Shown here piece after piece: positions 1 to 64,000 of a stretch of 64,000 nt of DNA; position 1 is the stretch's first letter, and each line of letters opens with the position of its first letter. The stretch covers positions 2,046,001-2,110,000 of the forward strand of contig NZ_AP023354.1 in NCBI RefSeq assembly GCF_018324685.1, in the 5' to 3' direction. The position numbers and the translations under genes are program-made. Origin of the DNA: Actinocatenispora sera (lineage in GTDB: Bacteria; Actinomycetota; Actinomycetes; Mycobacteriales; Micromonosporaceae). The notes below the pieces were generated by a model. It was not told where the DNA came from. It was given only the letters and a program-made list of their open reading frames with translations, and ran no database searches.

Positions 1-1
1 G

Positions 2-349
2 TACTGCATCGGCGGCCTGCTGGCGATGCGGACCGCGGCGGCGCACCCGGACCGGGTGGCCGCGGTGGCCGCGTTCCACGGTCCGGTGGGCGCCGACGGT
101 CCGGACCTGTTCGCGTCGCTCACCGCCCGGGTGCTGCTCGGCCACGCCGCGAGCGACCTGACCCCCGACACGCTCGGCGACCTCAACCGGGCGCTGGACG
201 CCGCCGGCGTCGACTACGTCTCGGAGATCTACCCCGGTACCGTGCACGGCTTCACGATGTCGGACACCGACGCCTTCAGCGCCAGCGGGCTGCGGCGCCA
301 CTGGGACCGCCTGCTCCCGTTCCTGCACCGGACCCTGGGCAACGGCTGA
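2..349 (+). CDS. Dienelactone hydrolase family protein, C-terminal part (5' end outside window)
   Basis: The reading frame is open from the window edge and ends at TGA 347-349, so only the last 115 codons are seen. They begin with Tyr-Cys-Ile-Gly-Gly, the nucleophile elbow of dienelactone hydrolases, where cysteine replaces the usual serine. The rest of the expected triad is visible: an Asp in GHAASDLTPD and a His in YPGTVHGF close to the C-terminus. Family members are cytosolic alpha/beta hydrolases acting on lactones or esters; the substrate here cannot be inferred. The gene ends 105 bases before the next start and is probably a separate transcription unit. Family assignment is firm; function is not. 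Confidence 0.85.
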   Translation, partial: YCIGGLLAMRTAAAHPDRVAAVAAFHGPVGADGPDLFASLTARVLLGHAASDLTPDTLGDLNRALDAAGVDYVSEIYPGTVHGFTMSDTDAFSASGLRRHWDRLLPFLHRTLGNG

Positions 350-397
350 AGCCGACCCGCGGGCCCGACGCTCGGATCTGGACATTCGCGGCCTGGC

Positions 398-420
398 ACG
401 ACAGTATCCCCTGGTATCGA
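398..420 (+). promoter_or_regulatory. Block conserved upstream of both GDSL esterases (copy 1)
   Basis: This 23-base block matches 1953-1975 at 19 of 23 positions and ends 34 bases before the start at 454; the other copy ends 29 bases before its start. Intergenic sequence around both copies is otherwise mostly diverged, so the match points to a retained promoter or operator element. No clear -35/-10 pair was recognised. Confidence 0.4.
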
Positions 421-453
421 CGAAGTTCGCGTAGCGGGCGAAGGAGGACGGCC

Positions 454-1878
454 GTGGCTGGACGATTCGCGGTGCGGGCGGTGGCGGGGCTGGCGGTGCT
501 CGCGGTCGCCGTCGTCGTCCCGGCGGTACCGGCGGCCGCGCAGGCCGCCGCCGGTGGGCAGGGGGCCGGCGCCCCGGCGGGGCAGCGCGGCCCGACGCGA
601 CTTGCCGTGCAGGCCGGGCCGGGTGCCGCGGCACGGCACTGGGTGACCGGGTGGTCGGCGAGTTCCACCACCGCGGCGCGCGACGCCAGCGGTTGCCCGG
701 CGTTCAGCGGGCTGCACGACCAGACCGTCCGTACCGTCACCACCGTCTCGGCCGGCGGCAGCGAGGTACGCATCGACGTGACGAACCGGTTTGGCACGGT
801 GCCGCTGCACGTCGGCCGGGCCACGGTGGCGGTGCGGGGCGAGGCCGCCGACGCGGTGCCCGGCACGATGCGTCAGCTCACCTTCCACGGCCACCGCGAG
901 GCCACCATCCCCGCCGGCGCCAGCATGCGCAGCGACCCGGTCGACCTGGCGGTACCGGCGCTGCAGCAGCTCGCGGTCAGCGTGTACCTGCCGGACGCGA
1001 CCGGGCCGGTCACCCAGCACCCGTGGGGCCGGTCGGGCGCCTACCTCGCCAGCGGCGATCGGGCCGGCGACCCGGCGGCCACCGGGTACCAGGTGTCGAG
1101 CTGCTCGATGTTCACCGACCGGGTCGAGCTCCGGGCGACCGGCCGGGCCGCCGGCCCCGCGGCGGGCGGCGCCATGGGTCCCGCGGCGGGCCGCGCCATG
1201 GGTCCCGCGGCGGGCGGCGCGATGGGGCCCGCGGCGAGCCGCGCCATGGGTACCGTGGTGACGCTGGGTGACTCGATCACCGACGGCACCACCTCGGTGC
1301 GCGGCACGATCTTCAGCTGGCCGGACGAGCTGGCGCGGCGGCTCGCCGGGCGACCCGGCCGGACGCTGTCCGTCGCGAACGCCGGGATCAGCGGCAACGA
1401 GGTCCTCGTCGACCGGATCCCGGTGCAGTACGGCGAGAGCGCGCTGCACCGGCTGGACCGGGACGTGTTCCGGGTGACCGGGGTGCGCACGATGATCCTG
1501 CTGGAGGGGATCAACGACATCGGCGCGGACAGCGCGACGGCGGCGCAGCTGATCGCCGCGGACCGGCAAATCGTCGCCGCCGCGCACGCCCGCGGCATCC
1601 GGGTCGTCGGCGCCACGCTGACCCCGTTCGCCGGCTCCACCACGAAGTTCGGCGGTGACTACGGCACCGCGTACGGGGATGCGCAGCGGCGGGCGCTCAA
1701 CGACTGGATCCGTACCGGTGGTGCGTTCGACGCGGTGGTCGACTTCGACCGGGTGGTCGCGGACCCGGCCGACCCGAGCCGGATGCTGCCCGCCTACGAC
1801 AGCGGTGACCACCTGCATCCCGGCACCGCCGGCTACCAGGCGATGGGCGACGCCATCGACCTCTCCGAGCTCACCTGA
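454..1878 (+). CDS. Secreted SGNH/GDSL-type esterase, copy 1
   Basis: A 474-residue protein starting at GTG 454, seven bases after an AAGGAGG ribosome-binding site. The N-terminus is a signal peptide (basic start, long Ala/Val core, AxA near residue 30), so it is probably exported. All SGNH blocks are present: GDSITDG with the nucleophile Ser at about residue 274, GISGNE, GINDIG, and a C-terminal DSGDHLHPG carrying the Asp-x-x-His pair. About 230 residues precede block I and probably form a beta-sandwich. Directly before block I lies a four-copy Gly-Pro-Ala-Ala repeat (24 bases each) absent from the neighbouring paralogue. The likely activity is extracellular hydrolysis of ester-linked polysaccharide or lipid substituents; the substrate is unknown. 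Confidence 0.9.
   Translation: MAGRFAVRAVAGLAVLAVAVVVPAVPAAAQAAAGGQGAGAPAGQRGPTRLAVQAGPGAAARHWVTGWSASSTTAARDASGCPAFSGLHDQTVRTVTTVSAGGSEVRIDVTNRFGTVPLHVGRATVAVRGEAADAVPGTMRQLTFHGHREATIPAGASMRSDPVDLAVPALQQLAVSVYLPDATGPVTQHPWGRSGAYLASGDRAGDPAATGYQVSSCSMFTDRVELRATGRAAGPAAGGAMGPAAGRAMGPAAGGAMGPAASRAMGTVVTLGDSITDGTTSVRGTIFSWPDELARRLAGRPGRTLSVANAGISGNEVLVDRIPVQYGESALHRLDRDVFRVTGVRTMILLEGINDIGADSATAAQLIAADRQIVAAAHARGIRVVGATLTPFAGSTTKFGGDYGTAYGDAQRRALNDWIRTGGAFDAVVDFDRVVADPADPSRMLPAYDSGDHLHPGTAGYQAMGDAIDLSELT
1153..1248 (+). repeat. In-frame 24-bp tandem repeat x4 inside GDSL copy 1
   Basis: Four head-to-tail 24-base units (1153, 1177, 1201, 1225) encode a GPAA(G/S)(G/R)AM octapeptide repeat. It forms a linker between the N-terminal domain and the SGNH catalytic domain. 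At the same place the paralogue at 2004-3257 has only a few residues. Confidence 0.9.
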
Positions 1879-1940
1879 GCGGCACGTGAGCGGTACGGGG
1901 GCCGGTACGGGGTCCCGGATTGCGGCCTGACGCTGGACAG

Positions 1941-1989
1941 ATCATGTTCAAAACGACATGATCCCTTGTTATCGATATCGGAAGATAAC
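1941..1989 (+). promoter_or_regulatory. Conserved block and two inverted repeats upstream of GDSL copy 2
   Basis: Contains the second copy (1953-1975) of the 23-base block seen at 398-420. Two inverted repeats overlap it: ATCATGT/ACATGAT (1941-1947 and 1956-1962, 8-base loop) and GTTATC/GATAAC (1968-1973 and 1984-1989). The arrangement resembles an operator/promoter region for the second esterase. Which factor binds is unknown. Confidence 0.4.
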
Positions 1990-2003
1990 GAGAGGATCCC
2001 GTC

Positions 2004-3257
2004 GTGCTGCGAAGAACAGCGATCCGTACCCTGCTCGGAACCCTTGCCGTGGTTCCCGCCGTGCTGGCCCCGATCGCGGTGGCCGCGCCGGCGAACGCGG
2101 CGCCCCGACCACACTGGGTGGCGGCCTGGGAGGCGAGCTCGACCCAGGCGTCGACCGACGCGGCCGACTGCCCCGCCTACACCGGGCTGACCGACCAGAC
2201 CGTGCGCAACGTGCTGACCGCCGCCACCGGCGGCGACCGGGTCCGGATCCGGCTGACCAACGTGTTCGGGACCACCCCGCTGCATGTCGGGCGCGCCTCC
2301 GTCGCGCTGCGCGGTACCGGCGCCGACACCGTGCCCGGCACCCTGCGCGGCGTCACCTTCCACGGGCGGCGCTCGGTGACGGTCCCGGCCGGCGCGCGGA
2401 TGCTCAGCGACCCGGTCCGGCTGTCGGTACCTGCGCTGCACCAGCTGGCGGTCAGCGTCTACCTGCCGGACGCCACCGGGCCGGCCACTCAGCACCCGCG
2501 CGGCCTGCAGGACAGCTACCTCGCCGCCGGTGACCGCACGTCGGCCGGCGCGACCGGGTACGACACGAGCATCGACTGCTCGCTGTTCCTGGACGCCGTC
2601 GACGTGACCGCGGCGCACCAGGTCGCCGGTACGGTCGTCACGCTCGGCGACTCGATCACCGACGGCACCGCCTCCACCCGCAACACCGACAGCCGCTGGC
2701 CCAACGGCCTGGCCCGCCGGCTCGACGCGCGGCACGGCCGGACCCTGTCGGTCGCGAACGCCGGCATCAGCGGCAACGAGATCCTCGAAGACCGGATACC
2801 GGTGCGGTACGGGCCGAGCGCGCTGCACCGGCTGGACCGGGACGTGTTCGAGGTGGCCGGGGTGCGCGACGTGATCGTGCTGGAGGGCATCAACGACATC
2901 GGTGCGGCGAGCGCCACCGCCGAGCAGCTCATCGCCGGGGACGAGCAGCTGATCGCCCGGGCGCACGCGCACGGGGTGCGGATCATCGGTGCCACGCTCA
3001 CCCCGTTCGGCGGCTCGAACGGGCGGTACGGCGGCGACTACGGCACCGCGTTCGGCGAGCGGCAGCGGCAGGTGCTCAACGACTGGATCCGGACCAGCGG
3101 CGCGTTCGACGCGGTGATCGACTTCGACCGGGCGACCGCCGATCCGAGCGACCCGAGCCGGCTGCTGCCGGCGTACGACAGCGGCGACCACCTGCACCCC
3201 GGCGACGCCGGGTACCAGGCGATGGCGAACGCGATCGACCTGTCCCTGCTCCGCTGA
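2004..3257 (+). CDS. Secreted SGNH/GDSL-type esterase, copy 2
   Basis: A 417-residue paralogue of the preceding gene. It starts at GTG 2004 after a GAGAGGA ribosome-binding site and has a clear signal peptide (RR start, hydrophobic core, ANA cleavage region). Block I is GDSITDG with Ser at about residue 217, followed by GISGNE, GINDIG and the terminal DSGDHLHPG. Sequence match to copy 1 is high over the whole length, except for the missing repeat linker. The 125 bases between the genes hold a promoter-like block, so the copies are probably transcribed separately. The pair looks like a recent tandem duplication of an exported esterase; the substrate is unknown. Confidence 0.9.
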
Positions 3258-3265
3258 GGACCGTT

Positions 3266-3321
3266 TCCGGGCGTCGATCACCGGGCGGGGCTCCACACTG
3301 CCCCGTGATCGAACGCCCGGA
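3266..3321 (+). terminator. Long hairpin terminator after GDSL copy 2
   Basis: Arms TCCGGGCGTCGATCAC and GTGATCGAACGCCCGGA pair over 16 bases with a single bulged base. A further GC-rich inner stem (GGGGC/GCCCC) sits in the loop. The hairpin begins nine bases after the esterase stop codon and there is no T-run, as is common in actinomycetes. Confidence 0.75.
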
Positions 3322-3378
3322 CACTCGATGTTCGACCGTCCGGGGCGGGTGGCGGAGCGGTCTGCAAGAGTGGTCACC

Positions 3379-4086
3379 GTGATCGAGTCTCCCGTGGGCC
3401 GGGCGGGCCTGGACAAGCAGCCGCACGAGGTGGCGGCGATGTTCGACGGCGTCGCCGACCGGTACGACCTGACCAACACCGTGATGACCTTCGGCCTGGA
3501 CCGGTGGTGGCGGCAGGTGACCCGGCGGGCGCTGCGGCTCGGGCCGGGGGACAGATGCCTCGATCTGGCTGCCGGTACCGGGGTGTCGACCGTGGAGCTG
3601 TCCCGGTCGGGCGCGACGGTGGTGGCGGCGGACTTCTCGCAGGGCATGCTGCGGGCCGGCCGGCAGCGCGGTCGCGCGGTGCCGATGGTGGCCGGCGACG
3701 CGATGTCGCTGCCGTTCGCCGACCACAGCTTCGACGCGGTGACCATCTCGTACGGGCTGCGCAACGTCGCCGACATCGATGTGGCGCTGGCCGAGATGGC
3801 CCGGGTGACCCGGCCGGGCGGCCGGCTGGTGGTGGCGGAGTTCAGCCACCCCACGGTCGCTCCGTTCCGGTTGGTGTACGAGGAGTACCTGATGGCGGCG
3901 TTGCCCCGGGTCGCCCGCCGCGTCTCGTCCAATCCGGACGCGTACGTCTATCTCGCCGAGTCGATCCGGGACTGGCCGGGGCAGGCGGAGCTGGCGCGCC
4001 GGATCGGTACCGCGGGTTGGGGTCAGGTCGCGTGGCGCAACCTGTTGGACGGGATCGTGACGTTGCACCGCGCGGTCCGGCCGTAA
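3379..4086 (+). CDS. menG: Demethylmenaquinone methyltransferase
   Basis: Class I SAM-dependent methyltransferase of the UbiE/MenG family that makes menaquinone from demethylmenaquinone. Family motifs are clear: the N-terminal [21 protein letters not shown], the SAM-binding [14 protein letters not shown], then YGLRNV and [11 protein letters not shown]. The C-terminal [10 protein letters not shown] is typical of actinobacterial MenG. The frame is open from ATG 3328, but that start has no ribosome-binding site and lies next to the preceding terminator. GTG 3379 leaves about 235 residues, the usual family length; GTG 3370 is also possible. The gene stands before a menaquinone-reductase-like flavoprotein and the complex I operon, which fits quinone supply for respiration. 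Confidence 0.9.
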
Positions 4087-4247
4087 CGGGCTGGTATGCG
4101 ACGGTCCGGCACCGCCGGCGGACCGTACCCGTGTGCGGGCCGGCGTCCCGGTGATGACATGGTGAGGGGGAACCGCAGGTCGTATCGACGCGGATGCTCG
4201 TCTGCGGTTCGTGGGGGAAAGGTGGCCACGGGCTGCTCCGGGGCGAA

Positions 4248-4263
4248 GTTAGGTAGGCCTAAC
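4248..4263. promoter_or_regulatory. Inverted repeat GTTAGG-TAGG-CCTAAC, possible operator
   Basis: A perfect 6-bp inverted repeat with a 4-base spacer, 104 bases before the flavoprotein start. It partly resembles the DtxR/IdeR iron box, but the half-site spacing differs from the 19-bp consensus, so the identification is weak. It would overlap the -35 region of a promoter with -10 TAGACT at 4288-4293. Confidence 0.3.
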
Positions 4264-4287
4264 CAGCTGTGCCCCCGCTGCCCGTCC

Positions 4288-4323
4288 TAGACTCGGCATC
4301 GGCGCTCGTGAAAGTCTTCACAA
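4288..4323 (+). promoter_or_regulatory. Probable Rex operator (4306-4323) with a candidate -10 (4288-4293)
   Basis: Bases 4306-4323 read TCGTGAAAGTCTTCACAA. They match the Rex operator consensus TTGTGAA-N4-TTCACAA at 13 of 14 specified positions. Rex is the NADH/NAD+-sensing repressor that controls respiratory genes in Streptomyces. TAGACT at 4288-4293 could be the -10 element, which would put the operator at the transcription start, suiting repression. The next gene starts at 4367 with a GAGAGG ribosome-binding site. The site is seen directly; Rex binding is inferred. Confidence 0.7.
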
Positions 4324-4366
4324 GCGGCCCGATCGCCCCCATCGATCGTTCGTTTGAGAGGTCATC

Positions 4367-5752
4367 GTGACCGACGCCGGCAGTGCCCGCCACGAGGCGG
4401 CACCGGCCGCGACCGCGGCCGACGCCGCTGCCGCGGCTGCAACCGTCGCCGAGGAGAAGCCGCTCGGCTCCGTCGAGGAGACCGGCGGCTCCGCCGACGT
4501 GATCGTCGTCGGTGCCGGCCCGGGCGGCTCGGCCGCCGCCTACTACCTGGCGCAGCACGGCCTCGACGTGCTCCAGCTGGAGAAGAGCGAGTTCCCGCGG
4601 GAGAAGGTCTGCGGCGACGGGATGACACCCCGCTCGGTCAAGCAGCTGATCAAGATGGGCGTCGACATCGACGCGCCGGGCTGGGTGCGCAACCGCGGCC
4701 TGCGGGTCATCGGCGGCGGCATCAAGCTGCAGCTCGACTGGCCGGACCTGGCCAGCTACCCCGAGTTCGGGCTGACCCGGACCCGGCTCGACTTCGACGA
4801 GATCCTGTCCGCCCGGGCGGTCGGTGCCGGCGTGCGGCTGCGCACCTCGACCACGGTGACCGGGCCGATCACCAACACCGCCGGCCGGGTCGTCGGCGTG
4901 ACCGCGACGGTGGGCAAGGACAAGAAGCCGGTCGAGTTCCGCGCCCCGCTGGTGATCGCCGCGGACGGCGTGTCCGGCCGGTTCGCCCTGTCGCTGGGCA
5001 TAGCGAAGCGCGACGACCGGCCGATCGGCGTCGCGGTCCGGCGCTACTACGACAGCCCGTCCCGCACCCACGACGACTACCTGGAGTCCTGGCTGGAGCT
5101 GCGGGACGGCCGGGACGCGAACCGCGACACCCTGCTGCCCGGGTACGGGTGGATCTTCGGTCTCGGTGACGGCCGGGTCAACGTCGGCCTCGGCGTGCTC
5201 AACTCGTCGGCCAGTTTCGGCCAGGCGAACTACCGAACCATGCTGACCGACTGGCTCGCCGGTACCCCGGACGAGTGGCAGCTCAACGACGAGCAGTACG
5301 CGATCGGGCCGGTGCGCGGCGCGGCACTGCCGATGGGGTTCAACCGGGTGCCGCACTACACCCGCGGCGTGATGCTGATCGGCGACACCGCCGGCATGGT
5401 CAACCCGTTCAACGGCGAGGGCATCGCGTACGCGATGGAGTCCGGCGAGCTGGCCGCCGACGTCGCCGCGCAGGCGCTGTCCGCGCGGTCCGGCCCGGCC
5501 CGCGAGCGGATGCTGCGGTGGTACCCGCGCGAGCTGTCCCACCGGTACGGCGGCTACTACCGGCTGGGCGGTTGGTTCGTGAAGCTGATCGGCAACCCGG
5601 ACGTGATGAAGCTCTGCACCCGGCACGGCATGCCGCACCCGGTGCTGATGCGGTTCGTACTCAAACTGCTGGCAAATCTCACCGACCCTCGTGGGGGTGA
5701 CGCGATGGACCGGATCATCAACACGCTGACCCGTGTCGCGCCCGCGGTGTAG
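4367..5752 (+). CDS. Geranylgeranyl reductase family flavoprotein (probable menaquinone side-chain reductase)
   Basis: A 461-residue FAD-dependent reductase. After an Ala-rich leader of about 40 residues comes the dinucleotide-binding motif DVIVVGAGPGGSAAAYYLA, then the family motif FPREKVCGDGMTPR. The second FAD motif, GDTAGMVNPFNGEGI, lies around residue 345. In actinobacteria this family includes MenJ, which saturates one isoprene unit of menaquinone; archaeal members reduce geranylgeranyl lipids. Its place between menG and nuoA, with only a 128-base gap to nuoA, supports the menaquinone role. GTG 4367 follows GAGAGG at suitable spacing. Transcription is probably governed by the Rex-like operator just upstream. 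Confidence 0.88.
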   Translation: MTDAGSARHEAAPAATAADAAAAAATVAEEKPLGSVEETGGSADVIVVGAGPGGSAAAYYLAQHGLDVLQLEKSEFPREKVCGDGMTPRSVKQLIKMGVDIDAPGWVRNRGLRVIGGGIKLQLDWPDLASYPEFGLTRTRLDFDEILSARAVGAGVRLRTSTTVTGPITNTAGRVVGVTATVGKDKKPVEFRAPLVIAADGVSGRFALSLGIAKRDDRPIGVAVRRYYDSPSRTHDDYLESWLELRDGRDANRDTLLPGYGWIFGLGDGRVNVGLGVLNSSASFGQANYRTMLTDWLAGTPDEWQLNDEQYAIGPVRGAALPMGFNRVPHYTRGVMLIGDTAGMVNPFNGEGIAYAMESGELAADVAAQALSARSGPARERMLRWYPRELSHRYGGYYRLGGWFVKLIGNPDVMKLCTRHGMPHPVLMRFVLKLLANLTDPRGGDAMDRIINTLTRVAPAV

Positions 5753-5880
5753 GGGCCGGATCGCGGGCCCGGCGCACCCCCGATAGCAGGGCGGACGCCG
5801 ACCCGCAATAGGGTGAGTCGGTTTTGAAGAGATCGCAATAGGTGTGCCGCAGCGGTGCGCCGGGAACTGGAGACAAGGCG

Positions 5881-6240
5881 ATGTCGATCGCGCCGTACGT
5901 GCCGATTGCGGGGCTGTTCGTCCTCGGCGGCCTGTTCGCGCTCTTCTCCTGCACGATCGCGCCGTTCGTCGGCCCGAAGCGCTACAACCGGGCAAAGATG
6001 GAGGCGTACGAGTGCGGGATCGAGCCCGCTCCCGCGCCGACCGGCCGGTTCCCGGTCAAGTACTACATCACGGCGATGCTGTTCATCGTCTTCGACATCG
6101 AAATCATCTTCCTGTACCCGTGGGCCGTGTCGTACGACATGCTCGGCTTCTTCGGCTTCGTGGAGATGGTGCTGTTCATCGTCACGGTGTTCATCGCGTA
6201 CGCCTACGTCTGGCGCCGCGGTGGGCTGGACTGGGACTGA
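5881..6240 (+). CDS. nuoA: NADH-quinone oxidoreductase subunit A
   Basis: Small membrane subunit of complex I, 119 residues with three predicted helices. It carries the conserved YECGIEP loop after helix 1, which lies near the quinone site, and an acidic helix 2 region (FDIEIIFLYPW). ATG 5881 is preceded by GGAG at 5869-5872. An upstream in-frame GTG at 5842 would add 13 residues not typical of the family. First gene of the canonical 14-gene operon; nuoB starts 15 bases after its stop codon. Confidence 0.95.
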   Translation: MSIAPYVPIAGLFVLGGLFALFSCTIAPFVGPKRYNRAKMEAYECGIEPAPAPTGRFPVKYYITAMLFIVFDIEIIFLYPWAVSYDMLGFFGFVEMVLFIVTVFIAYAYVWRRGGLDWD

Positions 6241-6255
6241 GGGGGGCGTGACGAC

Positions 6256-6939
6256 ATGGGCCTAGAGGAAAACCTGCCCGGCATCCTGCTGGTTTCGGTC
6301 GAGAAGCTGGTGAACGTCGTACGCCGGTCGTCGATGTGGCCGGCGCAGTTCGGCCTGGCCTGCTGCGCGATCGAGATGATGACCACCGGCGCGGCACGCT
6401 ACGACACCGGCCGCTGGGGCATGGAGGTGTTCCGCGCCTCGCCACGGCAGGCCGACCTGATGATCGTCGCCGGTCGGGTGAGTCAGAAGATGGCCCCGGT
6501 GCTGCGCCGCATCTACGACCAGATGGCCGACCCGAAGTGGGTGCTGTCGATGGGCGTCTGCGCGAGCTCCGGCGGCATGTTCAACAACTACGCGATCGTG
6601 CAGGGCGTCGATCACGTCGTACCGGTGGACATGTACCTGCCGGGCTGCCCGCCGCGGCCCGAGATGCTGCTCGACGCGATCCTCAAGCTGCACGAGAAGA
6701 TCATGCACGAGCCGCTGGGCGAGAAGCGCCGGCTGGAGCTGGCGGAGAAGGCGCTCACCGAGCCGGCGCCGGCGGTCCGCCCGGGCACCATGCCGTCGAG
6801 CTACCGCTACAACAAGGCGAAGCGCCGGCAGTGGACCGCTGCCGCGGCCGAGGGCCGCGAGGAGCAGCTGCGGATCGAGAACTGGATGCACGAGAACGAC
6901 GACAAGGCGCCGGTCGCGCGCGACCGGTGGAAGGGATAG
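6256..6939 (+). CDS. nuoB: NADH-quinone oxidoreductase subunit B
   Basis: Peripheral-arm subunit carrying the terminal cluster N2, which passes electrons to menaquinone. All four ligand cysteines are visible: the adjacent pair in LACCAIEM, one in VCASSGGMF, and one in LPGCPPRPE. The protein is 227 residues, roughly 40 longer than usual, because of a charged C-terminal tail (RYNKAKRRQ and onward). ATG 6256 follows a GGGGGCGTGACGAC leader. nuoC starts two bases after the stop, indicating tight translational linkage. Confidence 0.95.
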
Positions 6940-6941
6940 TC

Positions 6942-7826
6942 GTGGCAGACGAGAAGCTTCCGCATCCTGCGGAGGACAAGCCGTCCGCCGACGCGAAGCC
7001 GGCCGGTGAGCGACTCCCGCAGGGCAAGGACGTTGTCGAGGGACCGGCCGACGAGAAGGTGTCCCCGGGCCACGCGGCGGCCGGCGAGCCGGATCCGTTG
7101 CCGGTCAAGCATCCGACCGACAGCATCGACCGGTTGCAGGCCACCGACGACCTGGACGAGATGGTCTCCGGCGGTGGCGCGCCGACCAGCAATCCGGTGC
7201 AGCACGGCATGTTCGGCGTGATCGGCTCGGGCGACACGTCCGGGATGGGCGGGCTGGTGCGCCGCCGCCCGACCGTGGCGCCGGCCGAGCGACCGTACGG
7301 GTCGTACTTCGACGAGACGGTCGATGCGCTGGTCGAGGCGTTCCCGCAGTTCGACGCGGCGGTCGAGATGGTGAGCGTGGACCGCGACGAGCTGACCATC
7401 CACATCCGGCGCGAGTTCATCGCGCAGGTCTGCCGGACCATGCGGGACGACCCCGCCCTGCGGTACGAGTTCTGCTCCGACGTGTCCGGCACCGACTACC
7501 TGGGTGAGGCGCGGCGGCTGCACGTCACGTACCACCTGCTGTCGATGACGTTCCGGCGCCGGGTGCGGCTCGAGGTCGCGGTCGGCGTCGACGACCCGCA
7601 CGTGCCGTCGGTGACGAAGGTGTACCCGACCGCCGACTGGCAGGAGCGGGAAACCTACGACATGTACGGCGTGATCTTCGACGGCCACCCCAACCTGACC
7701 CGGATCCTGATGCCGGACGACTGGGAGGGCTACCCGCAGCGCAAGGACTACCCGCTGGGCGGGGTTCCGGTGGAGTACAAGGGCGCCGAGATCCCACCGC
7801 CGGACGAGCGGAGGCAGTACAAGTGA
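6942..7826 (+). CDS. nuoC: NADH-quinone oxidoreductase subunit C
   Basis: 30-kDa-type peripheral subunit. The family signature is around residues 225-245 ([18 protein letters not shown]) and the conserved end is [13 protein letters not shown] 6942 gives 294 residues; the frame extends further upstream inside nuoB, but that sequence is nuoB in another frame. About 90 N-terminal residues are a Lys/Asp/Pro-rich low-complexity extension not found in the E. coli protein; similar leaders occur in other actinomycetes. The stop overlaps the nuoD start by four bases (GTGA). Confidence 0.93.
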
Positions 7827-9175
7827 CCGAGCATTCAACGTCGAGCCGGGCTTCGGCCAAGGACCCGTTCGCGGCGACCGCGCGGGACACCACCGAGGGC
7901 AAGGTTTACACCGTCACCGGCGGCGACTGGGACACCATCGTCGGCTCCGACGACCCGCTGCACCACGAGAAGCTGGTCATCAACATGGGCCCGCAGCACC
8001 CGTCCACGCACGGCGTGCTGCGGCTCGTGCTGGAGATGGAGGGGGAGACGGTCACCGACGTTCGTCCGGTGATCGGCTACCTGCACACCGGCATCGAGAA
8101 GAACATGGAGTACCGCACCTGGACGCAGGGCTCCACGTTCGTCACCCGCGCCGACTACCTGTCGCCGATCGCCAACGAGACGGTGTACTGCCTGGCGGTC
8201 GAGAGGCTGCTCGGGGTCGAGATCACCGAGCGGGCCCGGCTGATCCGGGTGCTGATGCTGGAGCTCAACCGGATCGCCTCGCACCTGGTCTGGTTCGCCA
8301 CCACCGGCATGGAGCTCGGCGCCACCACGATGATGATCATCGGGTTCCGTGAGCGCGAGATGATCCTGGAGATCTTCGAGCTGATCACCGGGCTGCGGAT
8401 GAACATGGCGTACGTGCGGCCCGGCGGTGTCGCGCAGGACGTCACGCAGGAAGCGATCGACGCGATCCGCGAGTTCCTTAAGGTGATGCCGCAGCGGCTC
8501 AAGCAGTACGAGAACCTGATGAACGGCCAGCCGGTGCTGCACGCCCGGACCAAGGGCGTCGCCTACCTGGACGTGTCGGGCTGCCTCGCGCTGGGCGTCA
8601 CCGGCCCGGTGCTGCGCTCCGCCGGCCTGCCGTGGGACCTGCGCAAGACCATGCCCTACCTGGGCTACGACGAGTTCGACTTCGAGGTACCGACCGAGAC
8701 CACCTGCGACGTGTACGGGCGCTGGATGGTCCGCTGGCACGAGTGCCAGGAATCGCTGAAGATCATCAAGCAGGTGCTGGACCGGCTCGAGCCGGGCCCG
8801 GTGATGGTCGAGGACAAGAAGATCGCGTGGCCGGCACAGCTCGCGATCGGTACCGACGGGATGGGCAACTCGCTGTCCCACGTCGCGAAGATCATGGGCC
8901 AGTCGATGGAGGCCCTGATCCACCACTTCAAGCTGGTCACCGAGGGTTTCCGGGTACCGGCCGGCCAGGTGTACACCTCGATCGAGTCGCCGCGCGGCGA
9001 GATCGGCTGCCACGCCGTGTCCGACGGCGGCACCCGGCCCTACCGGGTACACCTGCGCGAACCCAGCTTCGTGAACCTGCAGGCGCTGCCCGCGATCTCC
9101 GAGGGCGGCCTGCTCGCGGACGTGGTCGCCGGTGGCGCCTCTCTGGACCCGGTCATGGGTGGGGTTGATCGTTGA
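7823..9175 (+). CDS. nuoD: NADH-quinone oxidoreductase subunit D
   Basis: 49-kDa subunit that forms the quinone-reduction pocket with NuoB. Conserved features: [12 protein letters not shown] near residue 55, whose His and neighbouring residues contact quinone; GYLHTGIEK; and the C-terminal block [15 protein letters not shown] near residue 390. The length of 450 residues is normal for actinobacteria. The GTG start overlaps the nuoC stop, and the last base of its TGA is shared with the nuoE ATG. It is the only nuoD in the window, which matters because the second complex I set (44.7-60.7 kb) has none. Confidence 0.95.
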
Positions 9176-9876
9176 TGTCGTACGAAGAGCTGGACACCGA
9201 GGAGAACCGGGGTCGCGCGGCCGAGATCAAGGCGCGCTTCCCGGAGGGGCGGGAGCGCTCCGCGCTGCTGCCGCTGCTGCACCTGGTGCAGTCGGTGGAA
9301 GGCAAGGTGACGCCGGACGGCATCCGATTCTGCGCCGAGCAGCTCGGCATCACCCGGGCGCAGGTCGGCGCGGTGGCCACCTTCTACACCATGTACAAGC
9401 GTGGCCGGACCGGCAACCACCTGGTCAGCGTCTGCACCAACACGCTGTGCGGGATGATGGGCGGCGACAAGACCTACCAGGCATTGTCGAAGCATCTCGG
9501 GGTCGGCCACGAGGAGACCACCGAGGACGGCACGATCACGCTGGAGCACGCCGAGTGCCTGGCCGCCTGCGACTACGCGCCGGTGCTGACCGTCGACTAC
9601 GAGTTCTACAACAACGTCGACGAGGCCAAGGGGCTGGAGATCGTGCAGCGGCTGCAGGCCGGCGAGGTGCCGCACCCGGACCGGGGTGCGGAGCCGGCCG
9701 GGCTGTCCGGCATCGGCGAGCAGCTCGCCGGGTACGGCGACGGCCGGCCCGGTGCGGTGGCCGACAACGCGACCGGCGAGCCGACGCTGCGCGGCATCCG
9801 GCTGGCCGCCGACAACGACATCTCGGTGCCGGGCTTCGACCCGAACACGCCGATCCCGTCCAAGGAGGGCAAGTAA
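9175..9876 (+). CDS. nuoE: NADH-quinone oxidoreductase subunit E
   Basis: 24-kDa thioredoxin-like subunit of the NADH-oxidising module, holding the [2Fe-2S] cluster N1a. Its ligands are visible as CTNTLC (residues 86-91) and ECLAAC (about 126-131). ATG 9175 overlaps the nuoD stop by one base; an alternative TTG at 9172 is less likely. The protein has 233 residues, with a C-terminal extension of about 50 Gly/Ala/Pro-rich residues. NuoF begins two bases after the stop. Confidence 0.95.
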   Translation: MSYEELDTEENRGRAAEIKARFPEGRERSALLPLLHLVQSVEGKVTPDGIRFCAEQLGITRAQVGAVATFYTMYKRGRTGNHLVSVCTNTLCGMMGGDKTYQALSKHLGVGHEETTEDGTITLEHAECLAACDYAPVLTVDYEFYNNVDEAKGLEIVQRLQAGEVPHPDRGAEPAGLSGIGEQLAGYGDGRPGAVADNATGEPTLRGIRLAADNDISVPGFDPNTPIPSKEGK

Positions 9877-9878
9877 GG

Positions 9879-11192
<1,314 letters not shown>

Positions 11193-11193
11193 C

Positions 11194-13782
11194 ATGACCG
11201 TCACGCAGCAGAAGGACGGCGCGATCGTCGAGACGGTCACGCTCACCATCGACGGCATCGAGACCACCGTGCCGAAGGGCACCCTGGTCATCCGGGCGGC
11301 CGAGCGGATGGGCATCGCGATCCCGCGGTTCTGCGACCACCCGCTGCTCGAACCGGCGGGCGCCTGCCGGCAGTGCCTGGTCGAGGTGGAGGGGCAGCGC
11401 AAGCCGATGACCTCCTGCACCACCACCTGCACCGACGGAATGGTGGTGAAGACGCAGCTGACCTCCCCGGTGGCCAAGAAGGCCCAGGCAGGCCAGATGG
11501 AGTTCCTGCTGATCAACCACCCGCTGGACTGCCCGATCTGCGACAAGGGCGGCGAATGCCCGCTGCAGAACCAGGCGATGAGCGCCGGCCGGCCCGACTC
11601 CCGGTTCGTCGAGGAGAAGCGCAAGTATCCGACCCCGCTCGCGATCTCCACCCAGGTGCTGCTGGACCGCGAGCGCTGCGTGCTGTGCCAGCGCTGCACC
11701 CGGTTCTCCGACGAGATCGCCGGCGACCCGTTCATCGACCTGATGGAGCGCGGTGCCGCCGAGCAGATCGGCGTCTTCTCCGACACGCCGTTCCTGGACG
11801 GCGACCACGCCGCGACGAACACCGCCGGTGACCCGTTCAACTCGTACTACTCGGGTAACACCATCCAGATCTGCCCGGTCGGCGCGCTGACCGGCTCCGA
11901 CTACCGGTTCCACTCCCGGCCCTTCGACCTGGTGAGCACGCCGTCGATCAACGAGCACGACGCCGGCGGCGACGCGATCCGGGTCGACCACCGGCGCGGC
12001 AGCGTGATGCGCCGGCTGTCCGGCGAGGACAGCGCGGTCAACGAGGAGTGGATCAGCGACAAGACCCGGTTCGCCTTCCGGTACGCCAACGGCAGCGACC
12101 GGCTGGTCTACCCGCGGGTCCGCGACGAGGACGGCACGCTGCGCGAGACCAGCTGGTCGGAAGCGCTGACGGTCGCCGCCGAGGGGCTGGCCGCCGCCCG
12201 CGACAACGGCGGCGTCGGGGTGCTCACCGGCGGTCGGGTCACCGTCGAGGACGCCTACGCGTACGCGAAGTTCGCCCGGGTGGCGCTGCACACCAACGAC
12301 GTGGACTTCCGGGTGCGGCCGCACTCGGCCGAGGAGACCGCGTTCCTGGCCGACTACGCGGCCGGAGTCAGCCCGAACAACGGCGGCGTGACGTACACCG
12401 ACGTCGAGCAGGCGCCGGCGGTGCTGATGGTCGGCCTGGAGGCCGAGGAGGAGGCGCCGTCGCTGTTCCTGCGGCTGCGCAAGGGCAACCGCAAGCACGG
12501 CCTGCGACTGTTCTCGGTCCAGCCGTTCGCCAGCCCGGGCGTGACCAAGGCCAACGGCACGCTGCTGCCGGTTGTACCGGGCGGCGAGGCGGAGCTGCTG
12601 ACCGCGCTGGCCGGCGACGCGATCGGGCCGTCCCCCGAGGCCGAGCAGGCCCGGTCCGCGGTGCGTACCGACGGGGCGATCATCCTGGTCGGTGAGCGGC
12701 TGGCGGCGGTGCCCGGCGGGCTGTCCGCGGCGGCACTGCTGGCCGACACCACCGGCGCCCGGCTGGCCTGGGTGCCGCGCCGGGCCGGTGACCGCGGCGC
12801 GGTCGACGCCGGCTGCCTGCCGACGCTGCTGCCGGGCGCGCGTCCGGTCTCGGATCTGAGCGGCCGGGTCCAGCTCGCCTCGTACTGGGGGGTCGACTCG
12901 CTGCCGTCCGCGCCGGGCCGCGACACCGCGGAGATGCTGGTCGCGGCGGCCACCGGGCAGCTGGCCGGGCTGGTCGTCGGCGGCGTGGACCCGGGCGACC
13001 TGCCCGACCCGGCCGCCGCCGAGCAGGCGATGGACGCGGTCGGCTTCCTGGTCTCGCTGGAACTGCGGGACGGCTGGGTGCCGCAGCACGCGAACGTGGT
13101 GCTGCCGGTCGCGCCGGTCGTCGAGAAGGCCGGCTCCTTCCTGAACTGGGAGGGCCGCCTGCGGATCTTCGACACCGTGCTGTCCACCGGCGCGATGGCC
13201 GACGCCCGGGTGCTGAACTCGATCGCCGACGAGATGGGCATCGCCCTCGGTACCGGGGACCCGCGCCGGATTCGGGCCGAGCTGGCCGGTCTGCCGGCAC
13301 ACGAGGTCCGGCCGACGCCGCCGAGCTACCCGGCCGCCGAGCTGCCGAAGCCCGGCGCCGGGCAGGCCGTGCTCGCCAGCTGGCACCACCTGCTCGACCT
13401 GGGCAGCCTGCAGGACAACGCGGAGTTCCTGGCCGGTACGGCCCGGCCCGCGGTGGTGCGGCTGTCCGCGGCGACCGCGGCGGAGATCGGTGCGCAGGAC
13501 GGCGCGCAGGTCACCATCTCGACCGAGCGCGGCGCGATCACGCTGCCGCTGCGGATCAGCGCGATGCCCGACCGGGTGGTCTGGCTGCCGACGAACTCGG
13601 CGGGCAGCACCGTCCGCCGCACCCTCGGTACCGACGCCGGCGCGGTGGTCTCGATCCGTACCGACGGCGGCGCGCGGCATGCCGCCGACGGCGCTGGGCA
13701 CGGCGACGGCGCAGGGCGCAGTACCGGCGACGGCGCAGGGCACGGAGCCCGGCACGCGCAGTCCACAGAGGAGGACCAGTGA
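11194..13782 (+). CDS. nuoG: NADH-quinone oxidoreductase subunit G, without N7 cluster cysteines
   Basis: Largest peripheral subunit, 862 residues. The N1b ligands (FCDHP, CRQC, then TSCTTTC), the N5 His/Cys set ([16 protein letters not shown]) and the N4 motif (CVLCQRC) are intact in the first 230 residues. At the optional N7 site, actinobacterial homologues such as the mycobacterial protein have CEHCASGC and a later Cys. Here the corresponding stretches are NEHDAGGD and EEWISDK, so all four N7 cysteines are lost. The C-terminus ends in a Gly/Asp/His-rich repeat (GDGAG units) encoded by short tandem repeats near 13690-13745. It shares the operon; nuoH overlaps its stop by four bases. Confidence 0.94.
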
Positions 13783-15179
13783 ACACCTCCGGCCTCGTAC
13801 GGCTGGCCGAGGCGGGGCAGCCCGCTGGGTTCGGGCACGACGTCTGGTGGATCGTCCTGATCAAGGTCGTCGCCGCGTTCGTGCTGCTGTTGCTGCTGAC
13901 CCTGTTCGCGGTCGTCTTCGAGCGCAAGGTGATCGGCGCGTTCCAGGTGCGCCCCGGGCCGAACCGGAAGGCGCGCGGCTTCGGCTGGCTGCAGTCGCTG
14001 TTCGACGGCCTGAAGCTGGCGCTCAAGGAAGAGATCATCCCGGCGCTGGCCGACAAGCCGGTCTACTTCATCGCGCCGGTGATCTCCGGCGCGGTCGCGT
14101 TCATCTCGTTCGCGGTGATCCCGATCGGCGCCCAGGTGAGCCTGTTCGGGCACACCACGATGCTGCAGGTCGGCGACGTGCCGGTGGCGGTACTGGTGGT
14201 GCTCGCCGCGTCGTCGATGGCGGTGTACGGCACGGTGCTCGCCGGCTGGGCCTCCGGCACCAGCTGGCCGCTGCTCGGCGGGATGCGCGCTGCGGCGCAG
14301 ATGATCTCGTACGAGGTCGCGATGGGGCTGTCGATGGTCGCGGTGTTCATGACCGCGCACTCGATGTCCACCTCGGAGATCGTCAACGGCCAGCTCAAGA
14401 CCTGGTACTTCATCCCGTTGCTGCCGAGCTTCATCATCTACTTCATCTCGGCGCTCGGTGAGGGCAACCGGACCCCGTTCGACCTGCCGGAAGGCGAGTC
14501 GGAGCTGACCGGTGGCTACCTCACCGAGTACTCGTCGTTCAAGTTCGCGATGTTCTACCTGGCCGAGTACATCGCGATGGTGACGATCTCGGCGCTGTGC
14601 GTGACGCTGTTCTTCGGCGGCTGGCGCGCACCGTGGCCGATCTCGCTGTGGGACGGCGCGAACTCCGGCTGGATCACCATCGTCTGGTTCCTGGCCAAGA
14701 CGATCATCTTCATGGGCGTTCTGGTGTGGATCCGGGCGACGCTGCCCCGGGTGCGCTACGACCAGCTGATGGCGCTGGGCTGGAAGGTCCTGATGCCGGT
14801 CAACCTGGTGTGGATCCTGATCCTCGCCGGGCTGCGGCTCACCGCCCGCAACTACGACCAGACCCGCTGGCTGGTGCTGGCCGGGATCGTGGTCACCCTG
14901 CTGCTCCTGGTGCTGCTCTGGCCGGAGAAGGAAAAGGACGACAAGACGCAGGCCAAACGCAAGGTCGACACCGGCGTCGGCGGCTACCCGACGCCACCGG
15001 TCGACCTGGTCGTGCCGCCCAACCCGCACCTCAAGCGCATCGAGGCGCAGCGCGAGGCGGCCACGGTCGGGGCCCGCAGCGGTACCGGCGATGCGCCCGG
15101 CGGCGGTGACCCGGCCGGCACGTCCGGCACGGGTTCGGCCGGTACTGGTTCAGCCGCCTCCGGCGGCAAGGAGGAATGA
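13779..15179 (+). CDS. nuoH: NADH-quinone oxidoreductase subunit H
   Basis: Membrane subunit that joins the quinone cavity to the proton channels, with eight predicted helices. The conserved loops [33 protein letters not shown] and [16 protein letters not shown] are intact, including the acidic PEGESEL loop that is changed in the second copy at 46577. It has 466 residues; the last roughly 80 form a hydrophilic Gly/Ser/Thr-rich tail absent from E. coli NuoH. GTG 13779 overlaps the nuoG stop. Confidence 0.95.
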
Positions 15180-15182
15180 GTC

Positions 15183-15776
15183 GTGTTCGAACCCATCAAG
15201 GGTTTCGGGGTCTCCCTCGCGAACATGTTCAAGCCGCATGTGACCGAGAAGTACCCGGAGAAGATGCGGCCGACGGCGCCCCGCTACCACGGCCGGCACA
15301 TCCTGAACCGGCACCCGGACGGGCTGGAGAAGTGCGTCGGCTGCGAGCTGTGCGCGTGGGCCTGCCCGGCCGACGCGATCTACGTCGAGGGTGCCGACAA
15401 CACCGACGAGGAGCGCTTCTCGCCCGGTGAGCGGTACGCCGGGACGTACCAGATCAACTACCTGCGCTGCATCTTCTGCGGCCTGTGCATCGAGGCCTGC
15501 CCGACCCGTTCGCTGACCATGAGCAACGAGTACGAGCTGGCCAACGACAGCCGGCAGGACCTGATCTTCACCAAGGAGCAGCTGCTGGCGCCGCTGCTGC
15601 CGGGCATGGAGCAGCCGCCGCACCCGCTGCGGCTGGGCGACGACGAGCAGGACTACTACGTCGGCGCGATGCAGAACCCGGGCGCCTCGGCCGGCGCCGA
15701 GTACTCGCCGCAGCAGCAGAGTGCCCGGCAGGCCGACGCGGCGAAGCAGACCGGCGGCAAGGGAGGTGCGGCATGA
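15183..15776 (+). CDS. nuoI: NADH-quinone oxidoreductase subunit I
   Basis: Ferredoxin-like subunit with two [4Fe-4S] clusters (N6a, N6b) linking NuoG to NuoB. The two motifs are [15 protein letters not shown] near residue 55 and [15 protein letters not shown] near residue 97. It is 197 residues with a short Gln/Ala-rich tail. GTG 15183 lies three bases after the nuoH stop codon. The stop overlaps the nuoJ ATG by four bases. Confidence 0.95.
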
Positions 15777-16588
15777 GTTCGCAACTGCTCGCCCACCCGC
15801 TCGCCACCCACCTGCTCGCGGTCGCCAGCCCGGGCGCCATGGGTACCGGCGAGAAGGTCTCGTTCTGGGTGCTCGGGATCATCGCGCTGGGTTGCGCGAT
15901 CGGCATGGTCGCCGCGCGCAACGCGATGCACTCGGCGCTGTTCCTCGTGGTGACGATGTTCTGCCTGGGGATCTTCTACATCATCCAGGCCGGTCCGTTC
16001 ATCGGCATGGCGCAGATCATCGTGTACACCGGCGCCATCATGATGCTGTTCCTGTTCGTGCTGATGCTGATCGGACGGGACGTCTCCGACTCGCTGATCG
16101 AGACGCTGCGCGGGCAGCGCACCGCCGGCATCCTGATCGGCCTGGGGCTGGCGCTGCTGCTCGGCACCGGCCTGGCCCGCGGCCTCGGCGCGGTCGACGC
16201 CCGCGGCCTGGAGGCCGCGAACGCCGAGCACGGCGGCAACGTGCCGGGCCTCGCCGCGCTGGTGTTCACCCGGTACGTGTTCGCGTTCGAGGTCACCTCG
16301 GCGCTGCTGATCACCGCCGCGGTCGGCGCCATGGTGCTGGCCCACGTCCAGCGCCGGGGCGAGAAGAAGACGCAGAAGGAACTGTCCCGGGAGCGGTTCG
16401 CCGAGGGCAGCTACCCGGCGCCGAAGACCGGCCCCGGCGTGTTCGCGCACAGCAACTCGGTGGCCACCCCGGCGATCCTGCCCGACGGTACGAAGTCGGC
16501 GCGCAGCATCTCGCCGCTGGTGCCGCCGCGCGAGCTGACCGCCGAGGACACGCGGCCCAAGGACACCCTCACCGGAGGCGACCAGTGA
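15773..16588 (+). CDS. nuoJ: NADH-quinone oxidoreductase subunit J
   Basis: Membrane subunit with five predicted helices, including the characteristic [18 protein letters not shown] helix (helix 3, containing the pi-bulge region). The start ATG 15773 overlaps the nuoI stop; the frame runs further upstream inside nuoI but that is not coding here. It has 271 residues with a long charged C-terminal tail of about 75 residues, common in actinomycetes. nuoK overlaps by four bases. Confidence 0.94.
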
Positions 16589-16884
16589 CCCCGACCTACT
16601 ACCTGGTGCTGTCCGCGGCGCTGTTCTGCATCGGCGCCGTCGGCGTGCTGATCCGGCGCAACGCCATCGTGGTGTTCATGTGCGTCGAGCTGATGCTGAA
16701 CGCGGGCAACCTGTCGCTGGTCACGTTCGCCCGGATCAACGGCAGCCTGGACGGCCAGATCATGGCGTTCTTCGTGATGGTGGTGGCCGCCGCGGAGGTC
16801 GTGGTCGGGCTTGCGATCATCATGTCGATCTTCCGGACCAGGCGCTCCGCCTCCGTCGACGACGCCAACCTGCTGAAGTACTGA
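16585..16884 (+). CDS. nuoK: NADH-quinone oxidoreductase subunit K
   Basis: Short three-helix antiporter-like subunit, 99 residues. The two buried glutamates used in proton transfer are visible in [11 protein letters not shown] (helix 2) and [11 protein letters not shown] (helix 3). GTG 16585 overlaps the nuoJ stop and follows GGAGG-like sequence at 16574-16578. nuoL follows after ten bases. Confidence 0.95.
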
Positions 16885-16894
16885 GGACATTTCG

Positions 16895-18865
16895 ATGACT
16901 GAGCCGGCACTGGCTGAACAGGTGCACACCGTGCTTGCTGCGCCCTCGACGACGGAGCACGTCTCGAGCGTGGCGGCATCCGGTGCGCTGTCGAGCGTGT
17001 GGCTGCTGATCGCCATCCCGCTGGCGAGCGCCGTGGTGTTGCTGCTGACCGGACGCAAGTCCGACCGGTGGGGGCACATCCTCGGCTGCGCCAGCATCGG
17101 CGCCTCGTTCGTCCTCGCCGTCTGGTACTTCTTCGCGCTGCGGGGGATGGGACACAAGGCGGTCTCCGAGCACCTCGGCAGCTTCATCCAGGTCGGTGGC
17201 TACAAGGTCGACTGGGGCATCCTGTACGACCCGCTGTCCGCGACCTTCGCGCTGCTGATCACCGGCGTGGGCTTCCTGATCCACGTGTACGCGATCGGCT
17301 ACATGAAGGAGGACCCGGGCCGGCGCCGCTTCTTCGGGTACTTCAACCTGTTCGCCGCGGCGATGCTGCTGCTGGTGCTCGGCAACAACTTCCTGATGAC
17401 CTTCATCGGGTGGGAGGGCGTCGGCGTCGCGTCGTACCTGCTGATCTCCTGGTACCAGGACCGGCCCGCGTCGGCCACCGCCGGCAAGAAGGCGTTCCTG
17501 ATGAACCGGGTCGGTGACGCCGCCTTCCTGGTCGCGATGTTCCTGATGTTCGGCTACCTCGGCAGCACCGACTTCACCACCGTGTTCAACGGGGTGGGTG
17601 CGCTGCCGCACGGCGTGACGCTCGCGATCGCGCTCTGCCTGCTCGGCGGTGCCTGCGGCAAGTCCGGCCAGTTCCCGCTGCAGGCCTGGCTGCCGGACGC
17701 GATGGAGGGCCCGACCCCGGTGTCGGCGCTGATCCACGCCGCGACCATGGTCACCGCCGGCGTCTACCTGATCGCCCGGGCGAACCCGATCTTCGACGCC
17801 ACCACGATCGGTTCCACCATCGTGGTCGCGGTCGGCGCGTTCACCCTGCTGCTCGGGTGCATCATCGGTTGCGCGAAGGACGACATCAAGCGCGTCCTGG
17901 CGTACTCGACGGTCAGCCAGATCGGCTACATGTTCCTTGCCGTCGGCCTCGGCGGCGGCGCGTACGCGCTGGGCATCCTGCACCTGCTGGCACACGGCTT
18001 CTTCAAGGCCGGCCTGTTCCTCGGCGCCGGTTCGGTGATGCACGGGATGAAGGACCAGACCGACATGCGCCGCTTCGGTGGCCTGTGGAAGTACATGAAG
18101 GTCACCTGGGTCACCGTCGGCCTCGGCTTCCTGGCCATCATCGGCATCCCGCCGCTGTCCGGCTTCTTCTCCAAGGACCCGATCATCGAGGCGGCGTTCG
18201 CCCGCGGCGGCTGGCAGGGCTGGGTGTTCGGCCTGGCCGCGCTGCTCGGCGCCGGGCTGACCGCGTTCTACATGACCCGGTTGTTCGTGCTGACGTTCCA
18301 CGGCAAGAAGCGGTGGACCGACGACATCGAGCACCCGCACGAGTCGCCCGCGGTCATGCAGGTACCGATGATCCTGCTCGCGGTCGGCTCGGTCGCGGCC
18401 GGCGGTCTGCTGGTGTACGGCGGGTTCACCGACTGGCTGGAGCCGGTGTTCGGCACCACCGAGGTGCCGGAGGCGGTGCACTACAGCAAGGCGCTGATGA
18501 CCGGGATCAGCATCGTGGTGGTGCTGCTCGGCGTCGCGATCTCCTGGCTGCTGTTCCGCCGCGGTACCGCGGAGACCGAGCAGCCGGCCCGGACCGCGAT
18601 CGTCCGCGCCGCCCGGGAGAACCTGTACGGGGACGTCCTCAACGAGACGCTCTTCGAACTGCCTGGCAAGCTGCTGACCCGTGCGGCGGTCTTCGTCGAC
18701 GGCAAGGGCGTCGACGGCATCGTCACCGGCCTGGCCGCGATCGTGGGCGGCAGCTCCAGCCGGCTGCGCCGGCTCCAGACTGGCTTCGTCCGGTCGTACG
18801 CATTGACGATCCTCGGAGGTGCGCTCGTCGTGGTGGCAGCGCTGATGGCGGTGAAGCTCGGGTGA
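16895..18865 (+). CDS. nuoL: NADH-quinone oxidoreductase subunit L
   Basis: Antiporter-like proton-pumping subunit of 656 residues, including the long lateral helix at the C-terminus. Key elements are visible: the helix-5 glutamate in GWEGVGVASYLLI, the helix-7 lysine in AGKKAFLMNRVGD, and GPTPVSALIHAATMVTAGVY with its ion-path His/Lys. ATG 16895 is ten bases after nuoK. The following 52-base gap before nuoM is the largest inside the operon after nuoA and shows no hairpin. Confidence 0.95.
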   Translation: MTEPALAEQVHTVLAAPSTTEHVSSVAASGALSSVWLLIAIPLASAVVLLLTGRKSDRWGHILGCASIGASFVLAVWYFFALRGMGHKAVSEHLGSFIQVGGYKVDWGILYDPLSATFALLITGVGFLIHVYAIGYMKEDPGRRRFFGYFNLFAAAMLLLVLGNNFLMTFIGWEGVGVASYLLISWYQDRPASATAGKKAFLMNRVGDAAFLVAMFLMFGYLGSTDFTTVFNGVGALPHGVTLAIALCLLGGACGKSGQFPLQAWLPDAMEGPTPVSALIHAATMVTAGVYLIARANPIFDATTIGSTIVVAVGAFTLLLGCIIGCAKDDIKRVLAYSTVSQIGYMFLAVGLGGGAYALGILHLLAHGFFKAGLFLGAGSVMHGMKDQTDMRRFGGLWKYMKVTWVTVGLGFLAIIGIPPLSGFFSKDPIIEAAFARGGWQGWVFGLAALLGAGLTAFYMTRLFVLTFHGKKRWTDDIEHPHESPAVMQVPMILLAVGSVAAGGLLVYGGFTDWLEPVFGTTEVPEAVHYSKALMTGISIVVVLLGVAISWLLFRRGTAETEQPARTAIVRAARENLYGDVLNETLFELPGKLLTRAAVFVDGKGVDGIVTGLAAIVGGSSSRLRRLQTGFVRSYALTILGGALVVVAALMAVKLG

Positions 18866-18917
18866 GCGACCGGAAGCGAACAACCCGTGTGACATCCGAG
18901 CGAAGCGAGGCGCGGTC

Positions 18918-20477
18918 GTGAACAACTTCCCGTTCCTGTCGGTGCTGACCGTGGCGCCGGCGGTGGGCGCGTTGGTGGTGGCGTTGCTGCCGCGCAGCAA
19001 CCCGCGGCTGGCCAAGATCGTGGCCCTGGTCTGGTCGCTGGCGTTGCTGGCGATCACCGCGGTCATGTGCGTGGTGTTCAAGGCGAACGGCCCGCGGTTC
19101 CAGTTCCGCGAGTCGTACCCGTGGATCCCGGCCTGGGGCATCCGGCTCACCGTGCAGGCGGACGGCATCGCGCTGGTGATGCTGGGCCTGGTCGCGGTGC
19201 TGGTGCCGATCGTGATCGCGGCCAGCTGGCACGACGCCGACAAGACCAAGCGCTCGGTGAACAACTACTTCGCCCTGCTGCTCGCGCTGGACGCGACGAT
19301 GGTCGGCGTGTTCGCCGCCGCGGACGTGTTCCTGTTCTACGCGTTCTTCGAGGTCATGCTGATCCCGATGTACTTCCTCATCGGGTCGTTCGGCGGCGCC
19401 CGGCGGCAGTACGCGGCGGTCAAGTTCTTCCTGTACTCGCTGTTCGGCGGGCTGTTCATGCTGGCCGCCGTGATCGGCCTGTGGGTCGTCGGCGGGCACA
19501 CGCTGGACTGGAACACGCTGAGCCACATCAGCATGTCCACCAGTACCGGCCGCTGGCTGTTCCTCGGGTTCTTCCTGGCGTTCGCGATCAAGGCGCCGTT
19601 CTTCCCGTTCCACACCTGGCTGCCGGACGCCGGTGGTGCCGCCCCGGCGGGGGCCGCGGCGCTGCTGGTCGGCGTGCTGGACAAGGTCGGCACGTACGGG
19701 ATCCTGCGGTTCTGCTTCTCGCTGTTCCCGGAGGCGACCCGGTTCTTCGCGCCGCTGGGGCTGGCGCTCGCGGTGGTCGGCATCATCTACGGCTCGCTGC
19801 TCGCGGTGGGCCAGAACGACCTGAAGCGGCTCGTCGCGTACACCTCGATCGCGCACTTCGGCTTCATCGGCATCGGGATCTTCGCGTTCACCAGCCAGGC
19901 CGGTACGGGCGCCGTGCTCTACATGCTCAACCACGGCCTGTCCACCGGTGCGCTGTTCCTGATCGTCGGGATGCTGGTGCAGCGGCGCGGCTCGGCCAAC
20001 ATCCGTGACTTCGGCGGCGCCGCCAAGCTGGTACCGGTACTCGCCGGCTGCTTCCTGGTCGTCGGGTTCTCGTCGCTGGCGCTGCCCGGCACCTCGCCGT
20101 TCGTCAGCGAGTTCCTGGTCCTGCTCGGCACGTTCAGCGTGCACAAGGCGCTGGCGATCGTGGCGACCTCGGGCGTGATCCTGGCCGCCGGCTACATCCT
20201 CTGGATGTACCAGCGGACCATGCAGGGCAACCTGAACCCGGAGCTGTCCACCTCGTCCGGCTTCAAGCACGACCTGACCGGCCGGGAGAAGTGGGTGGTG
20301 GCGCCGCTGATCGCGCTGATCTTCATCCTCGGCGTCTACCCGAAGCCGGTGATCGACGTGATCAGCCCGGCGGTCGCGGCAACCATGCACGACGTCGGCA
20401 AGAGCGACCCGGTGCCGGCGACCCGCGCCGTGGACAACGGGTCCGGCGGCTCTAGCGCGGTAGGAGACAACAAGTGA
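18918..20477 (+). CDS. nuoM: NADH-quinone oxidoreductase subunit M
   Basis: Antiporter-like proton-pumping subunit, 519 residues with about 14 helices. The essential helix-5 glutamate is in AFFEVMLIPMYFLIG and the helix-7 lysine in AAVKFFLYSLFGG; PFHTWLPDAGG follows. GTG 18918 gives the expected N-terminus, but the ribosome-binding site is weak. The stop overlaps the nuoN start by four bases. Confidence 0.95.
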   Translation: MNNFPFLSVLTVAPAVGALVVALLPRSNPRLAKIVALVWSLALLAITAVMCVVFKANGPRFQFRESYPWIPAWGIRLTVQADGIALVMLGLVAVLVPIVIAASWHDADKTKRSVNNYFALLLALDATMVGVFAAADVFLFYAFFEVMLIPMYFLIGSFGGARRQYAAVKFFLYSLFGGLFMLAAVIGLWVVGGHTLDWNTLSHISMSTSTGRWLFLGFFLAFAIKAPFFPFHTWLPDAGGAAPAGAAALLVGVLDKVGTYGILRFCFSLFPEATRFFAPLGLALAVVGIIYGSLLAVGQNDLKRLVAYTSIAHFGFIGIGIFAFTSQAGTGAVLYMLNHGLSTGALFLIVGMLVQRRGSANIRDFGGAAKLVPVLAGCFLVVGFSSLALPGTSPFVSEFLVLLGTFSVHKALAIVATSGVILAAGYILWMYQRTMQGNLNPELSTSSGFKHDLTGREKWVVAPLIALIFILGVYPKPVIDVISPAVAATMHDVGKSDPVPATRAVDNGSGGSSAVGDNK

Positions 20478-22042
20478 GCACCGGCGACGTGCTGGCGGCG
20501 CAGATCTCGGCGCCGGATATCAACTACGGTGCGATCGCGCCGCTGCTGATCGTGCTGGGTGTCGGCGCGCTCGGCATCCTCGCCGAGGCGGCCCTGCCGC
20601 GCGCCTACCGCTACCTGGTGCAGGTGCTGCTGACCCTCGCGGCACAGGTCGCGGCGCTGGTCATCGTGATCGTCGAGGGCGTCCGGCACTACGCGTCGAA
20701 CCCGACGGTGACCGCCAACGACGCGCTCGCGGTGGACGGCCCGGCGCTGTTCCTGCAGGGGTCGATCCTGATCCTGGGCATCCTCGCCACGCTGCTGATC
20801 GCCGACCGGCGGCTCGAGCGCGGCGGCGCGTTCGTGGCCGAGGCCGCGGTCGTCGCCGGTACCGAGGCGGACGCCAAGCAGGCCCGGCAGCAGCCGAGCC
20901 AGACCGAGGTGTTCCCGCTGACGCTCTTCGCGCTCGGCGGCATGATGCTGTTCTGCTCGGCGAACGACCTGCTCACCATGTTCGTCGCGCTGGAGGTGCT
21001 GTCGCTCCCGCTGTACCTGGCGTGCGGGCTGGCCCGCCGGCGCCGGCTGCTGTCCCAGGAGGCGGCGGTCAAGTACTTCCTGCTCGGCGCGTTCGCCTCG
21101 GCCTTCTTCGTGTACGGCATGGCCATGCTCTACGGCTTCGCCGGCACCGTGCAGCTGCACGGCATCGCGACCGCCACGCTGTCGTCGAACAAGAGCGACC
21201 TGCTGCTGTTCGTCGGCCTCTCGATGCTCGCCGTCGGCCTGCTGTTCAAGGCCGCCGCGGTCCCGTTCCACGTGTGGACCCCGGACGTGTACCAGGGCGC
21301 CCCGACGCCGATCACCGCGCTGATGGCGTCCTGCACCAAGATCGCCGCGTTCGGCGGCATCCTGCGGGTGCTGTACGTGGCGTTCCTGGACAGCCGGTGG
21401 GACTGGCGCCCGGTGCTCGCGGTCATCGCCGTCGCGACGATGCTGATCGGCGCCGTGCTCGCGGTGACCCAGACCGACATCAAGCGGCTGCTGGCGTACT
21501 CGTCGATCGCGAACGCCGGATACGTGCTGACCGGCGTGCTGTCGATGCAGAAGTCCGGCATCACCAGCTCGCTGTTCTACCTGATCGCGTACGGGTTCAC
21601 CGTGGTGGCGGCGTTCGGCCTGCTCACCCTGGTCCGGGACGCGGACGGGGAGGCGACCCACCTGTCCCGGTGGGCTGGGCTCGGCCGCAAGTCACCACTG
21701 CTCGCCGGGGTCTTCGCCTTCCTGATGCTCTCCTTCGCCGGCATCCCGCTGACCAGCGGTTTCACCACCAAGTTCGCGGTGTTCGGCGCGGCCCTGGACG
21801 GCGGCCAGACCGCCCTGGTGATCTTCGGTGTGATCTCCAGCGTGCTGCTCGCCTTCCCGTACCTGCGGGTCATCGTGCTGATGTACCTGCAGGAGCCGGC
21901 CGAGGACGCCCCCACCGTGGCGGTGCCGGGCGCGCTCACCGCGACCGCGCTGGCTCTCGGTACCGTCGCGACCCTGGTGTTCGGCCTCGCACCGAGCCTG
22001 GTGCTGCACGTGGCGCAGGGCGCGGCCACGTTCGTCGGTTGA
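20474..22042 (+). CDS. nuoN: NADH-quinone oxidoreductase subunit N
   Basis: Last antiporter-like subunit and final gene of the operon, 522 residues. The helix-5 glutamate (VALEVLSLPLYL), helix-7 lysine (EAAVKYFLLGAF) and helix-8 lysine (LFKAAAVPFHVWTPD) are all present. A hydrophilic loop of about 25 residues (GTEADAKQARQQPSQTEV) enlarges the region before helix 4, as in other actinobacteria. A strong hairpin at 22151-22179 ends the transcription unit. Confidence 0.95.
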   Translation: MSTGDVLAAQISAPDINYGAIAPLLIVLGVGALGILAEAALPRAYRYLVQVLLTLAAQVAALVIVIVEGVRHYASNPTVTANDALAVDGPALFLQGSILILGILATLLIADRRLERGGAFVAEAAVVAGTEADAKQARQQPSQTEVFPLTLFALGGMMLFCSANDLLTMFVALEVLSLPLYLACGLARRRRLLSQEAAVKYFLLGAFASAFFVYGMAMLYGFAGTVQLHGIATATLSSNKSDLLLFVGLSMLAVGLLFKAAAVPFHVWTPDVYQGAPTPITALMASCTKIAAFGGILRVLYVAFLDSRWDWRPVLAVIAVATMLIGAVLAVTQTDIKRLLAYSSIANAGYVLTGVLSMQKSGITSSLFYLIAYGFTVVAAFGLLTLVRDADGEATHLSRWAGLGRKSPLLAGVFAFLMLSFAGIPLTSGFTTKFAVFGAALDGGQTALVIFGVISSVLLAFPYLRVIVLMYLQEPAEDAPTVAVPGALTATALALGTVATLVFGLAPSLVLHVAQGAATFVG

Positions 22043-22150
22043 CCGGGCGGTCGCCGGTGCGCCGGTGACCGCTCGATCTGGGTGAGCGTCCGGGCCAGGC
22101 GGCTCGAAACGCGCACCCGGCGGCGCGGCGGCAGCCGCCCGCGGCCCGAC

Positions 22151-22179
22151 CAGGCGCCCCGTCCCGGACGGGGCGCCTG
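22151..22179 (+). terminator. Terminator of the nuoA-N operon
   Basis: A perfect 13-bp GC-rich stem (CAGGCGCCCCGTC with GACGGGGCGCCTG) and a three-base loop, 109 bases after nuoN. There is no T-run. It also argues against starting the next gene at ATG 22186, immediately behind the stem. Confidence 0.85.
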
Positions 22180-22305
22180 TCGCGTATGTGTGCTGGACGG
22201 CTTCCGACGGGCTCCACCGTTCGGGCAGTGAGGTGGTGTGGCATCGTGGGTGCCGTGGCGAGGACGACGCAGGCAGACCGTGTGGTCGCCGGTACGGAGG
22301 CGACG

Positions 22306-23292
22306 ATGGCCGCTGCCGGGCTGGACTTCGACGATGCGGAGCTGAGCTCCGCGTTGACCACCGGGCTGGGCGAGGTGGAGCAGGCGCTGCTGGCCGCGGT
22401 GTCCGGCGCCGACCCGTACGTCACGGAGATGGCCCGGCACCTCACCTACGCCGGCGGCAAGCGCACCCGGCCGCTGCTGGTGCTGCTCGGCGCCCACTTC
22501 GGCAAGCCGGACGTGCCCGAGGTGGTCCAGGCCGCCGTCGTCGTCGAGTTGACCCACCTGGCCACGCTCTACCACGACGACGTGATGGACGAGGCATCCG
22601 TGCGGCGCGGCGCGCAGAGCGCCAACGCCCGGTTCGGCAACAGCGTTGCCATCCTGACCGGCGACTACCTGTTCGCCCGCGCCTCCGACATCGTCTCCGA
22701 GCTGGGTCCCGAGGCCGTCCGGATCCAGGCCCGCACCTTCGCCCGGCTAGTGCACGGGCAGATCCGGGAGACGGCCGGCCCGCGCGGTGCCGACCCGGTG
22801 CGGCACTACCTGGACGTGCTGGCGGAGAAGACCGGCGCGCTGATCGCCACCTCGGCCCGGTTCGGCGCCATGTTCGGCGGCGCCGACCCGGCGATCGTGG
22901 CCGCGATCGCCGAGTTCGGCGAGACGTTCGGGATGGCGTTCCAGCTGTCCGACGACCTGCTCGACATCGCCTCGGACACCGACCAGTCCGGCAAGACCCC
23001 CGGTACCGACCTGCGCGAGGGCGTGCTGACCCTCCCGGTGCTGTACGCGCTGGGTTCCGACGACCCGGACAGCCGCCGCCTCGCCGAGATCGTCCAGGGC
23101 CCGGTCACCGACGACGACCTGCACGCCGAGGCCCTGACGCTGCTGCGCGACTCGGTCGGCATGGACCGCGCCCGCGCCACCGTCCGCGACTACGCCGACC
23201 GCGCCCGCGCCCAGCTGGACGTCCTGCCCGACGTGCCGGCCCGCGCCGCCCTCGACCACCTCTGCAGCAACGTGGCCGCCCGCACCCGCTGA
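22306..23292 (+). CDS. Polyprenyl diphosphate synthase (menaquinone side chain)
   Basis: Trans-isoprenyl diphosphate synthase of 328 residues that builds the polyprenyl tail joined to menaquinone. Motifs: GGKRTRPLL near residue 48, the first Asp-rich motif LYHDDVMDEA near 87, and the second FQLSDDLLDIASD near 210. The frame is open from 22186, but ATG 22306 has a perfect GGAGG five bases upstream and begins the conserved part; GTG 22255 is a second possibility. Its position behind menG and complex I matches the arrangement in other actinomycetes. Chain length cannot be judged reliably from sequence alone. Confidence 0.88.
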   Translation: MAAAGLDFDDAELSSALTTGLGEVEQALLAAVSGADPYVTEMARHLTYAGGKRTRPLLVLLGAHFGKPDVPEVVQAAVVVELTHLATLYHDDVMDEASVRRGAQSANARFGNSVAILTGDYLFARASDIVSELGPEAVRIQARTFARLVHGQIRETAGPRGADPVRHYLDVLAEKTGALIATSARFGAMFGGADPAIVAAIAEFGETFGMAFQLSDDLLDIASDTDQSGKTPGTDLREGVLTLPVLYALGSDDPDSRRLAEIVQGPVTDDDLHAEALTLLRDSVGMDRARATVRDYADRARAQLDVLPDVPARAALDHLCSNVAARTR

Positions 23293-23363
23293 CCCCGCCT
23301 GCGCCGGGGTTCGTCGGCATGCGGTGCTGCGTGGAGAGCGCTTGCCGCCTTTCGCAGCTCTCC

Positions 23364-23565
23364 TGACCAACGCTGCGAGTCCATGACCGTCATGGTCAGC
23401 GCTGCCGGCTCATGTCAACGCGGCAGCTCGTGACCAACGCTGCGAGTCCATGACCGACGCTGCGGGCTCATGGTCAGCGCTGCCGGCTCATGTCAACGCG
23501 GCAGCTCGTCATTAACGCTACGGGTCTCGTGACCAGCGCTGCGGGCTCGTGGTCAACGCGGCGGG
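23364..23565. repeat. Degenerate ~20-bp tandem repeat array at a convergent junction
   Basis: About ten degenerate units of roughly 20 bases, consensus near GACCAACGCTGCGGGCTCATG, run head to tail. A higher-order duplication exists: the block starting at 23364 recurs at 23431 with an extra unit. The array fills the space between two converging genes, and its last unit supplies the TGA stop of the minus-strand gene at 23553-23555. No spacers, so not CRISPR. Confidence 0.8.
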
Positions 23566-24392
23566 GCCGGGTTGAGCCAGATGCGGAGATCGGTGAGCGG
23601 GGTGCAGCCTGCGCGGACCGCAGCGGCGAGATCGTCGCCGTGCTCGTACCCGACGACGGGAAGCGGTTCGAAGATCTCGTACGCGGTGGCGACGGCGCCG
23701 CGCCAGACGCTTGCCGGGTCGCCGGTCGACGCGTACAGGTTGCTGATGCCGATGCTGCCCGCGCTGCGGTTGGCGACCGCGCCACCGGTCACCGTGTCGC
23801 CGTCGTAGCGGGCGAGCAGCGCGACGTCCGGGTCGGTGAGCAGCTCCGGCCGGAAGATCCCGGCGCCACCGCCCCACGCGGCGACCCAGGCGGTCAGCGC
23901 CTCGCCGTCGTCGATGCGACGCCACCCCGCCTCATCCGTTGGGCGCCACCCCGACCCGTGCCCGAGGCGCCGCCTCGGTTCGTCCGCCGGGCGCTGGGCC
24001 GGTTCGTCCACTCGGCGCCGTGCCGGTTCGTCCACCGTGCGCCGCATCGCCTCGTCCGCTGGGCGCTGGGCCGGTTCGTCCAGGCCGTCGGCGTCGGCAC
24101 CAACCTCCCGGTACAGCCAGGTCGCCTCGATGATCGGCACGAAGCCGGCGGAGGACAGGTCGAGCGTGCCGAAACTGTCCTTGACCGAGCAGCCGGGCCC
24201 AACGTCGATGCCGGCCAACACCTCGTCCGCGGTGACCTGAGGGCGAAGCGTCACGGCGTCCGGATAGTACGGCGGGGTGCGCTCCGCGCAGCTCCACACC
24301 GCATCGGAGTCGTGGCTGAGCAGGCCGTGCGCGCGGCACATCGCCCGGCACCAGTCGGCGTTGTTGCGCGCCGCGAGCAGCGTTCTGTTCAC
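23553..24392 (-). CDS. GNAT-like acetyltransferase with an internal repeat
   Basis: About 279 residues. The C-terminal part (GVDGD-type strand LLARYDGDTVTGGAVANRS, then VVGYEHGDDLAAAVRAGCTPL) resembles the GNAT-like proteins of actinomycetes, although a clear acetyl-CoA loop was not identified. The middle holds a Glu/Arg/Pro-rich repeat of about 11 residues (DEPAQRPADE and variants) encoded at about 23940-24090. GTG 24392 is chosen because GGGAG lies nine bases upstream; the longer frame, to 24701, only translates a DNA repeat array. The stop codon lies inside the tandem repeat at 23364-23565. Substrate unknown. Confidence 0.65.
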   Translation of the reverse strand: MNRTLLAARNNADWCRAMCRAHGLLSHDSDAVWSCAERTPPYYPDAVTLRPQVTADEVLAGIDVGPGCSVKDSFGTLDLSSAGFVPIIEATWLYREVGADADGLDEPAQRPADEAMRRTVDEPARRRVDEPAQRPADEPRRRLGHGSGWRPTDEAGWRRIDDGEALTAWVAAWGGGAGIFRPELLTDPDVALLARYDGDTVTGGAVANRSAGSIGISNLYASTGDPASVWRGAVATAYEIFEPLPVVGYEHGDDLAAAVRAGCTPLTDLRIWLNPAPPR

Positions 24393-24512
24393 CGCGCCAT
24401 GCTCCCAGCCGCACAGCCTGAGCTCACCGCTATTTCCGGTTCGCGGGCAACAGGGTTGCCCGGCCCGGGTGGCGCGGCTTCGCCGGCCGTCGGGCCGCTC
24501 ACCCGGTCGCGA

Positions 24513-24690
24513 CCTGTCCCAGCCGGGCGCCGCCTGCGGCGCGGCCTGTCCCGGCCGGGCGTCGCCTGCGGCGCGGCCTGTCCCGGCCGGGCGTCGCCTG
24601 CGGCGCGGCCTGTCCCGGCCGGGCGTCGCCTGCGGCACGATCTGTCCGGCCGGGCGTCTGCGGCGCGACCTGTCCGGGTCGGGCGTTCGA
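24513..24690. repeat. 32-bp minisatellite between divergent genes
   Basis: Units starting at 24513, 24545, 24577 and 24609 have an exact 32-base period and are nearly identical (CCTGTCCCGGCCGGGCGTCG then CCTGCGGCGCGG). Two decayed units follow to about 24690. The array ends about 20 bases before the next gene start, so it occupies the upstream region of both flanking genes. No unique spacers are present. Confidence 0.9.
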
Positions 24691-24712
24691 CCGCGGCGCA
24701 TATTGTGCCGGC

Positions 24713-25462
24713 ATGGACTGGAACCTGCGTTCCTGCGCCCGGCACGGGCACGTCACGTACGCGCCGGACGAGGTGGAGCTGCGCGATCGGCTGCACGCCA
24801 CGACGCCGCAGGGCGAGGCGTGGCGGTGCCTGCGCTGTGGCACGTACGCGATCGGGGCGGCCGCCGGCGCCGGACCGGCCGACCACGCCCCGCTGATCCC
24901 GCGCGGTGGCGCGATCCGGGACCGGCTGATCATCCGGATCCTGGCGGTGGAACGGTTCGTCCGCGGGCTGCTGATCGCCGCGGCCGCCCTTGCCGTCTGG
25001 TGGTTCCGCGACTCGCAGGCCGACCTGAGCCGGGTGTTCGAGTCGGACCTGCCGCTGGTGCGGCCGCTCGCCGACAAGTTCGGGTACGACCTGACCGACT
25101 CGCCGATCGTCGACGAGATCCGGAAGAGCTTCACGCTCAGCCACACCGTGCTGATCGTCATCGCCGCCGCCCTGCTGGGGTACGCGCTGATCGAGCTCGT
25201 CGAGGGCGTCGGCCTGTGGCTGGTGAAGCGGTGGGCCGAGTACTTCACCGTGGTGGCGACGGCGGCGTTCCTGCCGCTGGAAATCTACGAACTGACCGAG
25301 AAGGTCACCTGGCTGCGGATCGGTGCACTGGCGTTCAACATCGCCGCGGTGATCTACCTGCTGGTCACCAAGCGGCTGTTCGGCCTGCGCGGCGGCGCCG
25401 GGGCCGCGCACGCCGCCCTCCTCGGCGACTCCCTCCTGGAAGTCGAACGCGCCACCGTCTGA
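24713..25462 (+). CDS. DUF2127 family membrane protein with N-terminal zinc-ribbon-like cysteines
   Basis: A 249-residue protein of unknown function. The N-terminal 45 residues include a Cys/His set (CARHGH, then CLRCG), possibly a small metal site. Three or more hydrophobic helices follow, ending in the family hallmark LIELVEGVGLWLVKRWAEYFTVVATAAFLPLEIYEL region, characteristic of DUF2127. ATG 24713 gives a start just downstream of the 32-bp array; no strong ribosome-binding site is seen. It converges with rarD. No functional role is proposed. Confidence 0.75.
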   Translation: MDWNLRSCARHGHVTYAPDEVELRDRLHATTPQGEAWRCLRCGTYAIGAAAGAGPADHAPLIPRGGAIRDRLIIRILAVERFVRGLLIAAAALAVWWFRDSQADLSRVFESDLPLVRPLADKFGYDLTDSPIVDEIRKSFTLSHTVLIVIAAALLGYALIELVEGVGLWLVKRWAEYFTVVATAAFLPLEIYELTEKVTWLRIGALAFNIAAVIYLLVTKRLFGLRGGAGAAHAALLGDSLLEVERATV

Positions 25463-25514
25463 CCCGCCGATCCCGGCCCCGCGGCGTGCCGTCCCGCCGA
25501 TCGTGGCCCGGCAA

Positions 25515-25545
25515 CCGGTGGACCCGTGGCGTTGCGATCCACCGG
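25515..25545. terminator. Weak bidirectional hairpin between DUF2127 gene and rarD
   Basis: Arms CCGGTGGA (25515-25522) and TCCACCGG (25538-25545) with a 15-base loop, in the 113-base gap between convergent genes. Small, but the only inverted repeat found in this gap. Confidence 0.35.
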
Positions 25546-25575
25546 CCCCGGGGGTGGTGGCGTTGGGGGTGCCGA

Positions 25576-26505
25576 TCAGAATTCGGTGGCCTCGGCCGCC
25601 TGCGCCGTGACCGGGGTCAGGCGGCTGCGGCGGGCCTGGTGCACCAGATCGGCGGTGAAGACCGCCAGCGCGATCCACACCAGTACGAAGCCGACCAGCT
25701 CCGGCGTCGGCATCGGCTCGCCGTACAGGATCAGGCCGCAGCACAGTTGCATCGTGGGCGTCAGGTACTGCAGGACGCCGATCGCCGTGAGCGGCAGCCG
25801 GTTGGCCGCCGACGCGAACGACAGCAGCGGCACCATCGTGACCAGGCCGCCGCCCACCAGCAGCAGCGTGTGCCCGACCGAGATCGTGCCGAGCGTGCCC
25901 GTACCGGTCGCGGACAGGTAGCCGAGGTAACCGGCCGCTGGCAGCGCCAGTACCGCCGACTCGGCAAACAGGCCGTGCGCCGCCGGTAGCCGCAGCGTCT
26001 TCTTCGTCAGCCCGTACAGCCCGAACGACGCGGCCAGGGTCAGCGCGATCCACGGCGGCCGGCCGTAGTCGACGGTGATCACCACGACCGCGGCCAGCCC
26101 GAACACGATCGCCACCCACTGCAACCGGCGCAGCCGCTCGCGCAGGATCGCGACGCCGAGCAGGATGGACACCAGCGGATTGATGAAGTACCCGAGCGCG
26201 GTCTCGACCACGTGCCCCGAGTTGACGCCGTAGATGTACGTGCCCCAGTTGACCGCGATCAGCGCGGCCGCCGCGACCAGCTTCGCCACGGTACGCGGGC
26301 GGCGCAGCACCCCGGCGATCCACCGCCACTGCCGCAGGATCACCAACAGCAGTGCGCAGCAGACCGCCGACCACAGGATCCGGTTCGCCAGGATCTCGAT
26401 CGCGCCGGCCGGCCGCAGCAGCTTCCAGTAGATCGGGAACAGCCCCCACAGCCCGTACGCGACCAGCCCGTACAGGTATCCGCGCCGTGTCTCGTCCACG
26501 CGCAC
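25576..26505 (-). CDS. rarD: RarD-type EamA/DMT family permease
   Basis: Ten-helix drug/metabolite transporter of the RarD subfamily, 309 residues. The N-terminal GYLYGLVAYGLWGLFPIYWK and the following EILANRILWS are the RarD signature, and VNWGTYIYGVNSGHVVETALGYFINPL is the conserved middle block. RarD proteins are inner-membrane permeases of uncertain substrate; the name comes from chloramphenicol sensitivity in E. coli. GTG 26505 is the first codon of the conserved frame. It is transcribed alone, in the same direction as the mycosin unit upstream. Confidence 0.88.
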   Translation of the reverse strand: MRVDETRRGYLYGLVAYGLWGLFPIYWKLLRPAGAIEILANRILWSAVCCALLLVILRQWRWIAGVLRRPRTVAKLVAAAALIAVNWGTYIYGVNSGHVVETALGYFINPLVSILLGVAILRERLRRLQWVAIVFGLAAVVVITVDYGRPPWIALTLAASFGLYGLTKKTLRLPAAHGLFAESAVLALPAAGYLGYLSATGTGTLGTISVGHTLLLVGGGLVTMVPLLSFASAANRLPLTAIGVLQYLTPTMQLCCGLILYGEPMPTPELVGFVLVWIALAVFTADLVHQARRSRLTPVTAQAAEATEF

Positions 26506-26588
26506 ACCGTAAGCACCGCAACGCTTCCCGGGCCCGACCCTGTGCCTGACCTCACCCGCCCCGTACCACCCCTCGGGACGAGCCGGCC

Positions 26589-28067
26589 TCAGGGTTTACG
26601 CCACCGGATCTCGTACTGCTCCGGCGGCTCCTGCTGCCCGCTCGTCTGGTCTGGGATCGACCGCGTGACACCCGGCGACGGCGGCGCCTGCCCGGTCGGC
26701 GGTACCGCCTGCGGCCGGCCAGGTGAGTTCAGGGCGCCGTTCGGTGCCTGGCCCGAGGGGGCCGCTGCGTTGGCCCGGATCGTCGACTGGTTCGGCCCCC
26801 GGGTCGCCTGAGCACCGGGCTGCCAGCCGCCGGCGGTGACCGCCTTGCGACGCCGAGAGCGGGCGGCGAGTCCAATGATCAGGACGATGATGATCGCCAG
26901 TACGGCGGCTCCCACCGCGATCCATATCCCGACGTGGCTGCCGCTGCTGGTACCGGTCGAGGTGGTTGCCGCGGCCGCCTTCGACGAGCTGCCGCCGGCG
27001 TCAGGGGCTTGGAGCTGCCCCAGCGGGTTGGTCTTCACCGGGTCGACGTGTGCCGTCAGCGCCTTGACCGGATCGACGATCCCGTACCCGTACTGCGGGT
27101 TCCGCCCCGGCGAGCCCTTGTGATCGGCGGTCTTGATCAGCCGGTTGATCACGTTGGCCGCATCCAACTTCGGATACTTAGCCCGCACCAACGCCGCCGC
27201 CCCCGCCACCAACGCCGTAGCGGCGCTAGTCCCGTCGACTGTCTGGTAGCCGCTGGTTGAGCGCGGACCGTGCTTCAAATCCTCGATTGTTCCGGTGTTG
27301 GTTGTAAGTATGTGCTCGGCGGGTGCTGCGAGAGCAATTTGCTTGGCTGCGATGGAACCTTTCCAGACGCCACCGTTCTGGCTGCTTCCGCCAACGGCGA
27401 CGACGCCAGGAATGCTCGCTGGGCTGATAATTCCTTCGTTGTCCTGACCGCGGTTTCCCGCACCCGCCACGAGTACGACATCGTGCTGCTCTGCATACCG
27501 GACAGCTGTATGTAATCTGGCAACGGTGGATGGGTCGGCATGCTTCTCGTACGCTCCAAGCGACAGGTTGATGATCTTTGCGCCATGATCTACTGCGTAG
27601 CGAATTGCCGGCGTGATTCCCTCAAACAAGGTGTTGTCGGTAACGTGGTCGCCGCTGACGCACAGTGGCATGAGTTTGGCGCTTGAAGCAATGCCCAGTA
27701 TGTGCCGTCCATCGGTGCCATTGCCTGCGATCAGCCCGGCCATCGCTGTGCCGTGCCCGTTCGGGTCCCACGTCGGTTCGATGTCCTGTGCACTGGCGAA
27801 GCACTTTCCGGCTACGACCTGCCCGCGCAGTGCTGGGCGGGTGTTGTCGATGCCGGAGTCGATGACTGCGACGGTGACGCCCTTGCCGGTGCTGATCTTC
27901 TGGGCTTGCTGGACATGCAACGCGTCGAGGTACCACTGGCCGTCTGGCGCGGCGGCGACCGGTGTGGCGCAGGCGAGAGCCAACATGCCGGCAGCGCCGA
28001 ATGCAGTCAACGCGCGTCGCCAGAGCCGTGCCAAGGAGAGAGGGCTGTGTGCCAACACGTGCGCCAC
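26589..28067 (-). CDS. mycP: Type VII secretion-associated serine protease (mycosin)
   Basis: Subtilisin-family (S8) membrane protease, 492 residues. The signal peptide covers about residues 1-40. The triad is complete: Asp70 (VAVIDSGID), His105 (NGHGTAMAG), Ser281 (DGTSAATALVAG), with the oxyanion Asn205 in AGAGNRGQ. A transmembrane helix at about 375-395 is followed by a basic stop-transfer and a 90-residue Pro/Gln-rich cytosolic tail. That layout is the one of mycosins, which stabilise the ESX/type VII membrane complex and cleave substrates outside the membrane. It lies one base behind a putative ESX-type protein, but no EccB-E genes are nearby, so it is orphan with respect to the core machine. 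Confidence 0.9.
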   Translation of the reverse strand: MAHVLAHSPLSLARLWRRALTAFGAAGMLALACATPVAAAPDGQWYLDALHVQQAQKISTGKGVTVAVIDSGIDNTRPALRGQVVAGKCFASAQDIEPTWDPNGHGTAMAGLIAGNGTDGRHILGIASSAKLMPLCVSGDHVTDNTLFEGITPAIRYAVDHGAKIINLSLGAYEKHADPSTVARLHTAVRYAEQHDVVLVAGAGNRGQDNEGIISPASIPGVVAVGGSSQNGGVWKGSIAAKQIALAAPAEHILTTNTGTIEDLKHGPRSTSGYQTVDGTSAATALVAGAAALVRAKYPKLDAANVINRLIKTADHKGSPGRNPQYGYGIVDPVKALTAHVDPVKTNPLGQLQAPDAGGSSSKAAAATTSTGTSSGSHVGIWIAVGAAVLAIIIVLIIGLAARSRRRKAVTAGGWQPGAQATRGPNQSTIRANAAAPSGQAPNGALNSPGRPQAVPPTGQAPPSPGVTRSIPDQTSGQQEPPEQYEIRWRKP

Positions 28068-28068
28068 C

Positions 28069-29430
28069 CTATTCGATTAGGCCAGGGGTAGCCGGTTTCG
28101 CCCGGAAGATGTCTTCGTCGTCCTCGGTCAGCCAGGTCTGGCGTTCGTCGCGCTCGCGGTTGCCGCTATTACCGCCATGCGGCATCATCCCGACGCCGTT
28201 GCCCCCGGTCGCGGCCGTGGCACCCGGCCTACCTGCCGCTAACTTCGTTGCTGGGGTCGGAGCGGCGGGCCCCACCGAACCGGACGGTGACCGATCCCAC
28301 CAGCCGTTCGCCGGCACCGAGGTGGCTGGAACGTCCGTGCCCCCAAACCCGCCGCCGGCGCCCACTGCGCCGAAGCTCCCGGCGCCGCCGGCGCCCCCCG
28401 TAGTCGACCACGACAACGGCAGCGGTGACCGGCTGCCGCCGGACAGGCTGCTACCCCCGACCGTGCCGGCGCCACCAGGATCGGCATCGCCAGCCAACCG
28501 AATTCCATCGGTAATGGACGACGGCGGCGATGAGATGGCCGAATACCGCGTTGCCGGCAAGGACGCATGCATCGCCCCAACACCCAAGCCGGCGCCGCCC
28601 ACCGCGCCGAACGATCCGGCACCATAACTCAGATCAGAGCCATCTCCACCACCTGGCAAGTGATGACCACCTGGATCTTTTGCTTTTTCGTCGCCAACAT
28701 CTTTGTCGATGAACTTTTTATAGGGTTTGGGTAGATTGCTGAGTACGTGGGCATAATCAGTTACCAGTTTTTCGTGGGCTTGGTTGGCGGTGTTCTGGTT
28801 TTCGCCGTACCAGTTTTCGATGGCTGCCTTGCGTACTAGCTCATCGTGATCGGAGTAGGCTTTGTCCTGGTCCTGTCTCCTACCGTAACCGCTGTCCTTG
28901 GCGTAGGTTCGTTCTGCGCTCGGGTTGGCATCCTCGTCGAGTGCCTTATGCAGGAAGGCGAAGTCCGCGTAGCCGCCTCGATAGTTTTGGTAGTCGTCAT
29001 ACAGCATGTAGCCGTCGATGGCCGCGTCATCGCCACCGGTGCCGTTCTCGCCCGGGAGGCTGTTGCCAGAGAAAATAGGGATCGGGATCGCGCGCGTCGC
29101 TTCCCTGATCGCTTCCCCGGTAGACTTCAGAACACTGGGCACGCCGTTGTAGTTATGGCTGAACCCCCGGATTTGCTGTTGCAATGTCCCCCAGTATCGA
29201 TGGCAGGCATCCGCGGCCTCGCCCTTCCAGTTCTTGTCGAGGACAGTGTCCCAGACCTTGCCCAGTTGGTCGTGACAGCGCTCGATCGCGTCCACGTACT
29301 GCTTCCAAGGATCCGCCATCTCATTCAGCACGTCTGCACGAGCGGCGAGGGTGATCTGACGGATCGGGCGCTCCCATGGCAGGTCACCCTTGATGGGGCC
29401 GCCAGCGCCGTCGGTCGCGGCTGCTTCCAT
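28069..29430 (-). CDS. Putative type VII secretion substrate, WXG-like with Gly-rich C-terminus
   Basis: A 453-residue protein. The first 120 residues are helical with a W-x-G turn (DKNWKGEAADACHRYW), as in WXG100/ESX proteins. A charged middle region follows, with a YxxxD pattern (YSDHD) that resembles the type VII export motif. From about residue 255 it is Gly/Ser/Pro-rich, and it ends in TWLTEDDEDIF, a C-terminal motif I associate with large actinobacterial ESX-type proteins. ATG 29430 follows TAGGAG. It lies between a smaller ESX-like gene and the mycosin (1-base gap). Base composition in its central part is clearly lower in GC than the surroundings. Export is inferred. Confidence 0.65.
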   Translation of the reverse strand: MEAAATDGAGGPIKGDLPWERPIRQITLAARADVLNEMADPWKQYVDAIERCHDQLGKVWDTVLDKNWKGEAADACHRYWGTLQQQIRGFSHNYNGVPSVLKSTGEAIREATRAIPIPIFSGNSLPGENGTGGDDAAIDGYMLYDDYQNYRGGYADFAFLHKALDEDANPSAERTYAKDSGYGRRQDQDKAYSDHDELVRKAAIENWYGENQNTANQAHEKLVTDYAHVLSNLPKPYKKFIDKDVGDEKAKDPGGHHLPGGGDGSDLSYGAGSFGAVGGAGLGVGAMHASLPATRYSAISSPPSSITDGIRLAGDADPGGAGTVGGSSLSGGSRSPLPLSWSTTGGAGGAGSFGAVGAGGGFGGTDVPATSVPANGWWDRSPSGSVGPAAPTPATKLAAGRPGATAATGGNGVGMMPHGGNSGNRERDERQTWLTEDDEDIFRAKPATPGLIE

Positions 29431-29439
29431 GGCGGACTC

Positions 29440-29913
29440 CTAAGCCTTCGTGCTACTGGTGGCGGTCAGGAGTTGCTGCATCATCTTCTTGGAGAGGGCG
29501 GAGTTCTTGCCTTCGTTCTGCTCGTACAGATCGGCCGCGGCATCCAACGCGCCGGACAGCCGGTGTAGCGCAGACGTGAGCGACTTCCCGTCCTTGAGCG
29601 CCGAGAGGTGTACGTCGTCGACATGCGACTGCAAGCGGTCGGCTTCGGTGAACCGGCCGAACGGGTTGAGCCAGTCGGACGTTGCGCCGGAGTGCTGCTG
29701 GCCGTCCTTTTCCGCGATCGACTTGTCGTAGTCCTCGCCGCGGATGCGTTTGCCGCGTTCAGCTGTGACCTTGTCGATGGTGTCCATCGAGTACTTCTTC
29801 ATCCCGGCCTTGAACGTGGACCTGTCCTTGGCGAACTGCGTGGCGAGCTCCCGCACCTTCCGCGCGGCCTGCCTCAGATCCGCTGGGTAGACCTGTTGGA
29901 CGCCGTCGCCCAC
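29440..29913 (-). CDS. Putative small ESX-like helical protein
   Basis: A 157-residue, mostly helical and charged protein with no signal peptide. Helices at about 10-60 and 95-155 flank a loop with Trp-Leu-Asn-Pro (DWLNPFGRF). A YxxxE pattern (YEQNE) sits at the end of the last helix, in the position of type VII export signals. A canonical W-x-G is not seen. GTG 29913 follows a GGGAGG ribosome-binding site. It is the first gene of the three-gene minus-strand unit with the larger putative substrate (9-base gap) and the mycosin, and may form a heterodimer with the former. Confidence 0.55.
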   Translation of the reverse strand: MGDGVQQVYPADLRQAARKVRELATQFAKDRSTFKAGMKKYSMDTIDKVTAERGKRIRGEDYDKSIAEKDGQQHSGATSDWLNPFGRFTEADRLQSHVDDVHLSALKDGKSLTSALHRLSGALDAAADLYEQNEGKNSALSKKMMQQLLTATSSTKA

Positions 29914-30029
29914 TGGGAACCTCCCGAAAGCATCAGACCGAACCGGAAGGCAACGTATCGCACCCGTTCAACCACGCGCAGCCGCTGGTGTCGTGCGTCG
30001 GAGGTTCCCCGCTCAGGCGAGAGGGCCGC

Positions 30030-30181
30030 TCAGCGCCGCGGTGAAGGCGGCTCAGGCGGTGGTGCGCCGGTGAGTACGGGACCGGATGGATCCCTCGAGT
30101 CGCGCATTGCGATGGCCATCTCCGAGCCCGCCACCTCGACGCAGTTGCCTCCGGTGTTCGGCTGCTCTTACGCCAGGCCAC
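30030..30181 (-). pseudogene. Frameshifted DUF397 remnant
   Basis: On the minus strand the DUF397 start AWRKSSR is followed, after loss of one base near 30160, by NTGGNCVEVAGSEMAIAMRDS and DPSGPVL in another frame, then a stop at 30030-30032. The usual C-terminal FTPAEW segment is missing. The two frames together match the DUF397 consensus, so this is a decayed gene. Intact DUF397 genes normally sit beside an XRE regulator; none of the matching type is adjacent here. Confidence 0.7.
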
Positions 30182-30309
30182 CGGGACCGTTGCGACTTCG
30201 ACGCAGTGACCGCCGTTGGTAGCCCGTGCCGCGCCCCGCGGTACCGCCCAGCCTTGGAGAACGCGGGCGGCGCCGAGACCGAGGCCACCCGCCTCTCCAC
30301 GCGTGGATG

Positions 30310-30489
30310 TTGATCAAGGGATCGGAGGGTTGATCAAGGGATTGCAGCGTAGAGCAAGCGCTTTCCGCGTCGCAATCCCTTGATCAACGCCGGAGCCCCT
30401 TGATCAACGCCCGTGCCCCTTGATCAACGCCCGTGTCTCTTGATCAACGCCGACATCCCTTGATCGGCGCCGGCGCGCCCTTGATCGAC
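30310..30489. repeat. TTGATCAAGGG repeat cluster with a 17-bp inverted repeat
   Basis: Two direct copies of TTGATCAAGGG on the plus strand are followed by at least five inverted copies (CCCTTGATCAACGCC and variants) to 30489. A perfect 17-bp inverted repeat (30329-30345 with 30372-30388, 26-base loop) forms a large hairpin. The same element recurs at 37188-37240. Located between the XRE gene's 3' end and the DUF397 remnant. Confidence 0.85.
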
Positions 30490-30513
30490 TTGGGCGGGTG
30501 ACGGGGGCTGGGG

Positions 30514-31323
30514 TTAGCTTGCTGGTCGGCGGGTGCGGAGGTAGGTGGCGGTGGGGTCGTCGGCGGGGTAGAAGGACTCGATGGCGAGTTCGGCGACGGT
30601 GACGTCGAGCGGGGTACCGAAGACCGCGGTGGTGGAGAAGAAGGACAGCTCGACGCCCTGGTACCGGTAGCGCAGCGGTACGACGACGCTCCCCGGCCCG
30701 GCCATGTCGATCTCCGGCTCCGGGTCGGCGCACGGGTAGCCGGCGAGTTCGCGGTACAGCTCGGCGAGGGCCACGTCCGCGGTGGCCTCGGCCTGGTGCC
30801 GGAGCCGGCCGAGCAGGTGGGCGCGCCACTGGCCGAGGTTCGCGATCCGTGGCGCCATCCCGTCGGGGTGCAGCGTGAGCCGCAGCGCGTTGGCGGGCGG
30901 TTCCAGCAGGTGCGCGGCAACATCCTCGGTGAAGAGGTCGATCGCCGGGTTCGCGTCGATCAGCGTCCAGGTGCGGTCGACGACGACGGCCGGGTACGGC
31001 TGGTGTCCGGCCAGCACCTGCCGCAGTGCCGCGCACACCGAACCGAGGTCGGGCGAGTCCAGGTCGTGCTCCGGGTACGCCGGTGCGTACCCGCCGGCGA
31101 GCAGCAGCGCGTTGCGCTCCCGCAGCGGTACGTCCAGGCGCTCGGCCAGCTTGAGGATCATCTGGCTGGTCGGCCGGGACCGGCCGGTCTCGACGTAGCT
31201 GAGGTGGCGGGTCGACACGTCGGCACCCAGCGACAGTTCCAGCTGGCTGAGCCGGCGCCGCTGCCGCCACTCGCGCAGCAGGCTGCCCACCGGCGCCGGC
31301 CGGTCCAGGACGTTCGTGGTCAT
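30514..31323 (-). CDS. XRE family transcriptional regulator with MmyB-like ligand domain
   Basis: A 269-residue regulator. The N-terminal helix-turn-helix (LLREWRQRRRLSQLELS, then STRHLSYVETGRSRPTSQMI) is followed by an MmyB-type ligand-binding domain (YPAVVVDRTWTLIDANPAI, then GVELSFFSTTAVFGTPLDVTV region). In this family the C-terminal PAS-like domain binds a fatty-acid-type ligand and the protein controls adjacent enzymes. ATG 31323 starts the conserved protein; the longer frame would extend into the promoter. It is divergent from the alpha/beta hydrolase at 31567, its likely target. Confidence 0.88.
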   Translation of the reverse strand: MTTNVLDRPAPVGSLLREWRQRRRLSQLELSLGADVSTRHLSYVETGRSRPTSQMILKLAERLDVPLRERNALLLAGGYAPAYPEHDLDSPDLGSVCAALRQVLAGHQPYPAVVVDRTWTLIDANPAIDLFTEDVAAHLLEPPANALRLTLHPDGMAPRIANLGQWRAHLLGRLRHQAEATADVALAELYRELAGYPCADPEPEIDMAGPGSVVVPLRYRYQGVELSFFSTTAVFGTPLDVTVAELAIESFYPADDPTATYLRTRRPAS

Positions 31324-31566
31324 GGTCGTCACGGTAAGCGAGAGGTCACCACACCCGCCATGACCACGGAGGCCATCGCCCGTCCCGAACCGGCGCAGCG
31401 GGTCAACCCCACCCCGGGGTCGGCACGTGGGTGGGGTCATCGCCCGTGTGGGGTCTCGTCGCGGCCGGCATGACCTCGGAGGTCATCGACGTCATGTCGC
31501 GGGCCGGCCACAGTGGTGTCAGCACCGAGCCGGATCCGCCGGCCGGCCCGATCCGAGGAGTACGAC

Positions 31567-32388
31567 ATGGCTTCCGTGACCGCCACCGACGGCACCCGCC
31601 TCGCCTACGAGGAGTACGGCGTGGGCGCGCCGATGGTGTTCATCGCCGGCTGGTCGCTGTCGGCCGACATGTGGGAGCACCAGGTGCCGCGGTTCGTTGC
31701 CGAGGGGTACCGCTGCGTCATGCTGGACCGCCGCGGCCACGCCCGGTCCGAGCGCCCGTCGGGCGGGTACGACCTGGACATGCTCAGCGACGACATCCAC
31801 AGCCTGCTCACCGAGCTGGACCTGCGGGACGTGACGATCATCGGGCACTCGTTCGGTGGTGTCGAGGTGGCGCACTATCTCGCCCGGCACGGCTCGGAGC
31901 GGATCGCCCGGGCGGTGTTCCTGGCCGCCTGCCTGCCGTCGATGAAGCGCAGCGAGGCGAACCCGGAAGGCGTGCCGCCGGAGGCGATCGAGCTGACCAT
32001 GGCGGAGTTGCGCGCCGACCGGCCGAAGTGGCTGGCCAAGAGCGCTCAGGCGTACTTCGCGACGCACCTGTTCAACGACGTGTCGCCGGCCCTGATCGAC
32101 GACACGGTCCGGCAGTGCCTGAACGTGGCGCCGATGGCGGCGTTCACGCTGCAGGAGGCGAACCTGAATGCGGCGCACGAGGACACCCTGCCGGACATCG
32201 ACGTCCCGGTACTGGTGCTGCACGGCGCCGCGGACGCCTCGGCGCCGGTGCACTTCACCGGTCGGCGCACCGCCGCGGCGATCCCCGGCTGCGTCTACCA
32301 CGAGTACCCGACCGCCGGCCACGGCCTCTACGTCACGCATGCGGACGTCGTGAACACCGACATCCTCGACTTCGTCAAGGCGTCCTGA
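31567..32388 (+). CDS. Alpha/beta hydrolase (chloroperoxidase/esterase-like)
   Basis: A 273-residue hydrolase without a signal peptide. The nucleophile elbow is GHSFGG, the acid residue sits in LVLHGAADASAP, and the His in TAGHGLYVTHAD. This arrangement is typical of the non-haem chloroperoxidase/arylesterase branch. ATG 31567 follows GAGGAG at six bases; an upstream start at 31513 has no ribosome-binding site. It is divergent from an XRE/MmyB regulator and followed after 50 bases by a DUF1330 gene, which suggests a small regulated enzyme unit. Substrate unknown. Confidence 0.85.
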   Translation: MASVTATDGTRLAYEEYGVGAPMVFIAGWSLSADMWEHQVPRFVAEGYRCVMLDRRGHARSERPSGGYDLDMLSDDIHSLLTELDLRDVTIIGHSFGGVEVAHYLARHGSERIARAVFLAACLPSMKRSEANPEGVPPEAIELTMAELRADRPKWLAKSAQAYFATHLFNDVSPALIDDTVRQCLNVAPMAAFTLQEANLNAAHEDTLPDIDVPVLVLHGAADASAPVHFTGRRTAAAIPGCVYHEYPTAGHGLYVTHADVVNTDILDFVKAS

Positions 32389-32438
32389 CCGGGCGGCGGC
32401 AGCGGTTAGCGACCACGCGACGACCAAGGAGCACGATC

Positions 32439-32786
32439 ATGACCGGCTACGCACTGGCTCGGCTGAACACACCAGGGAAGCTGCAGCCCGAGGTCTTCGA
32501 GTACCTGGAGCGCATTCAGGGCACGCTCGACCCGTACGGCGGGCGGTTCCTGATCCATGGCGGCAGGGTCGAGGTGAGGGAGGGCGGCTGGTCCGGGGAC
32601 GTGATCCTGATTGGCTTCCCGACCGCGCAGCACGCCCGCGACTGGTACGACTCCCCGGCGTACCAGCAGATCAAGCACCTGCGCGGCGACCACATCGGCG
32701 GTGACGTCCTGATCATCGAGGGCGAACCGGCCGACCACGACTCCGCCGCCATGGCCGCCGCGCTACGCGCCGCCGCCCGGTCCTGA
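32439..32786 (+). CDS. DUF1330 domain protein
   Basis: A 115-residue protein of the DUF1330 family, a small ferredoxin-fold (dimeric alpha/beta barrel) domain. Family features: YALARLN at the start, the YGGRFLIHGG strand, and FPTAQHARDWYDSPAYQ near the middle. ATG 32439 is preceded by AAGGAG. It lies 50 bases after the alpha/beta hydrolase and before a terminator hairpin, so the two are probably co-transcribed. Function unknown. Confidence 0.85.
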   Translation: MTGYALARLNTPGKLQPEVFEYLERIQGTLDPYGGRFLIHGGRVEVREGGWSGDVILIGFPTAQHARDWYDSPAYQQIKHLRGDHIGGDVLIIEGEPADHDSAAMAAALRAAARS

Positions 32787-32799
32787 CCCGACCGTGGTA

Positions 32800-32823
32800 C
32801 GCCCGGCCGGTGTCGGCCGGGCG
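32800..32823 (+). terminator. Hairpin terminator after the hydrolase-DUF1330 unit
   Basis: A perfect 10-bp stem (CGCCCGGCCG with CGGCCGGGCG) and a four-base GTGT loop, 14 bases after the DUF1330 stop codon. Confidence 0.75.
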
Positions 32824-32947
32824 GCGTGCCGTGTGGTTCTCCGCAGCGGCTCTCGGTGGTGCTCCGCGGCGGGCCGGCGGTTTGCCGCAGTGACTACCGG
32901 TTCGCCGATTTCTAACGTCGTTTCGGTCGGACGAGATCGAGGGGACC

Positions 32948-34486
32948 ATGACGACGAACACCACCACCAGGATGACCAGCGGATGGCCGATGCTCGCGAT
33001 CGGCGGCGCGCTGTCGCTGTTCGCGCTGCACGCGACGGGGGACCTGGCCCCGGCCGCCTGGCTGTACGGGATCGCGCTGATCCGCTTCTGCCGCACCGTG
33101 CGGGCCGGGCGGGCGATCCTGGGCGTGGCCGCCGTGACCGCGCTGGACGCCGCCTGCTGGATGTACCAGGCCGACCTCGCTGCCTCGCCGGTCGTGCTGC
33201 TGGCGCTGGCGTTCGTGCCGCCGCTGACCGCGCCGTTCGTCGCCGACCGGCTGCTCACCCGCCGGTTGCCACCGCTCGCGGGCACCCTGGTGTACCCGGC
33301 GACGAAGGTGGCCTGCGAGTTCCTGGTCGCGTCGGTCACGCCGCTGGGCACGCTGTTCGGCGTGCTCGGCACCACCCAACATGCGAACCTGCCGCTGCTG
33401 CAACTCGCCAGCGTCACCGGGGTGTACGGGCTCAGCTTCGTCGTCGCCTGGGCGGCTCCGGTGGCGAACCTGCTGCTCGAATGGGGCGGACTGCGGCCGG
33501 TCGCGGCGTACTCGGCGGTACTGGCCGTGGTGTTCGGTGCCGGCGCGATGCGCCTCGCGTACGCCCCGGTCGACGGGCCCACCGTCCGCGTCGCCGGCGT
33601 CACCGCGTCGCGTGACTCGGTCGCCCGGCTCGGTGACCGGATCCGCCGGTACGACTCGGTGTCGGAGATGCTCGCCGAGGACGCCGCCACGATGCGCGCG
33701 GCGTTCGAACCGGTCAACGCCGATCTGCTGGCGGCGACGGCGCGCGAGGCGCGGGCCGGTGCGCGGATCGTGGTCCGGCCGGAGTCCGGCGCGCTGGCGG
33801 TCGACGCCGGGGCGGGTCCGCTGCTCGACCGGGCCCGCCGCGTCGCCGCCAGGTACCGGGTGTACGTGCAGGTCGGCCTCACCACCTACGTCGAGGCCGC
33901 CCCGCAGGTGCGCAACCAGACGGTGTTGATCACCCCGACCGGCGGCACGGCCTGGACGTACGACAAGAGCCACCCGGTGCCAGTGCTGGAGCCGTACCAG
34001 GCAGGTCCGGGGGTGTTGCCGGTCGCGGACACCGGGTACGGGCGGCTGTCCAGCCTGGTCTGCTACGACGCCGACTTCCCCGACCTGGCCCGGCAGGGCG
34101 GCCGGGGCGGCGTGGACATCATGCTGATCTCGGCGAACACCTGGGCGGGCATCAAGCGGTTGCACGCGGAGAATGCGATCTTCCGCGCCGTGGAGAACGG
34201 GTACACCATCGTCCGGCAGGCCAGCAGGGGCCAGTCGAACATCGTCGACCGGCAGGGACACACCCTTGCCCTGGACGACTACTTCGACGCCGATCGGCAG
34301 ACGGTCGTCGCGTCCGTGCCCGTGTCCGGGGTCCGCACCGTGTACGGGACCGTCGGTGACGTGTTCGCCTGGCTCGCCGTTGCCGTCGCGCTGGGTCTGC
34401 CGGTGTTCGCCGTGGCGTGGCGGCGCCGGGCGGGCCGGGGACGGCACGCCACCGAAGCCGGCTCGGTCGCCGTCGCACACTGGTGA
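32948..34486 (+). CDS. Nitrilase-superfamily membrane protein, apolipoprotein N-acyltransferase-like
   Basis: A 512-residue protein. About seven hydrophobic helices occupy roughly residues 10-200, then a carbon-nitrogen hydrolase domain, and a final helix near 470-490. The Glu-Lys-Cys triad is visible: Glu in VRPESGA, Lys in YDKSHPVP and Cys in VCYDADFPD. This is the architecture of Lnt, which N-acylates lipoproteins. The N-terminal membrane part is divergent, so it may be a second Lnt-type enzyme with another acceptor. ATG 32948 follows GAGGGG. It converges with the small membrane protein at 34564. Confidence 0.8.
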   Translation: MTTNTTTRMTSGWPMLAIGGALSLFALHATGDLAPAAWLYGIALIRFCRTVRAGRAILGVAAVTALDAACWMYQADLAASPVVLLALAFVPPLTAPFVADRLLTRRLPPLAGTLVYPATKVACEFLVASVTPLGTLFGVLGTTQHANLPLLQLASVTGVYGLSFVVAWAAPVANLLLEWGGLRPVAAYSAVLAVVFGAGAMRLAYAPVDGPTVRVAGVTASRDSVARLGDRIRRYDSVSEMLAEDAATMRAAFEPVNADLLAATAREARAGARIVVRPESGALAVDAGAGPLLDRARRVAARYRVYVQVGLTTYVEAAPQVRNQTVLITPTGGTAWTYDKSHPVPVLEPYQAGPGVLPVADTGYGRLSSLVCYDADFPDLARQGGRGGVDIMLISANTWAGIKRLHAENAIFRAVENGYTIVRQASRGQSNIVDRQGHTLALDDYFDADRQTVVASVPVSGVRTVYGTVGDVFAWLAVAVALGLPVFAVAWRRRAGRGRHATEAGSVAVAHW

Positions 34487-34525
34487 GCCCCGCCTCGGAT
34501 GGTCGGGAACGCGGCCCCGGAAGAG

Positions 34526-34557
34526 GTCCGCACGATCACCCGGGTGGCCGTGCGGAC
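34526..34557. terminator. Bidirectional hairpin between convergent genes
   Basis: Arms GTCCGCACG (34526-34534) and CGTGCGGAC (34549-34557) enclose a second palindrome CACCCGGGTG. It ends seven bases before the stop codon of the minus-strand gene and can serve both genes. Confidence 0.7.
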
Positions 34558-34563
34558 GCGGGG

Positions 34564-34950
34564 TCAGTCGTTGTTCTTGCCTTCGAGGCGGTCCGGGATC
34601 AGGAGGCTGAGCAGGAAGCTGACGATGGCGACGATCAGCGCACCCCAGAATCCGGCCCAGAACCCGGAGACGTGGAAGGTGAGCCCCAGCTTGTCCGACA
34701 GGTAGCCGGCGAGCAGGAACAGCAGCGCGTTGACCACGAGGGAGATCAGGCCGAGGGTCAGGATGTACAGCCCGCAGCCGATCACCTTGATGATGGGCTT
34801 GAGCACCGCGTTGATGATCCCGAAGATCACCGCAACGGCCAGCAGGGAGCCGATCTTGTGCCAGGTCGACCCGGTCAGCGAGATGCCCGGCAGCAGCGTC
34901 GACACCCACAGCGCCACGGCGTTGATGATGATCCTGATCAGTATGCGCAC
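34564..34950 (-). CDS. Phage-holin-4-like small membrane protein
   Basis: A 128-residue protein with four predicted helices (AVALWVSTLLPGISL, then GSLLAVAVIFGIINAVL, VVNALLFLLAGYL and FWGALIVAIVSFLLSLL). This is the mycobacterial four-TM holin superfamily widespread in actinomycetes; most members are chromosomal housekeeping membrane proteins, not phage holins. The start ATG at 34950 begins the first helix. Monocistronic. The function of this family is not established. Confidence 0.8.
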   Translation of the reverse strand: MRILIRIIINAVALWVSTLLPGISLTGSTWHKIGSLLAVAVIFGIINAVLKPIIKVIGCGLYILTLGLISLVVNALLFLLAGYLSDKLGLTFHVSGFWAGFWGALIVAIVSFLLSLLIPDRLEGKNND

Positions 34951-35062
34951 GTCCTGATCGTCGCATGCCGCGACCAGTGTCGCCGGACAACCGTGTGGTG
35001 TCCGTCATACCGGGCCGCGGAATCCCGGCGCGGGCCGGGTCGTTGTGATGAGCGGTCGGTGT

Positions 35063-35086
35063 GGTTCGAGTCCCCGGGCCTCACCA
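35063..35086 (+). other. tRNA 3'-end-like fragment (T-loop to CCA), possible attachment-site scar
   Basis: The string GGTTCGAGTCCCCGGGCC followed by TCACCA looks like a tRNA T-loop, acceptor strand and CCA end. No matching 5' acceptor strand or anticodon arm is present in the preceding 90 bases, and the T-stem 5' side pairs poorly. A lone tRNA 3' end is the usual trace of tRNA-targeted integration. It is followed by an unassigned terminator at 35172. Confidence 0.4.
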
Positions 35087-35171
35087 ATTGCCTTCGCGGA
35101 ATACCGCACCTTCGGGTGGCTGGAGCCCCGTTGTGCCACTCGCCGAGAGGCGACCGCCATGCCGGCCACCC

Positions 35172-35205
35172 AGGCCGCCCCGGTCCGTCAGGACCGGGGC
35201 GGCCT
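35172..35205 (+). terminator. Strong hairpin terminator without an obvious upstream gene
   Basis: A perfect 15-bp stem (AGGCCGCCCCGGTCC with GGACCGGGGCGGCCT) and a GTCA loop. The nearest upstream plus-strand gene ends at 34486, beyond a minus-strand gene. The tRNA-like fragment at 35063-35086 is the only plus-strand feature directly before it, so it may be the fragment's original terminator. Confidence 0.75.
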
Positions 35206-35268
35206 CGTGCGTGTCGGGCTCGGCGCAATGTGGTTGTCGGCGACCGGTGGCGTTGGCACGATGAGCGA

Positions 35269-35778
35269 ATGCTGGAGGTACGGGTACTGACCGGGGACGA
35301 CTGGAAGCTGTGGCGCGAGGTCCGCCTCGCCGCCCTGTCCGAGGCGCCGTACGCGTACGGCTCCACCTACGCCGACTGGGTCGACGCGGACGAGCAGCAG
35401 TGGCGCGACCGGCTCGACGCCCCCGGCTTCCGCAACGTGCTGGTACTGCTCGACGGGTCACCGGCCGGCATCGCCACCGGCATCCCGAGCGACGAGCCCG
35501 GCGTCGCCGAGCTGATCTCGATGTACGTGTGTCCCGCCGCCCGCGGTCACGGCGTCGGTGACCGGCTGATCGACGAGGTCGCCGCGGCGGCCGCCGCGGC
35601 CGGCGCGCACACTCTGCGGCTCAACGTGACCCAGGGCAACGCGCACGCCGGGAACCTCTACGCGCGCAACGGTTTCCACGACGTCACCCCGAGCCCGGCG
35701 CCGGGCACCAACGGCGTCCAGTACGAACGCACGATGGCCCGCCGGCTCGACCGCGCCGCCCGCTCGACCCCGGCCTGA
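35269..35778 (+). CDS. GNAT family N-acetyltransferase
   Basis: A 169-residue GNAT domain protein. Strand 4 is AELISMYVCPAARGHGVGDRLI, which carries the acetyl-CoA pyrophosphate loop (R-G-H-G-V-G), and the C-terminal part has LNVTQGNAHAGNLYARNGF, the usual GNAT helix 4/strand 6 motif. The N-terminus (EVRVLTGDDWKLWREVRLAAL) is complete. ATG 35269 is taken; the long frame upstream of it covers intergenic sequence. The ribosome-binding site is weak and a leaderless transcript is possible. The acceptor substrate is unknown. Confidence 0.85.
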   Translation: MLEVRVLTGDDWKLWREVRLAALSEAPYAYGSTYADWVDADEQQWRDRLDAPGFRNVLVLLDGSPAGIATGIPSDEPGVAELISMYVCPAARGHGVGDRLIDEVAAAAAAAGAHTLRLNVTQGNAHAGNLYARNGFHDVTPSPAPGTNGVQYERTMARRLDRAARSTPA

Positions 35779-36057
35779 CCACCCGCTCGAGTCCGGCCGG
35801 ACCGGCCGCTCGACCGTGCTACCCGCCGCCTGCCCCAGGCCCGACTGGGCACTCCACTCGCGCGCCGGCCGCTCGACCGGGCGGCACGCGCCCGCGGGGC
35901 ACGGACGGTTCAGCGGCTCGACTGGGCGCTCCGCTCGGGTGCCGGCGCTCGACCGGGCGGCATGCGCCGCCGGCGCGGTCGGCTCAGCTGGTTCGACCGG
36001 GTGCCGCTCGGGTGCCGCTCGGTCGACCGCGCGACACACGCCAACGGCGCGGTCGGC
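35779..36057. repeat. Degenerate GC-rich repeats between convergent genes
   Basis: The 279-base gap is filled with degenerate short repeats: GCTCGACCGGGCGGCA and GGGTGCCGCTCGG-like units, and two copies of GGCGCGGTCGGCTCAG (35972 and 36046). The second of these runs into the gene and supplies the stop codon of the TetR gene (36058-36060). No open frame looks coding. Confidence 0.6.
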
Positions 36058-36609
36058 TCAGCCGGCCGGGTGCAGGGCGCGCAGGGCGGCGGAGACCAGC
36101 GTGGCGCGGCGCGCCGCCGGCAGCTGCGCGGTACCGAGGTCGGCGACGGCGGCGAGCGTGCCGTGCTTGGCCGCGGCGTACGCGGCGTGGGCCCGGAGCC
36201 GCGCGTCCGCGTCGCCCGGCGCCGGGACGAGCGCCGCGGTGAGCGCCTCGTTGATGTCCCGGGACCGGTCGAGCAACCGTTCGCGCTGCGCCGCCTGTAC
36301 CGACGGGTCGCCGTCGAGCATGCCGGCCATCGCGAACAGCTCGGCGGTCAGGTCGACGACCCGGCCGAGCAGCTGCTCGTCGGTCAGCTGCGGCGCCTGC
36401 GCCACCAACTCGTCGAACCGCTGCGTCGGTGCGGCGAGCAGCGCCGCCAGGATCTCGTTCTTCGAGCGGAAGTGGTGGTAGAGCGCGGCCTTGCTGGTGC
36501 CGAGGTGGCCGGCGAGGTCGGCCACCGAGGTACCGGCGAAGCCGCGCTCGGTGAACAGCTCCAGCGCGGTGTCGAGGATGCGCTGCCGGGTTCGTGCCGC
36601 GTCCGCCAT
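36058..36609 (-). CDS. TetR family transcriptional repressor
   Basis: A 183-residue regulator. The N-terminal DNA-binding domain is typical (RQRILDTALELFTERGFAGTSVADLAGHLG, then TSKAALYHHFRSKNEIL), followed by a divergent ligand-binding domain. It is divergent from a SnoaL-like gene with a 90-base gap that holds two copies of a palindromic element (see 36628-36680), the likely operators for both genes. The inducer cannot be predicted. Confidence 0.9.
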   Translation of the reverse strand: MADAARTRQRILDTALELFTERGFAGTSVADLAGHLGTSKAALYHHFRSKNEILAALLAAPTQRFDELVAQAPQLTDEQLLGRVVDLTAELFAMAGMLDGDPSVQAAQRERLLDRSRDINEALTAALVPAPGDADARLRAHAAYAAAKHGTLAAVADLGTAQLPAARRATLVSAALRALHPAG

Positions 36610-36627
36610 GCCGCCGAGCCTACTTGA

Positions 36628-36680
36628 CGACCGTTCGGTAGGTGGAGCAGTGTAGGTGATCTACCGACCGTTCGGTAGGT
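36628..36680. promoter_or_regulatory. Two TetR-type operators
   Basis: GACCGTTCGGTAGGT occurs at 36628-36642 and again at 36666-36680, 38 bases apart. The second copy is part of a palindrome CTACCGA-CCGT-TCGGTAG (36661-36678). They occupy the intergenic space between the TetR gene and its divergent neighbour, so they are probably the repressor's binding sites. Confidence 0.7.
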
Positions 36681-36699
36681 CGACGGAGAGGTGAACGAC

Positions 36700-37044
36700 A
36701 TGGACCGGGACGAGATGATCAGGCTGGCCCACCGGATGTACGCAGCGGCGAACGACCGGAACCTGGCGGCGGTGGACGAGATCTTCGCCGCGGACTTCCG
36801 CGGGGTCGGCATCACCGGGCCCGACCAGGTGAAGAAGGCCTGGTCGGCGATGGCCGCCCGGTGCCCGGACTTCCACGTCGAGCTGGTGGACGTGCTGGTC
36901 GACGGCGACCGGATGGCACTGCGCGCCGCCGTGACCGGCGTCGAGCTCACCGCCGGTACGGACGGCTACCTGACCGAGTGGATCAGGGTGGCCGACGGCA
37001 GGATCGCCGACCTCTGGGGTGTCACCAACGCCGCCCTCCGCTGA
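36700..37044 (+). CDS. SnoaL-like/NTF2-fold protein
   Basis: A 114-residue single-domain protein of the SnoaL-like (NTF2) fold. It shows the family pattern of an N-terminal helix (RLAHRMYAAANDRNLAAVDEIFAADF), GPDQVKKAWSAMAARCPDFHVELVDVLVDGDRMALRAAVTG strands, and a final YLTEWIRVADGRIADLW region. ATG 36700 follows GGAGAGG; an in-frame GTG at 36691 overlaps that site. Members are small polyketide-cyclase-like or unassigned enzymes. Its expression is probably controlled by the divergent TetR. Confidence 0.8.
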   Translation: MDRDEMIRLAHRMYAAANDRNLAAVDEIFAADFRGVGITGPDQVKKAWSAMAARCPDFHVELVDVLVDGDRMALRAAVTGVELTAGTDGYLTEWIRVADGRIADLWGVTNAALR

Positions 37045-37170
37045 CCACCAGCCCGGGGCCGACCGCCGGCCGCTACCACGACCCTGACCGCCGGCGCGGC
37101 GCTGACCCGCTGGCCGCTGGCCGCTGGCACGACGTTGACCCCGGTGCGCCGGGCTCCGCGGCCCACGGTC

Positions 37171-37240
37171 GATCAAGGGCCGAAAGAGTTGATCAAGGGA
37201 TCCAGTCGCAGGCTGAACGCGCACGAACCCCTTGATCAAC
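37171..37240. repeat. Second TTGATCAAGGG element, inverted pair
   Basis: GTTGATCAAGGG (37188-37199) and CCCTTGATCAAC (37229-37240) form a 12-bp inverted repeat with a 29-base loop; a partial copy GATCAAGGG precedes it at 37171. This is the element clustered at 30310-30489. It lies 24 bases beyond the stop codon of the minus-strand korB, in a convergent junction, and could act as a terminator. Confidence 0.75.
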
Positions 37241-37264
37241 GGCGTGACCGGCGGGTGCGGAAGG

Positions 37265-38321
<1,057 letters not shown>

Positions 38322-38329
<8 letters not shown>

Positions 38330-40184
38330 TTTTCACGATCTCCTCAAGCGCCGACTCCAGCTCACCCGCGGTGAACGGCAGCCCGCGCACCTTGTTGTAG
38401 CCGATCACGTCGATCAGGAACCGGCCGCGCAGCAGCTGCGAGAGCTGGCCCAGGTTCATCTCCGGCACCACGACCTTGTCGTAGCTGCGCAGCAGCGCCT
38501 CGGTGTTGGCTGGCAACGGGTTCAGGTGCCGCAGGTGTGCCTGCGCGATGTGGTGGCCCTTGTCCCGGATGCGGCGCACCGCGGCGCCGATCGGCCCGTA
38601 CGTGGAGCCCCAGCCCAGCACCAGCACCCGGGCCTCGCCGGACGGGTCGTCGGCGACCAGATCCGGGATGTCCCGGGCGATCGCGTCGACCTTCGCCTGC
38701 CGCAGCCGGACCATCGTGTCGTGGTTGGCCGGGTCGTACGAGATGTTGCCGGTGCCGTCGGCCTTCTCGATGCCGCCGATGCGGTGCTCTAGTCCCGGCG
38801 TGCCGGGGATCGCCCACGGCCGGGCGAGCGTCTCCGGATCCCGCAGGTACGGCCAGAACTCGGTACTGCCGTCCTCGTTCTCGTGGTTGTGCGCGGTGGC
38901 GAAGTCGACGGTGATCTCGGGCAGCTCGGCCACCTTCGGCAGCCGCCACGGCTCCGACCCGTTGGCCAGGTAGCCGTCGGACAGCAGCAGCACCGGTACC
39001 CGGTAGGTGACCGCGATGCGGGCCGCCTCGATCGCCGCGTAGAAGCAGTCGGACGGGGAACTCCCCGCGATGACCGCGGCCGGTGACTCGCCGTGCCGCC
39101 CGTACAGCGCCATGTTCAGGTCGGCCTGTTCGGTCTTGGTCGGCATCCCGGTGGACGGGCCGGCGCGCTGGATGTCGCAGATCACCAGCGGCAGCTCCTG
39201 CATCACCGCGAGCCCGATCGTCTCGCCCTTCAGCGCGACACCGGGACCGGAGGTCGAGGTGACGCCGAGCGCCCCGCCGTACGAGGCGCCGAGCGCGGCG
39301 CCGACCGCGGCGATCTCGTCCTCGGCCTGGAACGTCAGCACCCCGAACTTCTTGTGCTTGCTCAGCTCGTGCAGGACGTCGGAGGCGGGTGTGATCGGGT
39401 ACGCGCCGAGGAACAGCGGCAGGCCGGCCCGCACGCTGGCGGCGATCAGGCCGTACGCGAGGGCGGTGTTGCCGGTGATGTTGCGGTAGGTGCCGGCCGG
39501 CAGCTTCGCCGGCTTCACCTCGTACTGCACGGCGAAGTCCTCGGTGGTCTCGCCGTAGTTCCAGCCGGCCTTCAGGGCCGTGACGTTCGCCTCGACCAGC
39601 TCGGGTCGGCTCGCGAACTTCTTCCGCAGAAACGCCTCGGTGCCCTCGACCGACCGGTTGTACATCCAGGACAGCAGGCCCAGCGCGAACATGTTCTTGG
39701 ACCGCTCGGCGTCCTTCTTGGAGATGTCGAAGCTCTCCAGCGCCTTCACGGTGAGCGAGGTCAGCGGCACCTCGTGCACCGCGTACGCGTCGAGGGTGCC
39801 GTCCTCGATCGGGCTGACGTCGTAGCCGACCTTGGCCAGGTTGCGCTTGGTGAACTCGTCGGTGTTGACGATGATCTCCGCCGCCCGCGGCACGTCGGCC
39901 AGGTTGGCCTTGAGCGCGGCCGGGTTCATCGCCACCAGCACGTTCGGCGCGTCGCCGGGGGTGAGGATGTCGTAATCGGCGAAATGCAGCTGGAAGCTGG
40001 ACACACCGGGCAGGGTGCCGGCGGGGGCGCGGATCTCGGCGGGAAAGTTGGGCAACGTGGAGAGGTCGTTGCCGAGCTGCGCGGACTCGGCGGTGAACCG
40101 GTCCCCGGTGAGCTGCATTCCGTCGCCGGAGTCGCCGGCGAACCGGATGACCACCCGATCCAGTTGTCGGACCTGCTTGGCCAC
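38322..40184 (-). CDS. korA: 2-oxoacid:ferredoxin oxidoreductase, alpha subunit
   Basis: A 620-residue fused gamma-alpha subunit. The N-terminal gamma domain (RFAGDSGDGMQLTG, then FPAEIRAPAGT) is joined to the alpha (pyrimidine-binding) domain with YRNITGNTALAYGLIAA, GAYPITPASDVLHEL and FQAEDEIAAVGAALGASYGG. It forms the active enzyme with KorB. ATG 40184 is the first codon of the conserved frame, following GGAGGT. It is the promoter-proximal gene of the korAB unit and is divergent from the sulfite-oxidase-like gene at 40428 with a 243-base gap that shows no further gene. Confidence 0.93.
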
Positions 40185-40427
40185 GGGCGGATTACCTCCA
40201 TCTCGGCCGGGCCGGGGATCCGTGTTTCGGTGGGAGGACGGCCCGTTCCTCTTCCTGAGACCCTCACGGTGCCTCTACCGCTGATGCTACGTCGGCGGGG
40301 TAAGGGTGTCCTATCGCGGTGGTCACGTACTGGATATCCCACTAACCCCGATGGGTGCGGCCGTACGTCAGCGAATCGTCATCTTCTCGGGCCGTCCGTC
40401 CGGCCCGGACAGCGCAATGCTGGAACC

Positions 40428-41939
40428 ATGACGCATCGGTACCTGCGGGCCGCCGGCGCCGGGATCGCGGCCGCGGCGGCCGCGGTCGGCGTCTCCGAAC
40501 TCGCCGCGGCGTTCGTCCGGCCCGAGTCGGCCCCGGTCGCGGCGATCGGCGCCGCCGCGATCCAGCTCACCCCGGCCGCGGTGAAGGACTTCGCGGTCGG
40601 CACGTTCGGCACCAACGACAAGACCGCGCTGCTGGTCGGCATCTACCTGGTGCTCGCGCTGGCCGCCGCCGGCGTCGGCGTGCTCGCCGGCCGGTACCGC
40701 CGGGTCGGCGCGCTGTGCGTCGCCGGGTTCGGCGTGCTCGGCGTCGCCGCCGCGGTGACCAGGCCGGACGCCGGGATGCTCGATCCGCTGCCGTCGGTGC
40801 TGGCCGGCGCGGTCGGCGTCGGTGTGCTGCTGGTGCTGCTGCGGCCGCCGTCGGAGCTGAGCCCGGCGGGGTACGAGAGGCGCCGGTTCCTGTGGCTCGC
40901 CGGCGGGTCGGTGGTCGCGGCGGCCGGTGTCGGGTACGGCGGGCGTGCGTTGCAGCACAGCCGGTTCGCGGCGGCGCGGTCCCGGGCGGACATGGCGATC
41001 CCGCGACCGGCGAGCCCGGCCCCGGCGGTACCGGCCGGCACCGAGCTGGACGTGCCGGGACTGTCGCCGTGGCGTACCAGCAACTCGTCGTTCTACCGGA
41101 TCGACACCGCGCTGACGATCCCGCAGGTGACGGCGGACGACTGGACGCTGCGCATCCACGGCCGGGTCGCGCATCCGCTGACCCTGAGCTACCGGCAACT
41201 GCTGGACCGGCCGCTGCTCGAGCGGGACATCACGCTGTGCTGCGTGTCCAACCCGGTGGGCGGGCCGTACATCGGCAACGCGCGGTGGGTCGGCGTGCGG
41301 CTGGCCGACCTGCTGCGCGAGGTGGGCGTCGACGACGCGGCCGACCAGCTGGTGAGCCGCTCCGCCGACGGGATGACCATCGGTACCCCGACCAAGACCG
41401 TGCTGGACGGCCGGGACGCGATGCTCGCGGTGGCGATGAACGGCGAGCCGCTGCCGGTCAAACACGGCTTCCCGGTGCGGATGGTGGTGCCCGGCCTGTA
41501 CGGGTACGTGTCGGCCTGCAAGTGGCTGGTCGACCTGGAGCTGACCACGTTCGCCGACTACGACGCCTACTGGGTGCCGCGCGGCTACTCGGCGCGGGCG
41601 CCGGTCAAGACCGAGTCGCGCATCGACACCCCGCGCGACGGGACGAGCAAGGCCGCCGGCCGGGTGCAGGTCGCCGGCGTCGCCTGGGCCCAGCACACCG
41701 GCATCGCGCGGGTCGAGGTGCAGGTCGACGATGGTGCCTGGCACGACGCGAGGCTCGGCGACGAGCCGACCGCAGACACCTGGCGGCAGTGGGTGTACGG
41801 GTGGGACGCGTCGCCGGGCACGCACGTGCTGCGGGTCCGCGCCACCGACCGGTCCGGCTACCGGCAGACCTCCGATGAGGTCGGCGAGGTGCCGAACGGC
41901 GCCACCGGCTGGCACCAGGTCACCGTCACCATCCACTGA
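40428..41939 (+). CDS. Membrane-anchored molybdopterin-dependent oxidoreductase (sulfite oxidase family)
   Basis: A 503-residue protein. Four or more N-terminal hydrophobic helices (residues about 5-165) precede an exposed sulfite-oxidase-type molybdenum cofactor domain from about 225. The Moco cysteine is in ERDITLCCVSNPVGG, with the conserved NARWVGVRLADLL next to it and GFPVRMVVPGLYGYVSAKWL-type sequence after. A C-terminal Mo-co dimerisation-like immunoglobulin domain (GVAWAQHTGIARVEVQVDDG) follows. This architecture is common in actinomycetes and its physiological substrate is not known. ATG 40428 begins the first helix. Confidence 0.87.
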   Translation: MTHRYLRAAGAGIAAAAAAVGVSELAAAFVRPESAPVAAIGAAAIQLTPAAVKDFAVGTFGTNDKTALLVGIYLVLALAAAGVGVLAGRYRRVGALCVAGFGVLGVAAAVTRPDAGMLDPLPSVLAGAVGVGVLLVLLRPPSELSPAGYERRRFLWLAGGSVVAAAGVGYGGRALQHSRFAAARSRADMAIPRPASPAPAVPAGTELDVPGLSPWRTSNSSFYRIDTALTIPQVTADDWTLRIHGRVAHPLTLSYRQLLDRPLLERDITLCCVSNPVGGPYIGNARWVGVRLADLLREVGVDDAADQLVSRSADGMTIGTPTKTVLDGRDAMLAVAMNGEPLPVKHGFPVRMVVPGLYGYVSACKWLVDLELTTFADYDAYWVPRGYSARAPVKTESRIDTPRDGTSKAAGRVQVAGVAWAQHTGIARVEVQVDDGAWHDARLGDEPTADTWRQWVYGWDASPGTHVLRVRATDRSGYRQTSDEVGEVPNGATGWHQVTVTIH

Positions 41940-42003
41940 CCTTCGCGCCGGCTCCGGTGGTGCGCGCTTGGTCACAGAGGTGCCCTGGGCTCTTGCTTTC
42001 TCG

Positions 42004-42026
42004 ATCTAATCCAAAGATCTTTAGAT
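42004..42026. promoter_or_regulatory. Palindrome overlapping the start of the MFS-ArsR operon
   Basis: ATC(C)AAAGATCTTT(A)GAT at 42009-42026 is an 18-bp palindrome with one mismatched pair, and ATCTAA/TTAGAT arms (42004-42009, 42021-42026) extend it. It ends one base before the ATG at 42028, so it overlaps the ribosome-binding position. It is probably the ArsR-family regulator's operator. Confidence 0.65.
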
Positions 42027-42027
42027 T

Positions 42028-43467
42028 ATGAGCGATAGCGAGAACGCGCCGCGCCGCGGCTCCTGGGGGGAGCTGCTGGGCCGCCGGTACCGCGGGGTCA
42101 CCGTGGTGCTCAGCGGCGGCGTCGCGCTGTACGCGGTGAACGTCTACCTGACCACCAGCCTGCTGCCCAGCGCCGTCGACGACATCGGCGGGATGAGCCT
42201 CTACGCCTGGGTGATGACCTCGTTCCTGGTCGCCTCGGTGTTCACCTCGATGCTGGTCAGCCGCACCGTGAACCGCCGCGGGCCGCGCGCGTCGTACTGG
42301 CTCGCGCTGGCCCTGTTCGGCGCCGGCAGCCTGGTCGCGGCCCTCGCACCGGTGATGGCGGTACTGCTGCTCGGCCGGGTGCTGCAGGGCCTCGCCGGCG
42401 GGCTGCTCGCCGGGCTCGGCTTCGCCGTCGTCCGGCAGGCGCTGCCGAGCCACCTGTGGCAGCGCTCGCTCGGGCTGATGTCGGCGATGTGGGGCGTCGG
42501 CAACGTCCTCGGCCCGATCCTGGGCGGCGTGTTCGCCCAGTTCGGCCAGTGGCGGCTGGCGTTCGTCCTGCTCGCGGTCGCGGCCGGCGGCGTGGCGCTG
42601 CTGGTGCGCCGGTCCATGCCGGCCACCACCGGTACCGGCACCGTCGGACCGCTCCCGCTGGCCGCGCTGATCCTGCTGAGCCTCGCCGCCGCCGCGGTCA
42701 GCGTCGCCTCGGTGGTACCCGGCCGGTACGCCGCCGGCGGCCTGATCGTCCTCGCGGTACTGCTGGTCGTGGCGTTCCTGCTGCGTGAGCGGTCGGCGCG
42801 AGCCACCGTGCTGCCGGACGTCACGTACCGGCGTGGCGGCTGGCTCAAGTGGCTGTACCTGGCGGTCGCGGTGCTCGCCGTCGGCTCCACCGTGGAGACG
42901 TTCCTCCCGCTGTTCGGGCAGCGGATCGGGTCGCTGTCGCCGCTGCTCGCCGGGCTGCTCGGGGCGTCGCTGTCGTGGGGCTGGAGCCTCGCCCAGATCC
43001 TCTCCAGCGGCCTGACCGGGGAACGCGTCGCGCGGCTGCAGCGGCTCGCCGGCCCGCTGGTGCTCGGCGCCGGCCTCGCCGGGTACGCGCTGCTGCAGGC
43101 CACCGACCCGGGGCCGGGACGCATCGTGGCGTGGTTCGTGGTGCTGCTGGTCGCCGGTACCGGGATCGGCATGGCGTTCGCGCACTGGGTGCCGGCCGCG
43201 ATGCGGGTCAGCCCGGACACCGCGGAGGGCAGCAAGGCCGCCGCCGGCGTCAACACCACCCAGCTGATCGCCAACTCGTTCGGTTCCGCGCTCGCCGGCC
43301 TGCTCGTCGAGCTGGGCGGCCCCGGCGTGCTCGGCTCGGCCCGGCTGCTCACCGGTGGGTACGCTGCGCTGTGCCTGGTCGGCGTCGTGGTCACCGCTGT
43401 CGCCCTGCGAACTGCGAGGAGGACCCGTGAGCCCGCATCCCGCGAGCGACTCACCGCGGCCGCCTGA
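42028..43467 (+). CDS. MFS transporter (probable efflux pump)
   Basis: A 479-residue major facilitator with 12-14 predicted helices. The N-terminal half resembles drug/multidrug exporters of the EmrB/DHA2 type (LLPSAVDDIGGMSLYAWVMTSFLVASVF, then GRVLQGLAGGLLAGLGFAVV). No acidic residues specific for a substrate were identified. ATG 42028 has no separate ribosome-binding site because the palindrome abuts it. The last 41 bases overlap the start of the ArsR-rhodanese gene, so pump and regulator are translationally coupled. The chemical exported is not inferable. Confidence 0.85.
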   Translation: MSDSENAPRRGSWGELLGRRYRGVTVVLSGGVALYAVNVYLTTSLLPSAVDDIGGMSLYAWVMTSFLVASVFTSMLVSRTVNRRGPRASYWLALALFGAGSLVAALAPVMAVLLLGRVLQGLAGGLLAGLGFAVVRQALPSHLWQRSLGLMSAMWGVGNVLGPILGGVFAQFGQWRLAFVLLAVAAGGVALLVRRSMPATTGTGTVGPLPLAALILLSLAAAAVSVASVVPGRYAAGGLIVLAVLLVVAFLLRERSARATVLPDVTYRRGGWLKWLYLAVAVLAVGSTVETFLPLFGQRIGSLSPLLAGLLGASLSWGWSLAQILSSGLTGERVARLQRLAGPLVLGAGLAGYALLQATDPGPGRIVAWFVVLLVAGTGIGMAFAHWVPAAMRVSPDTAEGSKAAAGVNTTQLIANSFGSALAGLLVELGGPGVLGSARLLTGGYAALCLVGVVVTAVALRTARRTREPASRERLTAAA

Positions 43468-44146
43468 ACCCGCCGGCGAGCCGGGCCGGCCGTGGCTCGA
43501 CTCGGGGGTGTACGAGCAGCTCGCCCGGCTCGGCAAGGCGCTGTCCAACCCGGGCCGGATCCGGCTGCTCGACGTGCTGCTGCAGGGCGAGCACACCGTC
43601 GAGGAGCTCGCCGCCGCGGCCCAGTTGCCGGTCAAGAACACCTCCGCGCAGCTCCAGCAGCTGCGCGCCGCGCAGCTGGTCGCCACCCGCCGCGACGGGG
43701 TACGCATCCACTACCGGCTGGCGAGCCCGGCGGTCGTGGAGTTCGTCGGCCGGTTCGAGGCGTTCGCCGAACGCACCCTGGCCGACCTGCAGGTGGAGCT
43801 GCGTGCCCTGTGGTCACGACCCGGTGGCCTGGAACGGCTCACCGTCGACGAGCTGCGTGACCGGCTCACCAGCGGCGGCACCGTGCTGATCGACGTCCGG
43901 CCGGCCACCGAGTACGCCCGGGGGCACCTGCCCGGCGCGCTGTCGATGCCGCTGGCCACGTTGCGCGAGCACATCGACGAGCTGCCGGCCGACGCGGACG
44001 TCGTCGCGTACTGCGAAGGGCCGTACTGCTTCGCCTCCGCGCACGCGGTGGAGTACTTCGCCGATGCGGGCCGGTCGATCCGACGGGTGGACGGCGGCCT
44101 CGCCAGCTGGGTGCGTACCGGCGGTGAACTGGTCCGCGGCGACTGA
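43427..44146 (+). CDS. ArsR-rhodanese fusion regulator
   Basis: A 239-residue protein. Residues about 25-115 are an ArsR-type winged helix (LSNPGRIRLLDVLLQGEHTVEELAAAAQLP, KNTSAQLQQLRAAQLV). Residues about 125-235 are a rhodanese domain with active-site loop CEGPYCFAS. The ArsR part contains no cysteine, so classical metal coordination there is impossible; the only cysteines are in the rhodanese loop. The simplest idea is a sensor of sulfur or arsenic chemistry via that loop. GTG 43427 follows GAGGAGGA and lies inside the MFS gene. It probably binds the palindrome at 42004-42026 and represses the operon. Confidence 0.85.
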   Translation: MSPHPASDSPRPPEPAGEPGRPWLDSGVYEQLARLGKALSNPGRIRLLDVLLQGEHTVEELAAAAQLPVKNTSAQLQQLRAAQLVATRRDGVRIHYRLASPAVVEFVGRFEAFAERTLADLQVELRALWSRPGGLERLTVDELRDRLTSGGTVLIDVRPATEYARGHLPGALSMPLATLREHIDELPADADVVAYCEGPYCFASAHAVEYFADAGRSIRRVDGGLASWVRTGGELVRGD

Positions 44147-44161
44147 TCGGCCCACCCCGGA

Positions 44162-44286
44162 GGCCCAGCCCGGAGGGCGTCTGACCGGCCCAGCCCGGAG
44201 GGCGTCTGACCGGCCCAGCCCGGAGGGCGTCTGACCGGCCCAGCCCGGAGGGCGTCTGACCGGCCCAGCCCGGAGGGCGTCTGATC
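44162..44286. repeat. 25-bp minisatellite x5 at a convergent junction
   Basis: Five nearly identical 25-base units (GGCCCAGCCCGGAGGGCGTC then TGACC) start at 44162, 44187, 44212, 44237 and 44262. They are followed by a degenerate unit that reaches the stop codon of the minus-strand gene at 44302. Tandem, with no spacers. Confidence 0.92.
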
Positions 44287-44301
44287 GGTCCTGCCCGAAG
44301 G

Positions 44302-44535
44302 TCAGTGCGTGCCGGGGATCTTGCTGGGCGCGCCGAGAAACCCCTGGATGAGGGCAAAGATGATGATTGCTACGATCGCCAGGATCGCGGCGATCATCTG
44401 CCGGCGGCGCACCCGCCGATGCTGCTCGTCGTCGCTCTTGCCGGTGCGGGGGCGCTCCGGCGCATCCGGTCGCCGCTCGTGGGTGCCGGCCGGCGCCTGG
44501 TCCGGTGCTCCGGTGTCGTCTGGCCTTCTGCTCAT
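44302..44535 (-). CDS. Small single-pass membrane protein
   Basis: A 77-residue protein with a hydrophilic N-terminal half (RRPDDTGAPDQ, then RHRRVRRRQ-like basic stretch) and one hydrophobic helix near the C-terminus (MIAAILAIVAIIIFALIQGFL). The open frame starts at 44688, but ATG 44535 has GGAG six bases upstream. It is a probable tail-anchored protein. It reads away from the nuoA2 cluster, converging with the ArsR-rhodanese gene. No function is recognised. Confidence 0.6.
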   Translation of the reverse strand: MSRRPDDTGAPDQAPAGTHERRPDAPERPRTGKSDDEQHRRVRRRQMIAAILAIVAIIIFALIQGFLGAPSKIPGTH

Positions 44536-44752
44536 CATCAGCTCCGGTGCGCGGCTGGACTGCTCCTGGGCGGCCGGGGCGCGAGGGGTGCTGGGGCGGG
44601 CCACGTGCTGGTGCCGGCCCACGCCACCACGGCGGCGGGGGCCGCAAGGGCGGGGAACGAGGCCGTCAGCACCGGTCCATCGTGCCACCCGAGAGCGAAC
44701 CGGCCCGGCGCGGAGTCGCCCGAAACGGTGATCTGGCCGTACCCTCTGTGGC

Positions 44753-45124
44753 GTGTCTGGCTATCTCGGCTCGTACCTGACGCTCGGGATCGTGCTGCTG
44801 CTCGCGGCCGTGCTGTTCGGTGCGGCGTTCGTGGTCAACCGGACGCTGCGGCCACACCGGCCGAACCCGGGCAAGCTCACCACGTACGAGTCGGGGGTCG
44901 ACCCGGTCGGCGGCGACTGGGCGCAGGCCGAGATCCGCTACTACGTCTACGCCTACCTCTACGTGCTGTTCGCGGTGGAGAGCGTCTTCCTGTTCCCCTG
45001 GGCGGTGGTGTTCGCCCGACCGGGGTTCGGCCGCAGCACGCTGATCGAGATGGTGGTGTTCGTCGCGGTCCTGCTGCTCGGCCTGCTGTACGCGGCGCGC
45101 AAGGGCGTGCTGCGGTGGACCTGA
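44753..45124 (+). CDS. nuoA2: NADH-quinone oxidoreductase subunit A, second copy
   Basis: A 123-residue three-helix protein of the NuoA family, but the ECG triplet of NuoA (YECGIEP in the first copy) is YESGVDP here, so the conserved loop cysteine is replaced by Ser. The acidic helix region is [14 protein letters not shown] 44753 is the start. It opens a second complex I gene set (A2 B2 C2 H2). The 121-base gap to nuoB2 holds a GC-rich repeat. Confidence 0.88.
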
Positions 45125-45129
45125 CCGGC

Positions 45130-45210
45130 GGCCCGGCCGGGCGCGATGCGGCACGGCGTGCCCGGGTGCGGCACGATGCGCCACGGCGTGCCCCGGCTGG
45201 GCGCGGCCCG
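45130..45210. repeat. Short GC-rich repeat between nuoA2 and nuoB2
   Basis: Related copies of a roughly 33-base unit, each containing GATGCG(G/C)CACGGCGTGCCC, lie in the 121-base gap. They may affect expression of nuoB2 or simply be repeat expansion. Confidence 0.5.
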
Positions 45211-45245
45211 GCCGGCTTGCCAGACTGGGGCCGAGGGGGTGCCCG

Positions 45246-45848
45246 ATGAACGGACCTGTCGCGTTGCCGGAACCGCGGCCGCGGGAGCGGGGTGGGCTGC
45301 CGGCGGTGCTCGGCGCGCCGATCCGCTTCGTGCTCAACTGGGGCCGGCGGTACTCGCTCTGGGTCTTCAACTTCGGCCTGGCCTGCTGCGCGATCGAGTT
45401 CATCGCCGCCTCGATGGGCCGGCACGACTTCATCCGGCTGGGCGTCATCCCGTTCGCACACGGGCCGCGGCAGGCCGATCTGATGGTCGTCTCGGGCACC
45501 GTCACCGACAAGATGGCGCCGGCGATCAAGCGGCTGTACGACCAGATGGCCGAGCCGAAGTACGTCATCTCGTTCGGCGCGTGCAGCAATTCCGGCGGGC
45601 CGTACTGGGACTCGTACTCGGTCACCAAGGGCGTCGACCAGATCATCCCGGTCGACGTGTACGTGCCGGGCTGCCCGCCGCGGCCGGAGGCGCTGCTGCA
45701 CGGCATCCTGCGGCTGCAGGACAAAATCGCCCGCGAGCAGGCCGGCCTCGGCGGGGTGCGCCGCGATGACCCGCTGGGTGCCGGTGCCCGCCGCGCCGGC
45801 GGTACCGACGCCGCGACGCTCACCGCCGGCCCGGTCCGCCCGAACTGA
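45246..45848 (+). CDS. nuoB2: NADH-quinone oxidoreductase subunit B, second copy
   Basis: A 200-residue NuoB paralogue. All four N2 cluster cysteines are present ([27 protein letters not shown]), so the subunit can hold a functional terminal cluster. Its conserved core is closer to NuoB than to hydrogenase small subunits. ATG 45246 follows a GGGGGTGCCC leader. NuoB2 would need a NuoD partner to form the quinone site, and none lies in this set. Confidence 0.9.
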
Positions 45849-45886
45849 CCCCTCGGGCACCGGCCCGCTCGCACTACGATCCGGGC

Positions 45887-46576
45887 ATGGGTGGTGAAGG
45901 GGCCGAGACCGGCGCGACATTGGCCGAACGGTTCGGCGCGGGCGCGGCCGGTACCGACTCCGGCGGCGGCGCGTGGGCCCGGCCCACCGTGGACGTGCCG
46001 GCCGACCGCTGGGTGGCCGCGCTGTCGACCGCCCGGGACGATCTCGGCTACGACTTCTTCGACTGGCTGTCCGCGGTCGACGAGGGTGCCGACGGGTTCC
46101 GGATCGTCGCGCACCTGTGGTCGGTCGCCGACCGGCGCGGCCTGCTGCTGCGCACCCTGGTACCGGCCGGTGCACCGGTGCTGGACAGCGTCGTCGCGGT
46201 GTACCCGGGTGCCGGTTGGCACGAGCGGGAGACGCACGAGATGTTCGGTGTCGAGTTCACCGGCAACCCCGACCTCGCGCCGCTGCTGCTGCCCGACGGG
46301 TTCGCGGGGCACCCGCTGCGCAAGGACTTCGTCCTGGCCGCGCGGGTGGTGAAGGCGTGGCCCGGCGCGAAGGAGCCGGGCGGCGAGCACGGCAAGCGCG
46401 CGCCGATGCGGCCCCCGGGCGTACCGGCACCGGACGAATGGCCGGCACCCCCGCCCGCCGATCCCGAGCCGCCGGCCGAGCCAACACCGCCGGCCGAGCC
46501 CGAGCCGCCCGCCGGCGGCGCGCACTCGGCGGAGCGGCCGGATGCGGCGTCGCCGCCGAGCGGGGAGGGCGAGTAG
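45887..46576 (+). CDS. nuoC2: NADH-quinone oxidoreductase subunit C, second copy
   Basis: A 229-residue NuoC paralogue. The signature GWHERETHEMFGVEFTGNP and the end GHPLRKDFVLAARV are intact. A Pro/Glu-rich tail of about 60 residues follows (PADPEPPAEPTPP). ATG 45887 follows a GC-rich leader. It is directly followed, with no gap, by nuoH2 (46577). The retained C subunit makes the absence of D more striking, because C and D dock together in complex I. Confidence 0.85.
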   Translation: MGGEGAETGATLAERFGAGAAGTDSGGGAWARPTVDVPADRWVAALSTARDDLGYDFFDWLSAVDEGADGFRIVAHLWSVADRRGLLLRTLVPAGAPVLDSVVAVYPGAGWHERETHEMFGVEFTGNPDLAPLLLPDGFAGHPLRKDFVLAARVVKAWPGAKEPGGEHGKRAPMRPPGVPAPDEWPAPPPADPEPPAEPTPPAEPEPPAGGAHSAERPDAASPPSGEGE

Positions 46577-47536
46577 ATGCCGCTGTGGGCAGAGCTGGTG
46601 CTGCGCCTCGCCGGCGTGGTCGTGGCGTTCCTGGTGTTGCCGCTGGTCGTCGGGCAGATCGAGCACAAGGTGATGGCGCACATGCAGGGCCGGCTCGGCC
46701 CGATGTACGCGGGCGGGTTCCACGGCTGGGCGCAGCTCGTCGCCGACGGCGTCAAGTTCGTGCAGAAGGAAGAGGTGGTACCGGCCGCGGCCGACCGGCC
46801 GGTGTTCCGGGCGGCGCCGATCGTCGCGCTGCTGCCGTACCTGGTGGTCGTGCTGGTGCTGCCGCTCGGGCCGGGGCTGGTCGGCCAGGCGCTCGACATC
46901 GGGCTGTTCCTGGTGCTCGCGGTGGTCGGGGTCGGCGTGGTCGCGGTGCTGATGGCGGCCTGGGCCAGCGCGAACAAGTACAGCCTGCTCGGCGGGCTGC
47001 GGGCGGCGGCCCAGCTGCTCGCGTACGAGCTGCCCTTCGTGCTGGCCGCGGCGAGCGTCGCGATGGCGGCGGGCACGCTGTCGCTGGGCGGGATCGTCGA
47101 GGCGTGGCGGCCGTGGTGGCTGGCCTGGCAGCTGCCGGCGATGCTGGTGTTTCTCACCGCCGGGATCGCGGAGCTGCGCCGGCCGCCGTTCGACATGCCG
47201 GTCGCCGACTCCGAGCTCGTCTTCGGCTACATGACCGAGTACACCGGGCTGCGGTTCGCGCTGTTCCTGCTCGCCGAGTACGTGGGGATCGTGGTGGTCG
47301 CGGCGCTGACCACGGTGCTGTTCCTGGGCGGCTGGCGCGGGCCGTTCGACGCCCAGCTGGGGTGGCTGTGGACGCTGGTCAAGGTGCTGATCGTGGCGTT
47401 CGTGATCATCTGGGTCCGGGTCACGTTCCCGCGGCTGCGGGCCGACCAGCTGCAGCGGTTCTGCTGGCTGGTGCTGGTGCCCGTCGCGCTGGCCCAGCTC
47501 GTCCTCACCGTCGGCATCCGCCTCGCCCTGAACTGA
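46577..47536 (+). CDS. nuoH2: NADH-quinone oxidoreductase subunit H, second copy, with altered acidic loop
   Basis: A 319-residue, eight-helix NuoH paralogue without the long tail of the first copy. The early loops are conserved (GRLGPMYAGGFHGWAQLVADGVKF), as is TEYTGLRFALFLLAEY. The acidic loop PEGESEL of NuoH1 is PVADSEL here: one glutamate is lost and another became aspartate. That loop lines the path from the quinone cavity to the proton channels. The gene ends the first block of the second set; a strong hairpin follows at 47607. Confidence 0.88.
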   Translation: MPLWAELVLRLAGVVVAFLVLPLVVGQIEHKVMAHMQGRLGPMYAGGFHGWAQLVADGVKFVQKEEVVPAAADRPVFRAAPIVALLPYLVVVLVLPLGPGLVGQALDIGLFLVLAVVGVGVVAVLMAAWASANKYSLLGGLRAAAQLLAYELPFVLAAASVAMAAGTLSLGGIVEAWRPWWLAWQLPAMLVFLTAGIAELRRPPFDMPVADSELVFGYMTEYTGLRFALFLLAEYVGIVVVAALTTVLFLGGWRGPFDAQLGWLWTLVKVLIVAFVIIWVRVTFPRLRADQLQRFCWLVLVPVALAQLVLTVGIRLALN

Positions 47537-47606
47537 CCGGCCGCCGCAACGTCGGCGTGGCCGGTCTTTCGGCCGGAGGACGTGGCCGGTCGTTCGGGCG
47601 GAGGAA

Positions 47607-47636
47607 AAGGGCCGCGACCGGTCGGTCGCGGCCCTT
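47607..47636 (+). terminator. Terminator after nuoA2-H2
   Basis: A perfect 13-bp stem (AAGGGCCGCGACC with GGTCGCGGCCCTT) and a GGTC tetraloop, about 70 bases after nuoH2. It separates the A2-H2 block from the downstream genes, so I2 and J2-N2 must have their own promoters. Confidence 0.85.
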
Positions 47637-47903
47637 CCTGCACCCCCCGCAGGACTCACCCCCGGTGGCACGGACCGGAGCGCAGAGACCGTAACACTCA
47701 GGGAAGGCGTAGCGGAACTTGACATCAGCAAATTGCACATAGCTGCACGGCCGTGCGCCGCCACCGAAAGTCGTGAGCTTATGTCCCGATCACGTCGTGA
47801 TCGCACCCCTCTGTCATCGGCCGTACGGCCGGTACCTGGCGGGTTTCGACCTGGCTAATCTGCGCAATCGCGCCGTTCACGAACTATCCAGGAGATCCCC
47901 ACC
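47637..47903 (+). promoter_or_regulatory. Upstream region of the paralogous membrane-protein pair
   Basis: No gene is seen in these 267 bases, which are less GC-rich than the surroundings. A TTGACA -35-like box is at 47719-47724, without a clear -10 at the right distance. A second candidate has TAATCT at 47856-47861 as -10, about 40 bases before the gene start. Both are tentative. Confidence 0.25.
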
Positions 47904-50066
47904 TTGACCGAGCCGGAGCGTCCGCAGCCGGCAGAGCCGTCTGCCCAGAACCCCACCGCCACCCCGCCCGCGTCCCCCACGGATGCGCCGCCACCGGTCT
48001 CGCCCGCGCCGCTCGGCCCGCCGCAGCCGCTCGGCGAACCGGTATCGTCCGCCCCCGGCGCGCCGCCGATGCCGGTCGGAGCGGCGGGACCGTACGGCCC
48101 GGGTGCACCGGAAACCGCCCTGGCAGCCGCGTCCGGGATGCCGCCGGTGCCGGAAGCGATGTCCGGGATGCCGCCCGTGCCGGGAGCGACGCCGCCGGTT
48201 GCCGGCGAGTCGGCCGGGACGGGGATGCCTTTCGGTCAGCCGGGTACGCCCGGAACGCCAACACCGGGTGACGCCGCGTCCGGCATCATGATCGGGCTGC
48301 CCGGCGACCCGCAGACCACGAACTGGCCGTACGGGTCGATGCCGGTACCGCCGGCGCCGCGCCGCCGCCGGCGCTGGCCCTGGGTCGCCGGCGCGGTCGC
48401 GCTGGTCCTGGTGCTCGGCGCGGTCGCCGTCCCGCTGTACCAGCGGCTCACCCGACCCACCCCCACCGAGCAGGTGCAGTCCGCGCTCGCCTCGCTGGAG
48501 CACGCGGCAGTGATCCGGTTGACCGGCGAGTCGGTGACCATGGACGGCATGCCTCAGCGCGTCACCCTGTCCCTGGCCGGGAAGCGCGCGTACGGGCAGG
48601 TCCGCGGCTCCGCCGGCAGCGCCGACGTGCTGGTCCGGCACGGAGTCACCTACCTGCGCGGCGACCGCGCCTGGTGGCGGGGCGCTGACGAGACGGCGGC
48701 GCTCTATCTGTCCGGGCACTGGACGGCGCAGACGTCCGGGCTGTCCCTCGACCCGACCAAGCTCACCCAGACCGGGCTGGCGAAGTACCTCGGCAAGGGG
48801 TTGCGCGCGAACGCCGACCCGGATGCGCATGCCAAACCGGCCGGCGCCGGATACCCGAGCGTCCTCGGCTCCACCGCGGTCACGCCGTACCGCCTGCCGA
48901 ACGGTTCGGTGGTCTTCGTGACCGCCAACGCCCCGTACCGGCTCGCCGGCATCGACCGCGCCCCCGGCGCGGCGGACGGCGGCTACCTCGACCTGACCGT
49001 CGCCACGGCCGACAAGGACAGCTTCGCCTCGGGGTTCGCGAAGCTCGCCGCCGGCGTGCACGGCGACCCGAAGACGCCGGCGCACTACGACTACCACGAC
49101 AAGCCGAAGCAGGGTACCTGCGATCCCTACTCCTGCACCGAGTCGGTACGGCTGGGGGCGGACGGCGGCGACACCAGCCGCAAGGGGCATGTCGTCGGGT
49201 TCTTCAGCTCCGACGAGGCCGGCAAACACATCGTCGGCACGTGCTCGGCGAAGCTGCCGAAGATGCAGCCGAACCACTTCGCCCGGGTCTCCTGCACCAC
49301 GAGATCGCAGTCGTGGCGGCGTTGGACGGCAAGCGGAGCCAGCACGCACTACTGGGTCTGGATCCTACCGCTCGACCCGGGGTACGTCGGGGACCATCCG
49401 AACCAGGTCATCAACGTCTTCACCGCGGGCGTCGACGCCACGGACATGGACCCCGACGACATCGTCCTGGAGTCGGAGGATGCGCTCGGGGTGACCGACC
49501 ATCTGATCGCCGCGGGCGCATGGAAGGGCCGGGCCGCGGTCGACGCGGTACACGCGATCTGCGACGCGGGCGCGTTGGGCGTGCTGGAGCCGCTGATCAT
49601 GGCGGGGCAGGTGCAACTCGACCAGGACAGCTTCGGCGACTGGTTCAACGACGAGCACCTGTCGGCGGCGGTCGCGGCGAAGGAACATGCGGCGGCCGGG
49701 TCGACGAAGCTGGCGCTCGGATCGTGGCAGGACCCGGACGACCGGACCGTCAAGGCCGACCTGATCGACATCTCCGCGAAGACCACCGTCACCACCGGCC
49801 GGGTCACCACGACCCGGCGGACCCGCGGCGACATCGAGCAGGCCGCCGACCGGGCCCGCAAGGGGACGATGCCCGCCGGGTTCGGACGACAGTTGCGGAT
49901 CGTGGCCGGCCCGGGCAGCGCCCTGTACTGGTCGTCGGCCTCCGGCGTGGCCGCCGCCCTGCGCGCGGCCGGCGTGACCCCGGCGATGCTGCACGGCATC
50001 CGCCACATCCGGGTCGTCACCGGATTCGGCACGGCCACTCTCACCCCGAACCAGCTGCGCAAGTAG
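47904..50066 (+). CDS. Large membrane-anchored exported protein, paralogue 1
   Basis: A 720-residue protein of unknown function. A Pro/Ala-rich cytosolic region of about 150 residues contains repeats of (M)PPVPEAMSG type. It is followed by an Arg-rich patch and one transmembrane helix (about 153-178), and the remainder should be extracellular. The first external segment (LASLEHAAVIRLTGESVTM, then GDRAWWRG) has the look of LppX/LprG-like lipid-binding beta folds. A later region has paired cysteines (TCDPYSCTES, GTCSAKLPK, SCTTRS). It shares this layout with the next gene, with a nine-base gap. It lies inside the second complex I set but has no recognisable respiratory domain. Confidence 0.6.
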   Translation: MTEPERPQPAEPSAQNPTATPPASPTDAPPPVSPAPLGPPQPLGEPVSSAPGAPPMPVGAAGPYGPGAPETALAAASGMPPVPEAMSGMPPVPGATPPVAGESAGTGMPFGQPGTPGTPTPGDAASGIMIGLPGDPQTTNWPYGSMPVPPAPRRRRRWPWVAGAVALVLVLGAVAVPLYQRLTRPTPTEQVQSALASLEHAAVIRLTGESVTMDGMPQRVTLSLAGKRAYGQVRGSAGSADVLVRHGVTYLRGDRAWWRGADETAALYLSGHWTAQTSGLSLDPTKLTQTGLAKYLGKGLRANADPDAHAKPAGAGYPSVLGSTAVTPYRLPNGSVVFVTANAPYRLAGIDRAPGAADGGYLDLTVATADKDSFASGFAKLAAGVHGDPKTPAHYDYHDKPKQGTCDPYSCTESVRLGADGGDTSRKGHVVGFFSSDEAGKHIVGTCSAKLPKMQPNHFARVSCTTRSQSWRRWTASGASTHYWVWILPLDPGYVGDHPNQVINVFTAGVDATDMDPDDIVLESEDALGVTDHLIAAGAWKGRAAVDAVHAICDAGALGVLEPLIMAGQVQLDQDSFGDWFNDEHLSAAVAAKEHAAAGSTKLALGSWQDPDDRTVKADLIDISAKTTVTTGRVTTTRRTRGDIEQAADRARKGTMPAGFGRQLRIVAGPGSALYWSSASGVAAALRAAGVTPAMLHGIRHIRVVTGFGTATLTPNQLRK

Positions 50067-50075
50067 GGATCGACC

Positions 50076-52010
50076 GTGTCGGAACGAGAATCGAACACCC
50101 CGCAGCCGGACGCCCCGGTGCCGTCCCCGGACACGGCCGCGGCGGCCCCACCGCCGGACGCTGCCGAGGTGGCGCCGTCCCCGGGCACCGCCGCGGCGGC
50201 GCCACCGCCGGAGGCTGCCGTGGCGGTGCCGTCGTGGGACGCTGCCGTGGTGCCGCCGCCGGTGGTTCCGGTCGTGGCGAAGCGGCGGCGGAGGTGGCCG
50301 CTGCTCGCCGTGATCGCGGGCGTCGTGGTGCTCGCCGTGGTCGGTACCGCGGTCGGGATTCCGTTGTACCGCAAGCTGACCGCGCCGCCGCCGACCGAGC
50401 GGGTGCTCGCCGCGGCCGCGGCGCTCGCCACCGCGCCGGCGATGAGCCTCCGCGGCAGCGTGTGGGGGGTCGAGGACGGCTCGTTCGAGACGTTCGACGC
50501 CCGGGTCGGTGCCGACACCACCACGGTGGGCACCATCTCGATCGGCGGCGGCAGGGCGGACTTCCTCGTCGGCCCGCGGCTGGTCCGGCTGCGCGGCGAT
50601 CGACGGTCCCTGCTGGCCATCAAGCCGGACGTGGCCGAGTACGGGGTCGGCACGTGGCTGGAGCTGGAGCCCGCGACGCTGAACGTGGCGTTCTCGGAGC
50701 TGACGCCGCGCAACGTGGCCAACCGGATGCGGGACGGGCTGCGGGCGAACGGCACCGGCAAGTACGCCGCGGTACCGGCCGACGGGTTCCCGACCCGGTT
50801 GGGCCGTACCGAGGTCACCCCGTACCGGCTGCCCAGCGGCCGCGTCGCCTTCGTCACCGCCGACGCCCCGTACCGGCTGGCCGGCTTCACCGGGAAGTTC
50901 GGCCTCAGCGTCGAGGGCGAGCTGACCGCCGAGGTCTCGGTGCTGACCAGCAAGCAGTTCGCGACCGACTACGCCGCGCAGAACCGTGCGGCCGGCGAGG
51001 CGCCGACGGAGCCGGCCCATTACATGCTCAAGCCGGACAGCGAGAAGCAGGGTTCGTGCACCGAACGGTCCTGCGCGGAGTCGGCCGTCGTCGTCGCCGA
51101 CGGTGGCGTCACCGGCGGGCCGGGCCACGTCATCGGCGTTTTCAGCAGCGACTCCGCCAACAAGCACGTCGTCGGTACCTGCACAGCGAAGCTGCCGAAG
51201 CTGAAGCCCAACGGATCCGCGCGGGTCTGGTGTACGACGACGTCGGCGAGCTGGCGCAAGTGGACCGCGCACGGCGGCAGCAAGCGGTACTGGTTCTGGA
51301 TGGTCCCGCTGTCGCCGGGCTGGCAGGGCGATGACCTGCGCAGCGAGCTGCACCTGTTTCGTATCGGGGCGCTCAACGAGGACGTGGTGACCGGGTACGA
51401 GCTGTTCACTGCGGGACCGGCGGAGTTCTTCGGTGTGATGGACTCGCTGGTCGGGCAGGGTTGGTCGGCTGCCGCTGCCTGGCAGGCGACCACGAATCTC
51501 GCCGACTCCGGGGCGCTCGGGCTCGCGGCGCCGATGCTGCGCGCCGGTACGTTGACGGTCGATCCGAAGGCCGGCCCGGGCGCTCTGGAGGCCGGGAGCC
51601 TGCCGTTCTACCGGGAGGCGCGGCGCCGGTACGACGCGCACGGCGGCAAGCTCGCCGTGGGCGGCTACACCGACTCGTCCGGCAGGCACCACACCGGCCA
51701 CCTGTACGACGTGACGCGGCGACGCGTGGTCACCGCGGTGCCGCTGACCGCCGACTCGATGCGCGGGCTGCGGAGCCAGTGGCCGGACGCGGTGGAACGG
51801 TGCCGCAACGCCAACGCACCCGAGGGGTTCGGCCGGGACCTCGTCCTGGTGGCCACGCCGCGCAGTCCGCTCTACTGGCTGGGCGGCGACGACGTGGCGC
51901 GCACGTTGCGTGCGGCGGGCGTCGCCGGCAAGGATCTCGCCGGCATCGCCACTCTCACCGTGGTGACCGGGACCGGCGCCATCGCGGTGCGCGCCGCCGA
52001 CCTGGGCTGA
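50076..52010 (+). CDS. Large membrane-anchored exported protein, paralogue 2
   Basis: A 644-residue paralogue of the preceding gene with a shorter Pro-rich cytosolic leader and a helix near 72-96 (LLAVIAGVVVLAVVGTAVG). The external part aligns along its length: GTISIGGGRADFLVG resembles LppX-like folds, then SCTERSCAES, GTCTAKLPK and WCTTTS give the same cysteine pattern as paralogue 1. The fifth cysteine differs: paralogue 1 has one in AICDAG, whereas this copy has one in ERCRNAN. GTG 50076 is nine bases after the first stop, so both are co-transcribed. A heteromeric pair is plausible; function unknown. Confidence 0.6.
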   Translation: MSERESNTPQPDAPVPSPDTAAAAPPPDAAEVAPSPGTAAAAPPPEAAVAVPSWDAAVVPPPVVPVVAKRRRRWPLLAVIAGVVVLAVVGTAVGIPLYRKLTAPPPTERVLAAAAALATAPAMSLRGSVWGVEDGSFETFDARVGADTTTVGTISIGGGRADFLVGPRLVRLRGDRRSLLAIKPDVAEYGVGTWLELEPATLNVAFSELTPRNVANRMRDGLRANGTGKYAAVPADGFPTRLGRTEVTPYRLPSGRVAFVTADAPYRLAGFTGKFGLSVEGELTAEVSVLTSKQFATDYAAQNRAAGEAPTEPAHYMLKPDSEKQGSCTERSCAESAVVVADGGVTGGPGHVIGVFSSDSANKHVVGTCTAKLPKLKPNGSARVWCTTTSASWRKWTAHGGSKRYWFWMVPLSPGWQGDDLRSELHLFRIGALNEDVVTGYELFTAGPAEFFGVMDSLVGQGWSAAAAWQATTNLADSGALGLAAPMLRAGTLTVDPKAGPGALEAGSLPFYREARRRYDAHGGKLAVGGYTDSSGRHHTGHLYDVTRRRVVTAVPLTADSMRGLRSQWPDAVERCRNANAPEGFGRDLVLVATPRSPLYWLGGDDVARTLRAAGVAGKDLAGIATLTVVTGTGAIAVRAADLG

Positions 52011-52018
52011 CCGGCTCC

Positions 52019-52047
52019 GGTGGGAGGCGCGGCGTGCGCCCCCCACC
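52019..52047. terminator. Bidirectional hairpin between paralogue 2 and the aldo/keto reductase
   Basis: GGTGGGaGGCGC pairs with GCGCCcCCCACC (52019-52030 with 52036-52047; one A-C mismatch), with a five-base loop. It fills most of the 46-base gap between the convergent genes. Confidence 0.65.
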
Positions 52048-52056
52048 GAAGCGGGG

Positions 52057-53043
52057 TCAGGAGTGGCCGGAGATGGGCTTGGGGCGGTACGGCTCGGCCA
52101 GCGCGGCGAGCTCGTCGGCCGACAGCGTCAGTTCGGTTCCGGCGATCGCGTCGTCGAGGTGGTGCGGCTTGGTGGCGCCGACGATCGGCGCGGTCACCGC
52201 CGGCTGGTGCAGCAGCCAGGCGAGCGCCACCTGCGCCGCCGGTACGCCGTGCGCGTCGGCGACGTCCGCGACCCGGTCGGCGACGGCGAAGTCGGTCTCG
52301 TCGTAGTCGTAGAACCGCAGGTTGCCCGGGTCGGTGCGGGCCCGGACGGTGTGCTGGCCGTCCCGGCCGCGGTTGCCGGCGAGGAAGCCGCGGGCCAGCG
52401 GCGACCACGGCAGGATGCCGACGCCCTGGTCGGCGCAGAACGGGATCATCTCCCGCTCCTCCTCGCGGTAGATCAGGTTGTAGTGGTTCTGCATGGACAC
52501 GAACCGGGTCCAGCCGTGCGCGTCCGCCGTGTACTGCGCCTTCGCGAACTGCCAGGCCCACATCGACGACGCCCCGATGTACCGGGCCTTGCCGGCGCGC
52601 ACGACGTCGTGCAGCGCCGCCATCGTCTCCTCGATCGGGGTCTCCGGGTCGAACCGGTGGATCTGGTACAGATCGACGTAGTCGGTGCCCAGCCGGCGCA
52701 GTGAGGCGTCGATCGAGTCCATGACGTGCTTGCGGGACAGCCCCCGGTCGTACGGCCCGTCGCCCATCGGGTTGCACACCTTGGTGGCGAGCACGTAGTC
52801 CTCGCGGTGCTGGAAGAAGCGGCGCAGCAGGCGGCCGGTGATCTCCTCGCTGACCCCGACCGAGTAGACGTCGGCGGTGTCGTAGAAGGTGATGCCGGCC
52901 TCGGCGGCGCGGCGCACGAACGGCGCGGCGTCGGCCTCCGGCAGCACCCACTCGCGCCAGTTGACCGGATCGCCGTAGCTCATCATCCCCAGGCACAGCC
53001 GGGACACCTTCAACCCGCTGCCGCCCAGTCGTACGTACTCCAC
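52057..53043 (-). CDS. Aldo/keto reductase
   Basis: A 328-residue NADPH-dependent (beta/alpha)8-barrel oxidoreductase. The catalytic tetrad is visible: Asp and Tyr in [11 protein letters not shown], Lys in VLATKVCNP, His in [21 protein letters not shown] and the C-terminal [13 protein letters not shown] match the family. GTG 53043 follows a GGAAGGA ribosome-binding site; a longer start at 53067 is possible. It is read against the nuo2 genes and divergent from nuoI2. Its substrate is unknown, and there is no sign of a role in respiration. Confidence 0.87.
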
Positions 53044-53135
53044 GGTGCGTCCTTCCCCCACGTGCACTGGCCACCACCAGCCTAGGGGTGTCCGGGAGCC
53101 GGCCGGCGGGCCGGTGCGGTGGCAGGATGGGTGGC

Positions 53136-53669
53136 ATGGCGGGATCGGTACCGGGCAAGGGGCTCGCGAAGGGGCTGGCCACCACGCTCAAGACGATGGT
53201 GCGCCCGGCCGGGACCCAGCAGTACCCGGACGTGCAGCCGGAGCTGCCGCCCCGCTCGCGCGGCGTGATCGCGCTGCTGGCGGAGAACTGCACGTCGTGC
53301 ATGCTGTGCGCGCGGGAGTGCCCCGACTGGTGCATCTACATCGACTCGCACAAGGAGACGGTGCAGGTGGAGGGCGCGGCGCGGGCCCGGCAGAAGAACG
53401 TGCTGGACCGGTTCGCGATCGACTTCTCGCTCTGCATGTACTGCGGGATCTGCGTCGAGGTGTGCCCGTTCGACGCGCTCTACTGGTCGCCCGAGTTCGA
53501 GTACGCCGAGTACGACATCCGCGACATGATGCACGAGTCGGACCGGCTCGGCGAGTGGATGACCACGGTACCGGCGCCGCCCGCGCACGATCCGAACGGC
53601 GAGCCGGCCAAGGAGGTCACCGCCGCCGAGCGCGGTGGCCGCGGCCGGGTCTCCCGCCCGCCCCGCTGA
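53136..53669 (+). CDS. nuoI2: NADH-quinone oxidoreductase subunit I, second copy
   Basis: A 177-residue NuoI paralogue with both cluster motifs intact ([15 protein letters not shown] and [15 protein letters not shown]). So both N6 clusters are possible. ATG 53136 is chosen; ATG 53127 is also in frame. It stands alone between an aldo/keto reductase and an esterase, 5.6 kb away from nuoH2. The C-terminus is Gly/Arg-rich. In the normal gene order I directly follows H, so an insertion or rearrangement separated them. Confidence 0.9.
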
Positions 53670-53680
53670 GTCGTCGCCGC

Positions 53681-53770
53681 GCCGGCGCGGGGAACCGCGG
53701 TCGCTTCGGGCCGCGCGGCGCGGGGAACCTCGGTCGCTTCGGGCCGCGCGGCGCGAACCGCGGTCACTTC
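53681..53770. repeat. 33-bp tandem repeat running into the hydrolase stop
   Basis: Copies begin at 53681, 53715 and about 53748 (unit about GCGGCGCGGGGAACCGCGGTC then GCTTCGGGCCGC; the last is partial). The array lies between convergent nuoI2 and the hydrolase, and its last unit includes the hydrolase stop codon (53764-53766). Confidence 0.8.
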
Positions 53771-54435
53771 AGCAGGAGCGCGGTGAGCTCGTCGGGGGCG
53801 GTGAGCATCGCGTCGTGGCCGGTGCCGATCTCGTCGACCGGCCAGCCGAACTCGTGCGCCCAGCTGCCGAACGGCATCCCGTTGTCGGGCACGCAGACGA
53901 TCGCCCGGCACGGCAGCTCCTCGACCCGGCCGGTCAGCACCGTCGGCTCGGCGAACGTCCGGCGCGGCTGCGGTACCAGCTGCGGGGTCAGCCAGGCGAC
54001 CTGCTCCGGGTCGTCCACGCCGACCATCGGTGGTGGCGGTACCGCGATCAGCCCGTCCGTGGTGTTCCGGTCGACCCAGCGGCGGAACGGCTCGGGCGCC
54101 AGGTCGTCCATGCTGGCGCCGTCCGGGCCGGCCCACGCGTCGACGAGGATCAGCCGCGCGATCCGCTCCGGTACCCGGTCCGCCGCCTGCCGCACGACGA
54201 GCCCCGCGTAGCTGTGCCCGACCAGTACCACCTCGGTCAGGTCCTCGGTGTTGAGCAGCCTGACCACATCGTCGGCGTGCGTACCGAGGCCGACGTCGGG
54301 CCGCGGCTCGCCGCCGTCCAGGCCGGTCAGGGTCGGGGTGAGGACCCGGTGGCCGGCGGCGCGCAGCCGGTCGGCGACGTGCGTCCAGCACCAGCCGCCG
54401 TGCCAGGCTCCCGCCACGAGTACGAACGTGGACAT
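53764..54435 (-). CDS. Small alpha/beta hydrolase (EstC-like esterase)
   Basis: A 223-residue hydrolase. The oxyanion motif GAWHGGWCW is at the start, the nucleophile elbow GHSYAG near residue 71, and the His in IGTGHDAML near the end; the acid is probably in the CVPDNGMPF region. This combination is typical of the salicylate-binding/EstC-type esterases. ATG 54435 starts the conserved sequence. The gene converges with nuoI2 and is divergent from nuoJ2. Substrate unknown. Confidence 0.85.
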   Translation of the reverse strand: MSTFVLVAGAWHGGWCWTHVADRLRAAGHRVLTPTLTGLDGGEPRPDVGLGTHADDVVRLLNTEDLTEVVLVGHSYAGLVVRQAADRVPERIARLILVDAWAGPDGASMDDLAPEPFRRWVDRNTTDGLIAVPPPPMVGVDDPEQVAWLTPQLVPQPRRTFAEPTVLTGRVEELPCRAIVCVPDNGMPFGSWAHEFGWPVDEIGTGHDAMLTAPDELTALLLK

Positions 54436-54556
54436 CGACCCTCCCAGAGTTCGACAGTCATCGAATCATACTCGCGGGGCGTGGACATGGGTCGCCTGGT
54501 TGTCGCGCCACGCGGGGCGACACGGCAGGATGGATCACCATGGGCGGGTGGGAACC

Positions 54557-55057
54557 GTGACGGTGGCGGACGTACTGCTGGTGGCGCTCGGCGTGGTGAC
54601 GCTGGGCGCCGCCCTGCTGGTGGTCACCAGCCGGCACCTGGTGCGCGCCGGGCTGTGGCTGGTCGTCGCGCTCGGCGGGGTCGCCGGCTGTTACCTGGTG
54701 CTCACCGCCGAACTCGTCGCCTGGGTCCAGGTGCTGCTCTACGTCGGCGCCGTGGTGGTGCTGCTGCTGTTCGCGGTGATGCTGACCCGGGCGCCGATCG
54801 GACCCAGCCGGCAGCTCGACCGACCCCGGCTGCCCGCCGCGCTGGTCGGCGGCGGCGCCGGCGTCGGGCTCGCCGCGCTGCTGGTCGACGCGTACCGGTG
54901 GAGTCACGTCGAGCAGCCGCCGCCCGGCACGGCGGAGCGGATCGGTGCCGCGGTGTTCCGGCAGTGGGTGCTGCCGTTCGAGGTGGTGTCGGTGCTGCTG
55001 CTGGCCGCGCTGATCGGCGCGATCGTGCTGTCCACCCGAGCCGGGCGGGGCCGCTGA
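54557..55057 (+). CDS. nuoJ2: NADH-quinone oxidoreductase subunit J, second copy
   Basis: A 166-residue, five-helix NuoJ paralogue lacking the charged tail of the first copy. The helix-3 block WVQVLLYVGAVVVLLLFAVML matches NuoJ. GTG 54557 has GGGTGGG before it; an earlier ATG near 54530 is possible. It begins the J2-K2-L2-M2-N2 block. nuoK2 shares one base with its stop. Confidence 0.85.
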   Translation: MTVADVLLVALGVVTLGAALLVVTSRHLVRAGLWLVVALGGVAGCYLVLTAELVAWVQVLLYVGAVVVLLLFAVMLTRAPIGPSRQLDRPRLPAALVGGGAGVGLAALLVDAYRWSHVEQPPPGTAERIGAAVFRQWVLPFEVVSVLLLAALIGAIVLSTRAGRGR

Positions 55058-55479
55058 TGCATCCGGTGATCCCGTACCTGATCGCGGCGTTGCTGTTCGG
55101 CGTCGGCTGCTACGGCGTGCTGGTGCGACGCAACGCGGTGCTGCTGCTGATGTCGCTGGAGCTGATGCTCAACGCGGTCAACCTGATCCTGGTCACCGCG
55201 GACACCAGCATCGTCGGCGTCCCCCGGTCCGGCCAGGTGTTCGCGCTGTTCGTGATCGTGCTGGCCACCGCCGAGGTGGGCGTCGGCCTGGCCGTGGTGC
55301 TGCGGTTCTTCCGGCTGCGCGGCAGCGTCGACACCGACCTGCTCGACACCCGCCGCACCGGTGACGGTGCCGGCGGCGCGGTGCGCGCCGAGCACACCGC
55401 GGGCGGTACCGCCGCCGACCCGGAGACCGCGGCCGTGACCGTCGCGGACACCGACACCGGTACCGGGGAGGTGCGGTGA
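55057..55479 (+). CDS. nuoK2: NADH-quinone oxidoreductase subunit K, second copy
   Basis: A 140-residue NuoK paralogue. The two buried glutamates are retained (SLELMLNAVNL and TAEVGVGLAVV). The C-terminal 45 residues are a Gly/Thr/Asp-rich tail (GTAADPETAAVTVADTDTG) beyond the normal 99-residue length. ATG 55057 overlaps the nuoJ2 stop by one base, and its stop overlaps nuoL2. Confidence 0.88.
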   Translation: MHPVIPYLIAALLFGVGCYGVLVRRNAVLLLMSLELMLNAVNLILVTADTSIVGVPRSGQVFALFVIVLATAEVGVGLAVVLRFFRLRGSVDTDLLDTRRTGDGAGGAVRAEHTAGGTAADPETAAVTVADTDTGTGEVR

Positions 55480-57404
55480 TGCTGACCACGGCGCTGGCGA
55501 TCCTGCTGCCCGCGGTGCCGGGTGCGGCCGGCCTGGCCGGCCTGCTGGTACGGCCGGGCGCGCGCCGGGCCGCGGCGGCGCTGGGCATCACGGCGACCGC
55601 GGTGGCGCTGGCCGCCGCGACGGTGCTGCTCGCCACGACCCGCAGGGTGGCTGCCGGTACCACGCTGGCCGACCTGGTCGGGGTCACGGTGCGGGTCGGC
55701 GTCTCGGTCGACCCGGTGGCCAGCTCGGTGGCGGTCGCGGTCGGCGTGGTGGCGCTGCTGGTGCAGGTCTACTCGGTGGCCTACCTGCGCGGCGACGACC
55801 GGTACGGGCCGTACGCGGCGCAGGTGAGCCTGTTCACCGCGGCGATGCTCGACGTGGTCGTCGCCGGCGACCTGGTGCAGCTGCTGGTCGGCTGGGAGGT
55901 CATGGGCATCTGCTCGTACCTGCTGATCGGGCACGACCGCAGCCTGGCCACCGCGCCGGCCGCCGCGGTCAAGGCGTTCCTGGTCACCCGGGTCGGCGAC
56001 GTCGGGTTCTGGATCGGGGTGATCCTGCTCGGCACCGGCGCCGGCAGCTTCCGGATCGACGACGTGATCACCGCCGCGGCCACCGGCGAGCTGTCGCACG
56101 CCCGGGTCACCGCCGCGGTACTGCTGCTGCTCGCCGGGGTGGCCGGCAAGAGCGCGCAGTTCCCGCTGCACAGCTGGCTGCCGGACGCGATGGCCGGCCC
56201 GACCCCGATCTCGGCGCTGATCCATGCCGCGACGATGGTCGCCGCCGGCATCTACGTGGTGACCCGGCTGTACCCGCTGTTCGTCACCTCGCGGCCGGCG
56301 CTGGTGGTGCTGGGCCTGATGGCGGCGGTGACGATGCTGCTCGGCGCGCTCGCCGCGACCGCCGCCGACGACATCAAGCGGGTGCTCGCCTGGTCGACCG
56401 TCAGCCAGCTCGCGTACATGGCGGGCGCGCTCGCCGTCGGCTCGGATCGGGCCGCGATCTTCCACCTGCTCACCCACGCCGCGTTCAAGGCGCTGCTGTT
56501 CCTCGCCGCCGGCTCGGTCATCCACGCGGTCGGCAGCAACCTGATGAGCCGGATGGGCGGGCTGCGCCGCGGCATGCCGGTCACGTTCGTCACGATGACG
56601 ATCGGGCTGGCGGCGCTGGCCGGGGTGCCGCCGTTCGCCGGCTTCTGGAGCAAGGACTCGATCCTGTCCGCCGCCCAGCAGGCGACGAACGGCCTGGGCG
56701 CCGCACCGGCGCTGGTCGGCTGGCTGGTCCTGGTGTGCGGGCTGGCCACCGTCGCGATCACCGCCTGGTACGTGACGAGGTTGTGGCTGCGGACGTTCTT
56801 CGGCGCCCGGCGCGGCCCGGCCGGGCACGAACCCGCCCGGTCGATGTGGATTCCGTTGGTACTGCTGTCGATCCCGGCGACGCTGCTGGGGCTGATCGAG
56901 CTGGTTCCCAGCCGCACCCCGCGGGCCGACTTCGGCTGGTTCGCCTACACGCCGAGGAAGTACGCCGAGTACCTGCCGTCCGGGGTACCGGGCAGCCACC
57001 TGCTGCCGATCGGCCGGCAGGACCTCGACCCGGTCACCATGACCATCGGACTGGTCCTGGTCGCGCTCGGGGTGGTCGCGGCGATCCTGGCCTGGCGCCG
57101 GGACACCGCCGCCGACCCGGCCCGGGTACTCGGCCGCGCCGCGCCGCTGCTGCGGGCCGGGTTCCGGTTCGACGACGCGCAGCGCGCGCTGGTGGTCCGG
57201 CCGGTGCGGGCGCTGGCCACCACGGTGTGGCTGGGCGACGCCCGGGTGGTGGACGGCGCCGTCCGCGGGGTGGGGTCCGGCGCGCTCCGGCTCGGCCGCC
57301 GGCTGGCCCGGCTGCACACCGGCCTGCCCCGCTCGCTTGCCGCGGTACTGGCCGGCGCGGTGCTGCTCGCCCTCGTCGCCGTCCTCGTCGGAGGTGTCCG
57401 GTGA
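55479..57404 (+). CDS. nuoL2: NADH-quinone oxidoreductase subunit L, second copy
   Basis: A 641-residue NuoL paralogue. The helix-5 glutamate (GWEVMGICSYLL) and helix-7 lysine (AAVKAFLVTRVGD) are present, as is GPTPISALIHAATMVAAGIY. A long C-terminal stretch after about residue 460 corresponds to the lateral helix, so the subunit should be able to reach across M2 and N2. ATG 55479 has GGGGAGG upstream; a GTG at 55476 is possible. nuoM2 overlaps by four bases. Confidence 0.9.
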   Translation: MLTTALAILLPAVPGAAGLAGLLVRPGARRAAAALGITATAVALAAATVLLATTRRVAAGTTLADLVGVTVRVGVSVDPVASSVAVAVGVVALLVQVYSVAYLRGDDRYGPYAAQVSLFTAAMLDVVVAGDLVQLLVGWEVMGICSYLLIGHDRSLATAPAAAVKAFLVTRVGDVGFWIGVILLGTGAGSFRIDDVITAAATGELSHARVTAAVLLLLAGVAGKSAQFPLHSWLPDAMAGPTPISALIHAATMVAAGIYVVTRLYPLFVTSRPALVVLGLMAAVTMLLGALAATAADDIKRVLAWSTVSQLAYMAGALAVGSDRAAIFHLLTHAAFKALLFLAAGSVIHAVGSNLMSRMGGLRRGMPVTFVTMTIGLAALAGVPPFAGFWSKDSILSAAQQATNGLGAAPALVGWLVLVCGLATVAITAWYVTRLWLRTFFGARRGPAGHEPARSMWIPLVLLSIPATLLGLIELVPSRTPRADFGWFAYTPRKYAEYLPSGVPGSHLLPIGRQDLDPVTMTIGLVLVALGVVAAILAWRRDTAADPARVLGRAAPLLRAGFRFDDAQRALVVRPVRALATTVWLGDARVVDGAVRGVGSGALRLGRRLARLHTGLPRSLAAVLAGAVLLALVAVLVGGVR

Positions 57405-58894
57405 CGAGCGCGTTGTTGGTGGTGGTGCTCGCGGTGCCGGCGTTCGGCGCGGTGCTCGCCGCGCTGCTGCCGGACCGCGCCGGCCGGCTGACCGGTACCG
57501 CCGCGGCGGCCGTGGCGTTCCTCGCCACGCTGCCGCTGGCCTGGCACTCCACCCCGGCCGGCCACCACGCGATCGCGCCGTGGCACCAGCTCGACGTCGC
57601 GTGGGCGCCGGCCCTGGACATCCGGTTCCACCTCGGGGTGGACGGCATCTCCTGGCCGCTGGTGCTGCTGACCACGCTGCTGACGCTGCTGTGCTGCGGC
57701 TACTCGCTCTGGCGTACGCCCGGCGCCGTCCCCGGCCGGTACCTCGTGGCGCTGCTGCTGGTCATCGAGGTCGGCATCGTCGGCGTGTTCGAGTCGCTGG
57801 ACCTGGTGCTGTTCTTCGTGTTCTTCGAGGTCGTCCTGCTCCCCATGTACGCGGTGATCGCCGGCTGGGGCGGTCCCGGGCGCCGGGCCGCGGCGACGAA
57901 GTTCGTGCTGTACACGCTGTTCGGCTCGGTGCTGCTGCTGGTCGGGGTGTTCGTGATCGTGGCGAAGACCGGTACCGCCGACCTGGTCACGCTGTCCGAC
58001 CGGGGCGGCGCCGGGCTGTCCGGCGGTACCCAGCTGCTCGCGTTCGTGCTGCTGGCGGTGGCGTTCGCGGTGAAGAGCCCGCTGTGGCCGCTGCACACCT
58101 GGCTGCCCGACGCGCACACCGAGGCGCCTACGGTCGGTTCGGTGATCCTCGCCGGCGTGCTGCTCAAGATGGGCACGTACGGGCTGCTGCGGGTCGCGGT
58201 CGGGGTGCTGCCGGACGGCGCGCGGGCCGCGTCCGGGCTGCTCGGCGTGCTGGCCACCGCGGCGATCCTGATCGGTGCGCTGGTCTGCCTGCGGCAGACC
58301 GAGCTCAAGCGGCTCATCGCCTACTCGTCGGTCGGGCACATGGGTTTCGTGGTGCTCGGCATCGCGACCCTCACCGGTACCGGGTTCCAGGCGGCGCTGA
58401 TCGGCAACATCGCGCACGGGTTGCTGACCGGGCTGCTGTTCTTCCTGGTCGGCGCGATCAAGGACCGCACCGGTACCGGTGAGCTGGCCCGGCTCGGCGG
58501 CCTGCGCGAGGTGGCGCCGGCGCTCGCCGGGCTGCTCGGCTTCGCGGCGATCGGCTCGCTCGGACTGCCCGGCCTCGCCGGCTTCTGGGGCGAGTTCTTC
58601 ACCGTCTACGCGGCGATCCGGCACGGCGGTCCACTGTGGATAGTGCTGGGTGTGTTCGCCGCGTTCGGTGGCGCCCTCGCCGCGGCGTACTTCCTGCGGC
58701 TGCTGCGCCGCGTCGCGCACGGCCCGGCGGCCCCGGCGATCGCCGCGCTGCGGCCCCGCGCGCTGGCCCGGCCGGAACTCGCCGCCTGGTCCCCGCTGGT
58801 ACTGCTGGCCCTCGCGGTCGGCGTGGCCCCGGCGCTGGTGCTCGCCCTCTCCGCCCCGCCGGTTCGCGGCCTGATCGAGGTGATCGGTCGATGA
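57401..58894 (+). CDS. nuoM2: NADH-quinone oxidoreductase subunit M, second copy
   Basis: A 497-residue NuoM paralogue. The helix-5 glutamate (FFEVVLLPMYAVIAGW), the helix-7 lysine (AATKFVLYTLFGS) and PLHTWLPDAHTEAPT are intact, so the channel residues look functional. GTG 57401 overlaps the nuoL2 stop (GTGA). A 103-base gap with no hairpin precedes nuoN2. Confidence 0.9.
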   Translation: MTSALLVVVLAVPAFGAVLAALLPDRAGRLTGTAAAAVAFLATLPLAWHSTPAGHHAIAPWHQLDVAWAPALDIRFHLGVDGISWPLVLLTTLLTLLCCGYSLWRTPGAVPGRYLVALLLVIEVGIVGVFESLDLVLFFVFFEVVLLPMYAVIAGWGGPGRRAAATKFVLYTLFGSVLLLVGVFVIVAKTGTADLVTLSDRGGAGLSGGTQLLAFVLLAVAFAVKSPLWPLHTWLPDAHTEAPTVGSVILAGVLLKMGTYGLLRVAVGVLPDGARAASGLLGVLATAAILIGALVCLRQTELKRLIAYSSVGHMGFVVLGIATLTGTGFQAALIGNIAHGLLTGLLFFLVGAIKDRTGTGELARLGGLREVAPALAGLLGFAAIGSLGLPGLAGFWGEFFTVYAAIRHGGPLWIVLGVFAAFGGALAAAYFLRLLRRVAHGPAAPAIAALRPRALARPELAAWSPLVLLALAVGVAPALVLALSAPPVRGLIEVIGR

Positions 58895-58997
58895 GTGCGA
58901 GGGTGAACCGAGTCGCGCGGCTGGTGGCCGACCCTCGGCGGGCCGGTCGGCGTCGTGCCTCGTGCGTGGCGAGCGTTCCGCCGAAGGAGCAACGCCG

Positions 58998-60713
58998 ATG
59001 AGCCTGGTGCAGTCGATCGATCAGGTGGCGCTGGCACCCGCGTACCTGGCCGCGCTGACCGCGGTGGCGGTGCTGATCACCGACCTGGTCGCGCCCGGCC
59101 GGCGGGTGCCGGCGCTGGTCGCCGCCGCGCTCGGCACCACCGCGACCGGCGTCGTCGCCGTACTGGTCGGGCTCGGTCCGGTGCGCGCCACGTTCTGCAC
59201 CGCCGGCGGCACCCTGCCCGGCGGGGTGCCCGTCGGCCGGTCCTGCTCGTACGTGGCGGACCACGTCGGCGCCCTGGTCGCCGTGCTGTTCTGCGCGGTC
59301 ACCCTGGTCGTGCTGGCGCTGTCCACACCGATGCTCGCGGCCCGGGTCGCGCCGAGCGGTGAGTACCTGTTCCTGCTGGCCGCGTCGCTCACCGGCGGCG
59401 TCGTGCTCGGCTACGCGCGCGACCTGATCACGCTGATCATCGCGGTCGAGACGCTCACCCTCCCGCTGTACGTGCTGATCGGTCTACGCCACCGGGCGTC
59501 CCGTGCCGCCGGCCGCGACGCGCCGACCGGAACCGCGCCGGCCGGAACCGCGCCGGCCGGAACCGCGCCGACCGGAACCGCGCCGGCCGGCACGGCACGC
59601 GACAGCGGGCCGGCCGCTGCGGGTAGCGCCTCGACCGGCCCGGCAGGCGACGGCGGGCCACCGGCGGGCGGGGTCGGCGCCGTTGCGGACGAGCCGCGGG
59701 GGCCGGCGGAGGCCGCGTCGGGTGCGTTGACGTTCTTCGTGATCTCGGTGGTGTCGACCACCGTCACGCTGCTCGGCGCCGCGCTGCTCTACGCGCTGAC
59801 CGGCGCGGTGCACCTGGACCGGATCGCCGCGGCGCTGGCGCACCGGGACGAGCTGCACGGCGTACCGCTGACCTCGGCGGCGGTGCTGCTGGTGCTGGTG
59901 GGGCTCGCGTTCAAGCTGGCCGCGGTGCCGTTCCACGGCTGGGCACCGGTGAGCTACGACGGCGCGCCGCTGCCGGTCACCGCGTACCTGTCGACCGCCT
60001 CCAAGCTCGGCGGCGTCGTCGCCCTGCTGTACGTGACGGTGTTCGCGCTCGGCCCGTGGTTGTCGGTGGTCGGCCCGCTGCTCGCGGTGCTGGCGGTGGC
60101 GAGCATGACGGTGGGCAACCTGGCCGCACTGCGGCAGCGGCGGATGGTGCGGCTGCTCGCGTTCTCGTCGGTGGCGCAGGCCGGCTACCTGCTGGCGCCG
60201 CTCGGCGCGTTCGCCGCGGCGGCCGGCCGGGCCGGCGCGGCCCGGCACACGCTGACCGCGGCCACCCTCGGGTACACGATCTTCTACCTGCTGCTGGAGC
60301 TGGGCGCGTTCGGTGCGCTGATCGCGCTGCGCGGCGCGCGATCGGGCGGCGAGATCGACGAGTACCGGGGTGCCGGGCGGGCGCGGCCGCTGACCGCGGC
60401 GGCGCTGGCGTTCGCGCTGATCGGGCTCGCCGGGCTGCCCCCGAGCCTGGCCGGCCTGTTCGCCAAGATCACCGTGGTCCGGGCGGCGCTGACCGGCGGA
60501 AGCGCCTGGCTGGCCGTGCTGATCGCGTTGAACGCGGTGCTCGGCCTGGTCTACTACCTGCGCGTGGTGGTCGTCCTGTACCGCACCGGCGAGTACCGGC
60601 CGGTCCCGGTCCGGCCGCTGCTGGCCGGCGTGCTCGCCGTCGTCACCGCGGCCGCCGTGGTCGCCGGGTTCGCGCCGCAGCTGGTCCTGGACGCCGCCGC
60701 GCTGCTGCCCTGA
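58998..60713 (+). CDS. nuoN2: NADH-quinone oxidoreductase subunit N, second copy, without the helix-7 lysine
   Basis: A 571-residue NuoN paralogue. The helix-5 glutamate (AVETLTLPLYVLIGL), helix-8 lysine (GLAFKLAAVPFHGWAP) and a later lysine (GLFAKITVVRAAL) are present. After helix 5-6 an insertion of about 75 residues carries a 5-residue GTAPA-type repeat. The following helix reads EAASGALTFFVISVVS, where NuoN1 has EAAVKYFLLGAFAS; the conserved helix-7 lysine is replaced by Thr in this alignment. ATG 58998 follows AAGGAG. Last gene of the second set; no convincing terminator was found before htpX. Confidence 0.87.
   Translation: MSLVQSIDQVALAPAYLAALTAVAVLITDLVAPGRRVPALVAAALGTTATGVVAVLVGLGPVRATFCTAGGTLPGGVPVGRSCSYVADHVGALVAVLFCAVTLVVLALSTPMLAARVAPSGEYLFLLAASLTGGVVLGYARDLITLIIAVETLTLPLYVLIGLRHRASRAAGRDAPTGTAPAGTAPAGTAPTGTAPAGTARDSGPAAAGSASTGPAGDGGPPAGGVGAVADEPRGPAEAASGALTFFVISVVSTTVTLLGAALLYALTGAVHLDRIAAALAHRDELHGVPLTSAAVLLVLVGLAFKLAAVPFHGWAPVSYDGAPLPVTAYLSTASKLGGVVALLYVTVFALGPWLSVVGPLLAVLAVASMTVGNLAALRQRRMVRLLAFSSVAQAGYLLAPLGAFAAAAGRAGAARHTLTAATLGYTIFYLLLELGAFGALIALRGARSGGEIDEYRGAGRARPLTAAALAFALIGLAGLPPSLAGLFAKITVVRAALTGGSAWLAVLIALNAVLGLVYYLRVVVVLYRTGEYRPVPVRPLLAGVLAVVTAAAVVAGFAPQLVLDAAALLP
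59521..59595 (+). repeat. In-frame 15-bp tandem repeat x5 in nuoN2
   Basis: Five consecutive 15-base units (CGCCGGCCGGAAC and variants, starting 59521) encode the Pro-Ala/Thr-Gly-Thr-Ala repeat of the NuoN2 insertion. The unit length, a multiple of three, keeps the frame. NuoN1 has no such segment. Confidence 0.9.
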
Positions 60714-60861
60714 CCCCGGTACGCGCGCGTTCGACGGGCAGCGTTTTCCCAGCTCGGTATCAGAAACCCGGGGCATGCTGGAGTCGGCCCCGGAATCCCC
60801 ACCGGGATGAAACGGCCTGGGCGCGGTGTTGAACCAAGCCCATCGCCATGCACAGGGAGTG

Positions 60862-61758
60862 ATGACGGTGACCGTACATCGGCACCACAACGGGCTCCGC
60901 ACCGCGCTGCTGCTCGGGCTGCTCACCGCACTGATCATCGGTATCGGCTACCTGATCGGCGGCAGTACCGGCCTGATCATCGCGGTGCTGATCTCGCTGG
61001 CCATGAACGCCGCGACGTACTTCTGGTCGGACAAGATCGCGCTGCGCTCGATGCAGGCCCAGCCGGTGTCCGAGGCCCAGGCGCCGTGGCTGTACGCCAT
61101 GGTCCGCGAGCTGTCCACCGCGGCCAAGCAGCCGATGCCCCGGCTCTACATCAGCCCCACCGCGCAGCCGAACGCGTTCGCGACCGGGCGCAACCCGGCC
61201 AACGCCGCGGTCTGCGTGACCGACGGCATCACCCGCATCCTGACCCAGCGCGAGCTGCGCGCGGTGATCGGGCACGAGCTGTCCCACGTGTACAACCGGG
61301 ACATCCTGATCTCCAGCGTCGCCGCGGCGCTCGGCGGCATCATCACCGCGCTGTCCTACCTGGTGTGGTTCATCCCGTTCGGCCGGTCGGAGGACGACGA
61401 CGGCCCCGGCATCCTCGGCGTGCTGGCCATGCTGATCCTCGGCCCGATCGCGGCCACGCTGATCCAGCTGGGCATCAGCCGCAGCCGGGAGTACGAGGCG
61501 GACGCGGACGGCGCGCGCCTTTCCCAGGACCCGCTGGCGTTGGCCAGCGCGCTGCGCAAGATCGACGCCGGGGCGCAGCAGCTGCCGTTGCAGCCGACCA
61601 GTCAGCTGCAGTCCAGCGCGCACCTGATGATCGCGAACCCGTTGCGCGCGGCCGGCGTGGCGAAGCTGTTCTCCACCCACCCGCCGATGGCCGACCGGAT
61701 CAAGCGGCTCGAGCAGCTGGCCGTCTCCGGTGACCAGTACCGCGCCGTCGACCGCTGA
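60862..61758 (+). CDS. htpX: HtpX-type M48 membrane metalloprotease
   Basis: A 298-residue zinc protease. Two N-terminal helices (TALLLGLLTALIIGIGYLI and GLIIAVLISLAMNA) are followed by MPRLYISPTAQPNAFATG and the zinc motif GHELSHVYN; a third ligand is the Glu in SREYEADADG. Two more helices lie between them. HtpX degrades damaged membrane proteins as part of envelope quality control. ATG 60862 follows AGGGAG closely; GTG 60868 is an alternative. It is separated from nuoN2 by 148 bases and ends before a strong hairpin. Confidence 0.9.
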   Translation: MTVTVHRHHNGLRTALLLGLLTALIIGIGYLIGGSTGLIIAVLISLAMNAATYFWSDKIALRSMQAQPVSEAQAPWLYAMVRELSTAAKQPMPRLYISPTAQPNAFATGRNPANAAVCVTDGITRILTQRELRAVIGHELSHVYNRDILISSVAAALGGIITALSYLVWFIPFGRSEDDDGPGILGVLAMLILGPIAATLIQLGISRSREYEADADGARLSQDPLALASALRKIDAGAQQLPLQPTSQLQSSAHLMIANPLRAAGVAKLFSTHPPMADRIKRLEQLAVSGDQYRAVDR

Positions 61759-61779
61759 CCGGCCACGGTGTCGACGCGC

Positions 61780-61810
61780 GAACCGGCCGCCCCACCGGGG
61801 CGGCCGGTTC
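61780..61810 (+). terminator. Terminator after htpX
   Basis: A perfect 14-bp stem (GAACCGGCCGCCCC with GGGGCGGCCGGTTC) and an ACC loop, 21 bases after the htpX stop codon. Confidence 0.85.
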
Positions 61811-61876
61811 CCTGTCCGAGCCGTCCCGGAGCCCGCGCGCGACCGGGAACCACGAGACGGCAGCGAGTGAAATACG

Positions 61877-62422
61877 GTGCGAAACATGATCTATCTGGTG
61901 CGGCACGCGCAGCCGGCGGTGCGCCGGAAGATCACGCCGGACCGGTGGGAGCTGACGGCGGACGGGCGATCGGCGGCGGCGCGGCTCGCCGGCCGTCTCC
62001 CGTGGGACCCGTACCTGGTGGCAAGCGACGAGCCGAAGGCGATCCAGACGCTGCAGTGCGCCTACCCGGGGCGCGCGGTCGACACCGACCCGCGCTTCGG
62101 TGAGGTACGCCGGGTCGAGCCGGTCGACGACGGCTACGCGCAGCGGCGCCGGTCGTACGTCTCCGGTACCCCGCTGCCGCGCTGGGAACTGGCGTCGGCG
62201 GTCGTGGCCCGGTTCGCCGCGGCGGTCACCGACCACCTGGCCCGGGCGGACGGGCGACCGCTCGTCATTGGTACCCACGGGATGGCGCTGACGGTGTGGC
62301 TGGCCGCCGCGCTGCCGACCGCGCTGTCCGGCGGGCCGGCCGAGTTCTGGGCCGCGCTGGCGCAGCCGGACGTGTTCGCCGTCGACCTCGCCACCACCAC
62401 CGTCGCCCGCCAGCCGGGCTGA
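61877..62422 (+). CDS. Histidine phosphatase family protein
   Basis: A 181-residue single-domain phosphatase of the phosphoglycerate mutase-like superfamily. The phospho-accepting His is in IYLVRHAQPAVR (residue about 10), the second His in IGTHGMALTV. It has no signal peptide. Members range from phosphoglycerate mutases to small-molecule and protein phosphatases; sequence alone does not decide. GTG 61877 gives a start just ahead of the RHA motif. It is probably transcribed with the lipase-like gene 26 bases downstream. Confidence 0.85.
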   Translation: MRNMIYLVRHAQPAVRRKITPDRWELTADGRSAAARLAGRLPWDPYLVASDEPKAIQTLQCAYPGRAVDTDPRFGEVRRVEPVDDGYAQRRRSYVSGTPLPRWELASAVVARFAAAVTDHLARADGRPLVIGTHGMALTVWLAAALPTALSGGPAEFWAALAQPDVFAVDLATTTVARQPG

Positions 62423-62448
62423 CCTGCCGACACCAGGGAAAGGTCGAC

Positions 62449-63243
62449 ATGACCGAAGCGCAACTATCCACGATGGACGGATCGCGCGGCGAGATCGCCG
62501 TGTACCGCTGGCCGCACCCCACCGCCACCCACCGGGTACTGCTGGTGCACGGCTACGGCGAGCACCTCGGCCGGTACGACCACGTCGCCGCGGCACTGCA
62601 CGCCCACGGCGCCGAGGTCGTGGGGCCGGACCACCTGGGCCACGGCCGCTCCGCCGGCGAGCGGGTGCTCGTCCCCTCGTTCGACGACGTCCTCGCCGAC
62701 CTGCGCGCCGTCGCCGACCGGGCCGGCACCGACCTGCCGGTGGTGCTCGTCGGCCACTCGATGGGCGGCATGATCGCCGCCCGGTACGCGCAGCTGCACG
62801 GCGCCGGGCTGACCTCCGTCGTCCTGTCCGGGCCGGTACTCGGTAGCTGGGCGCCGGTCGCCCTGGCCGACGGCGAGATCCCGGACGAACCGCTCGACGT
62901 GTCGACGCTGTCCCGCGACCCGGCGGTCGGGGAACGGTACGCGGCCGACCCGCTGATCTGGCACGGCCCGTTCAAGCGGGAGACGCTGCGCGCCCTCGGC
63001 CGCTGCCTGGACGAGATCAACACCGGACCGCGGCTGACCCCACCGACGCTGTGGCTGCACGGCGCCGACGACCAGCTCGTACCGATCGGGCCCAGCCGCG
63101 CCGGCATCGACCGCATCCGCGGCGACCGGTTCGAGCAGATCGCCTACCCCGGCGCGCGCCACGAGATCTTCAACGAAACGACCAACACCGCCGTGCTCGC
63201 CGACGTCACCAGGTTCATCGCCGGTACGCTGCCCACCGGGTGA
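62449..63243 (+). CDS. Monoacylglycerol lipase-type alpha/beta hydrolase
   Basis: A 264-residue serine hydrolase. HGYGEHLGRYDHVA, the oxyanion region, and DHLGHGRSAGER are characteristic of monoacylglycerol lipases. The nucleophile elbow is GHSMGG near residue 105, the acid in LHGADDQLVP, and the His in PGARHEIFNE. No signal peptide, so probably intracellular. ATG 62449 is preceded by GGGAAAGG. It lies between the histidine phosphatase and a DNA-binding MmcQ/YjbR protein, 17 bases before the latter. Confidence 0.88.
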   Translation: MTEAQLSTMDGSRGEIAVYRWPHPTATHRVLLVHGYGEHLGRYDHVAAALHAHGAEVVGPDHLGHGRSAGERVLVPSFDDVLADLRAVADRAGTDLPVVLVGHSMGGMIAARYAQLHGAGLTSVVLSGPVLGSWAPVALADGEIPDEPLDVSTLSRDPAVGERYAADPLIWHGPFKRETLRALGRCLDEINTGPRLTPPTLWLHGADDQLVPIGPSRAGIDRIRGDRFEQIAYPGARHEIFNETTNTAVLADVTRFIAGTLPTG

Positions 63244-63260
63244 CGCGGGAGGTGTGCCTG

Positions 63261-63617
63261 ATGTCCGACGTGGATCGGATGTGTGCGGCCTGCGGCGCGC
63301 TGCCGGGGGCGGTCGAGACCTACCCGTTCGGCGACGGGGTCGCCGTGTTCAAGGTCGGCGGCAAGATGTTCGCGCTGGTACCGCTGAGCGGCGAGCCGGC
63401 GAGCGTCAGCCTCAAGTGCGACCCGGACTTCGCGCTGAGCCTGCGCGACCGGTACCCGGCGATCACCGCCGGGTACCACCTCAACAAGCGGCACTGGAAC
63501 ACGGTCGTACTGGACGGCTCGGTCCCCGACGACGAGATCCTCGAGCTCATCGACCACTCGTACGACCTGGTCGTCTCCGGCCTCCCCAAGGCCACCCGCG
63601 CCAACCTCACCCCCTGA
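63261..63617 (+). CDS. MmcQ/YjbR family protein
   Basis: A 118-residue protein of the MmcQ/YjbR (CyaY-fold) family. Family features are GAVETYPFGDGVAVFKVGGKMFAL near the start and SLKCDPDFALSLRDRYPAI, followed by LNKRHWNTVVLDGSVPDDEIL. ATG 63261 has GGGAGG 8 bases upstream. The family is often described as DNA-binding, but its function is not established. It converges with the YajQ gene. Confidence 0.87.
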   Translation: MSDVDRMCAACGALPGAVETYPFGDGVAVFKVGGKMFALVPLSGEPASVSLKCDPDFALSLRDRYPAITAGYHLNKRHWNTVVLDGSVPDDEILELIDHSYDLVVSGLPKATRANLTP

Positions 63618-63661
63618 CACCGCACCGAGGCACGAGCGGCATCGTGCCGCCGGCAGTGTCA
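63615..63661. terminator. Bidirectional hairpin between MmcQ and YajQ genes
   Basis: Nested inverted repeats: TGACAC (63615-63620) with GTGTCA (63656-63661), and GGCACGA (63629-63635) with TCGTGCC (63642-63648). It overlaps both stop regions and can terminate both genes. Confidence 0.7.
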
Positions 63662-64000
63662 GCGGTAGTTGGTGAACTGCAGCGGGATGTCGAAGTCGGC
63701 GCCCTTGAGCAGCGCGATCACCGCCTGCAGGTCGTCCTTCTTCTTGCCGGTGACGCGCAGCTGGTCGCCCTGGATCTGCGCCTGCACGCCCTTCGGCCCC
63801 TCGTCCCGGATCAGCTTGCTGATCTTCTTGGCCTTGTCCTGCTCGATGCCCTGCACCAGCTTGGCGCTGATCTTGTACGTCTTGCCGGACTGCTGCGGAT
63901 CGCCCGCGTCCAGCGCCTTCAGCGACACGCCGCGCTTGACCAGCTTGTCGCGGAACACGTCGAGTGCCGCCTTCACCCGGTCCTCGGTCTCGGCGACCAG
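63659..64000 (-). CDS. YajQ family nucleotide-binding protein, N-terminus outside window
   Basis: The last 113 codons of a YajQ-family protein, which normally has about 163 residues; the frame is still open at the window edge. The seen part matches strongly: [34 protein letters not shown], then [22 protein letters not shown] and the terminal [10 protein letters not shown]. YajQ members bind nucleotides such as cyclic di-GMP or tRNA/RNA in various organisms; the role in actinomycetes is unclear. Codons before 63976 (LVAETEDR) show that the GTG at 63976 is not the real start. Confidence 0.9.

Follow-up and report, generated by a model that had tools for sequence, protein, structure and literature searches.

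The 64,000-nucleotide stretch of the Actinocatenispora sera genome analysed here (the window) carries, in addition to an ordinary nuo operon (nuo1), a second set of complex I genes (nuo2) in which nuoD, nuoE, nuoF and nuoG are not found, which raises the question of where its NuoD comes from and which electron donor and acceptor such a complex would use. The subunits of complex I are normally encoded together in a single operon, and NuoD's quinone Tyr is regarded as a fixed part of the mechanism. In agreement with the initial annotation, Pfam and NCBIfam models assign ten nuo2 genes, all on the + strand, to three blocks within 44753-60713. The first block consists of nuoA2 (44753..45124; Oxidored_q4, E 1.3e-31), nuoB2 (45246..45848; Oxidored_q6, E 5.6e-28; cysteine motifs CC, C and C present), nuoC2 (45887..46576; Complex1_30kDa, E 2.2e-35) and nuoH2 (46577..47536; NADHdh, E 2.7e-101). 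The second is nuoI2 alone (53127..53669, with ATG 53127 or 53136 as start; TIGR01971 NuoI, E 1.1e-28, below the cut-off of the model), whose predicted product has two 4Fe-4S motifs and the N-terminal docking helix. The third comprises nuoJ2 (54530..55057, ATG 54530 with GTG 54563 as alternative; Oxidored_q3, E 4e-37), nuoK2 (55057..55479; Oxidored_q2, E 1.4e-23 in that frame), nuoL2 (55476..57404; TIGR01974, above cut-off), nuoM2 (57401..58894; TIGR01972, above cut-off) and nuoN2 (58962..60713, GTG 58962 or ATG 58998; TIGR01770, E 1.9e-79).

The set is split between nuoH2 and nuoI2 by two tandem ORFs (47904-50066 and 50076-52010, together 47904..52010, +) and an aldo/keto reductase gene (52057..53067, -; Aldo_ket_red, E 6.6e-80), and between nuoI2 and nuoJ2 by an alpha/beta hydrolase gene (53764..54435, -; Abhydrolase_6, E 3e-21). 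Both tandem ORFs encode a Pro-rich N-terminus, one likely transmembrane segment and a remainder that is probably exported; they match no Pfam family at E 0.001 and, among the loci compared, are genus-specific, with homologues only in congeners. An htpX-like M48 peptidase gene (60826..61758, +; NF002839 HtpX, above cut-off) lies downstream of nuoN2, and adjoins nuo2 in many relatives as well. The reported absence of NuoD, NuoE, NuoF and NuoG from 44.7-60.7 kb also held, as tblastn over 22.5-62.5 kb with NuoD1, NuoD2, NuoE1, NuoF1 and NuoG1 of the same genome as queries returned noise only (best E 0.47) and a six-frame search of the whole genome gave no NuoD family match within that interval.

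The same six-frame search recovered a second and intact NuoD gene, nuoD2, at G000:C1:613550-614716 (+; 388 aa), outside the window, which overturns the claim that the set lacks a NuoD. The initial annotation had offered three sources of NuoD, namely the first operon, another place in the genome or a different quinone subunit in a new type of complex; the second of these is borne out, and the strong version falls with the finding of a dedicated nuoD2. The Q-module is therefore complete in the genome, with nuoB2, nuoC2 and nuoI2 in the window and nuoD2 at 613 kb, and all seven membrane subunits (A, H, J, K, L, M and N) are encoded in the nuo2 set by Pfam and NCBIfam assignment. The genes do not form a single operon in this genome, nuo2 being in three blocks and nuoD2 1.48 Mb off. 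NuoD2 is 36-38% identical to, and shorter than, NuoD1 of the ordinary Nuo complex (nuoD1, 7823..9175, +; PF00346, E 6.4e-110; quinone Tyr present). Searches with phmmer match NuoD2 to 6cfw_L, an Mbh chain (E 1.3e-40), and to 6u8y_L, which we take to be an Mbs chain (E 1.5e-50), but the scores are higher for chains of complex I (E 5.6e-84 for the best). This is in keeping with the related B/C/D/I module of Group 4 NiFe hydrogenases, Mbh and Mbs, but NuoD2 differs from the large subunit of NiFe hydrogenases in that its sequence is without the N-terminal nickel-binding CxxC. A proline dehydrogenase gene is located head-to-head with nuoD2 in this genome; as a partner of NuoD2 it was rejected, since among 30 loci viewed with flanks of 1.5 kb it adjoined nuoD2 in three (L007-L009), each from this genus. 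The single-sequence structure model of NuoD2 had a mean pLDDT of 34 and was set aside.

Comparison of gene order revealed a different arrangement in other classes, where nuoD2 is found between nuoC2 and nuoH2 in operons of the type A2-B2-C2-D2-H2-I2-J2-K2-L2-M2-N at all 11 loci (one of which is truncated behind M2); nuo1 genes directly precede the operon in seven of the 11 stretches fetched. In the class of A. sera, nuoD2 is unlinked. In the phylogenetic tree, the 38 unlinked NuoD2 form one clade (support 100/100) that is nested among the operonic ones, with 21 NuoD1 as the basis for separating D1 from D2. Because the unlinked copies form a single clade nested among operonic ones, the tree implies a single departure of nuoD2 from the operon, early in the history of the class.

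We propose, with a probability of about 0.72, that nuo2 encodes an 11-subunit, proton-pumping complex I without the NADH module, probably fed by ferredoxin, whose dedicated NuoD2 is supplied from an unlinked gene. A2, H2 and J2-N2 would form the membrane arm, and B2, C2, D2 and I2 the connecting arm. Electrons would come from a one-electron carrier of low potential, in the simplest case reduced ferredoxin, and pass to the two 4Fe-4S clusters of NuoI2 and from there to cluster N2 in NuoB2 and to a quinone, probably menaquinone, at the cavity formed by B2, D2 and H2, while H2 and L2-N2 may pump protons. The nuo2 proteins have counterparts in the ordinary Nuo complex encoded by the first operon of the window, from which the set differs in having no E, F or G match within 22.5-62.5 kb, in a Trp in place of Tyr and in the shorter D2. 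The Lys and Glu of L2, M2 and N2 that we take to be the key antiporter residues align with those of L1, M1 and N1, and the Fe-S Cys motifs, presumably the ligands of cluster N2 in NuoB2 and of the 4Fe-4S clusters in NuoI2, are intact.

In comparison with His38 and Tyr87 of Thermus thermophilus Nqo4 (numbered according to the offset of the 2fug_4 row; the gapless alignments printed are those to 8ba0_D, 8b9z_D and 8esw_S2), NuoD2 keeps the His and has Trp89 in place of the Tyr. This Trp is found in all 74 NuoD2 examined, while all 21 NuoD1 have Tyr; the invariant Trp appears to be new here, and partly bears out, in an unexpected manner, the suggestion of an unusual quinone subunit, although not that of a set without its own nuoD. 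Since the Tyr that hydrogen-bonds quinone is Trp in 74/74 NuoD2, ordinary quinone reduction is not assured (for the quinone-binding roles of the NuoD His and Tyr as given in the part of the source available, see PMC11677225). The open-licence PMC literature held no usable account of the role of Tyr144 or Y144W in Yarrowia. A further point against the proposal is the TM5-6 loop of H2, which reads PVADSE vs PEGESE in H1, with two acidic positions changed or shortened.

Loss of nuoH2 with retention of D2 and B2C2I2 apparently occurred three times on a tree from which 18 of 32 full-type relatives were thinned out and in which the only two NuoD1 are long branches that fall, with weak support (86/62), among the operonic D2. 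In the lineages without nuoH2 the membrane-facing parts are eroded, while the Fe-S motifs and the Trp are kept; in one genome, G118, nuoH2 is a remnant beside which nuoJ2-nuoN2 are not seen. Omega is 0.16-0.60 in these lineages, and since the NG86 method probably underestimates dS at this G+C content, these values are compatible with relaxed selection there. It looks as if these relatives turned the same enzyme core into an apparently membrane-free protein complex. A more far-reaching proposal, which we regard as tentative, is that NuoD2 marks a branch of complex I in its own right, with a Trp-bearing D/B site that has a membrane-independent job, and that several actinomycete lineages lost the membrane arm and use B2C2D2I2, often adjoining KorAB or directly behind nuoN1, as a soluble Fe-S enzyme with a non-quinone acceptor; that enzyme would then have the membrane-bound, ion-pumping complex of the window as its parent form. 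A quinone-independent complex, in which the D2/B2 site with its Trp would reduce some other acceptor, is unlikely by our analysis. The Pyrococcus membrane-bound sulfane reductase is quinone-less, and both the invariant Trp and the persistence of the D2/B2 site in relatives without nuoH2 are consistent with such a complex; however, full-size complexes retain the NuoB loop, the I2 helix and the HPSTHG loop that carries the quinone His, the quinone His (H40) is kept in 21 of 25 divergent D2 from genomes without nuoH2, and there is no known candidate acceptor.

An electron donor other than NADH is plausible for the nuo2 complex. A candidate donor system, 2-oxoacid:ferredoxin oxidoreductase, is encoded 4.6 kb upstream of the nuo2 cluster by korA (alpha subunit, 38322..40184, -; TIGR03710, E 3.7e-201, above cut-off) and korB (beta subunit, 37265..38329, -; NF008820, E 1e-75, below the curated cut-off of the model). 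As proof of the donor this linkage is weakened by the finding of KorAB within ~12-16 kb of nuoH1 in genomes without nuo2 (G015, G037, G038 and G050-G053) and by nuo2 carriers without a KorA match (G035, G045, G046 and G058). Delivery of NADH electrons through a shared or second N-module, either NuoE/F/G of the first operon or a second NuoF-like protein, appears improbable. A genome-wide search with NuoF alone did find a second NuoF-family gene (G000:C1:2913807-2914271), unlinked to nuo2, but it adjoins a ferric-reductase-like gene and its 12-kb stretch contains no nuo2 homologue, which makes it an unlikely N-module; moreover, none of the 11 ancestral-type loci of other classes has a match to E, F or G.

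Streptomyces nuo2, with nuoL2 and nuoM2 as SCO4606 and SCO4607 and a separate nuoD2, has been published (PMC3765725, PMC8388888), and is the same kind of gene set, without the N-module and with nuoD2 unlinked; it differs in that the cluster here is interrupted twice and contains nuoC2, which the available parts of these sources do not list for Streptomyces. NuoD2 of the class likewise forms one unlinked clade co-occurring with nuo2, in a tree that is without a named Streptomyces NuoD2. For actinomycetes, the open-licence PMC literature on a separate nuoD2, the Trp, KorAB-nuo linkage and membrane-free Nuo modules yielded only these Streptomyces statements, and the single relocation, the Trp and the offshoots without nuoH2 go beyond them as far as the available text extends. 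Desulfitobacterium nuoABCDHIJKLMN, in the portion of the report at hand, encodes the same 11 subunits without the N-module and has ferredoxin among its candidate donors, but in one operon with nuoD in place (PMC11238625). The idea that L2 and M2 can take the place of antiporter subunits in the nuo1 complex comes from the Streptomyces work, where antisense RNA on nuoL2/M2 is reported (PMC3765725, as far as available); we consider it very improbable, as it leaves A2, B2, C2, D2, H2 and I2 and the complete 11-gene operons elsewhere unexplained.

Even less probable is that both complexes use NuoD1 and that nuoD2 has a different role. Such sharing might be expected from the position of nuoD1, which shares the window with nuoA2 at a distance of 36 kb, and from the fact that nuoD2 is never near nuo2 in the class (87 kb at the nearest among the 34 genomes listed with both on one contig). 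Against it, nuoD2 tracks nuoC2 and nuoH2: among 216 near-complete genomes of the class, nuoD2 is present in 49/49 with nuoH2 and in 64/64 with nuoC2 (called at 100 bits or more), and 136 have none of the three. Among 61 relatives, 43 have both nuoC2 and nuoD2, two nuoD2 alone, two nuoC2 alone and 14 neither; genomes with nuoD1 but without nuo2 are also without nuoD2 (14/61). G005, whose assembly is in 810 pieces, has nuoC2 and nuoH2 without a nuoD2 match. In other classes, the complete nuo2 operon has nuoD2 itself as its nuoD gene. Finally, that the set is silent and decaying, as also considered initially, is hardly credible despite the unrelated genes that split it in this genus and the nuoH2 remnant of G118, because omega is 0.04-0.43 for the nuo2 genes and nuoD2 against two congeners (leaving out N2/G003, a paralogous match with omega 1.17, and J2/G003) and the set is conserved across many genera, with all ten genes open in this genome and with Streptomyces data said to suggest single-operon expression in the part of the source available (PMC3765725).

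The nuo2 complexes thus represent a clade of complex I without the quinone Tyr in every sampled member, in which a core subunit is encoded at an unlinked locus and is yet co-inherited. If their chemistry differs as the residues suggest, they would provide a natural test of the purpose of the quinone site and of the reuse of complex I modules. The question of the electron donor of complexes without the N-module also becomes open to test in actinomycetes that are ordinary laboratory organisms.

The second complex I gene set of Actinocatenispora sera (nuo2) is placed by profile searches at 44753-60713 of the window as nuoA2, B2, C2 and H2, then nuoI2, then nuoJ2, K2, L2, M2 and N2. In the H2-I2 gap the same searches find an aldo/keto reductase gene and a tandem pair of ORFs that match no Pfam family; the I2-J2 gap holds an alpha/beta hydrolase gene. 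NuoD1, NuoD2, NuoE1, NuoF1 and NuoG1 of the same genome returned only noise as tblastn queries between 22.5 and 62.5 kb (best E 0.47). Because of these placements, inserts and noise-level matches, the initial annotation was right locally, in describing nuo2 as split in three with no nuoD, E, F or G there. The apparent absence of NuoD from this complex I is explained by a genome-wide search in all six frames (7.04 Mb, one contig, G000:C1, on which the window spans 2046001-2110000), in which the NuoD family is represented by nuoD1 of the ordinary operon nuo1 (window 7823-9175) and by one other gene, nuoD2 (G000:C1:613550-614716). The latter encodes 388 amino acids from an ATG preceded by a GGGAGG site, has no internal stops, and its product exceeds the cut-off of an NCBIfam NuoD model. 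NuoD2 is encoded away from nuo2, as already known for Streptomyces, which according to passages of two papers carry nuoA2, B2, D2, H2 and most or all genes from I2 through N2, with nuoD2 alone lying apart from the contiguous rest (PMC3765725; PMC8388888); a passage in one of them states that its own data suggest a single nuo2 operon.

Several other features were also observed. NuoD2 and proline dehydrogenase genes lie head-to-head (L004:4390-5361 and 5551-6717, near 613 kb of G000:C1), a pairing confined to the genus among 30 loci, with a glycine-betaine-type ABC substrate-binding gene close by. A second NuoF-family gene (L086:5154-6407; G000:C1:2913807) adjoins a ferric-reductase-like membrane gene. 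The related-looking tandem ORFs at window 47904-52010, with Pro-rich N-termini, one likely transmembrane segment and a probably exported remainder, have related copies at the corresponding position in the congeners G002 and G003. An htpX-like M48 peptidase gene (window 60826-61758) adjoins nuo2 in many relatives, sometimes even without membrane subunits. The TM5-6 loop of NuoH2 (window 46577-47536) reads PVADSE versus PEGESE in NuoH1, in one sequence pair.

NuoD2 accompanies nuo2 across relatives. Among 61 genomes (this one and 60 relatives), NuoD2 and NuoC2 are each found in 45 and together in 43; NuoD2 alone is found in two (G049, G059), NuoC2 alone in two (G005, G041) and neither in 14, while NuoH2 is present in 39, 38 of them with NuoD2 (exception G005). 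In 216 genomes of the class at 97% completeness (this genome, at 96.8%, included), NuoH2 (at least 388 bits), NuoD2 (at least 252 bits, reaching the C-terminus) and NuoC2 (at least 100 bits) are found in 49, 79 and 64, respectively. NuoD2 is present in all 49 NuoH2-positive and all 64 NuoC2-positive genomes; 136 have none of the three, and G457 additionally has a weak NuoC2 only. Fisher values on these counts overstate the evidence because the genomes are related and unevenly sampled. The genes are unlinked: nuoD2 was found near none of 80 named nuoC2 loci (flanks up to 10 kb), and the closest spacing on a shared contig is 87 kb among the 34 genomes listed.

In other classes of the phylum, 11 loci have the order A2-B2-C2-D2-H2-I2-J2-K2-L2-M2-N (one ends after M2, and the last gene mostly scores best with the NuoN1 query), and nuo1 genes lie directly upstream in seven of these 11 fetched stretches (L087, L089-L094) and in none of the other four. 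In a tree of 70 NuoD sequences, all 49 NuoD2 form one clade (100/99); within it, the 38 unlinked NuoD2 group together as a single branch (100/100) that arises from among the operonic copies. The simplest account is that nuoD2 moved once, near the base of the class.

Residues 24-300 of NuoD2 align without gaps with the three best 49-kDa PDB chains, whose Tyr in RLDYVS corresponds to Trp89 of NuoD2. By the offset of chain 2fug_4, this position is Tyr87 in Thermus numbering, which together with His38 binds the quinone head, according to a passage in PMC11677225. A first set of 49 NuoD2, of which 38 are unlinked and 11 operonic, has Trp there in 49/49, and assessable NuoD1 have Tyr in 21/21; 25 of 25 further, divergent NuoD2 have RHDW or RHEW, giving Trp in 74/74 overall. 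His (H40) is kept in 49/49 of the first set and 21/25 of the divergent sequences.

Comparison with two congeners gives omega values of 0.04-0.43 for the nuo2 pairs that were usable and of 0.11-0.12 for nuoD2. The Fe-S motifs of NuoB2 and NuoI2 are intact, and Lys/Glu positions of the antiporter-like subunits, which we take to be functionally important, align in L1/L2, M1/M2 and N1/N2. NuoH2 shares 81-83% identity with loci of Salinispora, Micromonospora, Virgisporangium and two unclassified MAGs and 68-74% with those of Streptomyces, Kitasatospora and Actinomadura, a pattern that points to Micromonosporaceae. KorAB, a 2-oxoacid:ferredoxin oxidoreductase (37265-40184), adjoins nuo2 in many relatives, but also nuo1 where nuo2 is absent, and KorA was not found in four genomes carrying nuo2 genes; ferredoxin as the nuo2 electron donor is therefore only a fair guess. 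The KorAB enzyme from one mycobacterium is described, in a passage of PMC2773412, as an aerotolerant 2-oxoglutarate oxidoreductase. A frame at window 39093-41939 contains an oxidoreductase molybdopterin-binding domain (residues 674-826, about 41.1-41.6 kb).

NuoD2 occurs without NuoH2 in 30 of the 216 genomes, 15 with clear and four with weak NuoC2. Fourteen were fetched at nuoC2: 13 have B2-C2-I2, and L221 leaves its contig after C2. No A2, H2 or J2-N2 of their own was matched in these stretches (H2 alone was searched genome-wide), which lie beside KorAB in ten cases, behind nuoN1 in three and by neither in one. Six further B2-C2-I2 sets in the 61-genome set are alike (L078 ends after C2), and G060 has an additional partial NuoH-like match on another contig. 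Such sets without membrane subunits alongside (L215-L228, L075-L079, L085, L149, L150; L228 and L149 are the same contig) lie mostly by KorAB or nuoN1. In G118 (L253:4556-8076), A2, B2 and C2 are followed by a nuoH2 with an internal shortening and then by I2 and htpX, with J2-N2 not alongside; this genome is apparently midway through membrane-arm loss.

The lineages without NuoH2 show concerted loss of membrane-facing parts. The N-terminal helix of NuoI2, before the first cluster motif in full complexes, is absent in 18/18 readable sequences and in L222, read separately; in full-type NuoI2 its motif matched in 78/81, and the remaining three show the helix by eye. The NuoB loop ending PRQAD is lost in 19/21 and matches in 84/90 full-type NuoB2, with four more by eye and two not assessable. 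Both motifs were picked after looking at the sequences, and seven of the 80 named loci, ending at a contig edge before H2, were counted as full-type. In NuoD2 of these lineages, positions such as 28-52, 143-153 and 213-220 erode, and R66, E69, K70, R86, W89, R169, H171 and others are retained. The absence of NuoH2 changes at least three times on the NuoD2 tree, from which 18 of 32 full-type relatives were thinned; with the root on the operonic copies, we read these changes as three losses of nuoH2; the program warns that three changes may also stand for one gain and two losses.

We infer that the B2C2D2I2 product of these lineages may be a soluble enzyme with another acceptor, although the quinone-site His is mostly retained and relaxed selection could also account for the erosion. 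With no mention of these in the literature searched (open-licence PMC), the value added here lies in a Trp-marked NuoD clade, a probably single relocation of nuoD2 and an apparently repeated rise of B2C2D2I2 sets without nuoH2.
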